DNA of 41,593 nt, taken from assembly GCA_937921595.1 (NCBI GenBank), contig CAKZTD010000038.1:1-41593 (forward strand), written 5' to 3'. The position numbers and the translations under genes were made by a program. The stretch is from an uncultured Saprospiraceae bacterium. Its GTDB lineage: Bacteria; Bacteroidota; Bacteroidia; Chitinophagales; Saprospiraceae. Positions 1 through 41,593 of this stretch are shown here, one piece after another (the first letter of the stretch is position 1; every line of letters starts with the position of its first letter). Below the pieces are notes generated by a model. That model searched no databases, was not told the origin of the DNA, and saw only the letters and a program-made list of their open reading frames with translations.

Positions 1-369
1 CAAGGTGGCTTAGCGGATGCTGGTTTATTGGATTTATTTTCGAATTGGAGGATTAGCCACAACTTGATTTTAGAAAGTACAGCGGATACTTTTTTTATTA
101 GAACCAATAGTATTCAGACTGGAGGAAGTGTTCAATTGACTGAAAAATGGAGTATGCGTTTTGGGAATATTTCTTACGACTTTAAAGCCAAATCATTGAT
201 CTATCCGACGCTCGGATTTTATAGAGATCTTCACTGCTGGCAGATGGGAATGGATTGGTATCCAGCTCGTGGTACTTTTTCTTTCTTTCTAAAAGTAAAA
301 CCAGGTTCTCTGGAGTTTATTAAAGTCCCCTACGGTAGGCAAAATCAAGATACCTTTAGTGGTTTTTAA
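1..369 (+). CDS. lptD: LPS-assembly protein LptD-like, C-terminal fragment
   Basis: The frame is open from base 1, so the gene starts outside the window; 122 codons remain before TAA. The fragment looks like the last strands of a large outer-membrane barrel, with alternating polar and hydrophobic residues. It contains the motif RDLHCWQMGMDW (fragment residues 75-86) followed by a Tyr-Pro turn and a strand ending in VKPGSLEFIKVPY. This arrangement is characteristic of the C-terminus of the Bacteroidota LptD-like protein, which inserts lipopolysaccharide into the outer leaflet. The internal TTG at base 28 is not the real start. The gene converges on the haloperoxidase-like gene, with a long hairpin between them. 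The family is fairly secure from the C-terminal motif; the rest of the protein cannot be seen. Confidence 0.75.
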   Translation, partial: QGGLADAGLLDLFSNWRISHNLILESTADTFFIRTNSIQTGGSVQLTEKWSMRFGNISYDFKAKSLIYPTLGFYRDLHCWQMGMDWYPARGTFSFFLKVKPGSLEFIKVPYGRQNQDTFSGF

Positions 370-379
370 GATTATATAG

Positions 380-462
380 CAAATTAACAAGTTAGCAAAA
401 TAACAAGTGAGCAATAGGGTAGACTTATTGCTCACTTGTTAATTTATTACGCTGCTAACTTA
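380..462. repeat. Octamer-phased palindromic element between convergent genes
   Basis: The trinucleotide CAA recurs exactly every 8 bases at 380, 388, 396, 404 and 412. The complementary TTG follows at 428 and 436 in the opposite arm. Inside this lies a perfect 16-bp inverted repeat (401-416 with 426-441, 9-base loop), flanked by an outer 9-bp repeat (389-397 with 453-461) that reaches the stop codon of the minus-strand gene. It could act as a bidirectional terminator for the LptD and haloperoxidase-like genes, although neither side has a clean T-tract. Confidence 0.7.
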
Positions 463-3400
463 TTTCTGCTTCACCACTTTCTCAAAATGTCTTCTTGTTC
501 CTTCCGTATTTGAAATCACTACGAAATAAATTCCTGAAGGCATCGCTGTTAAGTCAATAGCACTAGTTCCATTTTCTAATAATAAAGTATTTTTGGAAAT
601 CAATTTACCATCACCACTAAGGATTTGAATAATCAATTCACCTTGATACTCTGAGCGAATCGTCAATTGATCCATGAAAGGATTTGGAAATAAATCGATG
701 CGTTCATCAAAATCATTATCTTCTACAGCAATGATCAAATCTCCATTAATACAATCTTCATCGATTCCATTATTCGGAATTTCCTCTGTATCAGGATTAA
801 TGGTATTGTTAAAATCGTCACAATCGAAATCATTGACGACATAACCCATCGGTGGTGTATCTTCACAAGTTTCAATAAAGTCATCAGCCGTTCCATAAGT
901 ATCCTGATCGGCATCGAAATAATAAGTGAAAACTGTCAGGCCATCATCAATGTCATTATTACAATCATTATCTAGACCATCGCAAGCTTCCTCTGCATCT
1001 GGATTAATGTTTTCATCAGTATCATCACAGTCTTGGTTATTTGTTACATAACCCATTGGAGCGACTAACTGACAAGATTGAATTTCTGAATCAGGATTTC
1101 CAAAGTTATCATTATCAAAATCTTGATAGTAGGTGGTAAAAGTCAGGCCATCGTCAGCTTCATTATTACAATCATTATCTAGACCATCACAAGCTTCTTC
1201 TGCATCAGGATTGATGTTAGGATCGGTATCGTCACAGTCTCCGCTGTTCATGACATAACCCATTGGAGCAAGCGTAGCACATGTGTCTAATGCTGAATTT
1301 AAATCTCCAAAGTTATCATTGTCCGTATCTGCATAATAAGTGAAAATAGTTAAATCATTATCAACCATGTTATCACAATCATTATCTAAATTATCGCAAA
1401 TTTCCATTGCATCAGGATTGATGTTTGGATTGGAATCATCACAGTCAAAACTATTCATTACATAGCCGCTTGGAGCAAGATTAGCACAGGTATCTAGAAG
1501 TGCATTAATGTCTCCAAAACCATCATTATCTGTATCTGCATAATAAGAATAAACGTCTGTGTCTTCATCTATCAGGTCGTTACAGTTTTCATCTAAACCA
1601 TTACACAATTCTGGAACTCCAGGATTGATCGAAGCATTATTATCATCACAATCTTCGAAGTCAAAATAGCCATCTTGATCTGCATCAGTAAAGAAATATG
1701 TTTCTGCAAAGTTGAAAGCATCTTGCCCAATTTCAATACCCATCAAACGACCAGGAATATCATCTGCCGGTGGATGAATACCTCCCCAAATTCTAGAAAG
1801 ACTACATTGGTCAGAAGCATCTCGATAAGTTGCCCATTGCAAAATGAGATCAGTACTAGGCCCTTGTTCAAAGACTAAAAAGTCATTTTGCGGAGCGGTA
1901 AATTCTCCCATTCCTCCTGGGAAAAAAGGGTCACCAGTCAATTCTGTCATGATTTCTGCTGCTGCTCTTGAAAAAGTAGAGTGTCCAGAAACATAACCTG
2001 CAAATGGAGGGGTTACAAAAGACGGTCTTTGATAAGGCCACCAATCTTCTGCTCTGATCCAATCAACTCCCGCAAACTGTGTCGCAGGGTTTATGATGTA
2101 ATCAGGACCTTTCCATGCAAATACTTTTATCTTTCCAACATGCTCATAATCTATTCCTGCTAAGCCGTCTGTAGAATCAATTAATTCGATATAGCCGTCC
2201 AACAATGGAATTCCACCAATATGATAAGAAGGCAAAGTATCTGAAGTAGATTGTCCAAGATCAGCCATCGCTCGAATGGCTGAGATCGGTCGAATATAGT
2301 CATGCCAGCCTTTAGCACCCCAAGCTGCAATTGCTGCATCATGCACTGCACCGCCCATCATAAAATAAGCTTTGACATCCCATTCCAATTCATCAAGAAT
2401 TTCTCCCTGACCTCGATATCTTTTTTCAAAATCTGGATGATCATTTACATAATTCAAAAGGGTAAACCAGTGACCTGGTGGTGTTTCAGAATCAGGACCA
2501 TCAGCCCAAAATTCTGCGAGTACTCGACCGTAATCTGCTCGTGAAACCATCTGAGGATTATAAGCTTGTCCGGTTGCAGGATTTAGTGTATGCCCAGGGC
2601 TAACATCTCCTCCTTCTATCAAATTATAAAAATCTCTTAAACCTTCTACATCTGTTGGATACTGGTCTACACTAATATTTCCAATAGAAGCAGGAGAAAT
2701 ATCGATCTGTACATCATTGGCACTTTCTGGGTCAAGGTGTGAAGACCAAATAGAAACCAAGGAAAAATTCCATTTGTATTCTTCAGAAAGTCCTCCACCT
2801 GTTTCGATATCAATCTGTGGAGGTGTTCCCGGATCGTGATAAGTCCAAAAAATATCTCCGTCTCTTTGGTGAAGCGTAAGGTCTTCATCTGTCATTGCAA
2901 AAGGGACAACTTCTCCCCACTCAGGACTTAAAAATGGTGGCGTATTATATGGAAATTCATTACCTGATTGGTCAATAAAAACATCAAGTGTCAGTGGCTG
3001 CCAACGATTAAGGTCAGCGATGTCTGGATTTCCAGAAAAATTTGTCACCAATGCTTCATTGATTGGTTCGTAGAATACATTATCGAAACCGTTTTGCTCA
3101 TTTGATCCATCTTGTAAACCAAAGTCGATCATATTTATGGCTAAGTAATTTCCTAGAGCAGCTGGTGAACCAGATTGATAATCTTGCGAAAAGTTATTCG
3201 GATCATAACCTAAAGTGGTAAATAAATTGATAAAACTATTCAGCGTCGAAGCACCTCCCGGAGAGCTGGAAAACCGATAGTTTAGTAACCTAAACATAGC
3301 ATAACTCAAGGTTTCTTCTCTGGCAGCCTGAATATCTGCAGGCATTGGAATACCATCAAAAGGACATTCAAATCCTCTGATGTTGTTTCCTAGAAAGAAA

Positions 3401-3624
3401 GGCTGAGCGATACTGTCATACACTGCCCAAGAATCGTACATCACAGCAGAGGTATGGAATAGATTTCTAGCATGGACTGTTGGTCTAGCGAAATCATTTC
3501 GGATGGCATCAAGCATTACGTCATTCCATTGTCTGGCTACGGAATGCTGAGCATTAACATTTGGTAGTGTTATAAAGAGGAAAATCCCTAGAAGGAGAAT
3601 TCTCGTGGGGTTAAACTTTTTCAC
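460..3624 (-). CDS. Secreted vanadium-dependent haloperoxidase-like protein with MopE-type metal repeats and T9SS domain
   Basis: This 1054-residue protein has a signal peptide (about 1-25), a helical vanadium haloperoxidase/PAP2-type domain (about 30-635), five acidic repeats (647-962) and a T9SS type A sorting domain (975-1054). The vanadate-binding set appears complete: K438 and R445 followed by Pro (spacing 7), S546-G547-H548, and R611 with H617 (spacing 6). These spacings match K353/R360, S402-G403-H404 and R490/H496 of Curvularia chloroperoxidase. Each acidic repeat has a DxDxDG-like loop, a DCDD element and a Cys-x-Gly-x-Asp-x-x-Cys segment, as in the putative metal-binding MopE motif. 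The protein is probably exported and anchored or released by T9SS. Whether it oxidises halides or is a phosphatase relative cannot be told from sequence. A promoter-like TATCTTTG lies about 106 bases upstream. Confidence 0.85.
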   Translation of the reverse strand: MKKFNPTRILLLGIFLFITLPNVNAQHSVARQWNDVMLDAIRNDFARPTVHARNLFHTSAVMYDSWAVYDSIAQPFFLGNNIRGFECPFDGIPMPADIQAAREETLSYAMFRLLNYRFSSSPGGASTLNSFINLFTTLGYDPNNFSQDYQSGSPAALGNYLAINMIDFGLQDGSNEQNGFDNVFYEPINEALVTNFSGNPDIADLNRWQPLTLDVFIDQSGNEFPYNTPPFLSPEWGEVVPFAMTDEDLTLHQRDGDIFWTYHDPGTPPQIDIETGGGLSEEYKWNFSLVSIWSSHLDPESANDVQIDISPASIGNISVDQYPTDVEGLRDFYNLIEGGDVSPGHTLNPATGQAYNPQMVSRADYGRVLAEFWADGPDSETPPGHWFTLLNYVNDHPDFEKRYRGQGEILDELEWDVKAYFMMGGAVHDAAIAAWGAKGWHDYIRPISAIRAMADLGQSTSDTLPSYHIGGIPLLDGYIELIDSTDGLAGIDYEHVGKIKVFAWKGPDYIINPATQFAGVDWIRAEDWWPYQRPSFVTPPFAGYVSGHSTFSRAAAEIMTELTGDPFFPGGMGEFTAPQNDFLVFEQGPSTDLILQWATYRDASDQCSLSRIWGGIHPPADDIPGRLMGIEIGQDAFNFAETYFFTDADQDGYFDFEDCDDNNASINPGVPELCNGLDENCNDLIDEDTDVYSYYADTDNDGFGDINALLDTCANLAPSGYVMNSFDCDDSNPNINPDAMEICDNLDNDCDNMVDNDLTIFTYYADTDNDNFGDLNSALDTCATLAPMGYVMNSGDCDDTDPNINPDAEEACDGLDNDCNNEADDGLTFTTYYQDFDNDNFGNPDSEIQSCQLVAPMGYVTNNQDCDDTDENINPDAEEACDGLDNDCNNDIDDGLTVFTYYFDADQDTYGTADDFIETCEDTPPMGYVVNDFDCDDFNNTINPDTEEIPNNGIDEDCINGDLIIAVEDNDFDERIDLFPNPFMDQLTIRSEYQGELIIQILSGDGKLISKNTLLLENGTSAIDLTAMPSGIYFVVISNTEGTRRHFEKVVKQK

Positions 3625-3929
3625 AAGTCAATTTTTTTGAATGGTGTAAAATAAAAAACGGAGCTTTTTTAGCTCTTTGATTTGATTTACGAACATTTTT
3701 AAAATGCTTGAAAAGCAAATGCTATAAAACAAAGATAACTTATTACGATTTATTGATATAAATAACTATACAATAATATAGCCATTTATTGGTCTCGGGA
3801 AGGGTATTTGAATTGGGTAATCAGATTGATTAATGATTATCTGATGAATACTGAATTAAAGTTAAGATTTATTTTTTTGTTTTGGGTAGGTTTTTTTAGG
3901 TTTTAACAAATTAGAGAATTTATATCTAT
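3625..3929. other. 305-base AT-rich spacer
   Basis: No coding frame is evident. It holds a small hairpin (GAGCT/AGCTC around 3661-3675) and a promoter-like box at 3730-3737 for the haloperoxidase-like gene. The rest is plain AT-rich sequence. Confidence 0.5.
3730..3737 (-). promoter_or_regulatory. Promoter -7 box TATCTTTG
   Basis: On the minus strand this is an exact match to the Bacteroidota -7 consensus TAnnTTTG. It would give a leader of about 100 bases for the haloperoxidase-like gene. No convincing -33 TTTG was found at the usual spacing. Confidence 0.4.
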
Positions 3930-4121
3930 TTATGATCTAGGATTGCCTTTCGCTTTTTGAATCAAATAGATGCCTATGAGGGCTAAAACGACCGCAGAGA
4001 TAGCTATGCTAAGTCCCCATTCGCTATTTTTCCAGGTGGTCAAATTTAGAATAACTAGTAATCCTCCAATACAGGAGAGCGTGTATCCTAAGCTTTCAAG
4101 TTTTTTGTTTTTTTTGGACAT
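3930..4121 (-). CDS. Small two-helix membrane protein
   Basis: The 63-residue protein has a lysine-rich N-terminus (MSKKNKK) and two hydrophobic segments, about residues 11-28 and 36-54, separated by a short polar turn. A basic tail ends the protein, so both termini probably face the cytoplasm. It lies 12 bases downstream of the CPCC-protein gene on the same strand and is probably co-transcribed with it. I do not recognise a family. The spacing and clean membrane topology argue for a real gene, but it is too short to be certain. Confidence 0.55.
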   Translation of the reverse strand: MSKKNKKLESLGYTLSCIGGLLVILNLTTWKNSEWGLSIAISAVVLALIGIYLIQKAKGNPRS

Positions 4122-4133
4122 GGAGTATTGAGT

Positions 4134-4697
4134 TTATGCTTTTCTAAATTTAATTTTTCCTTCGGGGTCGATAGAAGTTAGATGAGATTGACTCATTGCG
4201 CCGTATTTTTCAAAATTATTTTGTGCTTCTTCCAAAGTCATACGATTGGGGCCATCTCCTCCATTCTCCCAAAAACAAACAGGGCAAATGTCCCAGGCTC
4301 CATCTTCACCGAAGTCAATGGAATAATATTTACAACAAGGACATAAACCAGCAGGCTCAGTTTTTCCAATAACAGAAGCTTTTATTCCTATTTCTACTAA
4401 TTTTTTTTCAAGATATTTATTGGTTGAAAATTGAAATGTAAAAATTAAGTAGTCTCTATAAATTGGTTGGAATGCTTCTTCAAATTCAAGATTAAATAAA
4501 TCTTCTTGTTGAATTTGATCAAGAGCTTTCCGAGATAAACCAGTTAATTTTCCTTCATTCAAATAGGTATTGATTTCTTCCGCATAATCGTAATATGGGA
4601 AATCAATTTTTAATTCTGGTAAATCACAATTTGATTTTTTTAGAATAGTTTCAGCAAATAGTATTTTTGCTTTTTCTCTGTTTATTTTTTTTGTCAT
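4134..4697 (-). CDS. CPCC family cysteine-rich protein
   Basis: The C-terminal third of this 187-residue protein carries C119-P-C121-C122 and, sixteen residues on, C138-P-V-C141 followed by FWENGGDGPN. This is the signature of the cysteine-rich CPCC domain (Pfam Cys_rich_CPCC), expected to bind zinc as a ribbon-like knuckle. The N-terminal 110 residues are charged and helical and match nothing I recognise. There is no signal peptide, so it is probably cytoplasmic. CPCC proteins have no firm function; many occur as small standalone or accessory proteins. It sits between the YiiX-like gene (39-base gap) and the small membrane protein gene, all on the minus strand. Confidence 0.7.
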   Translation of the reverse strand: MTKKINREKAKILFAETILKKSNCDLPELKIDFPYYDYAEEINTYLNEGKLTGLSRKALDQIQQEDLFNLEFEEAFQPIYRDYLIFTFQFSTNKYLEKKLVEIGIKASVIGKTEPAGLCPCCKYYSIDFGEDGAWDICPVCFWENGGDGPNRMTLEEAQNNFEKYGAMSQSHLTSIDPEGKIKFRKA

Positions 4698-4736
4698 TTA
4701 AAATAATCGATTCAGGATTAAATTGGGCTTATTTTA

Positions 4737-5483
4737 TTATTTGTTTCTCAAACCCCGAAACCCTTCTGGCTCTCCGTAAGCATGAACGATATCCAAATAA
4801 ATAGATCGCGACATACTCCCAGGATTCAATCCCGGTTTTCCTTCTGGAATAAATTTACCCAGTTGCTGAAAATATTCCAACCAAATAGGGAAGGTTTCTT
4901 TTGTCGCTGGATCTTTGTAGGTCATGGGGCGCAATTGAAAAATAGGCGTTCCATTATTCGCATCTTTAAAACCAAAATAAATTAATTCCGAACAATAGAA
5001 TTTATCATTTTCCAAATTAAAAACTTCATCATAAGCTTTGCCGCGATGTTGCAATGCACTTTGTATGGCAGGTGGGATTAATGCTTTTTGTTCTTGTTTT
5101 AATCTTCCTACGAGCACTTTTGGATGGCCAGCTTTATCAGCACTTCGATTGAGGAAAGAATCAATTGACGTTTCAACGACGCCTTTAGAAATGGCTTCTA
5201 ATACAGCGAATTCACTATCTCCTCCTTGGATTACAATTCCTACATGAGATAATCTCGCACCATTATATCCATGGGTTACTTTTTCGATGGCTTCACAAAA
5301 AGAACCACAGTCACCATCTTGAAATAAAAGATCTCCTTCCATTAATTGAAAATCGTTTGAAGTACTTTCAATAGGAACTGTTTTAGCTGTTGTTTTTTGT
5401 TCTACTGGAGCATCGGATTTACAAGCAAGCAAAAATAGGCTGAACCCAAAAAAGAACGTGAGGAGTTTTATATTTGTTTGCAT
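4737..5483 (-). CDS. YiiX/YebB-like NlpC/P60-type cysteine hydrolase lipoprotein
   Basis: The 248-residue lipoprotein has lipobox LLAC (C21). The YiiX/YebB-like (DUF830-type) permuted NlpC/P60 fold follows: DGDLLFQ-type strand, the LSHVGIV histidine (H80), and FYCSELIY with the nucleophile C164. These hydrolases cleave amide or ester bonds in peptidoglycan or lipid substrates; the substrate here is unknown. An upstream in-frame ATG at 5507 would add eight residues, but the -7 box TAATTTTG (5505-5512) overlaps that codon, so I chose the start at 5483, which opens directly into the signal peptide. The lipoprotein should sit in the periplasm or outer membrane. Confidence 0.75.
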   Translation of the reverse strand: MQTNIKLLTFFFGFSLFLLACKSDAPVEQKTTAKTVPIESTSNDFQLMEGDLLFQDGDCGSFCEAIEKVTHGYNGARLSHVGIVIQGGDSEFAVLEAISKGVVETSIDSFLNRSADKAGHPKVLVGRLKQEQKALIPPAIQSALQHRGKAYDEVFNLENDKFYCSELIYFGFKDANNGTPIFQLRPMTYKDPATKETFPIWLEYFQQLGKFIPEGKPGLNPGSMSRSIYLDIVHAYGEPEGFRGLRNK

Positions 5484-5504
5484 ATTTAGATATAGGTATG
5501 AGTA

Positions 5505-5512
5505 CAAAATTA
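5505..5512 (-). promoter_or_regulatory. Promoter -7 box TAATTTTG
   Basis: Minus-strand match to TAnnTTTG located 22 bases before the ATG at 5483. It overlaps the alternative upstream ATG and so decides the start of the YiiX-like gene. Confidence 0.45.
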
Positions 5513-5545
5513 ATAGATTAAAAAGATGTGATTAAGTGAGTTGTA

Positions 5546-6283
5546 TCAATTCCTTTTCGGACTTCCTTCTTTTTTATTGAATTCTAAAATCATCACATCC
5601 TCGTCTAGAGAAAGTAGATTGATTACTTGAGCTGGATTCAAGTCAGGGTTGTCAAATTTAAATAGCCAAAGGTTTTTACTTTTCGAAATCGATTCTACAA
5701 CTTCCATATTCCAACTCTCGTATTTTTTGACCCATTCTTTCACATCATGTCTTGGTTTTAAAGAAATGATTAACTCATCGGTAATATAATAATCTTGAAT
5801 TTCAGGATTGGGAACAGAACGTACTGTCCAACCATCAGATTCCGCAATGGCTTCCATTTTTGCTTGTAAATCATTAACGACCTGAGGACGATTCATGTCA
5901 CCGATGATGCTCTTGACTTTATCACCTTGCTGGAAAGTTAACCTCGGTTTTGGAAGATCGGGGATATTACTAATGTAGCTGTCTTTAAATGACCATAGAT
6001 CAGCTTTTTTGAAAGCTTTCTTAATTGCTTTGTATTCTGATTTACTTAGTTTTTTAGTGTATAGCCCAAATTTTTTGACAAATTTTCGGCCATCAAAACG
6101 AACAATTCCTCCTTTATAAATCGTCATCAAATAGTAAGGGCATTTTCCAAAGCAAGGATTTTTTTGTAATTCCATTTCCCGAACTAGGGTAGAAGGATCA
6201 TCAGTTTCTTTTGGTGTTTTACAAGAGATTACAAATACCAGAGAAAAGGTTATAAAAAAGAAGAGGATTGTTTTGAAAGCCAT
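5546..6283 (-). CDS. DUF6438-type lipoprotein
   Basis: The 245-residue protein has a lipoprotein signal ending in FVISC (about residue 21). The first half carries the motif NPCFGKCPYYLMTIYKGG, then a strand containing VRFDG and a helix with repeated Lys-Ala, which fits the DUF6438 domain found in Bacteroidota lipoproteins. The paired Cys of CFGKC could form a disulfide in the periplasm. The C-terminal half (about 150-245) is a separate alpha/beta segment that I cannot assign. Function is unknown. A -7 box TACCTTTG lies at 6311-6318, so this gene probably starts the minus-strand run that continues through the YiiX-like and CPCC genes. Confidence 0.65.
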   Translation of the reverse strand: MAFKTILFFFITFSLVFVISCKTPKETDDPSTLVREMELQKNPCFGKCPYYLMTIYKGGIVRFDGRKFVKKFGLYTKKLSKSEYKAIKKAFKKADLWSFKDSYISNIPDLPKPRLTFQQGDKVKSIIGDMNRPQVVNDLQAKMEAIAESDGWTVRSVPNPEIQDYYITDELIISLKPRHDVKEWVKKYESWNMEVVESISKSKNLWLFKFDNPDLNPAQVINLLSLDEDVMILEFNKKEGSPKRN

Positions 6284-6310
6284 TGTGATAATTTTAAATA
6301 GATTTTAAAT

Positions 6311-6318
6311 CAAAGGTA
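6311..6318 (-). promoter_or_regulatory. Promoter -7 box TACCTTTG
   Basis: Exact TAnnTTTG match on the minus strand, 28 bases before the ATG of the DUF6438 lipoprotein gene. Confidence 0.45.
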
Positions 6319-6497
6319 AACTAATTTCAGAACTCATTCTTGAACAACTTTATTCTAAAAAAGGAATGAGGTAAAAATGAGAATTGTAAGGAAATGTTAA
6401 AGTAATGATTTGGAACCAACCAATAATCTAATGAACGAACACTTTGAAGTGAGCATCTTAAATATCCCTTAATTATTATAAACTAAAACTCCGTTAA

Positions 6498-7433
6498 ATG
6501 AAGACTATAAATGAATTACTTTTTATCAGTATCATGGTTGTTCTTTCAAGTTGTTCAAGTTCGAAAATCGTTGCAGTTGCTACGCAAGGACAAGTATCTC
6601 AAGTGAGTTTTAGTAAAAAAATAAATTTTGATTATGTAGGTAAACACATCTTTATTGATGTAGTGATTAATGGGGAAACCTATAATTTTTTATTTGATAC
6701 AGGTTGGGAAATTACTAGTGTAGATCAGCGCCTTTTGAAAGTTTTAGATTTTCAACCTACTGTAAAAAATAAAATAAGTGGAAGTTCTTTTGAAGAACAT
6801 GAAACACAGTTTGGAATACTTGCAGCGTTAAGAATAGGAGGCCTTGATTTTCAAAATATAGGAATTGGTGTAGAAGACTTATCCTTTATTAAAACAGAAA
6901 ATTTGAATGGGAAAAAAGTAGATGGAATCATAGGGACAAATATTTTGAGGAAAGCAAATTGGAAGATTGATTATGTGGAAAAGCAGATAAGTTTTTCTCA
7001 TGACTTAGTAAACTTAAAAGTAAACCCCAATGCATTTAGAATCAATATGGTGCCTAGGAATCCAACAGGGTGGGGGCATAATAAAATTAAAATAGACTTG
7101 GATAATGTTGAAGAGTATTTCATTTTGGATACAGGTTCTTCTGGAAGACTTACAGCAAATCTTTCTTTTTTAGAAAATTTAAAACCCAATACGCTTAACA
7201 GTAAAAATGTAAAAAACAATAGCAATGGAAAAGAGAAAGAAGATAAAGAGCTTATTAAAATAAGTCAGGTACAGATAGGAAATCTGGATTTAAAGAACAT
7301 TCCATTATCTCTTGAAAAGGGAGTTGGTTTTCTCATCGGAAATGAATTCTTGGAACAATTTGAAGTGACTATTGATTGGAAAAACAACAACTTGTATTTA
7401 CTTCCTAATTCATCACCATCACCGTCTTCGTAA
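6498..7433 (+). CDS. Retropepsin-like aspartic protease lipoprotein
   Basis: The 311-residue protein has a lipobox ending at C19 (LSSC) and two aspartyl-protease lobes. The first contains FLFDTGW (D67) and the later IIGTNIL flap-like strand. The second contains FILDTGSSG (D211) and GFLIGNEFLEQF. The two Asp-Thr-Gly sites in one chain fit the bacterial retropepsin-like / clan AA family. It is likely a periplasmic or surface peptidase with unknown substrate. The last 29 bases overlap the 3' end of the convergent M43 protease gene, and its C-terminal serine/proline tail is encoded inside that overlap. Codon use is A/T-rich, in line with the surroundings. Confidence 0.75.
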   Translation: MKTINELLFISIMVVLSSCSSSKIVAVATQGQVSQVSFSKKINFDYVGKHIFIDVVINGETYNFLFDTGWEITSVDQRLLKVLDFQPTVKNKISGSSFEEHETQFGILAALRIGGLDFQNIGIGVEDLSFIKTENLNGKKVDGIIGTNILRKANWKIDYVEKQISFSHDLVNLKVNPNAFRINMVPRNPTGWGHNKIKIDLDNVEEYFILDTGSSGRLTANLSFLENLKPNTLNSKNVKNNSNGKEKEDKELIKISQVQIGNLDLKNIPLSLEKGVGFLIGNEFLEQFEVTIDWKNNNLYLLPNSSPSPSS

Positions 7434-8673
7434 TCGTTTGCTTAGCTGCTCGGAAAGAGACAAAGTAAATACCATTGGCAAATTTAGAAGTATCAATAGA
7501 CCTGAAATTTCTAGAACTTTCAACAATGTGATAAACCACTTGTCCAAGAGAATTATACATTTCAACATCTATGTCGCCAGGAATCTCTGCATTGAAATCG
7601 ATGTGTAAGCAATTGACGGCAGGATTGGGGTAAACTAAAATCGCTTCATCACTAAAAGGCTGAGGTGCATTCAATAATGCACAACCAACAGACTCTTTCA
7701 GGCCAGCTCTAGGGCCAGCCAAGGTCGCTAACATTCTCTCTTTCTGCCCTTGGGTAAACATCGACATACAAGCATCATCTGAATAATTCATAAAGTTCAT
7801 ATACATGTCAGAACTTCCACAAGACATTTGCGGATAGGAAGGGCAACCAAAGTAAGGACTTGCTTGACGTGGCGTATCATCTACAAAATCTTTATCATCT
7901 CCATCACAATTACCCCATGGATGACGAAGATTAAAATAATGACCAATCTCATGTGTCGCCGTTCGGCCAAGGTTATAAGGGTTTATAGGATCATCAGGAT
8001 TGGAAGAATCAAAACTACAGTTATTTCCAAATACCTTATAGTCGATAACGATCCCATCTTCTTCGGGTAAAAAGTCAGAAACCGCAATATTGGTTGCTGC
8101 TCCTAATAGTTGTCCACCTTCTCCAACCCAAATATTTAAATAGTGCTCCGTATCCCAGGCATCGGCTCCTCCTAATTCTGTATAAAGTGCTCGGGGGCGT
8201 CTTCCTGATTTTGTATTGGTAACATCTATGATTGTTTCAACGGTCGTTTCGACTCTGTTGATTCCTGTTGTTGGTAAACCATCTGGATCTAAAGAGGCTA
8301 AACAAAATTCGATCTCGGTATCTGCTGCTAGTGATTTGAATTCACCAGGAATATTAGGAACGGTTTCGTTCAATAATCTAAAATCTTCGTTTAATACTTC
8401 CAACTGAGCAAAAACCTGAAGCTCTGGAATATTTTCTTCTTCTTTGGTATAAAGAATATGAACAACAACGGGAATAGTAATAACCCCATCTCTTTGACCA
8501 GCTTGAGTCGCGATCTGACGTTGGAGATTATTTTCTAATTCTAAGGCTCTTTCGGCAAGCTCAGGAAATTCTTGGAGATGTTGTTCATACAACTCATCAG
8601 TACTACATCTTTGCCCATTGGAAGGAGCAATGAAGTTTGATATGAAGAGAAAGAGGATTATAAATTTTCTCAT
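7405..8673 (-). CDS. Secreted M43 (pappalysin/cytophagalysin) zinc metalloprotease with T9SS domain
   Basis: The 422-residue protein has a signal peptide (about 1-20), a propeptide-like region, a metzincin catalytic domain, and a C-terminal T9SS type A domain (from about residue 350, VYPNPAVNCLHIDF). The extended zinc motif HEIGHYFNLRH gives H241, E242, H245 and H251. The Met-turn MNFMNYSDDACM follows, with several nearby Cys typical of M43 peptidases. It should be secreted across the outer membrane and degrade extracellular protein. Its 3' end overlaps the aspartic-protease gene by 29 bases tail to tail, so no room exists for a terminator between the two. Confidence 0.88.
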   Translation of the reverse strand: MRKFIILFLFISNFIAPSNGQRCSTDELYEQHLQEFPELAERALELENNLQRQIATQAGQRDGVITIPVVVHILYTKEEENIPELQVFAQLEVLNEDFRLLNETVPNIPGEFKSLAADTEIEFCLASLDPDGLPTTGINRVETTVETIIDVTNTKSGRRPRALYTELGGADAWDTEHYLNIWVGEGGQLLGAATNIAVSDFLPEEDGIVIDYKVFGNNCSFDSSNPDDPINPYNLGRTATHEIGHYFNLRHPWGNCDGDDKDFVDDTPRQASPYFGCPSYPQMSCGSSDMYMNFMNYSDDACMSMFTQGQKERMLATLAGPRAGLKESVGCALLNAPQPFSDEAILVYPNPAVNCLHIDFNAEIPGDIDVEMYNSLGQVVYHIVESSRNFRSIDTSKFANGIYFVSFRAAKQTITKTVMVMN

Positions 8674-8773
8674 GCTAATATAACGTATGAATCAGGTCAA
8701 ATGATTCTTTTAACTGTTATTAAAAATGTCTTAAAATTGAGATATTAACCGGTAAGAATAGTGCTGGCTTAAA

Positions 8774-8815
8774 GCGAAAAAGAAACACCCGTCTATAAGG
8801 TTTACAAACGGGCGT
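8774..8815 (-). terminator. Putative terminator downstream of the OmpA-like gene
   Basis: On the minus strand an 8-bp stem (8808-8815 with 8785-8792, one G-T wobble) with a 15-base loop is followed by a T-rich stretch (TTTCTTTTT). It lies about 115 bases after the OmpA-like stop codon. Confidence 0.45.
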
Positions 8816-8892
8816 CCCTACTGTTTTTTAATTCTATTGCAATGTATTGATTTTTAATCACTTATACAAATCAGAAAGCGATCAAATCCTCC

Positions 8893-8929
8893 TTCTCACT
8901 CTTCACTTCTCCGTTCTTACTCCTGAAAT
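8893..8929. repeat. Heptamer-phased pyrimidine tract at the ompA-like stop
   Basis: CAC, CAC, CCG and TAC occur at 8897, 8904, 8911 and 8918, exactly 7 apart, in a pyrimidine-rich run that ends at the minus-strand stop codon. The tail CCTGAAATTA resembles that of the tract at 12174-12212. Confidence 0.5.
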
Positions 8930-9945
8930 TATTGATTGATTATCTCATACAGCTGATCCAATTTTGGAGTCAGGATGATTTCTGTTCGTCGATTTCTTGC
9001 TTTATTATTTGCAGAGTTGTTGGGCGCGATTGGGTCGTAAAATGCTCTACCTGAGGCAGTTACTCGTTTTGCATCTACACCTTGACCTGTGATTATTTTC
9101 ACGACAGCGGTTGCTCTTCTTACGCTTAAGTCCCAATTGCTGGAAGGACTTCCATCAGAATCAGTATGGCCTTCGACATTGACGAGAATATCAGGATTTG
9201 TATTTAAAACCTCAGCTACCTGCATGATCGCTTTTTTACCTTTCCAGTCGATGTTGTCACTTCCGGAAGCAAATAGTAAGTTTTGACTTAGGGAAACGTA
9301 GATCTTTCCGTTCTTTTCGCTGATCGATAAATCAGAATCCGAAAATCCTAACAATGCTTTATTGATGCTTTGTCTCAATGCTAAAAGCTTAGCATCTTTA
9401 TCTTGTAAAACAGTTTGAAGTTCTTGAAGTTGGCGTTCGTAGTCAGAAAATTTTCCATCAACATTATTAAGCTCACTTTCTTTGAGGAGTAATTGCTCAC
9501 GAATTCGTTGAACATCCAATTCCTGTTGTTTTAAATTATCAGCAAGATTGGACAATTCTCTTTCTTTTTGATCCAGTAGATTTTGTTTTGCAGCAAGCTC
9601 TTCGGTAAGTGTTAGTTTTTCATCAGAACTGACAGATAGTAATTCTCCGTTTTGAGAAAGTAGTTGATTATATCGGAATAACAAATCCTGGTTATTTTGG
9701 CTTAAAGCGGAAAGTCGATCTTCTAATTCTGTATATTTACCTTTATCTTTTTCCATTTGATCCTCCATTCGTTGAAGATCATATTTTAAAAAACGATTTT
9801 TATCTAAAGCATTTCGAAGAGAATCTCGTTCTCTTTTGTTCATTATTGAATCCTTTTCAAGCGCTGCATATTTTTTTGTCGGTACACAGGACGCTAGGAT
9901 CAAGATAGCGAGAAAGGCCATTAATAATCTTGGTAGAAGTTTCAT
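8929..9945 (-). CDS. OmpA family peptidoglycan-binding lipoprotein with long coiled coil
   Basis: The 338-residue protein has lipobox LASC (C20), a long heptad-rich coiled coil (about 25-195, rich in Glu, Gln, Leu and Lys) and a C-terminal OmpA domain (about 215-330). The peptidoglycan-binding pair is visible: D262 in GHTDSDG and R277 in SVRRA, with the same 15-residue spacing as D271/R286 of Acinetobacter OmpA. There is no N-terminal beta-barrel, so it is a lipid-anchored tether between the outer membrane and the cell wall. The coiled coil may set the width of the periplasm. A near-consensus -7 (TATCTTTA, 9975-9982) lies within a small hairpin upstream. Confidence 0.85.
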   Translation of the reverse strand: MKLLPRLLMAFLAILILASCVPTKKYAALEKDSIMNKRERDSLRNALDKNRFLKYDLQRMEDQMEKDKGKYTELEDRLSALSQNNQDLLFRYNQLLSQNGELLSVSSDEKLTLTEELAAKQNLLDQKERELSNLADNLKQQELDVQRIREQLLLKESELNNVDGKFSDYERQLQELQTVLQDKDAKLLALRQSINKALLGFSDSDLSISEKNGKIYVSLSQNLLFASGSDNIDWKGKKAIMQVAEVLNTNPDILVNVEGHTDSDGSPSSNWDLSVRRATAVVKIITGQGVDAKRVTASGRAFYDPIAPNNSANNKARNRRTEIILTPKLDQLYEIINQ

Positions 9946-9966
9946 AGTAGTCTGATTTATAATTAG

Positions 9967-9983
9967 TTATCTTGTAAAGATAA
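9967..9983. repeat. 7-bp hairpin with GTA triloop
   Basis: TTATCTT and AAGATAA pair around a GTA triloop in the leader of the ompA-like gene. The right arm includes the near-consensus -7 box. It belongs to a set of GNA-triloop palindromes seen elsewhere in the window. Confidence 0.5.
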
Positions 9984-10020
9984 GGTTATTTTTATAAAAT
10001 GTCATTTTGGAGTATTTAGA

Positions 10021-10818
10021 TTACGCCTTTTCTTCCACTTGTTTCTCTTTCCTCTGAGCTTTCATCAAGTTCTTCTGATACCTTCCCTGAGCGATATCTG
10101 TCAGAATCAAAATAACTAGGATAAAATAGAACGTTGATTTACTCATTTGCTGTACAGGACTTCCCATGATGTCAATGTGAGCCAAGTGTCCACCTTCAGT
10201 GACCAACATGATCCCAACTAAGAATAAAATAAATAATCCCAGCACTTCATACATTCTATTTTTAGAAAGGAAGTCTGAAATCTTATCTGCCAAGACGATC
10301 ATTAAAATTCCACCGATTATAATTGCTGTAGCCATTACCCAAAGTACATCAGTCAATGCAATTGCACTTAGTATGGAATCAAATGAAAATACAAGATTCA
10401 TAATAACGATCATAAAAATTACTTGACCTGTTGATTTTTGACGGCTTTTCTGATTCGCATTGCCATCTTGAAAGGCAATCATATGCCAGATCTCCTTGAT
10501 GGCAGTATAGATGATAAAACCACCTCCAGCTAAGACAATAAGGCTATGGCCATTAAATTTACCTTCAAAGAATGATCCTAGGTGAATTTCGAATAGTGTT
10601 CCTTGAAATAGATCGATCAGTTTTAGTAAAACAAATAATAAGACAATTCTTAAAACAATTGCCATCCCAATTCCAACTTTTCGAACATAACTTCTCTTTT
10701 CTTCAGGGGCATTTTTCGATTCTAAAGAAATGTATAATAGATTGTCAAATCCTAATACTGCTTGTAATAAGACAAGCATAACAAGTGTTCCTAGATTTTG
10801 AATAAGCGTTGGCTCCAT
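10021..10818 (-). CDS. TerC family integral membrane protein
   Basis: The 265-residue protein has about seven hydrophobic segments. The first helix holds AVLGFDNLLYISLE (D25, N26), and a central helix holds LVFSFDSILSAIALTD. These paired acidic FDN/FDS motifs define the TerC family, linked to tellurite resistance and, in several bacteria, to manganese export. A charged loop separates the two repeats and the C-terminus is a basic cytoplasmic tail. The gene follows arsS on the same strand after 239 bases, with its own -7 box (10886-10893) and a long inverted repeat in between. It is probably transcribed independently. Confidence 0.88.
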   Translation of the reverse strand: MEPTLIQNLGTLVMLVLLQAVLGFDNLLYISLESKNAPEEKRSYVRKVGIGMAIVLRIVLLFVLLKLIDLFQGTLFEIHLGSFFEGKFNGHSLIVLAGGGFIIYTAIKEIWHMIAFQDGNANQKSRQKSTGQVIFMIVIMNLVFSFDSILSAIALTDVLWVMATAIIIGGILMIVLADKISDFLSKNRMYEVLGLFILFLVGIMLVTEGGHLAHIDIMGSPVQQMSKSTFYFILVILILTDIAQGRYQKNLMKAQRKEKQVEEKA

Positions 10819-10885
10819 CGTTCTTCTTTCGTTTTATTTTTAAAATAATAGATCATGTATAAGGAATTCGATTCCTATACATCTG

Positions 10886-10893
10886 CAAATATA
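10886..10893 (-). promoter_or_regulatory. Promoter -7 box TATATTTG
   Basis: Exact TAnnTTTG match on the minus strand, followed by a leader of about 65 bases to the terC-like ATG. Confidence 0.4.
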
Positions 10894-10946
10894 AATTTAA
10901 TTCTAGATTTTAAGAAAGAAGAGAGAATTGAGGGGAGATATTGATT

Positions 10947-11036
10947 TATGAACAAGGATTAACGAACAGCAATTTTTGAAGGAAGTGGTAGCTTCTGGTG
11001 TACTTCAAAAATCTAAAACCGTTAATCCTTGTTCTC
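10947..11036. repeat. Long nested inverted repeat downstream of arsS
   Basis: A perfect 15-bp outer repeat (GAACAAGGATTAACG and its complement) encloses a second perfect 9-bp repeat (TTTTTGAAG / CTTCAAAAA). Together they can form one interrupted stem about 90 bases long. It starts about 22 bases after the arsS stop and ends before the terC promoter. It may terminate arsS, be a structured RNA, or be a mobile-repeat remnant. Confidence 0.6.
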
Positions 11037-11057
11037 AGGTCATTTTTCAAAATTAAT

Positions 11058-12131
11058 CTACGTGATTTCCCCTCCACAGCTACTACCTGCACCAGCGGTA
11101 CAACCATAACAGTGTTGATTAAGGACAATATTACGATTGAGTAGTTTTTCGAGATCAAAAGTATCTAGGTGTTGAGAATCCTTCGCCGAAACCTTTAGAT
11201 CAAGCATTTGATTAAAATCACAATCATAAAGGAAACCATCCCAACTAACAGAAATTGTATTTCTACACATCAATCCCGTGATGGTTCCTGGATTATATGC
11301 CTCGATTAAGGTCTGCATATATTCCTCGTAATTTTTAGTCTCAATCAGATAATCAAGAAATCTAGCGATTGGCAAATTAGTAATCGCATAAAGGCTATTG
11401 AAAACGATATCGTATTTTCTTTTCAATTGGCGTTTAAATTCACCCTGTAATTGCTCTTGACTACCAGGAAGAAATGCACCAGAAGGATTATAAACTAAAT
11501 CAAGAACTAAGCCCGTTCCTTCTTTTCCATAACCCGCTTCATTGAGTAATTTCAAGGCTTTGATAGAATCTTCAAAAACACCATCACCTCTTTGACTATC
11601 TGTTCTGCTTTTTGAAAAATAAGGTAAAGACGAAACAACCTGAACTTTATTTTTTGCTAAAAACTGAGGCATGTCATGGTACTTTTTGTTGGCCATGATA
11701 ATCGTCAAATTACAACGATCAATCACTTGCTTGCCTAATTTGGTACACTCTTCTACAAACCATCGAAAATGCGGATTCATTTCTGGAGCACCTCCCGTAA
11801 TATCAACAGTGGTAATCGAAGGAACCGCAGCAATAATTTCTAAACAACGTTCCAATGTTGCTTTTGACATGTTCTCTTCTTTCTTATCCGGTCCGGCATC
11901 AACATGGCAATGGGCACAAGTTTGATTACAAAGTTTTCCAATGTTTATTTGAAAAATCTCAATGGTTTCATTTTTTAAAGGGCGATGTCCAGCCTCTGCA
12001 ATTTTATCTGCGAAACCTTGAAATTTTGCATCCACCAATTCTTTTCCATTCAATACCTGAAGTTGGAAAAAAGTATCAGACAGTTTATTATCTGTAGCAC
12101 TTAGAGATTTAGTTTTTTGCTTAATTGCCAT
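11058..12131 (-). CDS. arsS: Arsenosugar biosynthesis radical SAM protein ArsS
   Basis: The 357-residue protein has the radical SAM cluster motif CNQTCAHC (C68, C72, C75) followed by HVDAGP, and a C-terminal Cys-rich domain ending CYGCTAGAGSSCGG (C341, C344, C352). This layout is that of ArsS (radical SAM plus DUF3641), proposed to add the 5'-deoxyadenosyl group of SAM to dimethylated arsenic during arsenosugar synthesis. Some family members carry selenocysteine; every position here is plain cysteine or another sense codon. The AhpD-like partner gene lies 80 bases upstream on the same strand, a pairing typical of the pathway. The methyltransferase ArsM is not visible. A long inverted repeat follows the stop. 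Confidence 0.9.
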   Translation of the reverse strand: MAIKQKTKSLSATDNKLSDTFFQLQVLNGKELVDAKFQGFADKIAEAGHRPLKNETIEIFQINIGKLCNQTCAHCHVDAGPDKKEENMSKATLERCLEIIAAVPSITTVDITGGAPEMNPHFRWFVEECTKLGKQVIDRCNLTIIMANKKYHDMPQFLAKNKVQVVSSLPYFSKSRTDSQRGDGVFEDSIKALKLLNEAGYGKEGTGLVLDLVYNPSGAFLPGSQEQLQGEFKRQLKRKYDIVFNSLYAITNLPIARFLDYLIETKNYEEYMQTLIEAYNPGTITGLMCRNTISVSWDGFLYDCDFNQMLDLKVSAKDSQHLDTFDLEKLLNRNIVLNQHCYGCTAGAGSSCGGEIT

Positions 12132-12173
12132 AAGAGTTTATAATTGATATTTTATTTTAAAAAATGGAGCCAA

Positions 12174-12212
12174 TCTCCTCACTCTACACCGTTCACTCCT
12201 CACTTCTGAAAT
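12174..12212. repeat. Heptamer-phased pyrimidine tract between arsS and its partner
   Basis: CAC occurs at 12180, 12187, 12194 and 12201, exactly 7 apart, and the run reaches the minus-strand stop of the AhpD-like gene. The tail CTTCTGAAATTA resembles the tract at 8893-8929. It fills half of the 80-base operon spacer. Confidence 0.55.
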
Positions 12213-12550
12213 TACATTGACTTTTTCTTCACATGTTTCATCATCTGCGTACTATACACTAAAGTCGTGCCTGCTCGAATAGCTGCAGCAACATGAACCG
12301 CTTCCATCATTTGTTCTTCATCTGCACCTTTTACTAAGCAAGAACTAGAATAAGCTTCAATACAATATGGGCATTGGATAGCATGAGCTACACCTAGTGC
12401 AATCAATGATTTTTCTCTCTCGGTCAAAGCACCTTCTTTGAAAACATCACCATAATAATCGAAGAATTTTTTACCATAATCTTCTTGCCAATCGGTAATA
12501 TCTTTAAAATTTTTTAAGTCTTGTGGTTCAAAATAGGTCTTCTCACTCAT
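12212..12550 (-). CDS. Arsenosugar biosynthesis-associated AhpD-like protein
   Basis: This 112-residue protein of the carboxymuconolactone decarboxylase/AhpD fold contains the redox motif C60-P-Y-C63 inside HAIQCPYCIEAY, with the preceding LTEREKSLIALGVAHA helix. The overall length and sequence match the peroxidase-like subfamily found next to ArsS genes. It is cytoplasmic, without a signal peptide. A third cysteine (C71) lies shortly after the motif. It is the first gene of the two-gene arsenosugar unit. The actual reaction is not established; a peroxidase or thiol-disulfide role is inferred from the CxxC motif. Confidence 0.87.
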   Translation of the reverse strand: MSEKTYFEPQDLKNFKDITDWQEDYGKKFFDYYGDVFKEGALTEREKSLIALGVAHAIQCPYCIEAYSSSCLVKGADEEQMMEAVHVAAAIRAGTTLVYSTQMMKHVKKKSM

Positions 12551-12643
12551 GGTTTATTGATTTAGGTGATGTAAAATGTTTTTACTTAAAGTATGTCAAT
12601 TTGGAATTGAATAATATTGGTTTTGAATTAGCTCGAAGCCAAT

Positions 12644-12697
12644 AAAAACGGCATTAGGTATTAGGGCTCTCCTAATGCCGAATACCTAATGCTGTGT
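12644..12697 (-). repeat. Heptamer-phased palindromic repeat, copy A (inverted)
   Basis: Read on the minus strand this matches the other three copies: TTAGGTA, TTCGGCA and TTAGGAG words at 7-base phase, then AGCC and complementary words. It contains two competing perfect hairpins, a 10-bp one (CGGCATTAGG with its complement) and a 12-bp one (12651-12662 with 12681-12692). It lies between divergent genes. Confidence 0.75.
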
Positions 12698-12895
12698 TTG
12701 CTCAGGCATAAACTAATAGCTTAGGGTTCATGTTATTATTTTTCAAACCTGATTCGCATAAAATATTATTATAAAAGCTTTTTCTGAAAAAATAGTTTAC
12801 GCTTTATCCAAGGGATCAAAATTAATAGGTCTTTTTTTATAAAAGTGTTTTGCTTAAGACAAATAGACTAAGCCAAATAGCTAACAAGTTTTTAC

Positions 12896-12903
12896 TACCT
12901 TTG
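12896..12903 (+). promoter_or_regulatory. Promoter -7 box TACCTTTG
   Basis: Exact TAnnTTTG match ending 24 bases before the pyrophosphatase ATG. Confidence 0.5.
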
Positions 12904-12927
12904 CGGCCGTAAAATTACAATTATATT

Positions 12928-13527
12928 ATGAGGTATTTACTTTTCTTGCTTGTTGTCCTTACTTTTTTTGCTTGTAAATTAGAGCCTAGTAAAAAACCGA
13001 TGCCTAACAAGGCTTTTGGGGGACAAGGCATTAATGCGATTATTGAAATTCCTGCTGGAACCAATCAAAAGATTGAATATGATTATGCCAGCAAATCTTT
13101 TAAAGTAGGTCAGGAAAATGGAAAAAATCGGGTTGTTGATTTTTTGCCTTATCCGGGAAACTATGGATTTATTCCAGGAACGCTTATGGATAAAAGTAAA
13201 GGAGGAGATGGAGATGCATTGGATGTTTTGGTGCTTTCAGAGAGCTTGCCGACAGGAACATCCATTGAGATTATTCCGATAGCTGCTTTAGAGTTATTGG
13301 ATGGGGGAGAAGTGGATACTAAATTGATTGCAGTCCCAGTGGATTCTACTTTGAGAATTATTCAGGCGACTAATTTTGAGGATTTTATGATCGAATATAA
13401 CATTGCTCAAACAATTATTAAGGATTGGTTTTTGAATTATAAAGGTCTTGGAAAAATGGAGATGAAAGGATGGAAAGATGAGAAATTTGCTATCTCGGAG
13501 ATTAAGAAATGGGAAGTTAAACAATAA
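12928..13527 (+). CDS. Exported family I inorganic pyrophosphatase (lipoprotein)
   Basis: The 199-residue protein starts with a lipoprotein signal, lipobox FFAC (C16). The family I soluble pyrophosphatase fold follows: LPYPGNYGFIPGT, and the metal-binding GDGDALDVLV with D94, D96 and D99. The usual DGDPxD motif has Ala in place of Pro at residue 97, but all three aspartates are kept. Family I enzymes hydrolyse PPi to phosphate with Mg2+; nearly all known ones are cytoplasmic. The signal sequence predicts a periplasmic or membrane-anchored form, which may scavenge extracellular PPi. Whether the genome also has a cytoplasmic enzyme cannot be seen. Its own -7 box lies 24 bases upstream. Confidence 0.85.
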   Translation: MRYLLFLLVVLTFFACKLEPSKKPMPNKAFGGQGINAIIEIPAGTNQKIEYDYASKSFKVGQENGKNRVVDFLPYPGNYGFIPGTLMDKSKGGDGDALDVLVLSESLPTGTSIEIIPIAALELLDGGEVDTKLIAVPVDSTLRIIQATNFEDFMIEYNIAQTIIKDWFLNYKGLGKMEMKGWKDEKFAISEIKKWEVKQ

Positions 13528-13530
13528 GAC

Positions 13531-13566
13531 AATCAAAATCAAAAAGAGAATCAAAATCAAAATTTA
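13531..13566 (+). repeat. Hexamer-phased AATCAA array
   Basis: AATCAA occurs at 13531, 13537, 13549 and 13555, with AAAGAG filling the missing slot at 13543: five in-phase hexamers starting 3 bases after the pyrophosphatase stop codon. It leads into a terminator-like hairpin. Confidence 0.55.
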
Positions 13567-13592
13567 GTCCCAATCTGGGTTTTGATATTTTT
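13556..13592 (+). terminator. Putative terminator after the pyrophosphatase gene
   Basis: ATCAAAA and TTTTGAT pair (7 bp) with an inner CCCA/TGGG stem, followed by ATTTTT. The stem is weak in GC. Confidence 0.4.
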
Positions 13593-13713
13593 AATAAAAT
13601 ATGAGAGAGAAGGATTACTTAAATAGGCTGCTAAATTTAAAAACTGGCCTCACGTTGTTTCGTTTTGAATTCTTCAAATTCTAAAGTCCAAATTGATTCA
13701 AAAAAATACTTTC

Positions 13714-14229
13714 ATGCAAAATAATTTTGAAACGGAACGGCTCTCCTTGAGAAAGCTCGCTAAAACGGATGTTGACCTGATCGTTACTTTGAACGCTGAT
13801 CCGGAGGTGATGAAATACATTGGTGAGACGGATGATTCTTATGAGAATGCAAAGAATTATGTAGAAATGAGAGTTGATGGTTATGCGGATAAAGATGGTT
13901 TAGGAATTTTTGTTGCTACTGAAAAAACTAGTGGAGAAAATATCGGATGGATTTGTTTGAAACAATTGGACGATACTGATGAAATTGAAATTGGTTTTCG
14001 TCTTTTGACAAAATATTGGGGAAAGGGATACGCAACCGAGGGTGCACGATGTTTGTTAGAATTTGGTTTCAATACATTAGGTCTAGAAGAAATCGCCGGA
14101 GTCACTTTGCCAACGAATACTCCTTCTCAAAGCGTACTCAAAAAAATAGGACTGGAATATGTCGGTATCGCTCCTTATTATGGGTTTGATCTTTCGTATT
14201 TTAAACGAAAGAAGGGAAGTGTCATTTGA
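13714..14229 (+). CDS. GNAT family N-acetyltransferase (RimJ/RimL-like)
   Basis: This 171-residue protein begins FETERLSLRKL and has the acetyl-CoA-binding region RLLTKYWGKGYATEGARCLLEFGF, then the TLPTNTPSQSVLKKIGL segment. This order is typical of the Acetyltransf_3 / RimJ-RimL group that acetylates N-terminal or small-molecule amines. The substrate is unknown. A TTG at 13693 opens the same frame, but the ATG at 13714 gives the normal family N-terminus, so I used it. No signal peptide is present. It stands alone between the pyrophosphatase and FemAB-like genes and is followed by a weak terminator-like hairpin. Confidence 0.85.
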   Translation: MQNNFETERLSLRKLAKTDVDLIVTLNADPEVMKYIGETDDSYENAKNYVEMRVDGYADKDGLGIFVATEKTSGENIGWICLKQLDDTDEIEIGFRLLTKYWGKGYATEGARCLLEFGFNTLGLEEIAGVTLPTNTPSQSVLKKIGLEYVGIAPYYGFDLSYFKRKKGSVI

Positions 14230-14241
14230 GTTTGAAACAGC

Positions 14242-14272
14242 TTAAGGAGTTTTAAGTCCTTAAATTGCTTTT
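14242..14272 (+). terminator. Weak terminator-like hairpin
   Basis: TTAAGGA and TCCTTAA form a 7-bp stem with an 8-base loop, followed by ATTGCTTTTT, 13 bases after the GNAT stop. Low GC makes it uncertain. Confidence 0.3.
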
Positions 14273-14347
14273 TAAATATCTGTTAAATTCCCCGCTATGA
14301 AACAAAATTACAAATCTGTATGTTAATTTAGTTGTCTGTTTTAACTT

Positions 14348-15595
14348 ATGAAGAGTAAACCCACTAATATCGATATTTTGGAAATTTCTAACCCAATTGG
14401 TAAGGTACTGTCTGTCAAAGGGATTAGTGTGGTGTTGTACCATTCTGTAAAGGAGATTTCGAGAAGAGATTGGGCACAGGCGGCTCCTGATAATAACCTT
14501 TTTTTACAACTAGATTACTTATCTATAGTCGAAAAACATCCACCGAAAGGGATGCAGTTTTGTTATGCTTTGTATTATAAAAACGAGGTTCCGGCTGGTG
14601 TTTCGCTATTTCAGATTCAGTTTTTTAAAGCAGAACAAAACATACAGAACAAAGATGATAACAAACCGCCTTGTCTTTTTTCCTCTATTGCTAGATACTT
14701 TAAGGGATTGCTTGCTAGCAAAGCAGAGTTCAATGTTTTAATCAATGGTAATTTACTTTTGACTGGAGAGCATGGGACTTATTTTGATAAGAACTTGGTG
14801 GATGAAAGCGGATTTGTCCAAATCCTCGATGAGACTTTAAAATATACACATAGCGAATTAGATAAAAGAAAAAATAAACTCTCTGGAACATTGATCAAAG
14901 AGTTTTATGAACACAATCGCACTTACTCTTCAGATTTTGCAAAGAAGATATCCTTCAATGAATTTACTGTTCAGCCGAATATGGTTTTAAAGATTCGACC
15001 AGAGTGGAAAGTGTTTGAAGATTATACTGCAGCGATGACTTCTAAATATAGGGTCAGAACGAAGCGGGCTTTTAAAAAAGGAAAAGATTTTGAAAAAATA
15101 GAATTTGATGCTGCAATGGTCGAAGCCAATCTTGATCGACTATATGAATTGTACGAAGGGATTGCTGCAAATTCTGGTTTCAATATGGTCAATCTGAATA
15201 AGCATTATTTACTGGCTTTGAAAGAAAAATTTCCGGATCGATTTAAATTAACGGGTTATTTTTTAGATGGGAAATTGGTTGGTTATTTTACGACCATTCT
15301 AAATAACCATGAGCTGGAAGCGCATTTTCTTGGATTCGAACAATCCCTAAATCGGGAGTATCAAATTTACCTCAATATTTTATACGATATAGTAAGAGAA
15401 GGCATTGATCAACAGGTAGAGGAAGTCGTCTTTGCTAGAACGGCGATGGAAATTAAAAGTTCTATTGGAGCAGTTGCGGAAGAGATGTATTGCTATCTCC
15501 GACATCGAAATTCGATCACTAACAAATTTGTAAAACCTGGTCTCGAATATCTTCGGCCTAGTCAGGATTGGGAACCTAGGAATCCTTTTAAATAA
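14348..15595 (+). CDS. FemAB/GNAT-fold acyltransferase-like protein
   Basis: The 415-residue cytoplasmic protein has an N-terminal alpha/beta domain (about 25-200) and a C-terminal half (about 215-400) with GKLVGYFTTILNNHELEAHF and QIYLNILYDIVREGI, resembling the acyl-CoA N-acyltransferase fold of FemAB-like (peptidogalycan biosynthesis) proteins. The tail ends in DWEPRNPFK. Substrate and reaction are unknown; amino-acyl or acyl transfer is inferred from fold resemblance only. The first 20 residues are poorly structured, and an internal start cannot be excluded. It is transcribed alone, converging on the anti-sigma gene with a long hairpin between. Confidence 0.55.
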   Translation: MKSKPTNIDILEISNPIGKVLSVKGISVVLYHSVKEISRRDWAQAAPDNNLFLQLDYLSIVEKHPPKGMQFCYALYYKNEVPAGVSLFQIQFFKAEQNIQNKDDNKPPCLFSSIARYFKGLLASKAEFNVLINGNLLLTGEHGTYFDKNLVDESGFVQILDETLKYTHSELDKRKNKLSGTLIKEFYEHNRTYSSDFAKKISFNEFTVQPNMVLKIRPEWKVFEDYTAAMTSKYRVRTKRAFKKGKDFEKIEFDAAMVEANLDRLYELYEGIAANSGFNMVNLNKHYLLALKEKFPDRFKLTGYFLDGKLVGYFTTILNNHELEAHFLGFEQSLNREYQIYLNILYDIVREGIDQQVEEVVFARTAMEIKSSIGAVAEEMYCYLRHRNSITNKFVKPGLEYLRPSQDWEPRNPFK

Positions 15596-15612
15596 TATCT
15601 TATTTTTTCTGT

Positions 15613-15669
15613 TCTAATGTGACTAATGTGGTTATAAGATTTTTTCACCATATTAGTCACATAAGAATG
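15613..15669. repeat. Long near-perfect hairpin between convergent genes
   Basis: A 16-bp stem with one wobble (15617-15632 with 15647-15662) and a 14-base loop. The arms are built of TAATGTG/GTTATAAG-like words about 8-9 bases apart, similar to those at 30425-30480. It could terminate transcription from both sides, although no strong T-tract follows. Confidence 0.6.
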
Positions 15670-15754
15670 AAATCTATATCTCTTTGAGAGAAATCCTTTT
15701 AAAAATAAATCTGCTAATTTTTTTTCGTACTCCTAATTATTAAATATTCATCAT

Positions 15755-16168
15755 TCACTTTTTCTTCTTCGCCAAAGTCATTTTCTTTCTAGGTCCTTCA
15801 ATAATCGGCTTCGACAATCGATCCTGATATTTATGTTGAAACTCAACAACTTCATAAAAGCCTTTTTCCTCATCAGTCAGCATTTTCATTTCTTCTACTT
15901 TAAACTCTTCTATTGTTTCAACATCATAGTTCGCAGTTGCCATACTAGGTTCTTGTTGTAAAAAAGAAAAGCTAATCATGGCACCAAAACCCACTAAGCC
16001 GACAACTGCCGCAGCGATAGAAAGTATTCTTCTGATGGAAAAACGAGGTTTAGCTGGCTTTTCATTCAAGCGATTTTCCAAACGATCCCAAGCATTTTTG
16101 GATGGGCGTTGCTCTAGCTTATATGCATTTTCTCTGATCAAATCGGATATGTCTTTATTAGATTTCAC
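15755..16168 (-). CDS. Putative anti-sigma factor, single-pass membrane protein
   Basis: The 137-residue protein has a charged cytoplasmic N-terminus (1-45, with RENAYKLEQRPSKNAWDRLENRL), one transmembrane helix (about 48-70) and a periplasmic tail ending in a lysine-rich stretch. It has the shape of Bacteroidota anti-sigma factors, although no zinc-binding HxxxCxxC motif is present. It follows the ECF sigma gene by 125 bases on the same strand, which supports a regulator pair. The assignment relies on topology and neighbourhood, not on a recognised domain. The signal it responds to is unknown. Confidence 0.6.
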   Translation of the reverse strand: MKSNKDISDLIRENAYKLEQRPSKNAWDRLENRLNEKPAKPRFSIRRILSIAAAVVGLVGFGAMISFSFLQQEPSMATANYDVETIEEFKVEEMKMLTDEEKGFYEVVEFQHKYQDRLSKPIIEGPRKKMTLAKKKK

Positions 16169-16239
16169 GATATTAATATTTTAAAAATTTGTCGTTCTCT
16201 CAAAAGAGTATTTAAACTTATAATTTTATTTCAAATTCT

Positions 16240-16254
16240 ATTCGCGCAGCGAAT
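16240..16254. repeat. 6-bp hairpin with GCA triloop
   Basis: ATTCGC and GCGAAT pair around GCA in the sigma/anti-sigma spacer, next to the heptamer-phased tract. It is one of the GNA-triloop palindromes. Confidence 0.5.
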
Positions 16255-16290
16255 CTTTCACTCATCACTTTATCGTAAGTGATCTATTCC
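16251..16290. repeat. Heptamer-phased tract at the sigma-factor stop
   Basis: CAC at 16259 and 16266 is followed at the same phase by an inverted copy (ATCACTT / AAGTGAT, a 7-bp hairpin at 16264-16282). The tract ends 4 bases from the minus-strand sigma stop codon. Confidence 0.4.
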
Positions 16291-16293
16291 TTA

Positions 16294-16851
16294 TTATCCC
16301 ACTCCCGGCATTCGATTCTCCTGAACCAAAGATCTCAAACGCTTTTTTGCTAAGATCAATTGTGATTTCGATGTATTGATACTAATTTCTAAAATTTCAG
16401 CAATCTCTCGATGTTTATAACCCTCGACTACATAGAGGTTGAAAACCGTTCGGTAACCTGTCGGTAATTTTTCAAGTAACTTCAAAATATCTTCGGCAGC
16501 TAAATGATCTTCCACAGTGATCTGTGATTTGATTTCAATATTGCTGATTTCGACGGTCATTTTAAAGTTATGTGCTTTTCGCAAAAACATCAAGGCTTCA
16601 TTGACCATTACTCTTCTCATCCAGCCTTCAAAACTACCACCACCGTGATACTGACTGATTTTGCTCATGATCTTATACATCCCTTCAATCATCACATCTT
16701 CTGCATCCTCTTGATTTCTTACATAACGGCGGCAGATACCCAGCATTTTCGCGGAGTAACGATCAAAAAGCAACTTCTGAGCTTTTCGCTCTTGCTGTTG
16801 GCAAGCCTGTATGAGGTCTTTTTCGTTCACGTAGGTAGTTTTCGGTATCAT
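16294..16851 (-). CDS. ECF RNA polymerase sigma factor
   Basis: The 185-residue sigma-70 family protein has region 2 (about 15-90, including RRYVRNQEDAEDVMIEG and SFEGWMRRVMVNEAL, the core-binding and -10 recognition parts) and region 4 (about 125-180, with LPTGYRTVFNLYVVEGYKH and the helix-turn-helix IAEILEISINTSKSQL). No region 1 or 3 is present, as expected for ECF factors. It would direct transcription of a specific regulon in response to an envelope signal. The downstream single-pass membrane gene is the likely antagonist. A perfect 14-bp palindrome sits 8 bases before the start codon. Confidence 0.9.
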   Translation of the reverse strand: MIPKTTYVNEKDLIQACQQQERKAQKLLFDRYSAKMLGICRRYVRNQEDAEDVMIEGMYKIMSKISQYHGGGSFEGWMRRVMVNEALMFLRKAHNFKMTVEISNIEIKSQITVEDHLAAEDILKLLEKLPTGYRTVFNLYVVEGYKHREIAEILEISINTSKSQLILAKKRLRSLVQENRMPGVG

Positions 16852-16859
16852 GGAAATTA

Positions 16860-16873
16860 CGTAATTAATTACG
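16860..16873. promoter_or_regulatory. Perfect 14-bp palindrome before the sigma gene
   Basis: CGTAATTAATTACG is its own reverse complement and begins 8 bases upstream of the sigma-factor ATG. It is a plausible operator for a dimeric regulator or for autoregulation, but this is inferred from symmetry and position only. Confidence 0.4.
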
Positions 16874-17106
16874 AAAATGTGTCAAATTTTATCATTCTAT
16901 TTTAACGACTTCTACACTAAAGATGTAGACATGAACTATTTTGGTGTGAATGATGTAAGAAAAGGTAATATTTTTTTTAGAGTAATATCTGGGACTAGTG
17001 CTTTGCATAGGTTCAGCCTAGGCCGAAATTGGAATGGCTAATGTTTGGCCTGTTTCGAACGAACTTGACCTACTCAGAAGGGGTTAGCTCGTTTTCCAGA
17101 ATTTCT

Positions 17107-17114
17107 TATCTTTG
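17107..17114 (+). promoter_or_regulatory. Promoter -7 box TATCTTTG
   Basis: Exact TAnnTTTG match, followed by GCGACC, giving a leader of about 75 bases for lysA. This would drive the lysA-phosphatase-valS operon. Confidence 0.5.
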
Positions 17115-17195
17115 CGACCATTAAAAAATATCACTCTAGCCAGATTAAAACCTAATTTATTAAAATCAAAATGCTAATGTTTTAAACACACTTCA

Positions 17196-18458
17196 ATGAA
17201 TTTAAAAAACGGAAATTACGAGTTAAGCAATGGCGTGAATTTACTTTCCCTTTGCGAGAAATATGATTGTCCATTATACGTCTATGATACGGCGATAATG
17301 AAACGTCAATATAAACGGTTGACCAATGCTTTCAAAGTGAAAAAGCTAAAAATCAATTATGCTTGTAAGGCATTGACTAATATTAATGTGCTTCGTTATT
17401 TTAAACAATTGGGTGCTGGTCTGGATACGGTTTCCATTCAGGAAGTACAGATGGGATTGAAAGCTGGTTTTGCTCCAGATGATATTATTTTTACACCAAA
17501 TTGTGTAAGCCTGGAAGAGATAGAACAAGCACTTGGATATGGTGTGAAAATCAATATTGATAATATAGAAATTCTTGAGCAATTCGGACATGTACATAAT
17601 GAGGTACCAGTTTGTATTCGAATCAATCCACATATCCTTGCCGGAGGTTCATCTAAAATATCAGTCGGACATATCGACTCTAAGTTTGGAATTTCGATTT
17701 ATCAATTGCCGCATGTATTGAGAGTGGTGGAAGCAACAGGTTTGACGGTTGAAGGAATACACATGCATACCGGATCTGATATTTTGGATTCAGAAGTTTT
17801 CTTACGAGGAGCAGAAATTTTATTCAATAGTGCAAAAGATTTTAAAGATTTAGAATACGTGGATTTTGGTTCTGGTTTCAAAGTGCCATACAAAGAAAAT
17901 GATATCGCAACCGATATCGAAGACCTTGGTGAAAAATTGACGGAGCGTTTCAATAATTTCTGCGAGGAATATGGAAAAGACCTGACCTTGATGTTTGAAC
18001 CGGGGAAATTCTTAGTCAGTGAATCAGGAGTTTTTATGGTCAATGTCAACGTGGTCAAACAAACAACGTCAATGGTTATTGCTGGTGTTGACTCTGGACA
18101 AAATCATTTGATTCGTCCTATGTTTTATAATGCGCATCACAACATTGTGAACATCTCAAACCCTGAAGCAAAACCAAGAATCTATACCGTTGTTGGATAC
18201 ATTTGTGAAACGGATACTTTTGGAATCAACCGAAAAATTTCTGAAATACGAGAAGGTGATGTACTTGCTTTTTATAATGCTGGTGCGTATTGTTTTTCAA
18301 TGGCCTCTAATTATAATTCACGATATCGTCCAGCTGAAGTTTTGGTTCATGAAGGAAAAGATTATCTGATTCGAAAAAGGGAAACGATCGAAGATCTGAT
18401 GCGCAATCAAGTGGAGGCGGGTATTTTTGAAGAGCATGTTGTGAATGAAAATAAATAA
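17196..18458 (+). CDS. lysA: Diaminopimelate decarboxylase LysA
   Basis: The 420-residue fold-type III PLP enzyme has the PLP lysine K58 in INYACKALTN, then IHMHTGSDI, the phosphate-binding FGSGFKVP loop, EPGKFLV, and CETDTFG with the catalytic cysteine. Near the C-terminus comes DVLAFYNAGAYCFSMASNYN. It removes CO2 from meso-diaminopimelate to give lysine, the last step of the pathway. Related decarboxylases (carboxynorspermidine, arginine) share the fold, but the motif spelling and length fit LysA best. It is the first gene of an operon; the phosphatase gene follows after 55 bases. Confidence 0.9.
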   Translation: MNLKNGNYELSNGVNLLSLCEKYDCPLYVYDTAIMKRQYKRLTNAFKVKKLKINYACKALTNINVLRYFKQLGAGLDTVSIQEVQMGLKAGFAPDDIIFTPNCVSLEEIEQALGYGVKINIDNIEILEQFGHVHNEVPVCIRINPHILAGGSSKISVGHIDSKFGISIYQLPHVLRVVEATGLTVEGIHMHTGSDILDSEVFLRGAEILFNSAKDFKDLEYVDFGSGFKVPYKENDIATDIEDLGEKLTERFNNFCEEYGKDLTLMFEPGKFLVSESGVFMVNVNVVKQTTSMVIAGVDSGQNHLIRPMFYNAHHNIVNISNPEAKPRIYTVVGYICETDTFGINRKISEIREGDVLAFYNAGAYCFSMASNYNSRYRPAEVLVHEGKDYLIRKRETIEDLMRNQVEAGIFEEHVVNENK

Positions 18459-18513
18459 TTTAAACCTAAGTTCAATTTAATAAAATAATCAATAACCCTC
18501 TACTAAAAAATAT

Positions 18514-19089
18514 ATGAAACAATTACTACTTTTTATTCTACTCTCTTTTACTGCCTTGAGTTGTTCCAAAAACTTAAACGGAAAAATGGTCAATGATCTC
18601 AACGATAAAGGAGTCATTGCTGCTGGAGGAAAGAGCATTTCGATTCCTGGCTATACCAAAGGTGATGCTGCGATTTTTTACCTGGTCAGACATGCAGAAA
18701 AAGAAGGTGGGAAAGATCCAAGTTTGACAGATGATGGAATGATTAGAGCAAAGAAATTGGGAAAGATGTTGGAAGATGTAAAATTGAGTACGATTTTTTC
18801 AACCAATTATAAAAGAACCATCTACACGGCTGCTCCAACTGCGGAGCTTCAGAAAATGGAAGTGGACAGTTATAATCCCAAAAAGCAATCTGAATTTTTG
18901 GACCCACTGCTTTCCCGTCAAGGAGAAAAGTTTTTAATTGTTGGGCATTCCAATTCAATCCCGAATTTATTGAACCTTTTTCAATCAAAAAAGGTATATG
19001 ATCATATCGATGAAAGTGTTTATGATAATCTTTTTATCGTCCTTTACAAAAGCGAAGAAGATTGTAAAATTATCGAATTGAAATATTAA
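18514..19089 (+). CDS. Histidine phosphatase superfamily lipoprotein
   Basis: The 191-residue protein has a lipobox ending at C17 (ALSC), then the histidine-phosphatase core: LVRHAEK (R59, H60) and the later VGHSNS (H145). The phosphohistidine and second catalytic histidine are both present. With a signal peptide it acts in the periplasm or at the membrane, probably as a phosphatase rather than a glycolytic mutase. The substrate cannot be inferred. It sits between lysA and valS with short gaps (55 and 27 bases), so it is probably co-transcribed with them, although no functional link is apparent. Confidence 0.82.
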   Translation: MKQLLLFILLSFTALSCSKNLNGKMVNDLNDKGVIAAGGKSISIPGYTKGDAAIFYLVRHAEKEGGKDPSLTDDGMIRAKKLGKMLEDVKLSTIFSTNYKRTIYTAAPTAELQKMEVDSYNPKKQSEFLDPLLSRQGEKFLIVGHSNSIPNLLNLFQSKKVYDHIDESVYDNLFIVLYKSEEDCKIIELKY

Positions 19090-19116
19090 TAAAAAAGAAT
19101 TTTAAAAAGATAAATA

Positions 19117-21837
19117 ATGAGTAATACTAAAGCCTACAATCCCAGTGAAACTGAAGCGAAGTGGTATGAGCATTGGATGAAAAACAATTATTTTCATTCG
19201 GAGCCAGATGATCGAGAAGCATTTTCGATCGTCATCCCTCCACCGAACGTTACGGGAGTGCTACACATGGGGCATATGCTTAATAATACTATTCAGGATA
19301 TTTTGATTCGAAAAGCGAGATTGGAAGGTAAGAATGCTTGTTGGGTTCCAGGAACGGATCATGCATCGATTGCTACCGAGGCCAAAGTCGTAAAGATGCT
19401 TCGTGAACGTGGAATCAAAAAAGGAGATCTTTCAAGAGATGAGTTTTTAGGATATGCTTTCGAATGGAAAGATAAATATGGCGGGATCATTTTAGATCAG
19501 CTAAAAAAACTAGGTGCTTCCTGTGATTGGGAACGGACCCGTTTTACGATGGAAGATAAATTGTCCGATGCCGTTCGAAAGGTTTTTGTTGATTTATTTA
19601 AAAAAGGAAAAGTCTATCGAAAACTTCGAATGACCAACTGGGATCCAGAAGCACTAACGGTACTTTCTGGAGAAGAGGTAATCCATACGGAAGAAAATGC
19701 TCAACTATCTTATATCCGTTACGACTTTGAAGATGGAACTGGTGAGGGAATAATCATTGCGACGCAAAGACCTGAAACGATTATGGCGGATGCGGCAATT
19801 GCGGTAAATCCGGATGATGAACGTTTCAACCATTTGATTGGTAAAAAAGTAATCATTCCTTTGATCAACCGTGCAATTCCAATCATCGGTGACAGCTATG
19901 TTGATATTGAATTTGGAACGGGTGCTTTGAAAATTACACCTGCTCATGATCCTAATGATAATGAAATAGGAACGAAACATAATCTTGAAGTAATTGATAT
20001 TTTAAATGCGAACGCAACGCTAAATGATAAGGCTCAAATCCTGATCGGACAAGATCGTTTCGAGGCTAGAAAAAATATTAAAAAATTATTAAAAGAATCT
20101 GGACATCTCGTAAAGACAGAAGATTATCGGACGAAGATAGGACGATCAGAACGAACAAATTCTGTTGTTGAACCACGTTTGACTTTGCAATGGTTTTTGG
20201 ATATGAAAGACTTTGCCGCTACGGCTTTGAAAGCTGTAGAAGACAAAGAAGTTACTTTTTATCCAGAGCATATGTGGAACATGTACTACAATTGGCTCAA
20301 TGAAGATAATGTAAAAGACTGGTGTATTTCTCGACAACTTTGGTGGGGACAACGAATTCCGGCTTGGTACATGGGGGATCATATTTTCGTTGCAGAAACA
20401 GCGGATGAAGCTTTGGCTCAAGCTCGTGAAAAAACAGGAAATCCTGATCTAAGTATCGATGATTTAAATCAAGATGAAGATGTAGTAGATACTTGGTTTT
20501 CTTCTTGGTTGTGGCCCATGTCCGTTTTTGATGGTTTTGAAAATCCGGAAGAATTAAAATATTATTATCCGACCAATGTACTCGTTACTGGATGGGACAT
20601 CATGTTCTTTTGGGTAGCTCGTATGATCATGGCTGGTTACGAATGGTCCGAAGATTTGATCGGAGAAGAACTTGCAAAAAGCAAAGGGATTCAACCTTTC
20701 AACGATGTTTATTTTACCGGAATGGTAAGAGATAATAAGCGTCGAAAAATGAGCAAGTCTTTGGGGAATTCTCCGGATGCTTTAGCATTGATCGAAAACT
20801 ACGGCGCGGATGGTGTACGTTTTGGAATGTTGAGTAGTGCCGCAGCTGGTAATGATATTGTCTTCGATGCACCTTTCGATAAAGATGCGAATGCGGTTTT
20901 AAATGAAAGTGCACTTTGTTTGCAAGGATCTAAGTTTTGTAATAAAATATGGAACGGTCTTAAGCTAATCAATAGCTGGGAAATTGTTGAAGAGCCAATC
21001 GATAAAGATACAGGCCTGATCAATAAATTGTCAGTAGAATGGTTGGAGCATAAAATGAATCAAACATTGACAGAATTAGAAGATAAGTTTAAAACCTATC
21101 GACTATCTGATGCTTTGATGACGCTTTATAATTTCATGTGGAATGATTTTTATGCTTTTTATATGGAAGCGATCAAACCGCCTTTTGGAAAACCAATCGA
21201 TCGGGAGACTTTAGATAAAACACTTTTTTATTATGAAAAATTGATGACGATACTTCATCCGTTTATGCCTTTTATTACGGAAGAAGTTTGGCATCAATTG
21301 AAAGAAAGAGCCGCAGGTGATGACTGTGTAATCAGTAAATATCCTGGAGCGGAATCTTTCGATCAAAGCATTCTTGATCGTTTTGAAAAAGTAAGAGATG
21401 TCATTTCGAAAGTTCACAATGTACGAGCGAAAAATAACATCAGTAAAAACGAAGCGCTTCCACTATTCATAGAAGAAAGTGAAAGTTCAAAAGCTTTATA
21501 TGCAACAGATGGTTTAGCTGCTATTGTTAAAAAAATGGCTAAGTTGACGGAAATGAATTTCACCAGCGAAGAGGTTCCAAGTAGTGTTTCCTTTTTGAGT
21601 GGAACGGAAAATTATTTCGTTGGGGTAAGCATCGAAGTTGATGTAGAAGCTGAACGTGCGAAAATTGAAGAGGAATTAAAACGTCTCGAAGGTTTTGTTA
21701 CTGGTGTAACTAAAAAGCTAAGTAATGAGCGTTTTGTAAATAATGCTCCTCCCGCAGTCGTTGCTAATGAACGAAAGAAGCAAGCGGATTCAGAAGCTAA
21801 GATTGCGATTTTAAAAGAGCAACTGAGCAAGCTGTAA
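19117..21837 (+). CDS. valS: Valyl-tRNA synthetase
   Basis: The 906-residue class Ia synthetase has the HIGH-type motif H50-M-G-H53 in NVTGVLHMGHMLNN, the CP1 editing domain (about 190-350), and the KMSKS loop (K544-S548) in RRKMSKSLGN. The anticodon-binding domain follows (about 650-790) and then the C-terminal coiled-coil arm (about 840-906). PPPNVTG, WVPGTDHASIATE and DVVDTWFSSWLWP are all diagnostic for ValRS. It charges tRNA-Val and edits mis-charged threonine. It is the last gene of the lysA operon and is followed by a strong intrinsic terminator. Confidence 0.97.
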   Translation: MSNTKAYNPSETEAKWYEHWMKNNYFHSEPDDREAFSIVIPPPNVTGVLHMGHMLNNTIQDILIRKARLEGKNACWVPGTDHASIATEAKVVKMLRERGIKKGDLSRDEFLGYAFEWKDKYGGIILDQLKKLGASCDWERTRFTMEDKLSDAVRKVFVDLFKKGKVYRKLRMTNWDPEALTVLSGEEVIHTEENAQLSYIRYDFEDGTGEGIIIATQRPETIMADAAIAVNPDDERFNHLIGKKVIIPLINRAIPIIGDSYVDIEFGTGALKITPAHDPNDNEIGTKHNLEVIDILNANATLNDKAQILIGQDRFEARKNIKKLLKESGHLVKTEDYRTKIGRSERTNSVVEPRLTLQWFLDMKDFAATALKAVEDKEVTFYPEHMWNMYYNWLNEDNVKDWCISRQLWWGQRIPAWYMGDHIFVAETADEALAQAREKTGNPDLSIDDLNQDEDVVDTWFSSWLWPMSVFDGFENPEELKYYYPTNVLVTGWDIMFFWVARMIMAGYEWSEDLIGEELAKSKGIQPFNDVYFTGMVRDNKRRKMSKSLGNSPDALALIENYGADGVRFGMLSSAAAGNDIVFDAPFDKDANAVLNESALCLQGSKFCNKIWNGLKLINSWEIVEEPIDKDTGLINKLSVEWLEHKMNQTLTELEDKFKTYRLSDALMTLYNFMWNDFYAFYMEAIKPPFGKPIDRETLDKTLFYYEKLMTILHPFMPFITEEVWHQLKERAAGDDCVISKYPGAESFDQSILDRFEKVRDVISKVHNVRAKNNISKNEALPLFIEESESSKALYATDGLAAIVKKMAKLTEMNFTSEEVPSSVSFLSGTENYFVGVSIEVDVEAERAKIEEELKRLEGFVTGVTKKLSNERFVNNAPPAVVANERKKQADSEAKIAILKEQLSKL

Positions 21838-21872
21838 GGGTAGGAGTTTTACCTCGTAATTTTACTAAAAGT

Positions 21873-21906
21873 AAAAGCCTCTCGGAAATTATTCCGAGAG
21901 GCTTTT
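21873..21906. terminator. Strong bidirectional terminator
   Basis: A perfect 15-bp stem (21873-21887 with 21892-21906) with a 4-base loop is flanked by T-tracts on both strands (TTTTTT on plus). It lies between valS and the convergent T9SS cargo gene and should stop both. Confidence 0.9.
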
Positions 21907-21943
21907 TTATTTAAGCTCAAAGCTTATAAAGTTTTAATTACAA

Positions 21944-23884
21944 TTACTTCGTTACAATAAAAGGAACTGTTTTATTTCCAATATTTGATACAAAGTGAAT
22001 GTAGTAAGAACCCGTTGCTAAATCACTTACATTATAGTTGAAAGTTTCTTTTTGAACATTATCATAGAAACGTTCTGAAACTACTTTTCCAGTAATGTCA
22101 ATGATTCTAACAATAGCATCGCTATGATTTTCTACTAAATCTAAATTCAATTCAATGTATGAATTTGCAGGATTTGGAGAAACCGAAATTTTGTTATCAT
22201 CCGTAAGAATATCTTTTACAGAAACAAATTCTAAAGCTTCACCTACACTCAATCTAAGGACTGGTGCAAAACCAAAACCATTAGACTCGATCGCTTCAAT
22301 TGCTAAAGGACCGTTGCTAAAAGAAGTAAATTCTGTTCTTTTTGATGCCATTAATGAATCCGTTCTCAAATCATGAGCACCATATTGATAGTCATCACTT
22401 ACTCTCGCTGTAAAGTTTACAACGTCATTCGTTTCATACTCAATCATTAAAACATAATTGGTGTTGTTTGATAATGGAATTGGTCCTACTTCTGTAGCTC
22501 CTGGAGCTAATAAAGGTACCGTAATCATATCGTCTGATGTGACCTGAGTACTATCCAAGAAATAAAGGTGAGTACCAATTACCGTACGCTCATCTGGGTC
22601 TAAATTAAGATCACCGTTCGTATCTTCATCCCAACGATATAAGTTAATCGTGAAAAATCGTTCATGCATCTCAGCAGGATTACCAACCATAAAAGTAGCA
22701 TATCGAGCATTCAAACCTTCACCATTTGGCATGTAAAAATTGTTGCCATATCCCCAGTTATGAGGTTGTGTAGCATCAGTCCAGTTACCATCACCCGGAG
22801 TTACATTTCGGGTAGGGCCATTTTCTTTTGCAAATAAAGTATCTGAAACAAAGAAGTCAAATGTTCTTGTATTATCTAAAATATCTGCATCCATAGAGTC
22901 CGCAGATATAGTATAAGTTCCGGTGTATGATTTTCCAACCGTTGCCTCTGGAGTGAAACCAGCACCTGCGAAAACTTGATTTTCAACAGTTACAAAAGGA
23001 TCAATAGAACCATATGCAAGATCTTCAGTTAGAAGTACAGCTGAAGTTGCATTATCTACTATTTGTACATTTAGATTAACATTGTTTTGAGTCGTAGAAC
23101 CTGAGTTTCTTACGTCTGCTAAAAATCCAAATTGCTCAATCTGAGAAGCAGGCGTATATGCATTTGGAGCAATTGCAAAGAAATCATTTACCGTTAAATC
23201 ATTTGCAGGAATAAACAGAGTTGTTGGATCAGCATCATAAAGTTCTACATCATCTAATAACCAGTAATACTCGTAGTTTCCAGTCCAAGACCAACGTAAG
23301 GTTACAGAAGGTTGGTTGGATGCAACAGACGAGATATCAATAAAAGCATAACCTGGATTAAAGGTCCATCTTGTTGTTCCTGGTACATTTCCTGACATAC
23401 CTGGAGCAATGTCAAAGATATTGAAAGGTGTCCAGTTCGTACCATCAATACTTACTTCTAGGATCGCATTATCCATAGTTGCCGTTGCCCAAACGCCCAA
23501 TAAAGATTCGAACTTCGCCCAAACTTCTGGTTGCCCGGAACAGTTAATCGGAGATGAAGTAAGTTGTGCAACATGATTAGCAGGAAGTGTTGCTAAAATA
23601 TCAGAATCAAAAAATACATGTCCCCCTCCTGATGTTGAAGTAAATACACCATCATGCTGACCATTATAAGTGGTCCAGTTTGGAATACATGGATTTCCTT
23701 CTGATGGATCACCACACCAGTCCCACATCGTATCATTTGTACTTGCATCATCGGTTGTCCATCCTGTCGGAAGTCCATCAGCGGTGAAATCTTCAGTATA
23801 AAAAGCGGTTTGTGCAGTTGCCATGTTAAAGGCAAAGATGGCAGCAAATGCCATCATCAAGTTTTTTGTAAAAGTTTTTTTCAT
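21944..23884 (-). CDS. Secreted T9SS cargo protein
   Basis: The 646-residue protein has a signal peptide (1-24, ending MATAQ), an N-terminal jelly-roll-like domain (about 28-215, with FYTEDFTADGLPTGWTTDD and WLLDDVELYD), a long beta-rich middle, and a T9SS type A domain (from about 570, VSPNPANSYIELNLDL). The middle region, from FFAIAPNAYTP onward, aligns residue by residue with the neighbouring 816-residue protein (FYAIAPNALTP), so the two are paralogues. The first domain resembles MAM/concanavalin-like modules that bind glycans or proteins. No catalytic motif was seen. It is probably displayed on the surface or secreted; its job is unknown. Confidence 0.8.
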   Translation of the reverse strand: MKKTFTKNLMMAFAAIFAFNMATAQTAFYTEDFTADGLPTGWTTDDASTNDTMWDWCGDPSEGNPCIPNWTTYNGQHDGVFTSTSGGGHVFFDSDILATLPANHVAQLTSSPINCSGQPEVWAKFESLLGVWATATMDNAILEVSIDGTNWTPFNIFDIAPGMSGNVPGTTRWTFNPGYAFIDISSVASNQPSVTLRWSWTGNYEYYWLLDDVELYDADPTTLFIPANDLTVNDFFAIAPNAYTPASQIEQFGFLADVRNSGSTTQNNVNLNVQIVDNATSAVLLTEDLAYGSIDPFVTVENQVFAGAGFTPEATVGKSYTGTYTISADSMDADILDNTRTFDFFVSDTLFAKENGPTRNVTPGDGNWTDATQPHNWGYGNNFYMPNGEGLNARYATFMVGNPAEMHERFFTINLYRWDEDTNGDLNLDPDERTVIGTHLYFLDSTQVTSDDMITVPLLAPGATEVGPIPLSNNTNYVLMIEYETNDVVNFTARVSDDYQYGAHDLRTDSLMASKRTEFTSFSNGPLAIEAIESNGFGFAPVLRLSVGEALEFVSVKDILTDDNKISVSPNPANSYIELNLDLVENHSDAIVRIIDITGKVVSERFYDNVQKETFNYNVSDLATGSYYIHFVSNIGNKTVPFIVTK

Positions 23885-23987
23885 TTTAAAAAAATTGTGA
23901 GTTGTTAATAAAACAAAGAGTCAAAAAGCCCTTAGAGAAAGGGTAGAAGTGAATCACGTGAAAAGCTTAGCTTGGAGGAGTTAAAGA

Positions 23988-24020
23988 TAAACCCTTCTGG
24001 AGATATTCCAGAAGGGTTTA
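23988..24020 (-). terminator. Terminator between the paralogous T9SS genes
   Basis: A perfect 14-bp stem (23988-24001 with 24007-24020) with a 5-base loop lies 31 bases after the stop of the larger paralogue. A T-rich run (TTTATCTTTAA) follows on the minus strand. Confidence 0.75.
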
Positions 24021-24050
24021 TTATAGGCCGTAGCCTTAAAGACATTTTGT

Positions 24051-26501
24051 TTATCTCTGGATGATAAGACGCTCAGTTCTTACACCTTCTTCAGTCACAA
24101 CATTGATGAAGTAGATACCAGCAGAAAATGCACTTGTATTAATATGTACAGTCTCTTTAGAAACATTGTTGTAAATATTACCCATTAATGTTTTTCCTGA
24201 AACATCAAGGATGTTTACTTGGATATCATCTTGAGTATTTACAAAGTCAAGATTAAGATTTACAAAATCATCAGCAGGATTTGGAGCAAGCGAAATGATA
24301 TTTGCAGCATCTAATTCTTCAACACTAATGATGATCTTTGGAGCAATGTTCAATCGAACCGTAGGAACGATGTTTGCAAAACTTCCTGAAACGTAATCAA
24401 TAGTTGATATGTCACCAGTAGCGATCAGAGCCGCTGGACGATAAGGAACATCTCCAAAAGCAGCAGTTGTACGGAAAGTTTGAGCATTATATTCCCAACC
24501 ATCAGCAGCAGATACTTCCATATCAGTACCAGGGCTAGCTGTATATTCAATCATAACCGCATAAGTCCCACCTGAATCAAGAAAGATATTTCCTGCTTCA
24601 TCATTAGGATTACCAGCACCTGATGGAGAAAATTGTAATGTTTGTAAGTTGGTCCCATCTTCACTTCCTGTAGCTGCATAAAAAGCGAATGCAATTGCAG
24701 TTCTATCCGTTAAACCCATATCACCATCTACGTCAGTATCAAAGTTATCCCATCTGTATAAAGTTGCTTGGACAAGATCACCAGCTGGTACAGCTTCTAT
24801 AGCGAAAGTAACTGAAGAAGCATACCATTGATCTTCAACATTAGGAGCATCAGAACCATTTACGATATGGTAAGAATTACCGAATGCCCAGGTATGAACC
24901 TCGTCAGCACCAGGCCAGCTAGCATCAGAAGGTCTTACAGCAAATGTAGGAGCGAAATCTTTAGAGAAGATAGTATCAGAGATTCCGAATTGGAAACTTA
25001 CCTCGTTATTACTTAAATCAAAATCAACACTATCAGAAGAGATCGAGTAAGTTCCTGTAAAGGTACTACCATCTGTTCCTACTGGTGTGTAAACCATAGC
25101 TGCAGCATCGAAAGGAACATTCTCATAAACTGAGTCAGCTACTGTCGTTCCGTAACTTAGATCTTGATCGTATACTACAGCTCCACTTCCATCATCTGTA
25201 ATAGAGATATTAAGCGTGGTGTTAGGCTGATCAGCAGCACCAACATTAGCGATATCCGCAAGGAAGCTAAATCCTTCTAATTGAGTTTCAGGAGTCAATG
25301 CATTTGGAGCAATTGCATAGAAGTTAGTGTTTACCTGAAGGTTATTATTTTCTGCAGGGATTAACTGAACATCATCAATGATCCAGTAGTAGTAGTTTGC
25401 TTCGTATCTGAATTTTACGTGGAATTCAGTAGAAGTAAGGTCAGCATCAGCAAGAAGTGCTCTTCGCTCTTCATTAAGGTGAGGGCTGTTTGTTTCGATA
25501 TCATCGTTTACTTCAATGTCATTCCAAGTATCACCACCATCATTACTATAAGAAACGATATAAGTACTTGTGAATTGACGAGTTGCTTGATGCCATTTTA
25601 CAGAGATAGCAGGAACATCCATACCACCATTTGTAATTGCATTCAAATCAATTGCAGGAGAAATTAATTCACCTGTTTGAACAGCAGTACAGTCTCCACC
25701 ACCAAGGTTTCCACCATCACCATTGTTGTCATAAAAATCTGAATCGAATACCATTGCACCATTACATGCAGTAAGTGCTTGACTTACACCACCACCAGCA
25801 GAAAATGCACCATCAACTGCATCAGCGTCAGCATCCCAGTTCCATAATGAAGTAGCTCCACCATTAGCACATCCTAAATCAGCAGTTGTCCATCCGTTAA
25901 GACCGCCAGAGAAGTCACCTTCACCAACGTTAGCACCCCAAAGGATAACATCTGGACCTACAGGAGGAGTCATGTAAAATAAATTACCTGTTGTTACAGT
26001 ACCGTTCATAATTTCAGTACGAAAAGCAGCACACTCATCAAACTCAAGTCCCCATACTGGGATGGTTACATCGTCTGATCCTAGTCCAGCACCCATAGGC
26101 GTTGGAAGTGTAGTCGCAGGATCATTATTACAAATAATAACTCCAATTGCACCAGCACCTTGAGCATTTAATGCTTTAGTAGAAAAGTTACAAGTTCCAC
26201 GGTCAACAAGAGCGATCATTCCAGTAAGGTCGTTACCAGCCATTTCACAACCGTCAGTAAATACTCCTGTAGTATCAGAAGCCATATCATCCGCGATGAT
26301 CATGATTTCTCCATCAAGGGTATAAATGTTAGAACAGTCTGGTAAAGCCATTCCCCAGTTTGCCGTTCCTACAGGGTTATATGTTTCTATTACAGAAGCT
26401 GGAGCTGTGATCTCAAAAAATGTTTGAGCGTTACTGAAAGTAGTCACACCAGCTAATAACAAAAACAAGAAAGAAAATTTACGTGTTAAATTCGTCTTCA
26501 T
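24051..26501 (-). CDS. Secreted T9SS cargo protein with PA domain
   Basis: This 816-residue protein has a signal peptide (MKTNLTRKF then a hydrophobic core, ending SNAQ), a protease-associated (PA) domain (about 75-165, with MIALVDRGTCNFSTKA and GAGAIGVIICNND), a jelly-roll-like domain, a beta-rich middle shared with its downstream paralogue, and a T9SS type A domain (last 80 residues, LAPNPADDFVNLNLDF). PA domains usually sit on peptidases as substrate-access modules; no peptidase catalytic motif is visible here. An upstream in-frame ATG at 26573 would add 24 residues, but the -7 box at 26544-26551 lies between the two, so the start at 26501 is preferred. Confidence 0.82.
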   Translation of the reverse strand: MKTNLTRKFSFLFLLLAGVTTFSNAQTFFEITAPASVIETYNPVGTANWGMALPDCSNIYTLDGEIMIIADDMASDTTGVFTDGCEMAGNDLTGMIALVDRGTCNFSTKALNAQGAGAIGVIICNNDPATTLPTPMGAGLGSDDVTIPVWGLEFDECAAFRTEIMNGTVTTGNLFYMTPPVGPDVILWGANVGEGDFSGGLNGWTTADLGCANGGATSLWNWDADADAVDGAFSAGGGVSQALTACNGAMVFDSDFYDNNGDGGNLGGGDCTAVQTGELISPAIDLNAITNGGMDVPAISVKWHQATRQFTSTYIVSYSNDGGDTWNDIEVNDDIETNSPHLNEERRALLADADLTSTEFHVKFRYEANYYYWIIDDVQLIPAENNNLQVNTNFYAIAPNALTPETQLEGFSFLADIANVGAADQPNTTLNISITDDGSGAVVYDQDLSYGTTVADSVYENVPFDAAAMVYTPVGTDGSTFTGTYSISSDSVDFDLSNNEVSFQFGISDTIFSKDFAPTFAVRPSDASWPGADEVHTWAFGNSYHIVNGSDAPNVEDQWYASSVTFAIEAVPAGDLVQATLYRWDNFDTDVDGDMGLTDRTAIAFAFYAATGSEDGTNLQTLQFSPSGAGNPNDEAGNIFLDSGGTYAVMIEYTASPGTDMEVSAADGWEYNAQTFRTTAAFGDVPYRPAALIATGDISTIDYVSGSFANIVPTVRLNIAPKIIISVEELDAANIISLAPNPADDFVNLNLDFVNTQDDIQVNILDVSGKTLMGNIYNNVSKETVHINTSAFSAGIYFINVVTEEGVRTERLIIQR

Positions 26502-26543
26502 AAAAAATGTTATTTTGATATTTAGTAAAATAAGAGTTAAGCG

Positions 26544-26551
26544 CAAAATTA
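26544..26551 (-). promoter_or_regulatory. Promoter -7 box TAATTTTG
   Basis: Exact TAnnTTTG match on the minus strand, followed by CGC, giving a leader of about 40 bases to the ATG at 26501. It places the transcript start downstream of the alternative ATG at 26573. Confidence 0.45.
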
Positions 26552-27275
26552 ATAAAAAGTAAGGGATTTTCATCCCATAAATGGTCTATATGTCTTATGT
26601 TTTGAAGTTTGGTAAAATAAGTGTCTTTGTATTTACGTAAATGAATACCCAATTGTCATTGAAAAAAACGATTCATTACTAGAGAATGGCCATTCAAGCA
26701 TCAAAAAAAGGCTGAATTTGAGCAATTCTGCTTAGTAACATACAAAAAACAATTTTGTTTGATTTTCACGCTTTAGGGAGGAGAATTAGAAAATCACCTC
26801 ATTTTTGCTTGTTAGCCTATATCCGATTTGTAAATGTGAATTTGATTGCAGCAATCAACTTTAGGAGACCATTTTTTAGGTGCTAAAGAAGTGTCCTCAA
26901 AGATTATACTTTATCCGCTTATAAAATGTAAAGTATTTGGCAAAACTGAATTTCAATGGAGTTTATGATTGGGAATCGTAAGACCGAAGGCCTATGTCAT
27001 GAGCGTAGCGAATTTTTTTTGGTAATTGCCATCTTGTTTTTTCTTTATTAAAAGAAGTTGCGGATAATACATTGGGCAAGTTACAAACTTGCCATTATTC
27101 GATACTTTCAAGTTACAGCCTTCTAAAGTCGGCTTAAACTTAAAAGAGTATCCTTTTTTGAGAATAATTTGCAACTTGAATTAATTAATACCATCAAGAT
27201 TTAAAAGATAATTTAACATGCAAATCAGGCTTGAATTTACTAATGAAACTAAACGCTTAATTTGAAACTGAGTAT

Positions 27276-27333
27276 AAACGGTATTAGAATTTCGGCATTA
27301 GAAGAGCCCGAAAACCTAATACCGAATGCCTTT
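27276..27333 (+). repeat. Heptamer-phased palindromic repeat, copy B
   Basis: Words TTAGAAT, TTCGGCA and TTAGAAG at 7-base phase are followed by AGCCCGA and complementary words. The ends pair as CGGTATTAG with its complement (27279-27287 with 27316-27324). It lies about 58 bases downstream of the rfaE1 stop. Confidence 0.75.
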
Positions 27334-27390
27334 CTAACATAGAGCATATTTAAAACTAATATTATTTTGAATACTGGTTGGTAATGGTAG

Positions 27391-28383
27391 CTATTCTGAA
27401 TGAGCTAGCAAATATTCATACTCACGAAGTAATTGCGCTTTATGAACTGGAACAACGCCTACCTTTTCACATACCTGTCCGCCAGCAAGATTAGCAAGAA
27501 TGGCGATGTCTTCAAGATCAAGATCGAGCGCAATTCCTAAAGCAGCAATACTGATGACCGTATCTCCTGCACCGCATACATCAGCGATATTTCTAGATTG
27601 AGTAGGAAGAATGGACTGTTTGTCTCCTGAATCAATAAAAATTCCTTTTTCAGAAAGGGTAATCATGATGGCTTTATTCCGCATTTTGGAACGGAGATGA
27701 GCAGAAGCTTTAGACAGAGAATCTATATTGGGTTCGACTTCAAAATTTAGAGCTTCCCGGATTTCTTTTAGATTGGGTTTAAATAAACTTGTATTTCTAT
27801 ATTCCAGAAAATTATCAAATTTTGGATCTACGACGGTAGGAATCTCTCTCCGAACGGCTTCCAGAATAATCTGTCGGATGACTTCAATACTTAACACCCC
27901 TTTATTATAATCTTGAAAAAGTATAACATGGATTTCTTGTTCGTCAAGAATAGAACGAATGCTTTTTAAAAATAACTCTCGTTCACCATTAGAAAGATCT
28001 TTTTTGTCTTCCTGATCAATTCTTAATAAATGCTGATTGGCCGCTAAAACTCTGGTTTTTACGGTAGTGCAACGTTCTTTTGATCGAAGAATACTACTCG
28101 CATCAATCCCTTGCTCGGGAAGTAGGTGCTCAAAAATGGCCGCATTTTTATCATCACCAATGATACTACATAGAAAAGGAGTCGCTCCCATTGACTTGAT
28201 ATTCAAGGCAACATTTGCGGCACCACCAAGGCGATTTTCGGTAGCATTTAATCGAACAACAGGAACTGGAGCTTCAGGAGAAACTCTTTCGACCTTGCCT
28301 GTCAGATACTGATCAATCATCACATCGCCAAGGATAAGTACGTTGAGGTCATTAAAGGAACGAAATAGCGTATTTGGATTCAC
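27391..28383 (-). CDS. rfaE1: D-glycero-beta-D-manno-heptose-7-phosphate kinase (RfaE1/HldA domain)
   Basis: The 330-residue PfkB-family kinase starts with LNVLILGDVMIDQYLTGKVE and has RVSPEAPVPVV and RLGGAANVALNIKSMG near the N-terminus, all typical of the heptose-7-phosphate kinase. The C-terminal PfkB signature DVCGAGDTV gives the catalytic base D274. It phosphorylates the C1 of heptose-7-phosphate during ADP-heptose synthesis for LPS core. The adenylyltransferase domain fused in E. coli HldE is absent, so a separate enzyme must exist elsewhere. Palindromic repeats lie on both sides of the gene. Confidence 0.9.
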   Translation of the reverse strand: MNPNTLFRSFNDLNVLILGDVMIDQYLTGKVERVSPEAPVPVVRLNATENRLGGAANVALNIKSMGATPFLCSIIGDDKNAAIFEHLLPEQGIDASSILRSKERCTTVKTRVLAANQHLLRIDQEDKKDLSNGERELFLKSIRSILDEQEIHVILFQDYNKGVLSIEVIRQIILEAVRREIPTVVDPKFDNFLEYRNTSLFKPNLKEIREALNFEVEPNIDSLSKASAHLRSKMRNKAIMITLSEKGIFIDSGDKQSILPTQSRNIADVCGAGDTVISIAALGIALDLDLEDIAILANLAGGQVCEKVGVVPVHKAQLLREYEYLLAHSE

Positions 28384-28433
28384 GGTGGAAAATTAAGTAA
28401 TTTCTTAGAAAAGGAAGGGGAGTGCTGGATAAA

Positions 28434-28473
28434 ATTATGTAGCTATGTTATAATCTAGTCATATAACTATTAA
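28434..28473. repeat. Octamer-phased word array upstream of rfaE1
   Basis: Five octamers in a row have A at the fourth position (28437, 28445, 28453, 28461, 28469), and most fit an R-Y-N-A-T pattern. The words (GCTATGTT, GTCATATA, ACTATTAA) closely resemble those at 30425-30480. Confidence 0.5.
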
Positions 28474-28534
28474 ATAGGAAGACAATAATTTTTTTATTAA
28501 AGGGGCACCTAAGCGGTTATTTTTATATTAGAAA

Positions 28535-28594
28535 ATACGCTATTAGGTGTTCGGCATTAGGAGAGCGCGAATACCGAACACCTAATGTCGCTTT
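28535..28594 (+). repeat. Heptamer-phased palindromic repeat, copy C
   Basis: The most regular copy. A perfect 13-bp inverted repeat (28542-28554 with 28574-28586) is formed by words TTAGGTG, TTCGGCA and TTAGGAG starting at 28543, 28550 and 28557, followed by their complements at the same phase. It lies about 75 bases downstream of the M15 peptidase stop. Confidence 0.8.
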
Positions 28595-28668
28595 AAGTAA
28601 GCTTGGAGTTAGTTCAATTTTATAATCATTTTTGTCCTTATTACAATATTTGCTACCTCTCTCTAAAA

Positions 28669-29424
28669 TCAATAATGCCAACGAGCCCGTCTTCCTCGGG
28701 TATCAAAATGCAAAACGTTAGCATCGCTTTTATATTTTCCTAGTCCACCTTTATTGCCAATGACTTTAGCATCCAAAAGATCATAGACAATTTTTGCATC
28801 TTCAGCATCTGCTTTGAGATCATCATTAATATCATAAACCCGGATATCTACGGCATCACCAAACTGATGGCGACTGCATATTTTTCCACCAACGGCTTCA
28901 TTATAAAAAGGCGTACGAAATCCAGAGTTAATGCCAATCTGGTCTCCATGAAATCCTTTTGCTTCAAGTTCCTTTTTTAAGTGTAAAATTCTGTGAAGTA
29001 TTTTTTTATCAAGAGGGATGTACTGCGTTTTATCCAAATGTGGAAAACTAGGTGTGTTTACAAAAAAATGACTGCCAGACATGAAATCCCGAACGCGGTA
29101 ATCTGCAACCAGAAATTTATAACGATTAAACCAGCTGACTTTTAAAAAGCGATGATCGTTATAAAAAATGGTTTTATCAATTCCATAGCAAGTTTTTTCA
29201 TCGTCAGAATGAAGGCTTTGTTTTTTTCGTTCTGGTAGTTCTTCATAGCTCAGGATTTGGAAAGATTTAAATTGAGTCTCTAATTCTTCAATACTTTCGA
29301 TGGCTTGTTGTTGAGATATAAAATCGTAAGCGTAACCAAGTGGCCCATCAAATATCCAAAGCAACCAGTAAGTGAGTGCAATAAGAATGAGATGAAAACT
29401 GTATTTTTTGATTTTGGAAAACAT
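28669..29424 (-). CDS. Membrane-anchored M15-type D-Ala-D-Ala carboxypeptidase-like protein
   Basis: The 251-residue protein has an N-terminal membrane segment (about 10-28) and a C-terminal M15-type zinc peptidase domain. NSGFRTPFYNEAVGG precedes SRHQFGDAVDIRVYD, giving likely zinc ligands H186 and D193, and LHFDTRGRRARWHY gives H239. This H-x6-D plus H arrangement is that of D-alanyl-D-alanine carboxypeptidases and related cell-wall hydrolases. It probably trims peptidoglycan in the periplasm while tethered to the inner membrane. The middle region (30-130) is not recognised. It lies among LPS core genes but has its own wide spacers. Confidence 0.8.
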   Translation of the reverse strand: MFSKIKKYSFHLILIALTYWLLWIFDGPLGYAYDFISQQQAIESIEELETQFKSFQILSYEELPERKKQSLHSDDEKTCYGIDKTIFYNDHRFLKVSWFNRYKFLVADYRVRDFMSGSHFFVNTPSFPHLDKTQYIPLDKKILHRILHLKKELEAKGFHGDQIGINSGFRTPFYNEAVGGKICSRHQFGDAVDIRVYDINDDLKADAEDAKIVYDLLDAKVIGNKGGLGKYKSDANVLHFDTRGRRARWHY

Positions 29425-29605
29425 GGAGTACTTAAAGTTTTAAGCAAGAATTTTATATTAAATTTAAAACTATAGCCAGAATTTAGGAGAATGACCTTTT
29501 ACTAAAAAGTATATAGCCTTGAGGTTTTTATGCCACAATATTCAGTCGGTATTGCTTGCCTATTTGTGTCAAGACAAAAAAGAAAATTGCTTTAAGTCTT
29601 TTTGA

Positions 29606-30412
29606 TCAAAGGTTCTCCAAATCCACCCTCACTCTAAATTTTTTATCAGGAACCGTAGGAATATCTATCGGAAAACTTTCCAAAGGTTGACGCGTGAAAA
29701 TCGCACACATCGTATTAGAAACATGGTAAAGGTTTTTCTTAAACTCAGGAGGAATGCCATCAAGAATTCCCAATAAAATCTCAGGCCTGATTTTCTCCGG
29801 AGAATACGCATAGTCATGCCAAACGACAATACTTTTTTCATGAACTAAATGTTCAAAAACTTTCTTGGTATCGTTTTTTACAAAATCATAATGATGATCT
29901 CCATCAATAAAAATTAAGTCAAATTTTTTGTTCAATCCTGCAAAATCATAATCCATAGAATTGCCATAGAGATAATTTACGTTTTCTTTTTTTAATGAAA
30001 AGAATCCATGTAAGTCTGCATAACTGTCCGGGATATTCAAGGCTTTTAATTCTGCGTTAGACAGATTTAAGGTATAACAACTAGCTCCAGTATCAGCGAC
30101 ATTGACCACACTTTCTCCTCGCCAGGTACCGATTTCAAAATATTGACAATTCGGAATTTTTTTGCTCAGACTTTTTAAAAGCATCAAATCCGTTGGTAGT
30201 GAACCTCCTCCTAAAAATGCGAAAGTCTCCAAAGTTTCTGTTCCTTCTGTTAGGAAGTTTTGGATATCAACAACCGGAAGACTAGGCTTCATATTATGCT
30301 CTTTTTCGACCCGATCTCCCCAGGCTTGATCATCGTAGAAAACCAAATTTAGTAAGGATGGTTTTTTTATGATTGCTGAAATTGCTTTTATGGCTTTGCG
30401 TAGTTTCGACAT
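29606..30412 (-). CDS. Class I SAM-dependent methyltransferase (Methyltransf_24-like)
   Basis: The 268-residue protein has SAM motif I as YFEIGTWRGES (about 90-100) and the acidic FDLIFIDGDHHYD motif (about 164-176), followed by IVVWHDYAYSP. This matches Methyltransf_24-type enzymes that often modify glycans or lipids. No membrane segment or signal is seen. The gene starts 13 bases after the octamer-phased element that follows waaA, and it is probably transcribed with waaA. That neighbourhood suggests an LPS or surface-glycan substrate, but this is inference. Confidence 0.75.
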   Translation of the reverse strand: MSKLRKAIKAISAIIKKPSLLNLVFYDDQAWGDRVEKEHNMKPSLPVVDIQNFLTEGTETLETFAFLGGGSLPTDLMLLKSLSKKIPNCQYFEIGTWRGESVVNVADTGASCYTLNLSNAELKALNIPDSYADLHGFFSLKKENVNYLYGNSMDYDFAGLNKKFDLIFIDGDHHYDFVKNDTKKVFEHLVHEKSIVVWHDYAYSPEKIRPEILLGILDGIPPEFKKNLYHVSNTMCAIFTRQPLESFPIDIPTVPDKKFRVRVDLENL

Positions 30413-30424
30413 TTATTTCATGTA

Positions 30425-30480
30425 GTTATGTGGTCATCTGATTATATAACTATGTAATCAGATGACGATATGACTAGATT
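30425..30480. repeat. Octamer-phased element filling the waaA-methyltransferase spacer
   Basis: Seven consecutive octamers all have a purine first and A fourth; the A's are at 30428, 30436, 30444, 30452, 30460, 30468 and 30476. A perfect 12-bp inverted repeat (30433-30444 with 30455-30466) is embedded. The element occupies nearly the whole 72-base gap, starting 5 bases after the waaA stop. Confidence 0.7.
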
Positions 30481-30484
30481 GTTT

Positions 30485-31729
30485 CTAATTTAAATACCCT
30501 TTTTTCTTTATAAACTTAAGGATCTCCTCTGTAGCTCCTTGATTCTTTTGAATGTATTCTTTCGCCTTTTCAGATGCTTTATTGTAAAAAGTATCTTCTT
30601 CTAATTGATTGAATATTTTGTGTAGGCTATCTGAAGAATGAATCGAAAACCCTCCGCCATTTTCTACCAACCAATTGGCTTCTTCGAACTTTTGAAACTT
30701 CTTACCAAAAACCACTGGCAATCCAAATGCAATAGGTTCTAAAGTATTATGTAAACCTTTGCCCAAAGCACCTCCGATGTAGGCAACTTTTCCATATTGA
30801 TAAAGTGCTGCGAGCATACCGATGTTATCGATGATCAGCATGTCATAATTTTTTAAATCCACACCTTCCGCTTTTGAATATCGAATTTTTGAAGGAAGAA
30901 AAGTATGCTCAATATGTTCGACTCTTGATTCAGCAATATCATGAGGGGCAATGATGTATCGCCATTTTTGCGGATAGCTATTGATGTAAGAATTTAGAAT
31001 TTCTTCATCCAAAGGCCAAGTACTTCCCAGGATCAATGCCGGTCGACCTCCAACGAATTCTTTAATAATAGAAAAGCTTTTTTGCTGACTGGCAAGTTTG
31101 GCGACTCGATCTACTCGAGTATCACCAACGATTGAAACGTTCGATATTCCATTTTTTAAAAGCACCTGTTCAGCGTTTTTATTTTGTACAAAAATATGAT
31201 CAAGACCTTTGATTACTTTTTTAAACCATTGGCCATAGCTTTTGAAAAAGAATTGCTTTTCTCGAAACAAAGCAGAAACCAAAAGGGTAGGGATGCCTGC
31301 ATTTTGAAGCTCGTTGAAGTAATGATACCAGAGTTCGTATTTTATAAAAATCACCAGTTTGGGTTTGGTAATTTCGATGAATCGTTTAGCATTTTTTTGA
31401 GTATCTAAAGGCAGGTAAGTAACATAATCTGCTAAGGGATAATTTTTTCGAATTTCATAACCAGAAGGGGAGAAGAAGCTAAGTAAAATTTTACAATCTG
31501 GATACACTTGTTTGATTTGCTCAATGATTGGACGGCCTTGTTCGAATTCTCCGAGAGAAGCGGCATGAATCCAAACGAGATTTTTTTCTGCTCCGACTTC
31601 TGAACGTTCTAATGTTTGGAACACCTCTTTTCTACCTTCAATCCATTGGGATGCTTTGGTTTGGAAAAAGGAAGCGAATTGGATTCCTTTTTTATAAAAT
31701 TGTAAAGCGATATTGTAAATTCCGAGCAT
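30485..31729 (-). CDS. waaA: 3-deoxy-D-manno-octulosonic acid (Kdo) transferase
   Basis: This 414-residue GT-B glycosyltransferase begins MLGIYNIALQFYKKGIQFAS, with the family's KASQWIEGR and the catalytic WIHAASLGEFEQGRP (E61 as the expected base). Later come ILLSFFSPSGYE, LVSALFREKQFFF, GDTRVDRV, LILGSTWPLDE and the donor-binding GGALGKGLHNTLEPIAFGLPVVFG. It transfers Kdo from CMP-Kdo to lipid A at the inner membrane. The frame can be extended to a TTG at 31735, but the ATG at 31729 gives the normal N-terminus. A -7 box (31733-31740) lies only 3 bases before it, which may mean a leaderless message. Confidence 0.95.
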   Translation of the reverse strand: MLGIYNIALQFYKKGIQFASFFQTKASQWIEGRKEVFQTLERSEVGAEKNLVWIHAASLGEFEQGRPIIEQIKQVYPDCKILLSFFSPSGYEIRKNYPLADYVTYLPLDTQKNAKRFIEITKPKLVIFIKYELWYHYFNELQNAGIPTLLVSALFREKQFFFKSYGQWFKKVIKGLDHIFVQNKNAEQVLLKNGISNVSIVGDTRVDRVAKLASQQKSFSIIKEFVGGRPALILGSTWPLDEEILNSYINSYPQKWRYIIAPHDIAESRVEHIEHTFLPSKIRYSKAEGVDLKNYDMLIIDNIGMLAALYQYGKVAYIGGALGKGLHNTLEPIAFGLPVVFGKKFQKFEEANWLVENGGGFSIHSSDSLHKIFNQLEEDTFYNKASEKAKEYIQKNQGATEEILKFIKKKGYLN

Positions 31730-31732
31730 GCT

Positions 31733-31740
31733 CAAAGGTA
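31733..31740 (-). promoter_or_regulatory. Promoter-like -7 box TACCTTTG touching the waaA start
   Basis: Exact TAnnTTTG match on the minus strand that ends 3 bases before the waaA ATG. If it is used, transcription would begin at or just after the start codon. Confidence 0.35.
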
Positions 31741-31816
31741 GGAATTTTTAGAACTTATGCCAATCAGGTTTGAAGGGGATTAAGATGACATTAGTACTTA
31801 ATTTTAACGGGAGCCT

Positions 31817-31879
31817 AAACGGTATCTAGGTGTTCGGCTTTAGGAGAGCCCGAAAACCAAATACCTAATGTCGTTTTTT
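31817..31879 (+). repeat. Heptamer-phased palindromic repeat, copy D
   Basis: Words CTAGGTG, TTCGGCT and TTAGGAG, then AGCCCGA and the complements ATACCTA and ATGTCGT, all at 7-base phase. It ends in TTTTTT. The arms are less perfect than in copy C. It lies about 40 bases downstream of the T9SS gene stop at 31917. Confidence 0.7.
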
Positions 31880-31916
31880 CTTGACGTAAAGGTATTGTAT
31901 GTGGATAAAGGAAAAA

Positions 31917-33122
31917 TTACATCTTCAGAACTCGCTCTATCTCGCTATGGTTTTTGTTGAAAACATGGATGATATAATTGCCATTAGGGAAAGTGCTTAA
32001 ATCTAATTGGTAGTTATTTACACTTACCGGTTTAAACTGTTTCATTAAGCTCCCACTCATGTTATATATATGGATGTAACTTTTTTCGTTTTGAAGAATT
32101 TCACTTTCTATTAAGACATATCCTTGTGTAAAGTTGGGGCGGATAGTCAAGAGGTCTATGTCCTCAGATAAATTACAATTGTGGTCGTTTAAGTATTGAT
32201 AGTATTCGACGCTTGTTCTTCCCGAAGCACTTATCGATGTTTTTGTTTTCAATAAATCTTCACAATTGTATTCATAGTTTTCAGTTGCGGTACTAAACCC
32301 AGTAGTAATGCCATTTAAGTAGCCGATGGTAATTGTTTGTTTCTCTTGAAGTTGTTCAGCCTGATTAAAGGTGTAAGTAATGTTTTTCTCTTGGAATAAA
32401 TCCCAAATCCCTGGAGAGATTTCTCCAGAATAGGATTCATAAACTAGGTTTCTTTTTTCATCGTATTCCTTGATGTATAATTCTGGACCAATATCCGAAT
32501 CGCCTTCGATTCTAATAATAAGACCTCTGTCATCTTTGGTATAAATGCTTTTACTGCATTCAACATTAAAGTTATCTAGAGAGTCTTTACAAAATCTTAT
32601 ACGAGTTTCAATATTGCCTGAATAGAAATATCTATCCACATAGTCTTTTTCAAAAGCGGTATTGAGATTAGAAAAATAATGGACTTCTATAGAATCAATC
32701 AAACACGTTGTCGGGTTATAAAAAGTAAATTTTCTAGGAGTGGAATATACAGGACTATTAAATTCGGAAATAGATTGGAGACATTCTCCTTCATAGGTAT
32801 AGTCTATTTTTTTGTTTATATAATAACCATACATATTGTCTCTATATCTTTCATGTTTGAAATTAGTGATTAAATTGTTTTCATTATATGTTTTGGTAAT
32901 TCTGAAACTAGGTATAAATGAAATACTATCTAATTTCCATATAAGGTTATTGGTTAAAACTTCGTTTCCGAATTCATCATAATGGAATAGTGATTTATTG
33001 CTTATAGTAAGGACGTCTTGATTATTTAAATACCAAAACTCAACACCAGTTAGTTGGTTTTGCGAAAACGCAAAAAGGTAAGAAAAGAGTAAGATTGTGG
33101 AAAGCAGGTATTTTTTTTTCAT
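31917..33122 (-). CDS. Secreted T9SS protein with YD/Rhs-like text repeats
   Basis: The 401-residue protein has a signal peptide (1-20, ending AFSQ), a region of short beta repeats (about 40-310) with recurring tyrosine-containing turns such as LFHYDEFGNEV, IYTKDDRGLIIRIEGD and IKEYDEKRNLVYES, and a C-terminal T9SS-type tail (about 325-401, ending NGNYIIHVFNKNHSEIERVLKM). The repeats resemble RHS/YD repeats that build secreted beta shells, but are looser. No toxin or enzyme domain is seen. It lies between waaA and the barrel gene, on the same strand. Function is unknown. Confidence 0.7.
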   Translation of the reverse strand: MKKKYLLSTILLFSYLFAFSQNQLTGVEFWYLNNQDVLTISNKSLFHYDEFGNEVLTNNLIWKLDSISFIPSFRITKTYNENNLITNFKHERYRDNMYGYYINKKIDYTYEGECLQSISEFNSPVYSTPRKFTFYNPTTCLIDSIEVHYFSNLNTAFEKDYVDRYFYSGNIETRIRFCKDSLDNFNVECSKSIYTKDDRGLIIRIEGDSDIGPELYIKEYDEKRNLVYESYSGEISPGIWDLFQEKNITYTFNQAEQLQEKQTITIGYLNGITTGFSTATENYEYNCEDLLKTKTSISASGRTSVEYYQYLNDHNCNLSEDIDLLTIRPNFTQGYVLIESEILQNEKSYIHIYNMSGSLMKQFKPVSVNNYQLDLSTFPNGNYIIHVFNKNHSEIERVLKM

Positions 33123-33135
33123 AGCTTAAGGTTTT

Positions 33136-33182
33136 AGGTTTACTAAATTTCTCTTTATCAAGTATAAAAAATTAGTAAACCT
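33136..33182. repeat. 10-bp inverted repeat in a gene spacer
   Basis: AGGTTTACTA (33136-33145) pairs with its complement (33173-33182) across 27 bases, between the barrel-protein stop and the T9SS gene start. No T-tract follows. It may be an attenuator or mRNA-stabilising stem. Confidence 0.4.
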
Positions 33183-33194
33183 TAGGGAAGTTTT

Positions 33195-33941
33195 CTAATA
33201 AAAAATCTCTTCCCCCTTTTCGCCAATATAGAATGGCAAGATCCAACCCACTTTAAAAGAGCTCAATAAATCAAGTCTTTTAGTATTATCAGGAGCCATC
33301 GTATCGAAATTAGTCGTTCTTCGATTTTGCGTAAAAGCCTGAGTGAATTCAAAGCCTGCATATACATTAAGCAATCGGTTGTTAGCTAAATGTTGGTAAC
33401 CAACAAATTGTCGAAGTGCAAGACCATTGGTTAATCGATCATATCCTTTTTTATAATCACCACTTAGGATTGGAACAAAAGATTCGGGATCATCCTGAAT
33501 TCTGATCTTATGCTGAAAAAGACCAACACCTAAGTCGACTTTAATACCAGATTTTTTATTCCTCTTACTTACAGGGAAAAGCTTTCCAACAGACACACCA
33601 GTATAAAAACCTCTTTGTCGTAAAAATATAGTGGCTTGAGAAAAGTTGTTTCCGATCAATAAACTATCCACTCCTTTTAGTGGATTGATCGGATCTTCAA
33701 AAACTCGTCTTCCAAAAATATAACTTGCATCAATACTAATTGACCAGTTACTTTTTAAAAGATATTCTAATTCTCCTCCTAGCATGGAACCCCAGCCGAA
33801 TCGATCTTTTAGATCTCCTCCAGGAGTATGAAACCCATATTCAAAACCCAGATTCACCACATTAACATCATTGTTTCGGACTTGTTGGCCAAAAACAAAC
33901 ATCGGAATCACTAATAATAAACTGAGCAAAGCGTTTTTCAT
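33195..33941 (-). CDS. Putative outer-membrane beta-barrel protein
   Basis: The 248-residue protein has a signal peptide (MKNALLSLLLVIPMFVFGQ) and about eight alternating amphipathic strands such as NLGFEYGFHTPGG, WSISIDASYIFG, IKVDLGVGLFQHKI and LLNVYAGFEFTQAF, with a final strand at about 230-240. This is the pattern of a small porin-like outer-membrane barrel. No ligand or enzyme motif is seen. The frame continues upstream to 33995, but the signal peptide fixes the start at 33941, and TTCTTTGCG about 30 bases upstream resembles a -7 region. It diverges from the DegT gene across a long palindromic element. Confidence 0.72.
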   Translation of the reverse strand: MKNALLSLLLVIPMFVFGQQVRNNDVNVVNLGFEYGFHTPGGDLKDRFGWGSMLGGELEYLLKSNWSISIDASYIFGRRVFEDPINPLKGVDSLLIGNNFSQATIFLRQRGFYTGVSVGKLFPVSKRNKKSGIKVDLGVGLFQHKIRIQDDPESFVPILSGDYKKGYDRLTNGLALRQFVGYQHLANNRLLNVYAGFEFTQAFTQNRRTTNFDTMAPDNTKRLDLLSSFKVGWILPFYIGEKGEEIFY

Positions 33942-34044
33942 GTAATATGTTTTTTTATCTAATAACTTAACGCAAAGAACGGGAGATTCGGCCACTTTGA
34001 CAAATCTTATCCGACGGATTAGTCAGGTTTTAGAAAGAGAGTTA

Positions 34045-34130
34045 GAATGCATAAATGCGAAAATGCTTAAATGATCGAATAGGGAGCATTATTCAATCAT
34101 TCTAGCATTCAGAAATTCAATCATTAATAA
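34045..34130. repeat. Octamer-phased palindromic element in a divergent spacer
   Basis: AATG starts at 34046, 34054, 34062 and 34070, exactly 8 apart. The complementary CATT starts at 34098, 34106 and 34122, with AATT filling 34114, again 8 apart. The arms form a 19-bp stem with three mismatches (34062-34080 with 34091-34109). It ends just before the -7 box of the DegT gene. Confidence 0.75.
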
Positions 34131-34131
34131 T

Positions 34132-34139
34132 TATCTTTG
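34132..34139 (+). promoter_or_regulatory. Promoter -7 box TATCTTTG
   Basis: Exact TAnnTTTG match followed by GCGG, 19 bases before the DegT-family ATG. It abuts the octamer-phased element. Confidence 0.5.
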
Positions 34140-34158
34140 CGGACTGAAAACAGAATAT

Positions 34159-35316
34159 ATGCAAAACATTCCCATGGTAGACCTTCAAGGTCAATACCGA
34201 AGAATCAAACCTGAAGTTGATCAAGCAATTCATGAAGTATTGGATTCCTGTTACTTTATAGGAGGAGGTCCGATAAAGACTTTCTCTCAAAATCTTGCAG
34301 AATTTTTAGGTGTAGAACATGTCATTCCTTGCGGAAATGGCACCGATGCGCTCCAGATTGCTTTAATGGCTTTGGATTTAAAACCAGGAGATGAGGTGAT
34401 AACAACACCTTTTACTTTTGTGGCAACGGCCGAGGTGATCGCATTACTTCAACTAAAACCGGTTTTTGTTGATGTCGATTATGATACTTTTAATATAAAT
34501 GAGCGTCTCATAGAAGACGCCATCACCGAAAGAACAAAATGTATTATTCCTGTCCATTTATTTGGTCAATCCTGTAATATGGAGGCCATTATGGAAATTG
34601 CTCAAAAACACGGAATTCACATAGTTGAAGATAATGCTCAAGCGATCGGAGCAGATTTTCAATATGAAAATGGAGTGACTCAAAAAGCAGGTACGATTGG
34701 CCATATCGGCTGTACTTCTTTTTTTCCATCGAAGAATCTTGGTGCTTATGGAGATGCAGGAGCGATTTTTACAAATGACGACGCGTTAGCTACAAAAATC
34801 CGATTGATTTGTAATCATGGATCAAAAGTTAGATACTATCATGATGAGATTGGAGTGAATTCTCGACTAGATACTATGCAAGCTGCAGTTTTAAATGTAA
34901 AATTGAAATACCTTGAAAATTACTGTGCAGCAAGACAAAAAGCTGCTGATTTTTATAACAAGCAACTAATTGGGGAATCTGACGTAATTATACCTAAAGA
35001 AGTAAAGTACTCTACACACGTTTATCATCAGTATACATTAAAGCTACCAAATACCGATCGTGATAAAGTGGTAAAGAATTTGAAGGAGAACGGTGTTGCT
35101 TCAGGTGTATACTACCCCATACCATTACATCTCCAACATGCCTATAAACAATATGGCTTTAATCAAGGAGATTTTCCTGTTTCGGAGCAATTAGCTCAGG
35201 AGGTTTTATCACTTCCTATGCATACTGAATTAACTGAAGAGATACAAAATATTATTTTAAACCATTTGCGAAGTGCAATTAGCAAATCAACATCTACCGA
35301 AAATTTATTGAGATGA
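34159..35316 (+). CDS. DegT/DnrJ/EryC1/StrS family sugar aminotransferase
   Basis: The 385-residue PLP enzyme has [41 protein letters not shown] and the PLP lysine K192 in [15 protein letters not shown]. The N-terminus [20 protein letters not shown] is like that of WbpE/WlbC-type enzymes that aminate the 3-keto group of UDP-sugars, but the exact substrate cannot be set. It converts a keto-sugar nucleotide to an amino sugar for surface glycans. Its stop overlaps the start of the next gene by 4 bases (ATGA), which implies translational coupling. Confidence 0.9.
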
Positions 35317-36266
35317 AAAGAATTTTAATTACCGGAGCTGCCGGATTCCTAGGATCGCATCTTTGCGATCGTTTTATTAAAGAAGGATACCATGTTATTG
35401 GAATGGATAACCTCATTACTGGTGATATGACGAATATCGAACATCTTTTTCCTTTAAAGGAATTTGAATTTCACCACCATGATGTTTCTAATTATGTACA
35501 TGTAGCTGGCGAGCTGGATTATATCTTGCATTTCGCATCTCCTGCAAGTCCGATTGATTATTTACAGATGCCTATTCAAACTATGAAAGTAGGAGCATTA
35601 GGTACGCATAATCTTTTGGGTTTAGCAAAAGAGAAAAAAGCTAGAATGTTAATTGCTTCTACTTCTGAAGTTTATGGTGATCCATTGATTCACCCACAGG
35701 TTGAAGAATATTGGGGGAATGTGAACCCAATCGGTCCTCGTGGTGTATACGATGAGGCAAAGCGTTTTCAAGAAGCGATTACGATGGCTTACCATAATTA
35801 TCATGGTCTTGAAACTAGAATCATTCGTATTTTCAATACTTATGGTCCAAGAATGCGTGTCAATGATGGTCGAGTATTACCAGCATTTTTCTCTCAAGCA
35901 ATTCGTGGCGAGGGATTAACTGTTTTTGGTGATGGTTCTCAAACACGTTCTTTCTGCTATGTTGATGATTTGGTAGAAGGAATCTGGTTATTATTACACA
36001 GTGATTATCACATGCCAGTGAATATCGGAAACCCATCAGAGGTGACGATCAAAGAATTTGGAGAAGAGGTATTAGAGTTGGTAGGTAATCCAAAAGCAAA
36101 ATTAATCTACAAGGAACTTCCAGAGGATGATCCTAAAAAACGTAGGCCAAATATTACTAAAGCTAAAGAAATCTTAGGTTGGGAACCAAAAGTATCTCGT
36201 GCTGAAGGTTTGAAAAGAACTTACGAATACTTTAAGATAGCAGTGAAGGTAGACGAACCGGCTTAA
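35313..36266 (+). CDS. UDP-glucuronate decarboxylase-like NAD-dependent epimerase/dehydratase
   Basis: The 317-residue extended SDR has the NAD-binding [10 protein letters not shown] (about 7-16), [32 protein letters not shown] and the catalytic Y146-D-E-A-K150. [16 protein letters not shown] and [17 protein letters not shown] are characteristic of UDP-xylose synthase (UDP-glucuronate decarboxylase). It would turn UDP-glucuronate into UDP-xylose or its 4-keto form. It is translationally coupled to the DegT gene upstream, which suggests that both act on one sugar pathway. The spacer to rfbB holds an octamer-phased element beginning at its stop codon. Confidence 0.9.
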
Positions 36267-36350
36267 GCAAGTGAACAATGGAACAAGTTGATAAGTGAAC
36301 AATGAGGCTTTTGCTAGTTTGTTGGCTTATAAACTTGTTTACTTATTTTT
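36266..36350. repeat. Octamer-phased palindromic element before rfbB
   Basis: CAA or TAA starts at 36268, 36276, 36284, 36292 and 36300, exactly 8 apart. Complementary TTG/CTT words follow at 36310, 36318, 36326, 36334 and 36342. The words match those of the element at 380-462. It begins at the uxs-like stop codon and ends in a long T-run. Confidence 0.72.
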
Positions 36351-36369
36351 TTTGTAAAAAAAATTATAG

Positions 36370-37422
36370 ATGAAACAAACAATCTTAATTACCGGAGGCG
36401 CAGGATTTATCGGTTCGCATTTGGTGCGTATGTTGGTAGAACAATATCCAGACAGGCATTATGTAAATTTAGATTTACTGACTTATGCTGGAAATTTAGC
36501 TAACTTAAGAGACATCGAAGATAAACCGAATTATACTTTTGTAAAAGGAGATATCGTTGATGCTGATTTTTTAAATGGCTTATTCAAACAATACAATTTT
36601 GATGGAGTTATCCATCTTGCTGCCGAATCTCATGTCGATCGATCGATCGAAGATCCGACTGCATTTATCAAAACCAATATTTTGGGGACGATGAATTTGT
36701 TGAATGCTGCAAGACATAATTGGGAGAGTTTTGAAGGTAAGCGTTTCTATCATGTTTCTACGGATGAGGTTTATGGTACGCTTGGCGAAACTGGATTATT
36801 TAGAGAAGATACTTCTTATGATCCACGGTCTCCATATTCTGCTTCGAAAGCTAGTTCTGATCACTTAGTGAGAGCATTTTTCCATACTTATGATATGCCA
36901 ATCGTTATTTCGAATTGTTCGAATAACTACGGCCCTTTTCAGTTTCCTGAAAAATTGTTGCCGCTTTTTATCAATAACATTAAGCACAACAAATCTTTAC
37001 CTGTTTACGGTGACGGAAAATATACTAGAGATTGGCTTTGGGTAGGCGACCACGCTACTGCGATTGATTTGATTTATGAAAAAGGTAGAGTAGGGGAGAC
37101 CTACAATATCGGAGGAAATAATGAGTGGAAAAACATTGATCTAATCAATGATCTTTGTGATGTGATGGATGAACTTTTGGATCGTGAAGAAGGGGCTTCT
37201 AAAAAATTAATTACTTATGTAAAAGATCGTGCTGGTCATGATCGACGATATGCTATTGACGCATCAAAATTGATGAACGAACTTGGCTGGGAACCAACGG
37301 TCTTTGCTAAAGAAGGTTTACGAAAAACTGCTGAATGGTATCTTGCTAACGAGGAGTGGATGGAGAATGTGACGAGTGGAGATTACCAGAAATATTATGA
37401 GTCGATGTATGCGGAGCGATAA
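36370..37422 (+). CDS. rfbB: dTDP-glucose 4,6-dehydratase
   Basis: The 350-residue extended SDR has TGGAGFIGSH (about 8-17), HLAAESHVDRSI, the dehydratase triad region STDEVYG (T131, D132, E133) and Y156-S-A-S-K160 in SPYSASKASSDHLV. ISNCSNNYGPFQFPEKLLP and WLWVGDHATAI are diagnostic for RfbB/RmlB. It makes dTDP-4-keto-6-deoxyglucose, the precursor of rhamnose and other deoxy sugars for O-antigen or capsule. The other rml genes are not in the window. Its stop codon lies inside a 10-bp hairpin with a GAA triloop. Confidence 0.95.
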   Translation: MKQTILITGGAGFIGSHLVRMLVEQYPDRHYVNLDLLTYAGNLANLRDIEDKPNYTFVKGDIVDADFLNGLFKQYNFDGVIHLAAESHVDRSIEDPTAFIKTNILGTMNLLNAARHNWESFEGKRFYHVSTDEVYGTLGETGLFREDTSYDPRSPYSASKASSDHLVRAFFHTYDMPIVISNCSNNYGPFQFPEKLLPLFINNIKHNKSLPVYGDGKYTRDWLWVGDHATAIDLIYEKGRVGETYNIGGNNEWKNIDLINDLCDVMDELLDREEGASKKLITYVKDRAGHDRRYAIDASKLMNELGWEPTVFAKEGLRKTAEWYLANEEWMENVTSGDYQKYYESMYAER

Positions 37423-37440
37423 ATTGCGAAGCAATTTATC
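37418..37440. repeat. 10-bp hairpin with GAA triloop over the rfbB stop
   Basis: GATAAATTGC and its complement pair perfectly around GAA; the apex contains GCGAAGC, known as an unusually stable DNA mini-hairpin. The rfbB TAA lies in the left arm. Confidence 0.75.
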
Positions 37441-37482
37441 GAAGGATAGATTCCCTGAAGCGAATAGAGGTGGATAAGTTTG

Positions 37483-37575
37483 GCAAAGCGAAGTACTATT
37501 TATTTAGTTCTTCGCTTTGCTAATTTAGGAGGTCACTATTGCCGTAGGCAATCTACCCCTATCATCGAAGATGAT
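37483..37575. repeat. Cluster of three hairpins between rfbB and pgk
   Basis: An 11-bp stem (37483-37493 with 37510-37520) is followed by ATTGCC/GGCAAT around GTA (37538-37552) and ATCATC/GATGAT around GAA (37561-37575). The latter two share the GNA-triloop form. They fill the spacer between the convergent rfbB and pgk genes and could terminate both. Confidence 0.6.
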
Positions 37576-37606
37576 CTATACCTTTTTTCAAGCGCAGCGA
37601 GAAAAA

Positions 37607-38806
37607 CTACTTAATCGCAGCGATCCCCGGGAGTTCCTTACCTTCCAAAAATTCCAGCATAGCACCTCCACCCGTAGATACATAACTCACCTTATCTGCT
37701 AAGCCCATTTGATTTACTGCAGCAACAGAATCACCACCACCAACCAAAGAGAAGGCACCTTTACTCGTCGCCTTAGCCACAGCTTTAGCAATCGTCATTG
37801 TTCCTTTAGCAAAAGGTTTCATTTCGAAAACACCCATTGGCCCATTCCAAAGTAACGTTTTAGATTTTAAAACTACCGCAGTAAAATCTTTCTGAGCAGC
37901 CGTTCCAATATCCAATCCCATCCAACCTTTAGGAATTCGCTTGCTGTATTTATTCGCTGTTTTAGCTTTTGCATTGAAGTCATCCGCAGCTGTAGAATCT
38001 TTTGGTAAATAGATTTTTACCCCTTTCTTTTCCGCTTTTTTCAAAAGACGAAGTGCTAGTTTTAGTTTGTTATCCTCGACTAATGAGTTTCCAACATTTC
38101 CGCCTTGCGCTTTTAAAAAGGTATAAGCCATTCCACCACCGATCAATAAATTGTCAGCGAAGTCGATTAATTTTTCTAACAAAAGAATCTTATCAGAAAC
38201 TTTAGCACCACCGATGATTGCAGTCAAGGGACGCTCAGGATTGTGCAAAACCTTTTCCGCATTTTCAATTTCTTTTTGCATTAAAAAACCAAAGCTCTTG
38301 GTTCCTTTTTTGAAAAACTGAGCAACAGTTGTTGTCGAAGCATGTGCCCGGTGAGCGGTTCCAAAAGCATCATTGATGTAAAGGTCACCCAATGCTGCTA
38401 ACTTTTTTGCGAAAGCAGTATCGCCTTTACTTTCTTCTTTTTGAAAACGAGTATTTTCTAAAATCAAAACCTCACCTGGCTTCAATGCCTTGGTCATTTT
38501 CGTAGCTTCTTTACCAACAGTCTCTGGGCAGAATTGAACTTTTTTTCGAAGTAGTTTTCCAACATGCTTTGTCACATGATTTAAAGTAAACTTCTGAACA
38601 TTGATTGAACCATCCTCATTTAATTTTTTTTGAGGGCGACCAAGGTGAGACATTAAGATCACAGAACCTCCAGCTTTTAGAACATGCTTGATGGTCGGTA
38701 ATGCTGCTTGGATTCTGGTATCGTCAGTGATTTTATATTTTGCATCGAGAGGCACATTGAAGTCGACTCGGATTAGGGCTTTCTTTCCTTTAAAATTTAA
38801 TTCCAT
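37607..38806 (-). CDS. pgk: Phosphoglycerate kinase
   Basis: The 399-residue enzyme begins MELNFKGKKALIRVDFNVPL and has ILMSHLGRPQKK, LENTRFQKEE, NDAFGTAHRAHAS, IIGGAKVSDKI, LLWNGPMGVFE and the C-terminal SLVGGGDSVAAVN, all diagnostic for PGK. It transfers phosphate between 1,3-bisphosphoglycerate and ADP in glycolysis. An upstream in-frame ATG at 38857 would add 17 unrelated residues; the -7 box TATTTTTG at 38831-38838 lies between, so 38806 is the start. It follows gap on the same strand, after the gap terminator, so the two are probably separate transcripts. Confidence 0.97.
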   Translation of the reverse strand: MELNFKGKKALIRVDFNVPLDAKYKITDDTRIQAALPTIKHVLKAGGSVILMSHLGRPQKKLNEDGSINVQKFTLNHVTKHVGKLLRKKVQFCPETVGKEATKMTKALKPGEVLILENTRFQKEESKGDTAFAKKLAALGDLYINDAFGTAHRAHASTTTVAQFFKKGTKSFGFLMQKEIENAEKVLHNPERPLTAIIGGAKVSDKILLLEKLIDFADNLLIGGGMAYTFLKAQGGNVGNSLVEDNKLKLALRLLKKAEKKGVKIYLPKDSTAADDFNAKAKTANKYSKRIPKGWMGLDIGTAAQKDFTAVVLKSKTLLWNGPMGVFEMKPFAKGTMTIAKAVAKATSKGAFSLVGGGDSVAAVNQMGLADKVSYVSTGGGAMLEFLEGKELPGIAAIK

Positions 38807-38830
38807 TGTTAAATGATATTTAGTTTGTCG

Positions 38831-38838
38831 CAAAAATA
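38831..38838 (-). promoter_or_regulatory. Promoter -7 box TATTTTTG overlapping a terminator tail
   Basis: Exact TAnnTTTG match on the minus strand, 24 bases before the pgk ATG. It touches the base of the gap terminator stem and overlaps its T-tract. Confidence 0.5.
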
Positions 38839-38878
38839 AAAAACACCGCTCATTCAAAAGAAAGAAGCAGTGTTTTTT
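38838..38878 (-). terminator. Terminator between gap and pgk
   Basis: Thirteen-base arms (38866-38878 with 38838-38850, one mismatch) with a 15-base loop pair on the minus strand. The T-rich left arm runs into TTTTTTATTTTTG, which supplies the T-tract. Confidence 0.7.
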
Positions 38879-38920
38879 ATATTATTTTAAAAGTTAGAGG
38901 ATATTAAAGATTGAGTAATA

Positions 38921-38967
38921 AAACTCACTTCTCACAAAGCCGTAGGCCCTTCACCTCTCACCTCTAT
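38921..38967. repeat. Heptamer-phased pyrimidine tract at the gap stop
   Basis: CAC occurs at 38926 and 38933, then at 38952 and 38959 (each pair 7 apart), around a GCC-GTA-GGC mini-palindrome. TCACCTC is repeated in tandem. The run ends 2 bases from the minus-strand stop codon. Confidence 0.5.
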
Positions 38968-38968
38968 C

Positions 38969-40027
38969 TTAAGCCATTACTCCATTCTTAGAAGCCTTAG
39001 CTTTACTTACTTTTCTTTTTTTCACCAAAGGCAATTTCGCTACACGTCTACACATATCCGCAAGTCTTGCAGAATATCCAGCCTCATTATCATACCAGCT
39101 TACTACTTTGATCATTTTACCAGCAACCTGAGTCAACTGACTATCAAAAATAGAAGAGTGAGGATTACCAATGATATCAGTAGAAACTAAAGGAGCATCA
39201 ACATATTCTAAAACACCTTTTAGTTTTCTACGAGAATTAGTTTCGAATTTTTTATTAATCTCTTCAACGGTTACATCTTTTTCTACAATAACATTTAACT
39301 CAACCAAAGAACCAGTGATCACAGGAACCCGGATTGCCATCGCAAACATTTTACCTGCAACTCCAGGATAAACTTTTCCAACTGCTGATGCTGCACCAGT
39401 AGTTGTAGGTACCATATTGATTGCAGCAGCTCTAGCTCTTCTCAAATCACTATGAGGAGCATCCTGAATTCTTTGATCAGAAGTATAAGCGTGAGTCGTT
39501 GTCATAGAAGCTTGTACAAATCCCCAGTTTTCGTCGATGACTTTACAAAGAGGAGCTAAGCAGTTAGTCGTACAAGATGCATTAGAGAAAATCTTATTGC
39601 TAGCATCAATCTCTCCATCATTCACACCAAGAACAATCGTTTGGATACCATCATCTTTAGCAGGTGCAGAAATCACTACACGTTTAGCACCAGCTTGTAG
39701 GTGTAAACCGGCTTTATCAGTTGTTCTAAAAATACCCGTACATTCTAATACTACATCTACCTTAAGTTTCTTCCATGGTAATTTAGAAGGATCACGTTGC
39801 GTCAAAGCAAGGATCTTTTTATTTCCTATTTGGATATGTTTATCTGTTGATACCACCTTTGCTGGGTGAGTACCCTGAGCAGAATCATATTTGAAAAGGT
39901 GAGCAAGTGTTTTATTATCAGTCAGGTCATTGATCGCAACAACTTCAACATCTTTGTTTTTTAATAAATTACGAAGCGTGAGTCTTCCGATTCGACCGAA
40001 GCCGTTGATTGCAATTCTTTTTGCCAT
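38969..40027 (-). CDS. gap: Glyceraldehyde-3-phosphate dehydrogenase, type I
   Basis: The 352-residue enzyme starts AKRIAINGFGRIGRLTLRNL (Rossmann loop), with the catalytic C152 in SNASCTTNCLAP, TTHAYTSDQRIQDAPH, RRARAAAINMVPTTTGAA, and the C-terminal WYDNEAGYSARL. It oxidises glyceraldehyde-3-phosphate with NAD in glycolysis. The typical protein ends about 18 residues earlier; here a lysine-rich tail (VKKRKVSKAKASKNGVMA) is added after the normal C-terminal helix. The tail is not explained by a frameshift. The gene lies upstream of pgk with a terminator between. I found no clear promoter box upstream. Confidence 0.97.
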   Translation of the reverse strand: MAKRIAINGFGRIGRLTLRNLLKNKDVEVVAINDLTDNKTLAHLFKYDSAQGTHPAKVVSTDKHIQIGNKKILALTQRDPSKLPWKKLKVDVVLECTGIFRTTDKAGLHLQAGAKRVVISAPAKDDGIQTIVLGVNDGEIDASNKIFSNASCTTNCLAPLCKVIDENWGFVQASMTTTHAYTSDQRIQDAPHSDLRRARAAAINMVPTTTGAASAVGKVYPGVAGKMFAMAIRVPVITGSLVELNVIVEKDVTVEEINKKFETNSRRKLKGVLEYVDAPLVSTDIIGNPHSSIFDSQLTQVAGKMIKVVSWYDNEAGYSARLADMCRRVAKLPLVKKRKVSKAKASKNGVMA

Positions 40028-40545
40028 GTGAAAAGTGATTATAGAGTTTTAAAAATTTATTCAAGAGGTATAAACTTCTTTAAAAGGAGTCTTCTTTTTC
40101 GGAAGTATATCCACTATAAAAGAGGATCTATAAATAAAAGGTTTCAAAGGATAATTTTGTTGTCCAAATATTAACCTATTTTGTAAATACAGTTCCTTTT
40201 GTAGTTTAAAATAAAATAGTATTCTTTTAATACTTAGTGTAAAAGTAACAATAATTATCTTAAATTGCTACTAATGTACACTTTTTCAAGGTCATATTAA
40301 AATAAGTTGCCAAGCAAGAAGGTGATTTTAGACCTTAAAGGCTAATTAGTGAAAATTTTATTGAAAAAAAACGACTGGCTATTTCATTATTATCTAAAAG
40401 CATGTATATTTGCCTTGCTTTTGAGAAAAAGGATGTCAAATGTGGCACTTTTAAAGCATAAAATGTAGCTTCGGTCCACCCTGTTAACGAACTCGGGAAA
40501 CCATTTAAGTGTGAGTTTTGAACCTTCGAAATTCACACCTAAATT
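40028..40545. other. 518-base spacer between gap and tRNA-Glu
   Basis: AT-rich, with no coding frame. A -7 box lies at 40405-40412. A promoter for gap would be expected at the left end, but I could not find a convincing one. Confidence 0.5.
40405..40412 (+). promoter_or_regulatory. Promoter -7 box TATATTTG for tRNA-Glu
   Basis: Exact TAnnTTTG match followed by CCTTGC, about 134 bases upstream of the mature tRNA 5' end. Confidence 0.4.
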
Positions 40546-40617
40546 GGCCCGTTCGTCTAACGGTTAGGACGCCAGGTTTTCATCCTGGTAATAGGGGTTC
40601 GATTCCCCTACGGGCTA
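40546..40617 (+). tRNA. tRNA-Glu (anticodon TTC)
   Basis: The 72-base cloverleaf has a 7-bp acceptor stem starting GGCCCGT and closing with ACGGGCT (first pair G-T), D-arm GTCTAACGGTTAGGAC, anticodon stem CCAGG/CCTGG with loop TTTTCAT (anticodon TTC) and T-arm AGGGG-TTCGATT-CCCCT. The discriminator is A and the CCA end is not encoded. It is followed by an intrinsic terminator. Confidence 0.95.
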
Positions 40618-40631
40618 CTACTTAAATTAAC

Positions 40632-40664
40632 AAACCCTTGTAAGTCAAACACTTGCAAGGGTTT
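40632..40664. terminator. Terminator after tRNA-Glu
   Basis: A 14-bp stem with one wobble pair (40632-40645 with 40651-40664) and a 5-base loop, followed on the plus strand by a T-rich run (TTGTGTTTTT). It also faces the 3' end of the minus-strand small gene. Confidence 0.85.
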
Positions 40665-40671
40665 TGTGTTT

Positions 40672-40968
40672 TTAGGGGACAGATTGGGGGACAGTATCTT
40701 CCAAATTCCTATCTGTTAGCTTGTTAATAGTTTTATAAATTGCTTTTTGAAATAACTCGCTATTTGCCTGAGTTGTTTTATTTGTTCCATTAATTGCAAA
40801 GCGACCATTTAGCAAATTTAGAATTTGTTGAAGCTGGTCAATATAGATTTTATCTGCTTTACAATTTCCTATCTCTTCTTTTATAAGAACAACGAAATCA
40901 GGTATCAAATAGATTTCGTCATCGCTATTTATTCGGTTCAAAAATTCTAAAGCTTTTAAATACTTCAT
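40672..40968 (-). CDS. Small hypothetical protein next to tRNA-Glu
   Basis: The 98-residue protein is charged and mostly helical (MKYLKALEFLNRINSDDEIYL, then IDQLQQILNLLNGRF), with no signal peptide or metal-binding motif. I recognise no family. An upstream in-frame ATG at 41022 would add 18 residues (starting MHLCITPNIRRSL); the start at 40968 gives a more typical N-terminus but is a guess. The last codons contain two direct copies of GGGGACAG (40675 and 40687, 12 bases apart). Its place between a tRNA and a restriction gene suggests accessory, possibly transferred, DNA. Confidence 0.45.
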   Translation of the reverse strand: MKYLKALEFLNRINSDDEIYLIPDFVVLIKEEIGNCKADKIYIDQLQQILNLLNGRFAINGTNKTTQANSELFQKAIYKTINKLTDRNLEDTVPQSVP

Positions 40969-41197
40969 TGGTATTGTTTTAAATAAACTTCTCCTAATAT
41001 TAGGAGTAATACAAAGATGCATTGAGGATGATTAAGAACTATATATATAATTTAATATAACACTTTTGAATGCTCTCTTAGCCTATCTTTTATAACCATG
41101 CTTTAGCTTTCTGTAATCGCATTGTTTTCAATTGATATAAATTACTTATATTTAAACCAAGCAAGAGACTACTTCATTATTTCACCAAAGCAGGACG

Positions 41198-41593
41198 ATG
41201 ACTGAATCGGATACCCGTGCAAATTACACTGATCCCCAACTTAAAGAAAGTGGTTGGGAGCCATCCTATATTATCCGTGAATACACGTTTACAGATGGTA
41301 AAAAAATTGGAGCAGGCCAAAGAGGTAAACAACTCTCTGCCGATTACCTACTTAGGTATAAAGGGAGACGCTTGGCAGTTGTCGAAGCCAAAAAATTAAA
41401 ACTTCATCCTACCAGTGGTTTAGAACAGGCTAAAAATTATGGAGATAAATTAAAGCTCTCTTTTGTATATAGTACAAACGGAGAACAGATTTATGAATTC
41501 AATAGGGATGAAGGGAAAGGTCAATATATAGATAGCTATCCAAGTCCTGAGGAATTATACAACTGCATTTATCCTGAGGAAAATCAAGCCCAA
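41198..41593 (+). CDS. hsdR: Type I restriction endonuclease R subunit (HsdR), N-terminal part
   Basis: The frame runs 132 codons from ATG to the window edge without a stop, so the gene continues outside. It opens MTESDTRANYTDPQLKESGW and then carries the PD-(D/E)xK nuclease core: D49 in ADYLLRYKG, E63 and K65 in LAVVEAKK, and Q77/Y81 in GLEQAKNYGDKL, followed by SFVYSTNGEQIYEF. This is the EcoEI-like HsdR N-terminus, the nuclease part of the ATP-driven translocase that cuts unmodified DNA. The helicase domain and HsdM/HsdS should follow to the right. It is 175 bases from the small ORFan gene and 580 from tRNA-Glu. Confidence 0.88.
   Translation, partial: MTESDTRANYTDPQLKESGWEPSYIIREYTFTDGKKIGAGQRGKQLSADYLLRYKGRRLAVVEAKKLKLHPTSGLEQAKNYGDKLKLSFVYSTNGEQIYEFNRDEGKGQYIDSYPSPEELYNCIYPEENQAQ

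Follow-up and report, generated by a model that had tools for sequence, protein, structure and literature searches.

Spacers in the genome of an uncultured Saprospiraceae bacterium carry short words that recur at a phase of 7 or 8 bases, and this pattern is confirmed as real. The elements also show mirroring, a preference for gene ends and a polarity between their arms. We narrowly favour the reading that they are repeats born by slippage and acting as RNA hairpins at the 3' ends of mRNAs, with a probability of about 0.45, over a neutral origin. We infer that short tandem words, with a unit of 7 or 8 bp and sometimes 6 or 9, would grow through slippage, spread inside one genome and be retained mainly 3' of stop codons, many with a mirrored second arm. 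Once transcribed, such an element would form the 3' terminus of the mRNA and fold into an imperfect hairpin with its G-richer arm adjoining the stop, and may protect the mRNA end or terminate weakly, in the manner of REP/PU hairpins.

The phase was measured by autocorrelation against 20 dinucleotide shuffles in 624 spacers from 1.13 of the 8.04 Mb (14% of the genome), with genes called by a simple codon-score choice of open reading frames and no annotation. Lags 7 and 8 exceeded the shuffles with z values of 11.9 and 13.8; multiples of 8 were also raised (z 3.5 at lag 16 and 5.8 at lag 24), as were lags 3-6 (z 4.1-9.3), and lags 9-15 gave no excess in these spacers (z between -1.7 and 1.7). 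In 600 pieces of coding DNA lags 6, 9 and 12 were raised, as expected from the codon period, and lags 7 and 8 were negative. The first-pass annotation had proposed phased words between genes, to be given up if there were no genome-wide excess or no preference for 3' ends, and on this 14% of the genome the proposal survived; its account of what the elements are is supported in part. A lag test of named loci, with runs of N left in, showed their pool raised at lags 5-9 and 12. The set referred to below as relatives includes three genomes of other families of the same order (G026, G031, G032), together with L163 and L164, whose names are vague. Six other vaguely named loci (L112, L117, L118, L129, L143, L160) were left out of the lag test, and L159 was reassigned to a 'nonSapros' group of 20 loci, which still includes three titled Saprospiraceae or Aureispira (L175, L179, L180).

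The window, a stretch of 41,593 nucleotides, contains fifteen sites at which phased words had been noted:

377..458, no strand assigned: 8-base words AACAAGTT/AGCAAAAT, then a mirrored CTTGTTAA arm, in a convergent spacer, with the stop at 460 lying 1 nt away (lag 8, p 0.002; 27/35 Watson-Crick pairs)
8896..8925, minus strand: 7-base ARRRGTG-class words (complement on the plus strand), a single arm about 3 nt, by eye, from the stop at 8929 (lag 7, p 0.043)
12175..12207, minus strand: 7-base ARRRGTG-class words, among the genome-wide matches of the ARRRGTG pattern, 4 nt from the stop at 12212 (lag 7, p 0.007)
12597..12759, minus strand: copy of family E (169-bp dispersed palindromic) with a GGTATTA/GGCATTA heptamer core, in a divergent spacer (nhmmer, 108 bits)
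13531..13563, plus strand: 6-base words AATCAA, a single arm 3 nt past the stop (lag 6, p 0.002; TRF)
15607..15672, plus strand: hairpin of words AATGTGACT with best lag 9, 11 nt past the stop (stem score 18.9; lag 8 unsupported, p 0.93)
16258..16269, minus strand: weak run of heptamers close to the stop at 16294 (lag 7, p 0.105, non-significant)
27218..27381, plus strand: family E copy (nhmmer, 110 bits)
28436..28448, minus strand: ATGTAGCT-like octamers (lag 8, p 0.353, non-significant alone)
28496..28640, plus strand: core of family E; its outer flank is a different one (GAAGACAA...), found also in L013 (nhmmer, 85 bits)
30420..30479, minus strand: octamers ATGTAGTT/ATGTGGTC and a mirrored arm, separated by 5 nt from the stop at 30485 (lag 8, p 0.002; 23/28 pairs)
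31757..31895, plus strand: family E copy (nhmmer, 92 bits)
34046..34125 (right end by eye), no strand assigned: octamers ATGCATAA/ATGCGAAA, then a mirrored ATTCAATC arm, in a divergent spacer (lag 8, p 0.002 for 34046-34080; fold z -1.9)
36268..36352, plus strand: octamers AACAAGTT/GATAAGTG with a mirrored arm that closes with T8, the element lying about 2 nt past the stop at 36266 (lag 8, p 0.018)
38926..38965, minus strand: ARRRGTG-class heptamers with an inserted GGGCCTACGGC, downstream of GAPDH and 3 nt from the stop at 38969 (lag 7, p 0.008 for 38951-38965)

Each site was compared with 600 shuffles of its surroundings, beginning 20 bases ahead of the named base and running to 100 bases past it. 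The lag originally assigned reached p<0.05 at 11/15 sites (380, 8897, 12180, 12644, 13531, 27276, 30425, 31817, 34046, 36268 and 38926), with the right arm as best-scoring segment at 27276, 31817 and 36268, but not at 28535 (0.058), 16259 (0.105), 28434 (0.35) or 15613 (0.93). The looser 8-base phase claimed for the last of these is not upheld, its best lag being 9. When lags 5-12 were all searched six of the fifteen remained: 380, 12180 (0.050), 13531, 30425, 34046 and 38926. Several elements had been described as touching stop codons; the stop coordinates do match open reading frames, but 'touching' is slightly loose because the words begin or end about 1-5 nt away.

A single architecture had also been claimed for all word classes. 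The set is a mixture, in which four sites (12644, 27276, 28535 and 31817) belong to family E, and most of the others have only words, not flanks, in common. Hexamers, a family B and AGGGATAGAT arrays were met as further repeat types. It is conceivable that both E and B are mobile elements resembling MITEs and that transposition accounts for all of the phenomenon, a reading we consider very improbable. In its favour family E has a palindromic 169-bp consensus with terminal inverted repeats, 29 copies in the sample by nhmmer and recurrent ends ATGCGAATCAGG/CCTGATTGGC, although some copies lack the common ends; family B has 26 copies, and the E copies in L078 and L082 have, by eye, a loop insertion in common. 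The resemblance to MITEs is confined to family E, which is dispersed and palindromic with recurrent ends. By eye the 29 copies showed no target-site duplication, a search of Y1_Tnp genes gave no matching transposase, and the outer flank of the core is of two different kinds or lacking altogether. The flanks (about 300-500 bases) of the two Y1_Tnp genes in the genome contained none of five word classes except one lone GGCATTCGG. Also against transposition, lags 7 and 8 persist (z 10.7 and 9.5) after both families are masked.

The mirrored layout could be followed in the hairpins themselves. Across 150 hairpins the arms showed an excess at lags 7/8 only (z 3.4/4.8 in the left arm, 2.6/3.8 in the right). 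In 9/17 strongly phased hairpins (three of them copies of family E) every rearrangement of the words in the right arm paired less well than the real order, a test biased toward that order because each register was picked as best. Not all elements are mirrored: many consist of a single arm, and on RNA folding the phased elements do no better than other 3' ends (median z -1.2, n=54, versus -1.6 for 150 unphased 3' ends). For the arm-phase and pairing counts spacers above 1500 bases were left out; segments or arms above 85-90% A+T were left out of the folding, polarity, pairing and stop-distance tests, the 9-base array of L239 was left out of the polarity and pairing counts, and for the relatives spacers with N were left out of the gene-end, arm-phase, word-permutation, polarity, pairing and stop-distance tests.

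The proposed preference for gene ends was borne out. Phased segments outnumbered those in shuffles in convergent (11 versus 1.8, 108 spacers) and co-directional spacers (44 versus 9.9, 384 spacers), and did so little in divergent ones (11 versus 7.1, 132 spacers). An alternative that we judge possible, though short of probable, is that the repeats are neutral or selfish. They would be placed anywhere in spacers by slippage and copying, selection would clear promoters and genes and so leave gene ends, and mirrored arms would arise at the DNA level, through template switching or inverted duplication, and owe nothing to selection on RNA. Their position and polarity argue against it. Here 11/57 starts lay within 12 nt of a stop (6.5 expected if starts were uniform, with a maximum of 14 in 2000 draws) and in relatives 19/79 (expectation 10.2, largest draw 19), so that the excess is modest in this genome and stronger in relatives. 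With E and B copies included, the G-richer arm was the left in 22 and the right in 2 of 26 phased hairpins of this genome, against 74 and 43 of 124 unphased ones; the corresponding counts in relatives were 11 and 3 of 15 phased, and 56 and 59 of 130 unphased. The neutral explanation gains from the many single-arm arrays, the unexceptional folding and family E, which occurs in every type of spacer (6/29 copies in divergent ones).

It gains also from the words themselves, which differ between genomes. Tandem heptamers in which some positions are fixed and others vary are found at many loci of this genome: counting overlaps apart and allowing at most one mismatch, three copies of ARRRGTG gave 79 matches against 23 for the reversed control, and three of GGYRTTM 89 against 0. 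Three copies of AACTTGTT with up to three mismatches gave 18 matches here and 1 for the reversed control, and were matched in 3/295 other genomes of the phylum, versus about 18 for the reversed word; such arrays therefore arise with many words. Sharing of TTGAAWK words across the phylum (10/296 genomes) is weak because the 12 matches compare with 6 for the reversed control, and AGTCATD words were found in 0/296 (reversed control, 29 matches in 4 genomes). Slippage followed by drift would fit L076, where a perfect array (5530-5577) lies beside decayed ones. At the 3' end of GAPDH, a comparison made without shuffles and entered by 58 of 80 loci (57 readable), phased arrays of other words were present in 5/57 relatives. 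We count these arrays, the one in L076 and the 18 matches of AACTTGTT in favour of the RNA-hairpin reading.

An RNA role was probed through the balance of G-U and A-C mismatches on the mRNA strand, scored symmetrically and split by genome, with E and B type hairpins set apart. Co-directional phased hairpins of this genome held 33 G-U and 15 A-C (13 versus 3 hairpins, p 0.02; the bias is based on 17 hairpins), which speaks against a neutral origin; ordinary unphased 3' hairpins lean the same way (89:44). In convergent spacers unphased hairpins were balanced as expected (28:28) and phased ones gave 15:9, and one control was off-balance, with 11:24 in divergent unphased hairpins here (p 0.04). 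In relatives the bias of phased hairpins was reversed (G-U 12, A-C 31; 1 versus 8 hairpins), which counts in favour of a neutral origin. The mRNA-strand bias is thus supported in this genome only, where it favours an RNA role, and not in relatives. A first pooled count, with E type hairpins set apart, came to 51:49 and had suggested no RNA selection; that reading was dropped, since the pool lacks a bias because the two sets run in opposite directions. A further 80 kb (28 spacers) yielded one phased hairpin, too few for this test. The RNA-hairpin reading draws on the phase and gene-end excess, the phased arms, the polarity and the 33:15 ratio here; we count against it the reversal in relatives, the divergent control, the folding, the single arms and the scarcity of T-runs.

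That scarcity bears on whether the elements are intrinsic terminators, one of the roles first suggested, with stems that just happen to consist of repeated words. Their position at gene ends and the T8 that closes the element at 36268, one of the single elements with a U-tract after the hairpin, would suit this, as would the GAPDH end, where by eye the phased arrays occupy the place taken in many relatives by plain hairpins with T-runs. With E type hairpins set apart, however, runs of at least five T followed 2/18 phased hairpins here and 1/16 in relatives, versus 35/112 and 33/112 unphased ones (3/34 versus 68/224 summed over both pools, with no statistical test). The gap is narrower for runs of at least four (0.33 versus 0.45 here, 0.31 versus 0.50 in relatives). 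U-tracts are rarer than in ordinary hairpins, and we regard a plain terminator role as unlikely.

The STRR heptamers of cyanobacteria resemble these elements in being tandem and intergenic; to our knowledge mirrored arms and a gene-end preference are not part of their description. PU hairpins at gene ends have a proposed effect on mRNA stability. REP, PU, BIME and REPIN elements are likewise intergenic hairpins at gene ends (PMC3733652). A GTAG or CGTC tag marks REPs, those with GTAG having RAYT genes as well, and CGTC repeats are reported in Bacteroidetes (PMC3733652). By eye neither tag was present at the ends of the family E consensus, and unlike REPs and REPINs the repeats showed no RAYT link, no RAYT gene flanked by repeats being found at the two Y1_Tnp genes searched. 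TAACTGA heptamers occur in spacers of marine Beggiatoaceae, cyanobacteria and five Bacteroidetes; one Bacteroidetes genome has a set of seven just 3' of a stop, and the paper mentions other heptamers alongside (PMC4679880). They too are tandem, have stops in all frames and are uneven among genomes, but they are one invariant word, lie mostly just 5' of start codons and include a single inverted example in the main genome (PMC4679880); the elements here prefer gene ends, and TAACTGA words were absent from the 120 most enriched spacer 9-mers listed.

The closest relatives in layout are the GGGAATC and GGGGA(C/T)T heptamers of Xanthomonas and Nostoc, which are likewise degenerate with fixed and free positions, dispersed, intergenic, at gene ends and in inverted pairs (PMC4692102). 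They lie nearer the gene on their 5' side, at a mean distance of 28 nt, are few between divergent genes (8% and 7%), are G-rich downstream on the coding strand and vary in length and sequence by species, and two Xanthomonas genomes have 70 and 75 inverted pairs of GGGAATC (PMC4692102). That study dealt with one G-rich word type, whereas one genome here has several word sets, octamers among them. The G-quadruplex role proposed there (PMC4692102) might be carried over, given the same placement of the G-richer arm 3' of the gene on the coding strand and the GG pairs in E and D words, but G3-type motifs, or G3 or G4 tracts of that kind, were present in 0/54 phased-element spacers, and we think it the least probable reading of all. 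Because the layout is described for Xanthomonas, our elements are a variation on an already known repeat type. The first-pass annotation knew of no mirrored phased layout in Bacteroidota, and we found none described in the literature searched; as a claim to novelty this is narrowed by the published heptamer arrays in Bacteroidetes spacers (PMC4679880) and the mirrored layout in Xanthomonas (PMC4692102).

A bolder proposal, which we put forward only as a speculation with the odds against it, is that Saprospiraceae build gene-end RNA hairpins anew in each lineage. Slippage would lay 7- or 8-base arrays after stops, a mirrored arm would follow and the array would replace the ordinary terminator; one and the same gene end, as at GAPDH, would thus come to bear unrelated word hairpins by lineage. 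If this were true, one genome would hold several word sets and its relatives others, the origin of gene-end hairpins would become observable as a process and short tandem repeats would be a recurrent source of 3'-end RNA structure; taken with Xanthomonas, phased-word hairpins would be a general route from repeats to regulatory RNA. The elements are a common intergenic class missed by family libraries, an Rfam scan of the window at gathering scores finding one tRNA and nothing else, and they offer a testable case of repeats possibly turning into gene-end structures.

The first-pass annotation had described spacer elements of 6-8-base words at fixed lag, and as a whole that observation is confirmed. 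The source genome comprises 8.04 Mb in 465 contigs, of which the window is one (C38); our sample, the window plus 80 further stretches, gave 81 pieces and 1.126 Mb, with 849 called genes and 624 spacers of at least 30 bases, and the gene calls in the window match the ORF list. Against 20 dinucleotide shuffles, autocorrelation of these spacers is raised at lags 7 (z = 11.9) and 8 (z = 13.8). Weaker echoes follow at lags 16 (z = 3.5) and 24 (z = 5.8), values at lags 3-6 are likewise elevated (z = 4.1 to 9.3), and lags 9-15 show no excess. The 7/8-base phase is real: it survives masking of two dispersed families, E and B (lag 7, z = 10.7; lag 8, z = 9.5), and is absent from 600 coding pieces, where the codon period is present and lags 7 and 8 are negative. 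Site by site the signal is weaker than that of the whole set. Eleven of the 15 window positions first proposed reach p < 0.05 at the lag proposed for them, and six pass when any lag of 5-12 is permitted; 28434, 16259 and 15613 fail at their own lag and 28535 lies at p = 0.058.

The interpretation attached to these elements stands in part. The finding joins two kinds rather than one, namely dispersed families and elements that share words. Sites 12644, 27276, 28535 and 31817 are copies of family E, a 169-bp palindromic family with a heptamer core, at least two different outer flanks and 29 copies in the 1.126 Mb, all spacer types being represented; no match at E 0.01 was found in the available relatives' sequences. 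Family B (AATGAGTG) has 26 copies in the sample and three match rows among relatives, all within one locus, L141 (5170-5306), the sole relative locus with this family; GAPDH of the relative concerned is 63% identical. The remaining elements have words in common and not flanks; for the AACAAGTT set, non-seed matches chiefly span the middle of the model (among 40 of 47 rows). Whole-genome matches, with overlapping ones tallied separately and the reversed pattern as control, numbered 79 vs 23 for ARRRGTG, 89 vs 0 for GGYRTTM, 11 vs 0 for DAYAARTK and 70 vs 16 for RTRTRGYK. Two unlinked spacers, window 38926-38965 and 10341-10522 of stretch L021, hold near-identical inner inserts (GGGCCTACGGC, GGGCCTGCGGC) among ARRRGTG words. 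Palindromes recurring around GCAAGTTACAAACTTGC (window ~27075-27095; the 9-mer CAAGTTACA lies in 13 sample spacers) are perhaps another dispersed class. Window 919-1547 is a 207-bp tandem repeat inside a gene whose protein product carries five MopE metal-binding motifs as well as a sorting tail of the T9SS type. In 20 of the 624 spacers the word AGGGATAGAT is interleaved with short variable stems (e.g. CACCTGCGGTG, TTCGATGAATCGAA), several per spacer, forming modular arrays such as:

L005 16619-16752, modular AGGGATAGAT array
L006 16164-16400, modular AGGGATAGAT array
L010 10822-10958, modular AGGGATAGAT array

By GAPDH the closest named relatives are Saprospiraceae MAGs at 78% identity and below; the relatives searched included four genomes from the window's genus, three of which carry its KDO transferase at 51-57% identity. 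In further genomes of this family the phase is carried by different words (TTGAATG, AGTCATD, ATTGGTG, GGAAGAC, AAGTTGAA). Singly, 9 of 11 relative genomes reach z of at least 2.8 at lag 7 and 3 of 11 at least 2.7 at lag 8; pooled further loci are elevated at several lags, N runs being partly responsible. Three copies of AACTTGTT, with up to 3 mismatches, match 18 times in this genome vs 1 for the control, and in 3 of 295 other genomes of the phylum, in one of which the control is equally frequent. An ARRRGTG element lies on the 3' side of the window's GAPDH. Downstream of GAPDH in 57 readable relatives, five loci (L120, L138, L141, L142, L146) score at least 10 at lags 6-9, as raw scores without shuffles, each with different words; the L140 array scores 8.0 and appears mirrored by eye, and many of the remainder have, by eye, a plain hairpin and T-run. 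In one relative (G005, 57% G+C) a degenerate 9-base array, TCGGGTCAA/TCGGGTTAA, runs for hundreds of bases (L239 from 11545).

The nearest known match is the degenerate GGGAATC heptamers of two Xanthomonas genomes (PMC4692102), which occupy 186 and 183 mostly intergenic sites and form 70 and 75 inverted pairs. Their mean distance to the neighbouring ORF on the 5' side is 28 nt, they are scarce between divergent ORFs and G-rich downstream on the coding strand, and their function was left open. Unlike these, the present genome has several word sets and octamers as well, and a quadruplex motif is absent from all 54 phased-element spacers. PMC4679880 describes TAACTGA arrays, mostly ahead of start codons, with five Bacteroidetes among the hosts, and mentions further heptamers in two of the five. 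The literature searched, which excludes most subscription papers, yielded no account from Bacteroidota of phased words in a mirrored layout.

The mirrored arms proposed earlier hold for part of the set, and single-arm elements are numerous. Arms of 150 hairpins from our spacers show excess at lags 7 and 8 alone (z = 3.4 and 4.8 on the left, 2.6 and 3.8 on the right); 146 from relatives show lag 7 excess (z = 3.8 and 4.5), and 24 from a mostly non-Saprospiraceae group lack it, with weak values at lag 8 (2.2 and 1.5). Strongly phased hairpins number 17, three of them family E, vs 4.9 in shuffled arms, and 14 vs 4.3 in relatives. For 9 of these 17 hairpins, and for 5 of the 14 in relatives, the real right-arm word order pairs better than every permutation, a comparison biased toward the real order by pre-selecting the real register as best. 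Two near-identical large hairpins in two spacers of one relative (L134 12799 and 15122) have phased AACTATG heptamers flanking a fixed inner stem (CCTCGTCTCA). Phased elements fold no better than unphased gene ends (median RNA folding z -1.2 for 54 vs -1.6 for 150; divergent middles -0.4). The left arm is G-richer in 22 of 26 phased hairpins (opposite in 2) and in 74 vs 43 of 124 unphased; in relatives the figures are 11 vs 3 of 15 and 56 vs 59 of 130. Segments that begin at most 25 nt from a stop favour G (G-to-C 12 to 5 of 18, and 21 to 7 of 30 in relatives) and those farther away favour C (20 to 31 of 51, and 13 to 35 of 57 in relatives).

The suggested preference for gene ends is borne out. 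At lags 6-8 and a fixed score threshold, convergent spacers hold 11 segments in 108 (shuffled 1.8), co-directional 44 in 384 (9.9) and divergent 11 in 132 (7.1). Relatives of the same order or closer, at lags 6-9 and a higher threshold, gave 18 of 144 (1.0), 43 of 576 (3.6) and 12 of 192 (3.2). Of 57 segments, 11 begin no more than 12 nt from a stop codon (uniform expectation 6.5; maximum in 2000 draws 14), as do 19 of 79 in relatives (10.2; maximum 19); within 25 nt the numbers are 14 (12.0 expected) and 28 (18.8). From these counts the gene-end preference is firm and the crowding at the stop codon in this genome modest.

On the mRNA strand a stem transition is as likely to leave G-U as A-C, and G-U alone still pairs in RNA. 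We scored both alike, keeping families E and B separate from phased hairpins. Ordinary co-directional hairpins are biased (G-U:A-C 89:44; relatives 78:24) and convergent ones are not (28:28; 27:32). On the whole, then, the test works; divergent hairpins of this genome deviate the opposite way (11:24, p = 0.04). Phased hairpins of this genome gave 33:15 (13 of 17 hairpins toward G-U, 3 toward A-C), which we read as RNA-level constraint, in a small sample. The relatives' gave 12:31 (1 of 12 toward G-U, 8 toward A-C), which we read, again in a small sample, as no RNA-level constraint or registers disturbed in long arrays. In convergent spacers, with strand set by the nearest stop, the ratios were 15:9 and 19:12, and co-directional phased hairpins pooled over both genome sets showed no bias. 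Beside these counts stands the possibility that the arrays are neutral or selfish repeats, a tentative reading that ranks a close second. Ordinary intrinsic termination is argued against by the rarity of T-runs of at least 5 behind phased hairpins (2 of 18; relatives 1 of 16), the unphased figures being 35 of 112 and 33 of 112. The likeliest reading, to which we give a probability a little under one half, is that these are word arrays born by slippage which act, in this genome, as RNA hairpins at 3' ends.
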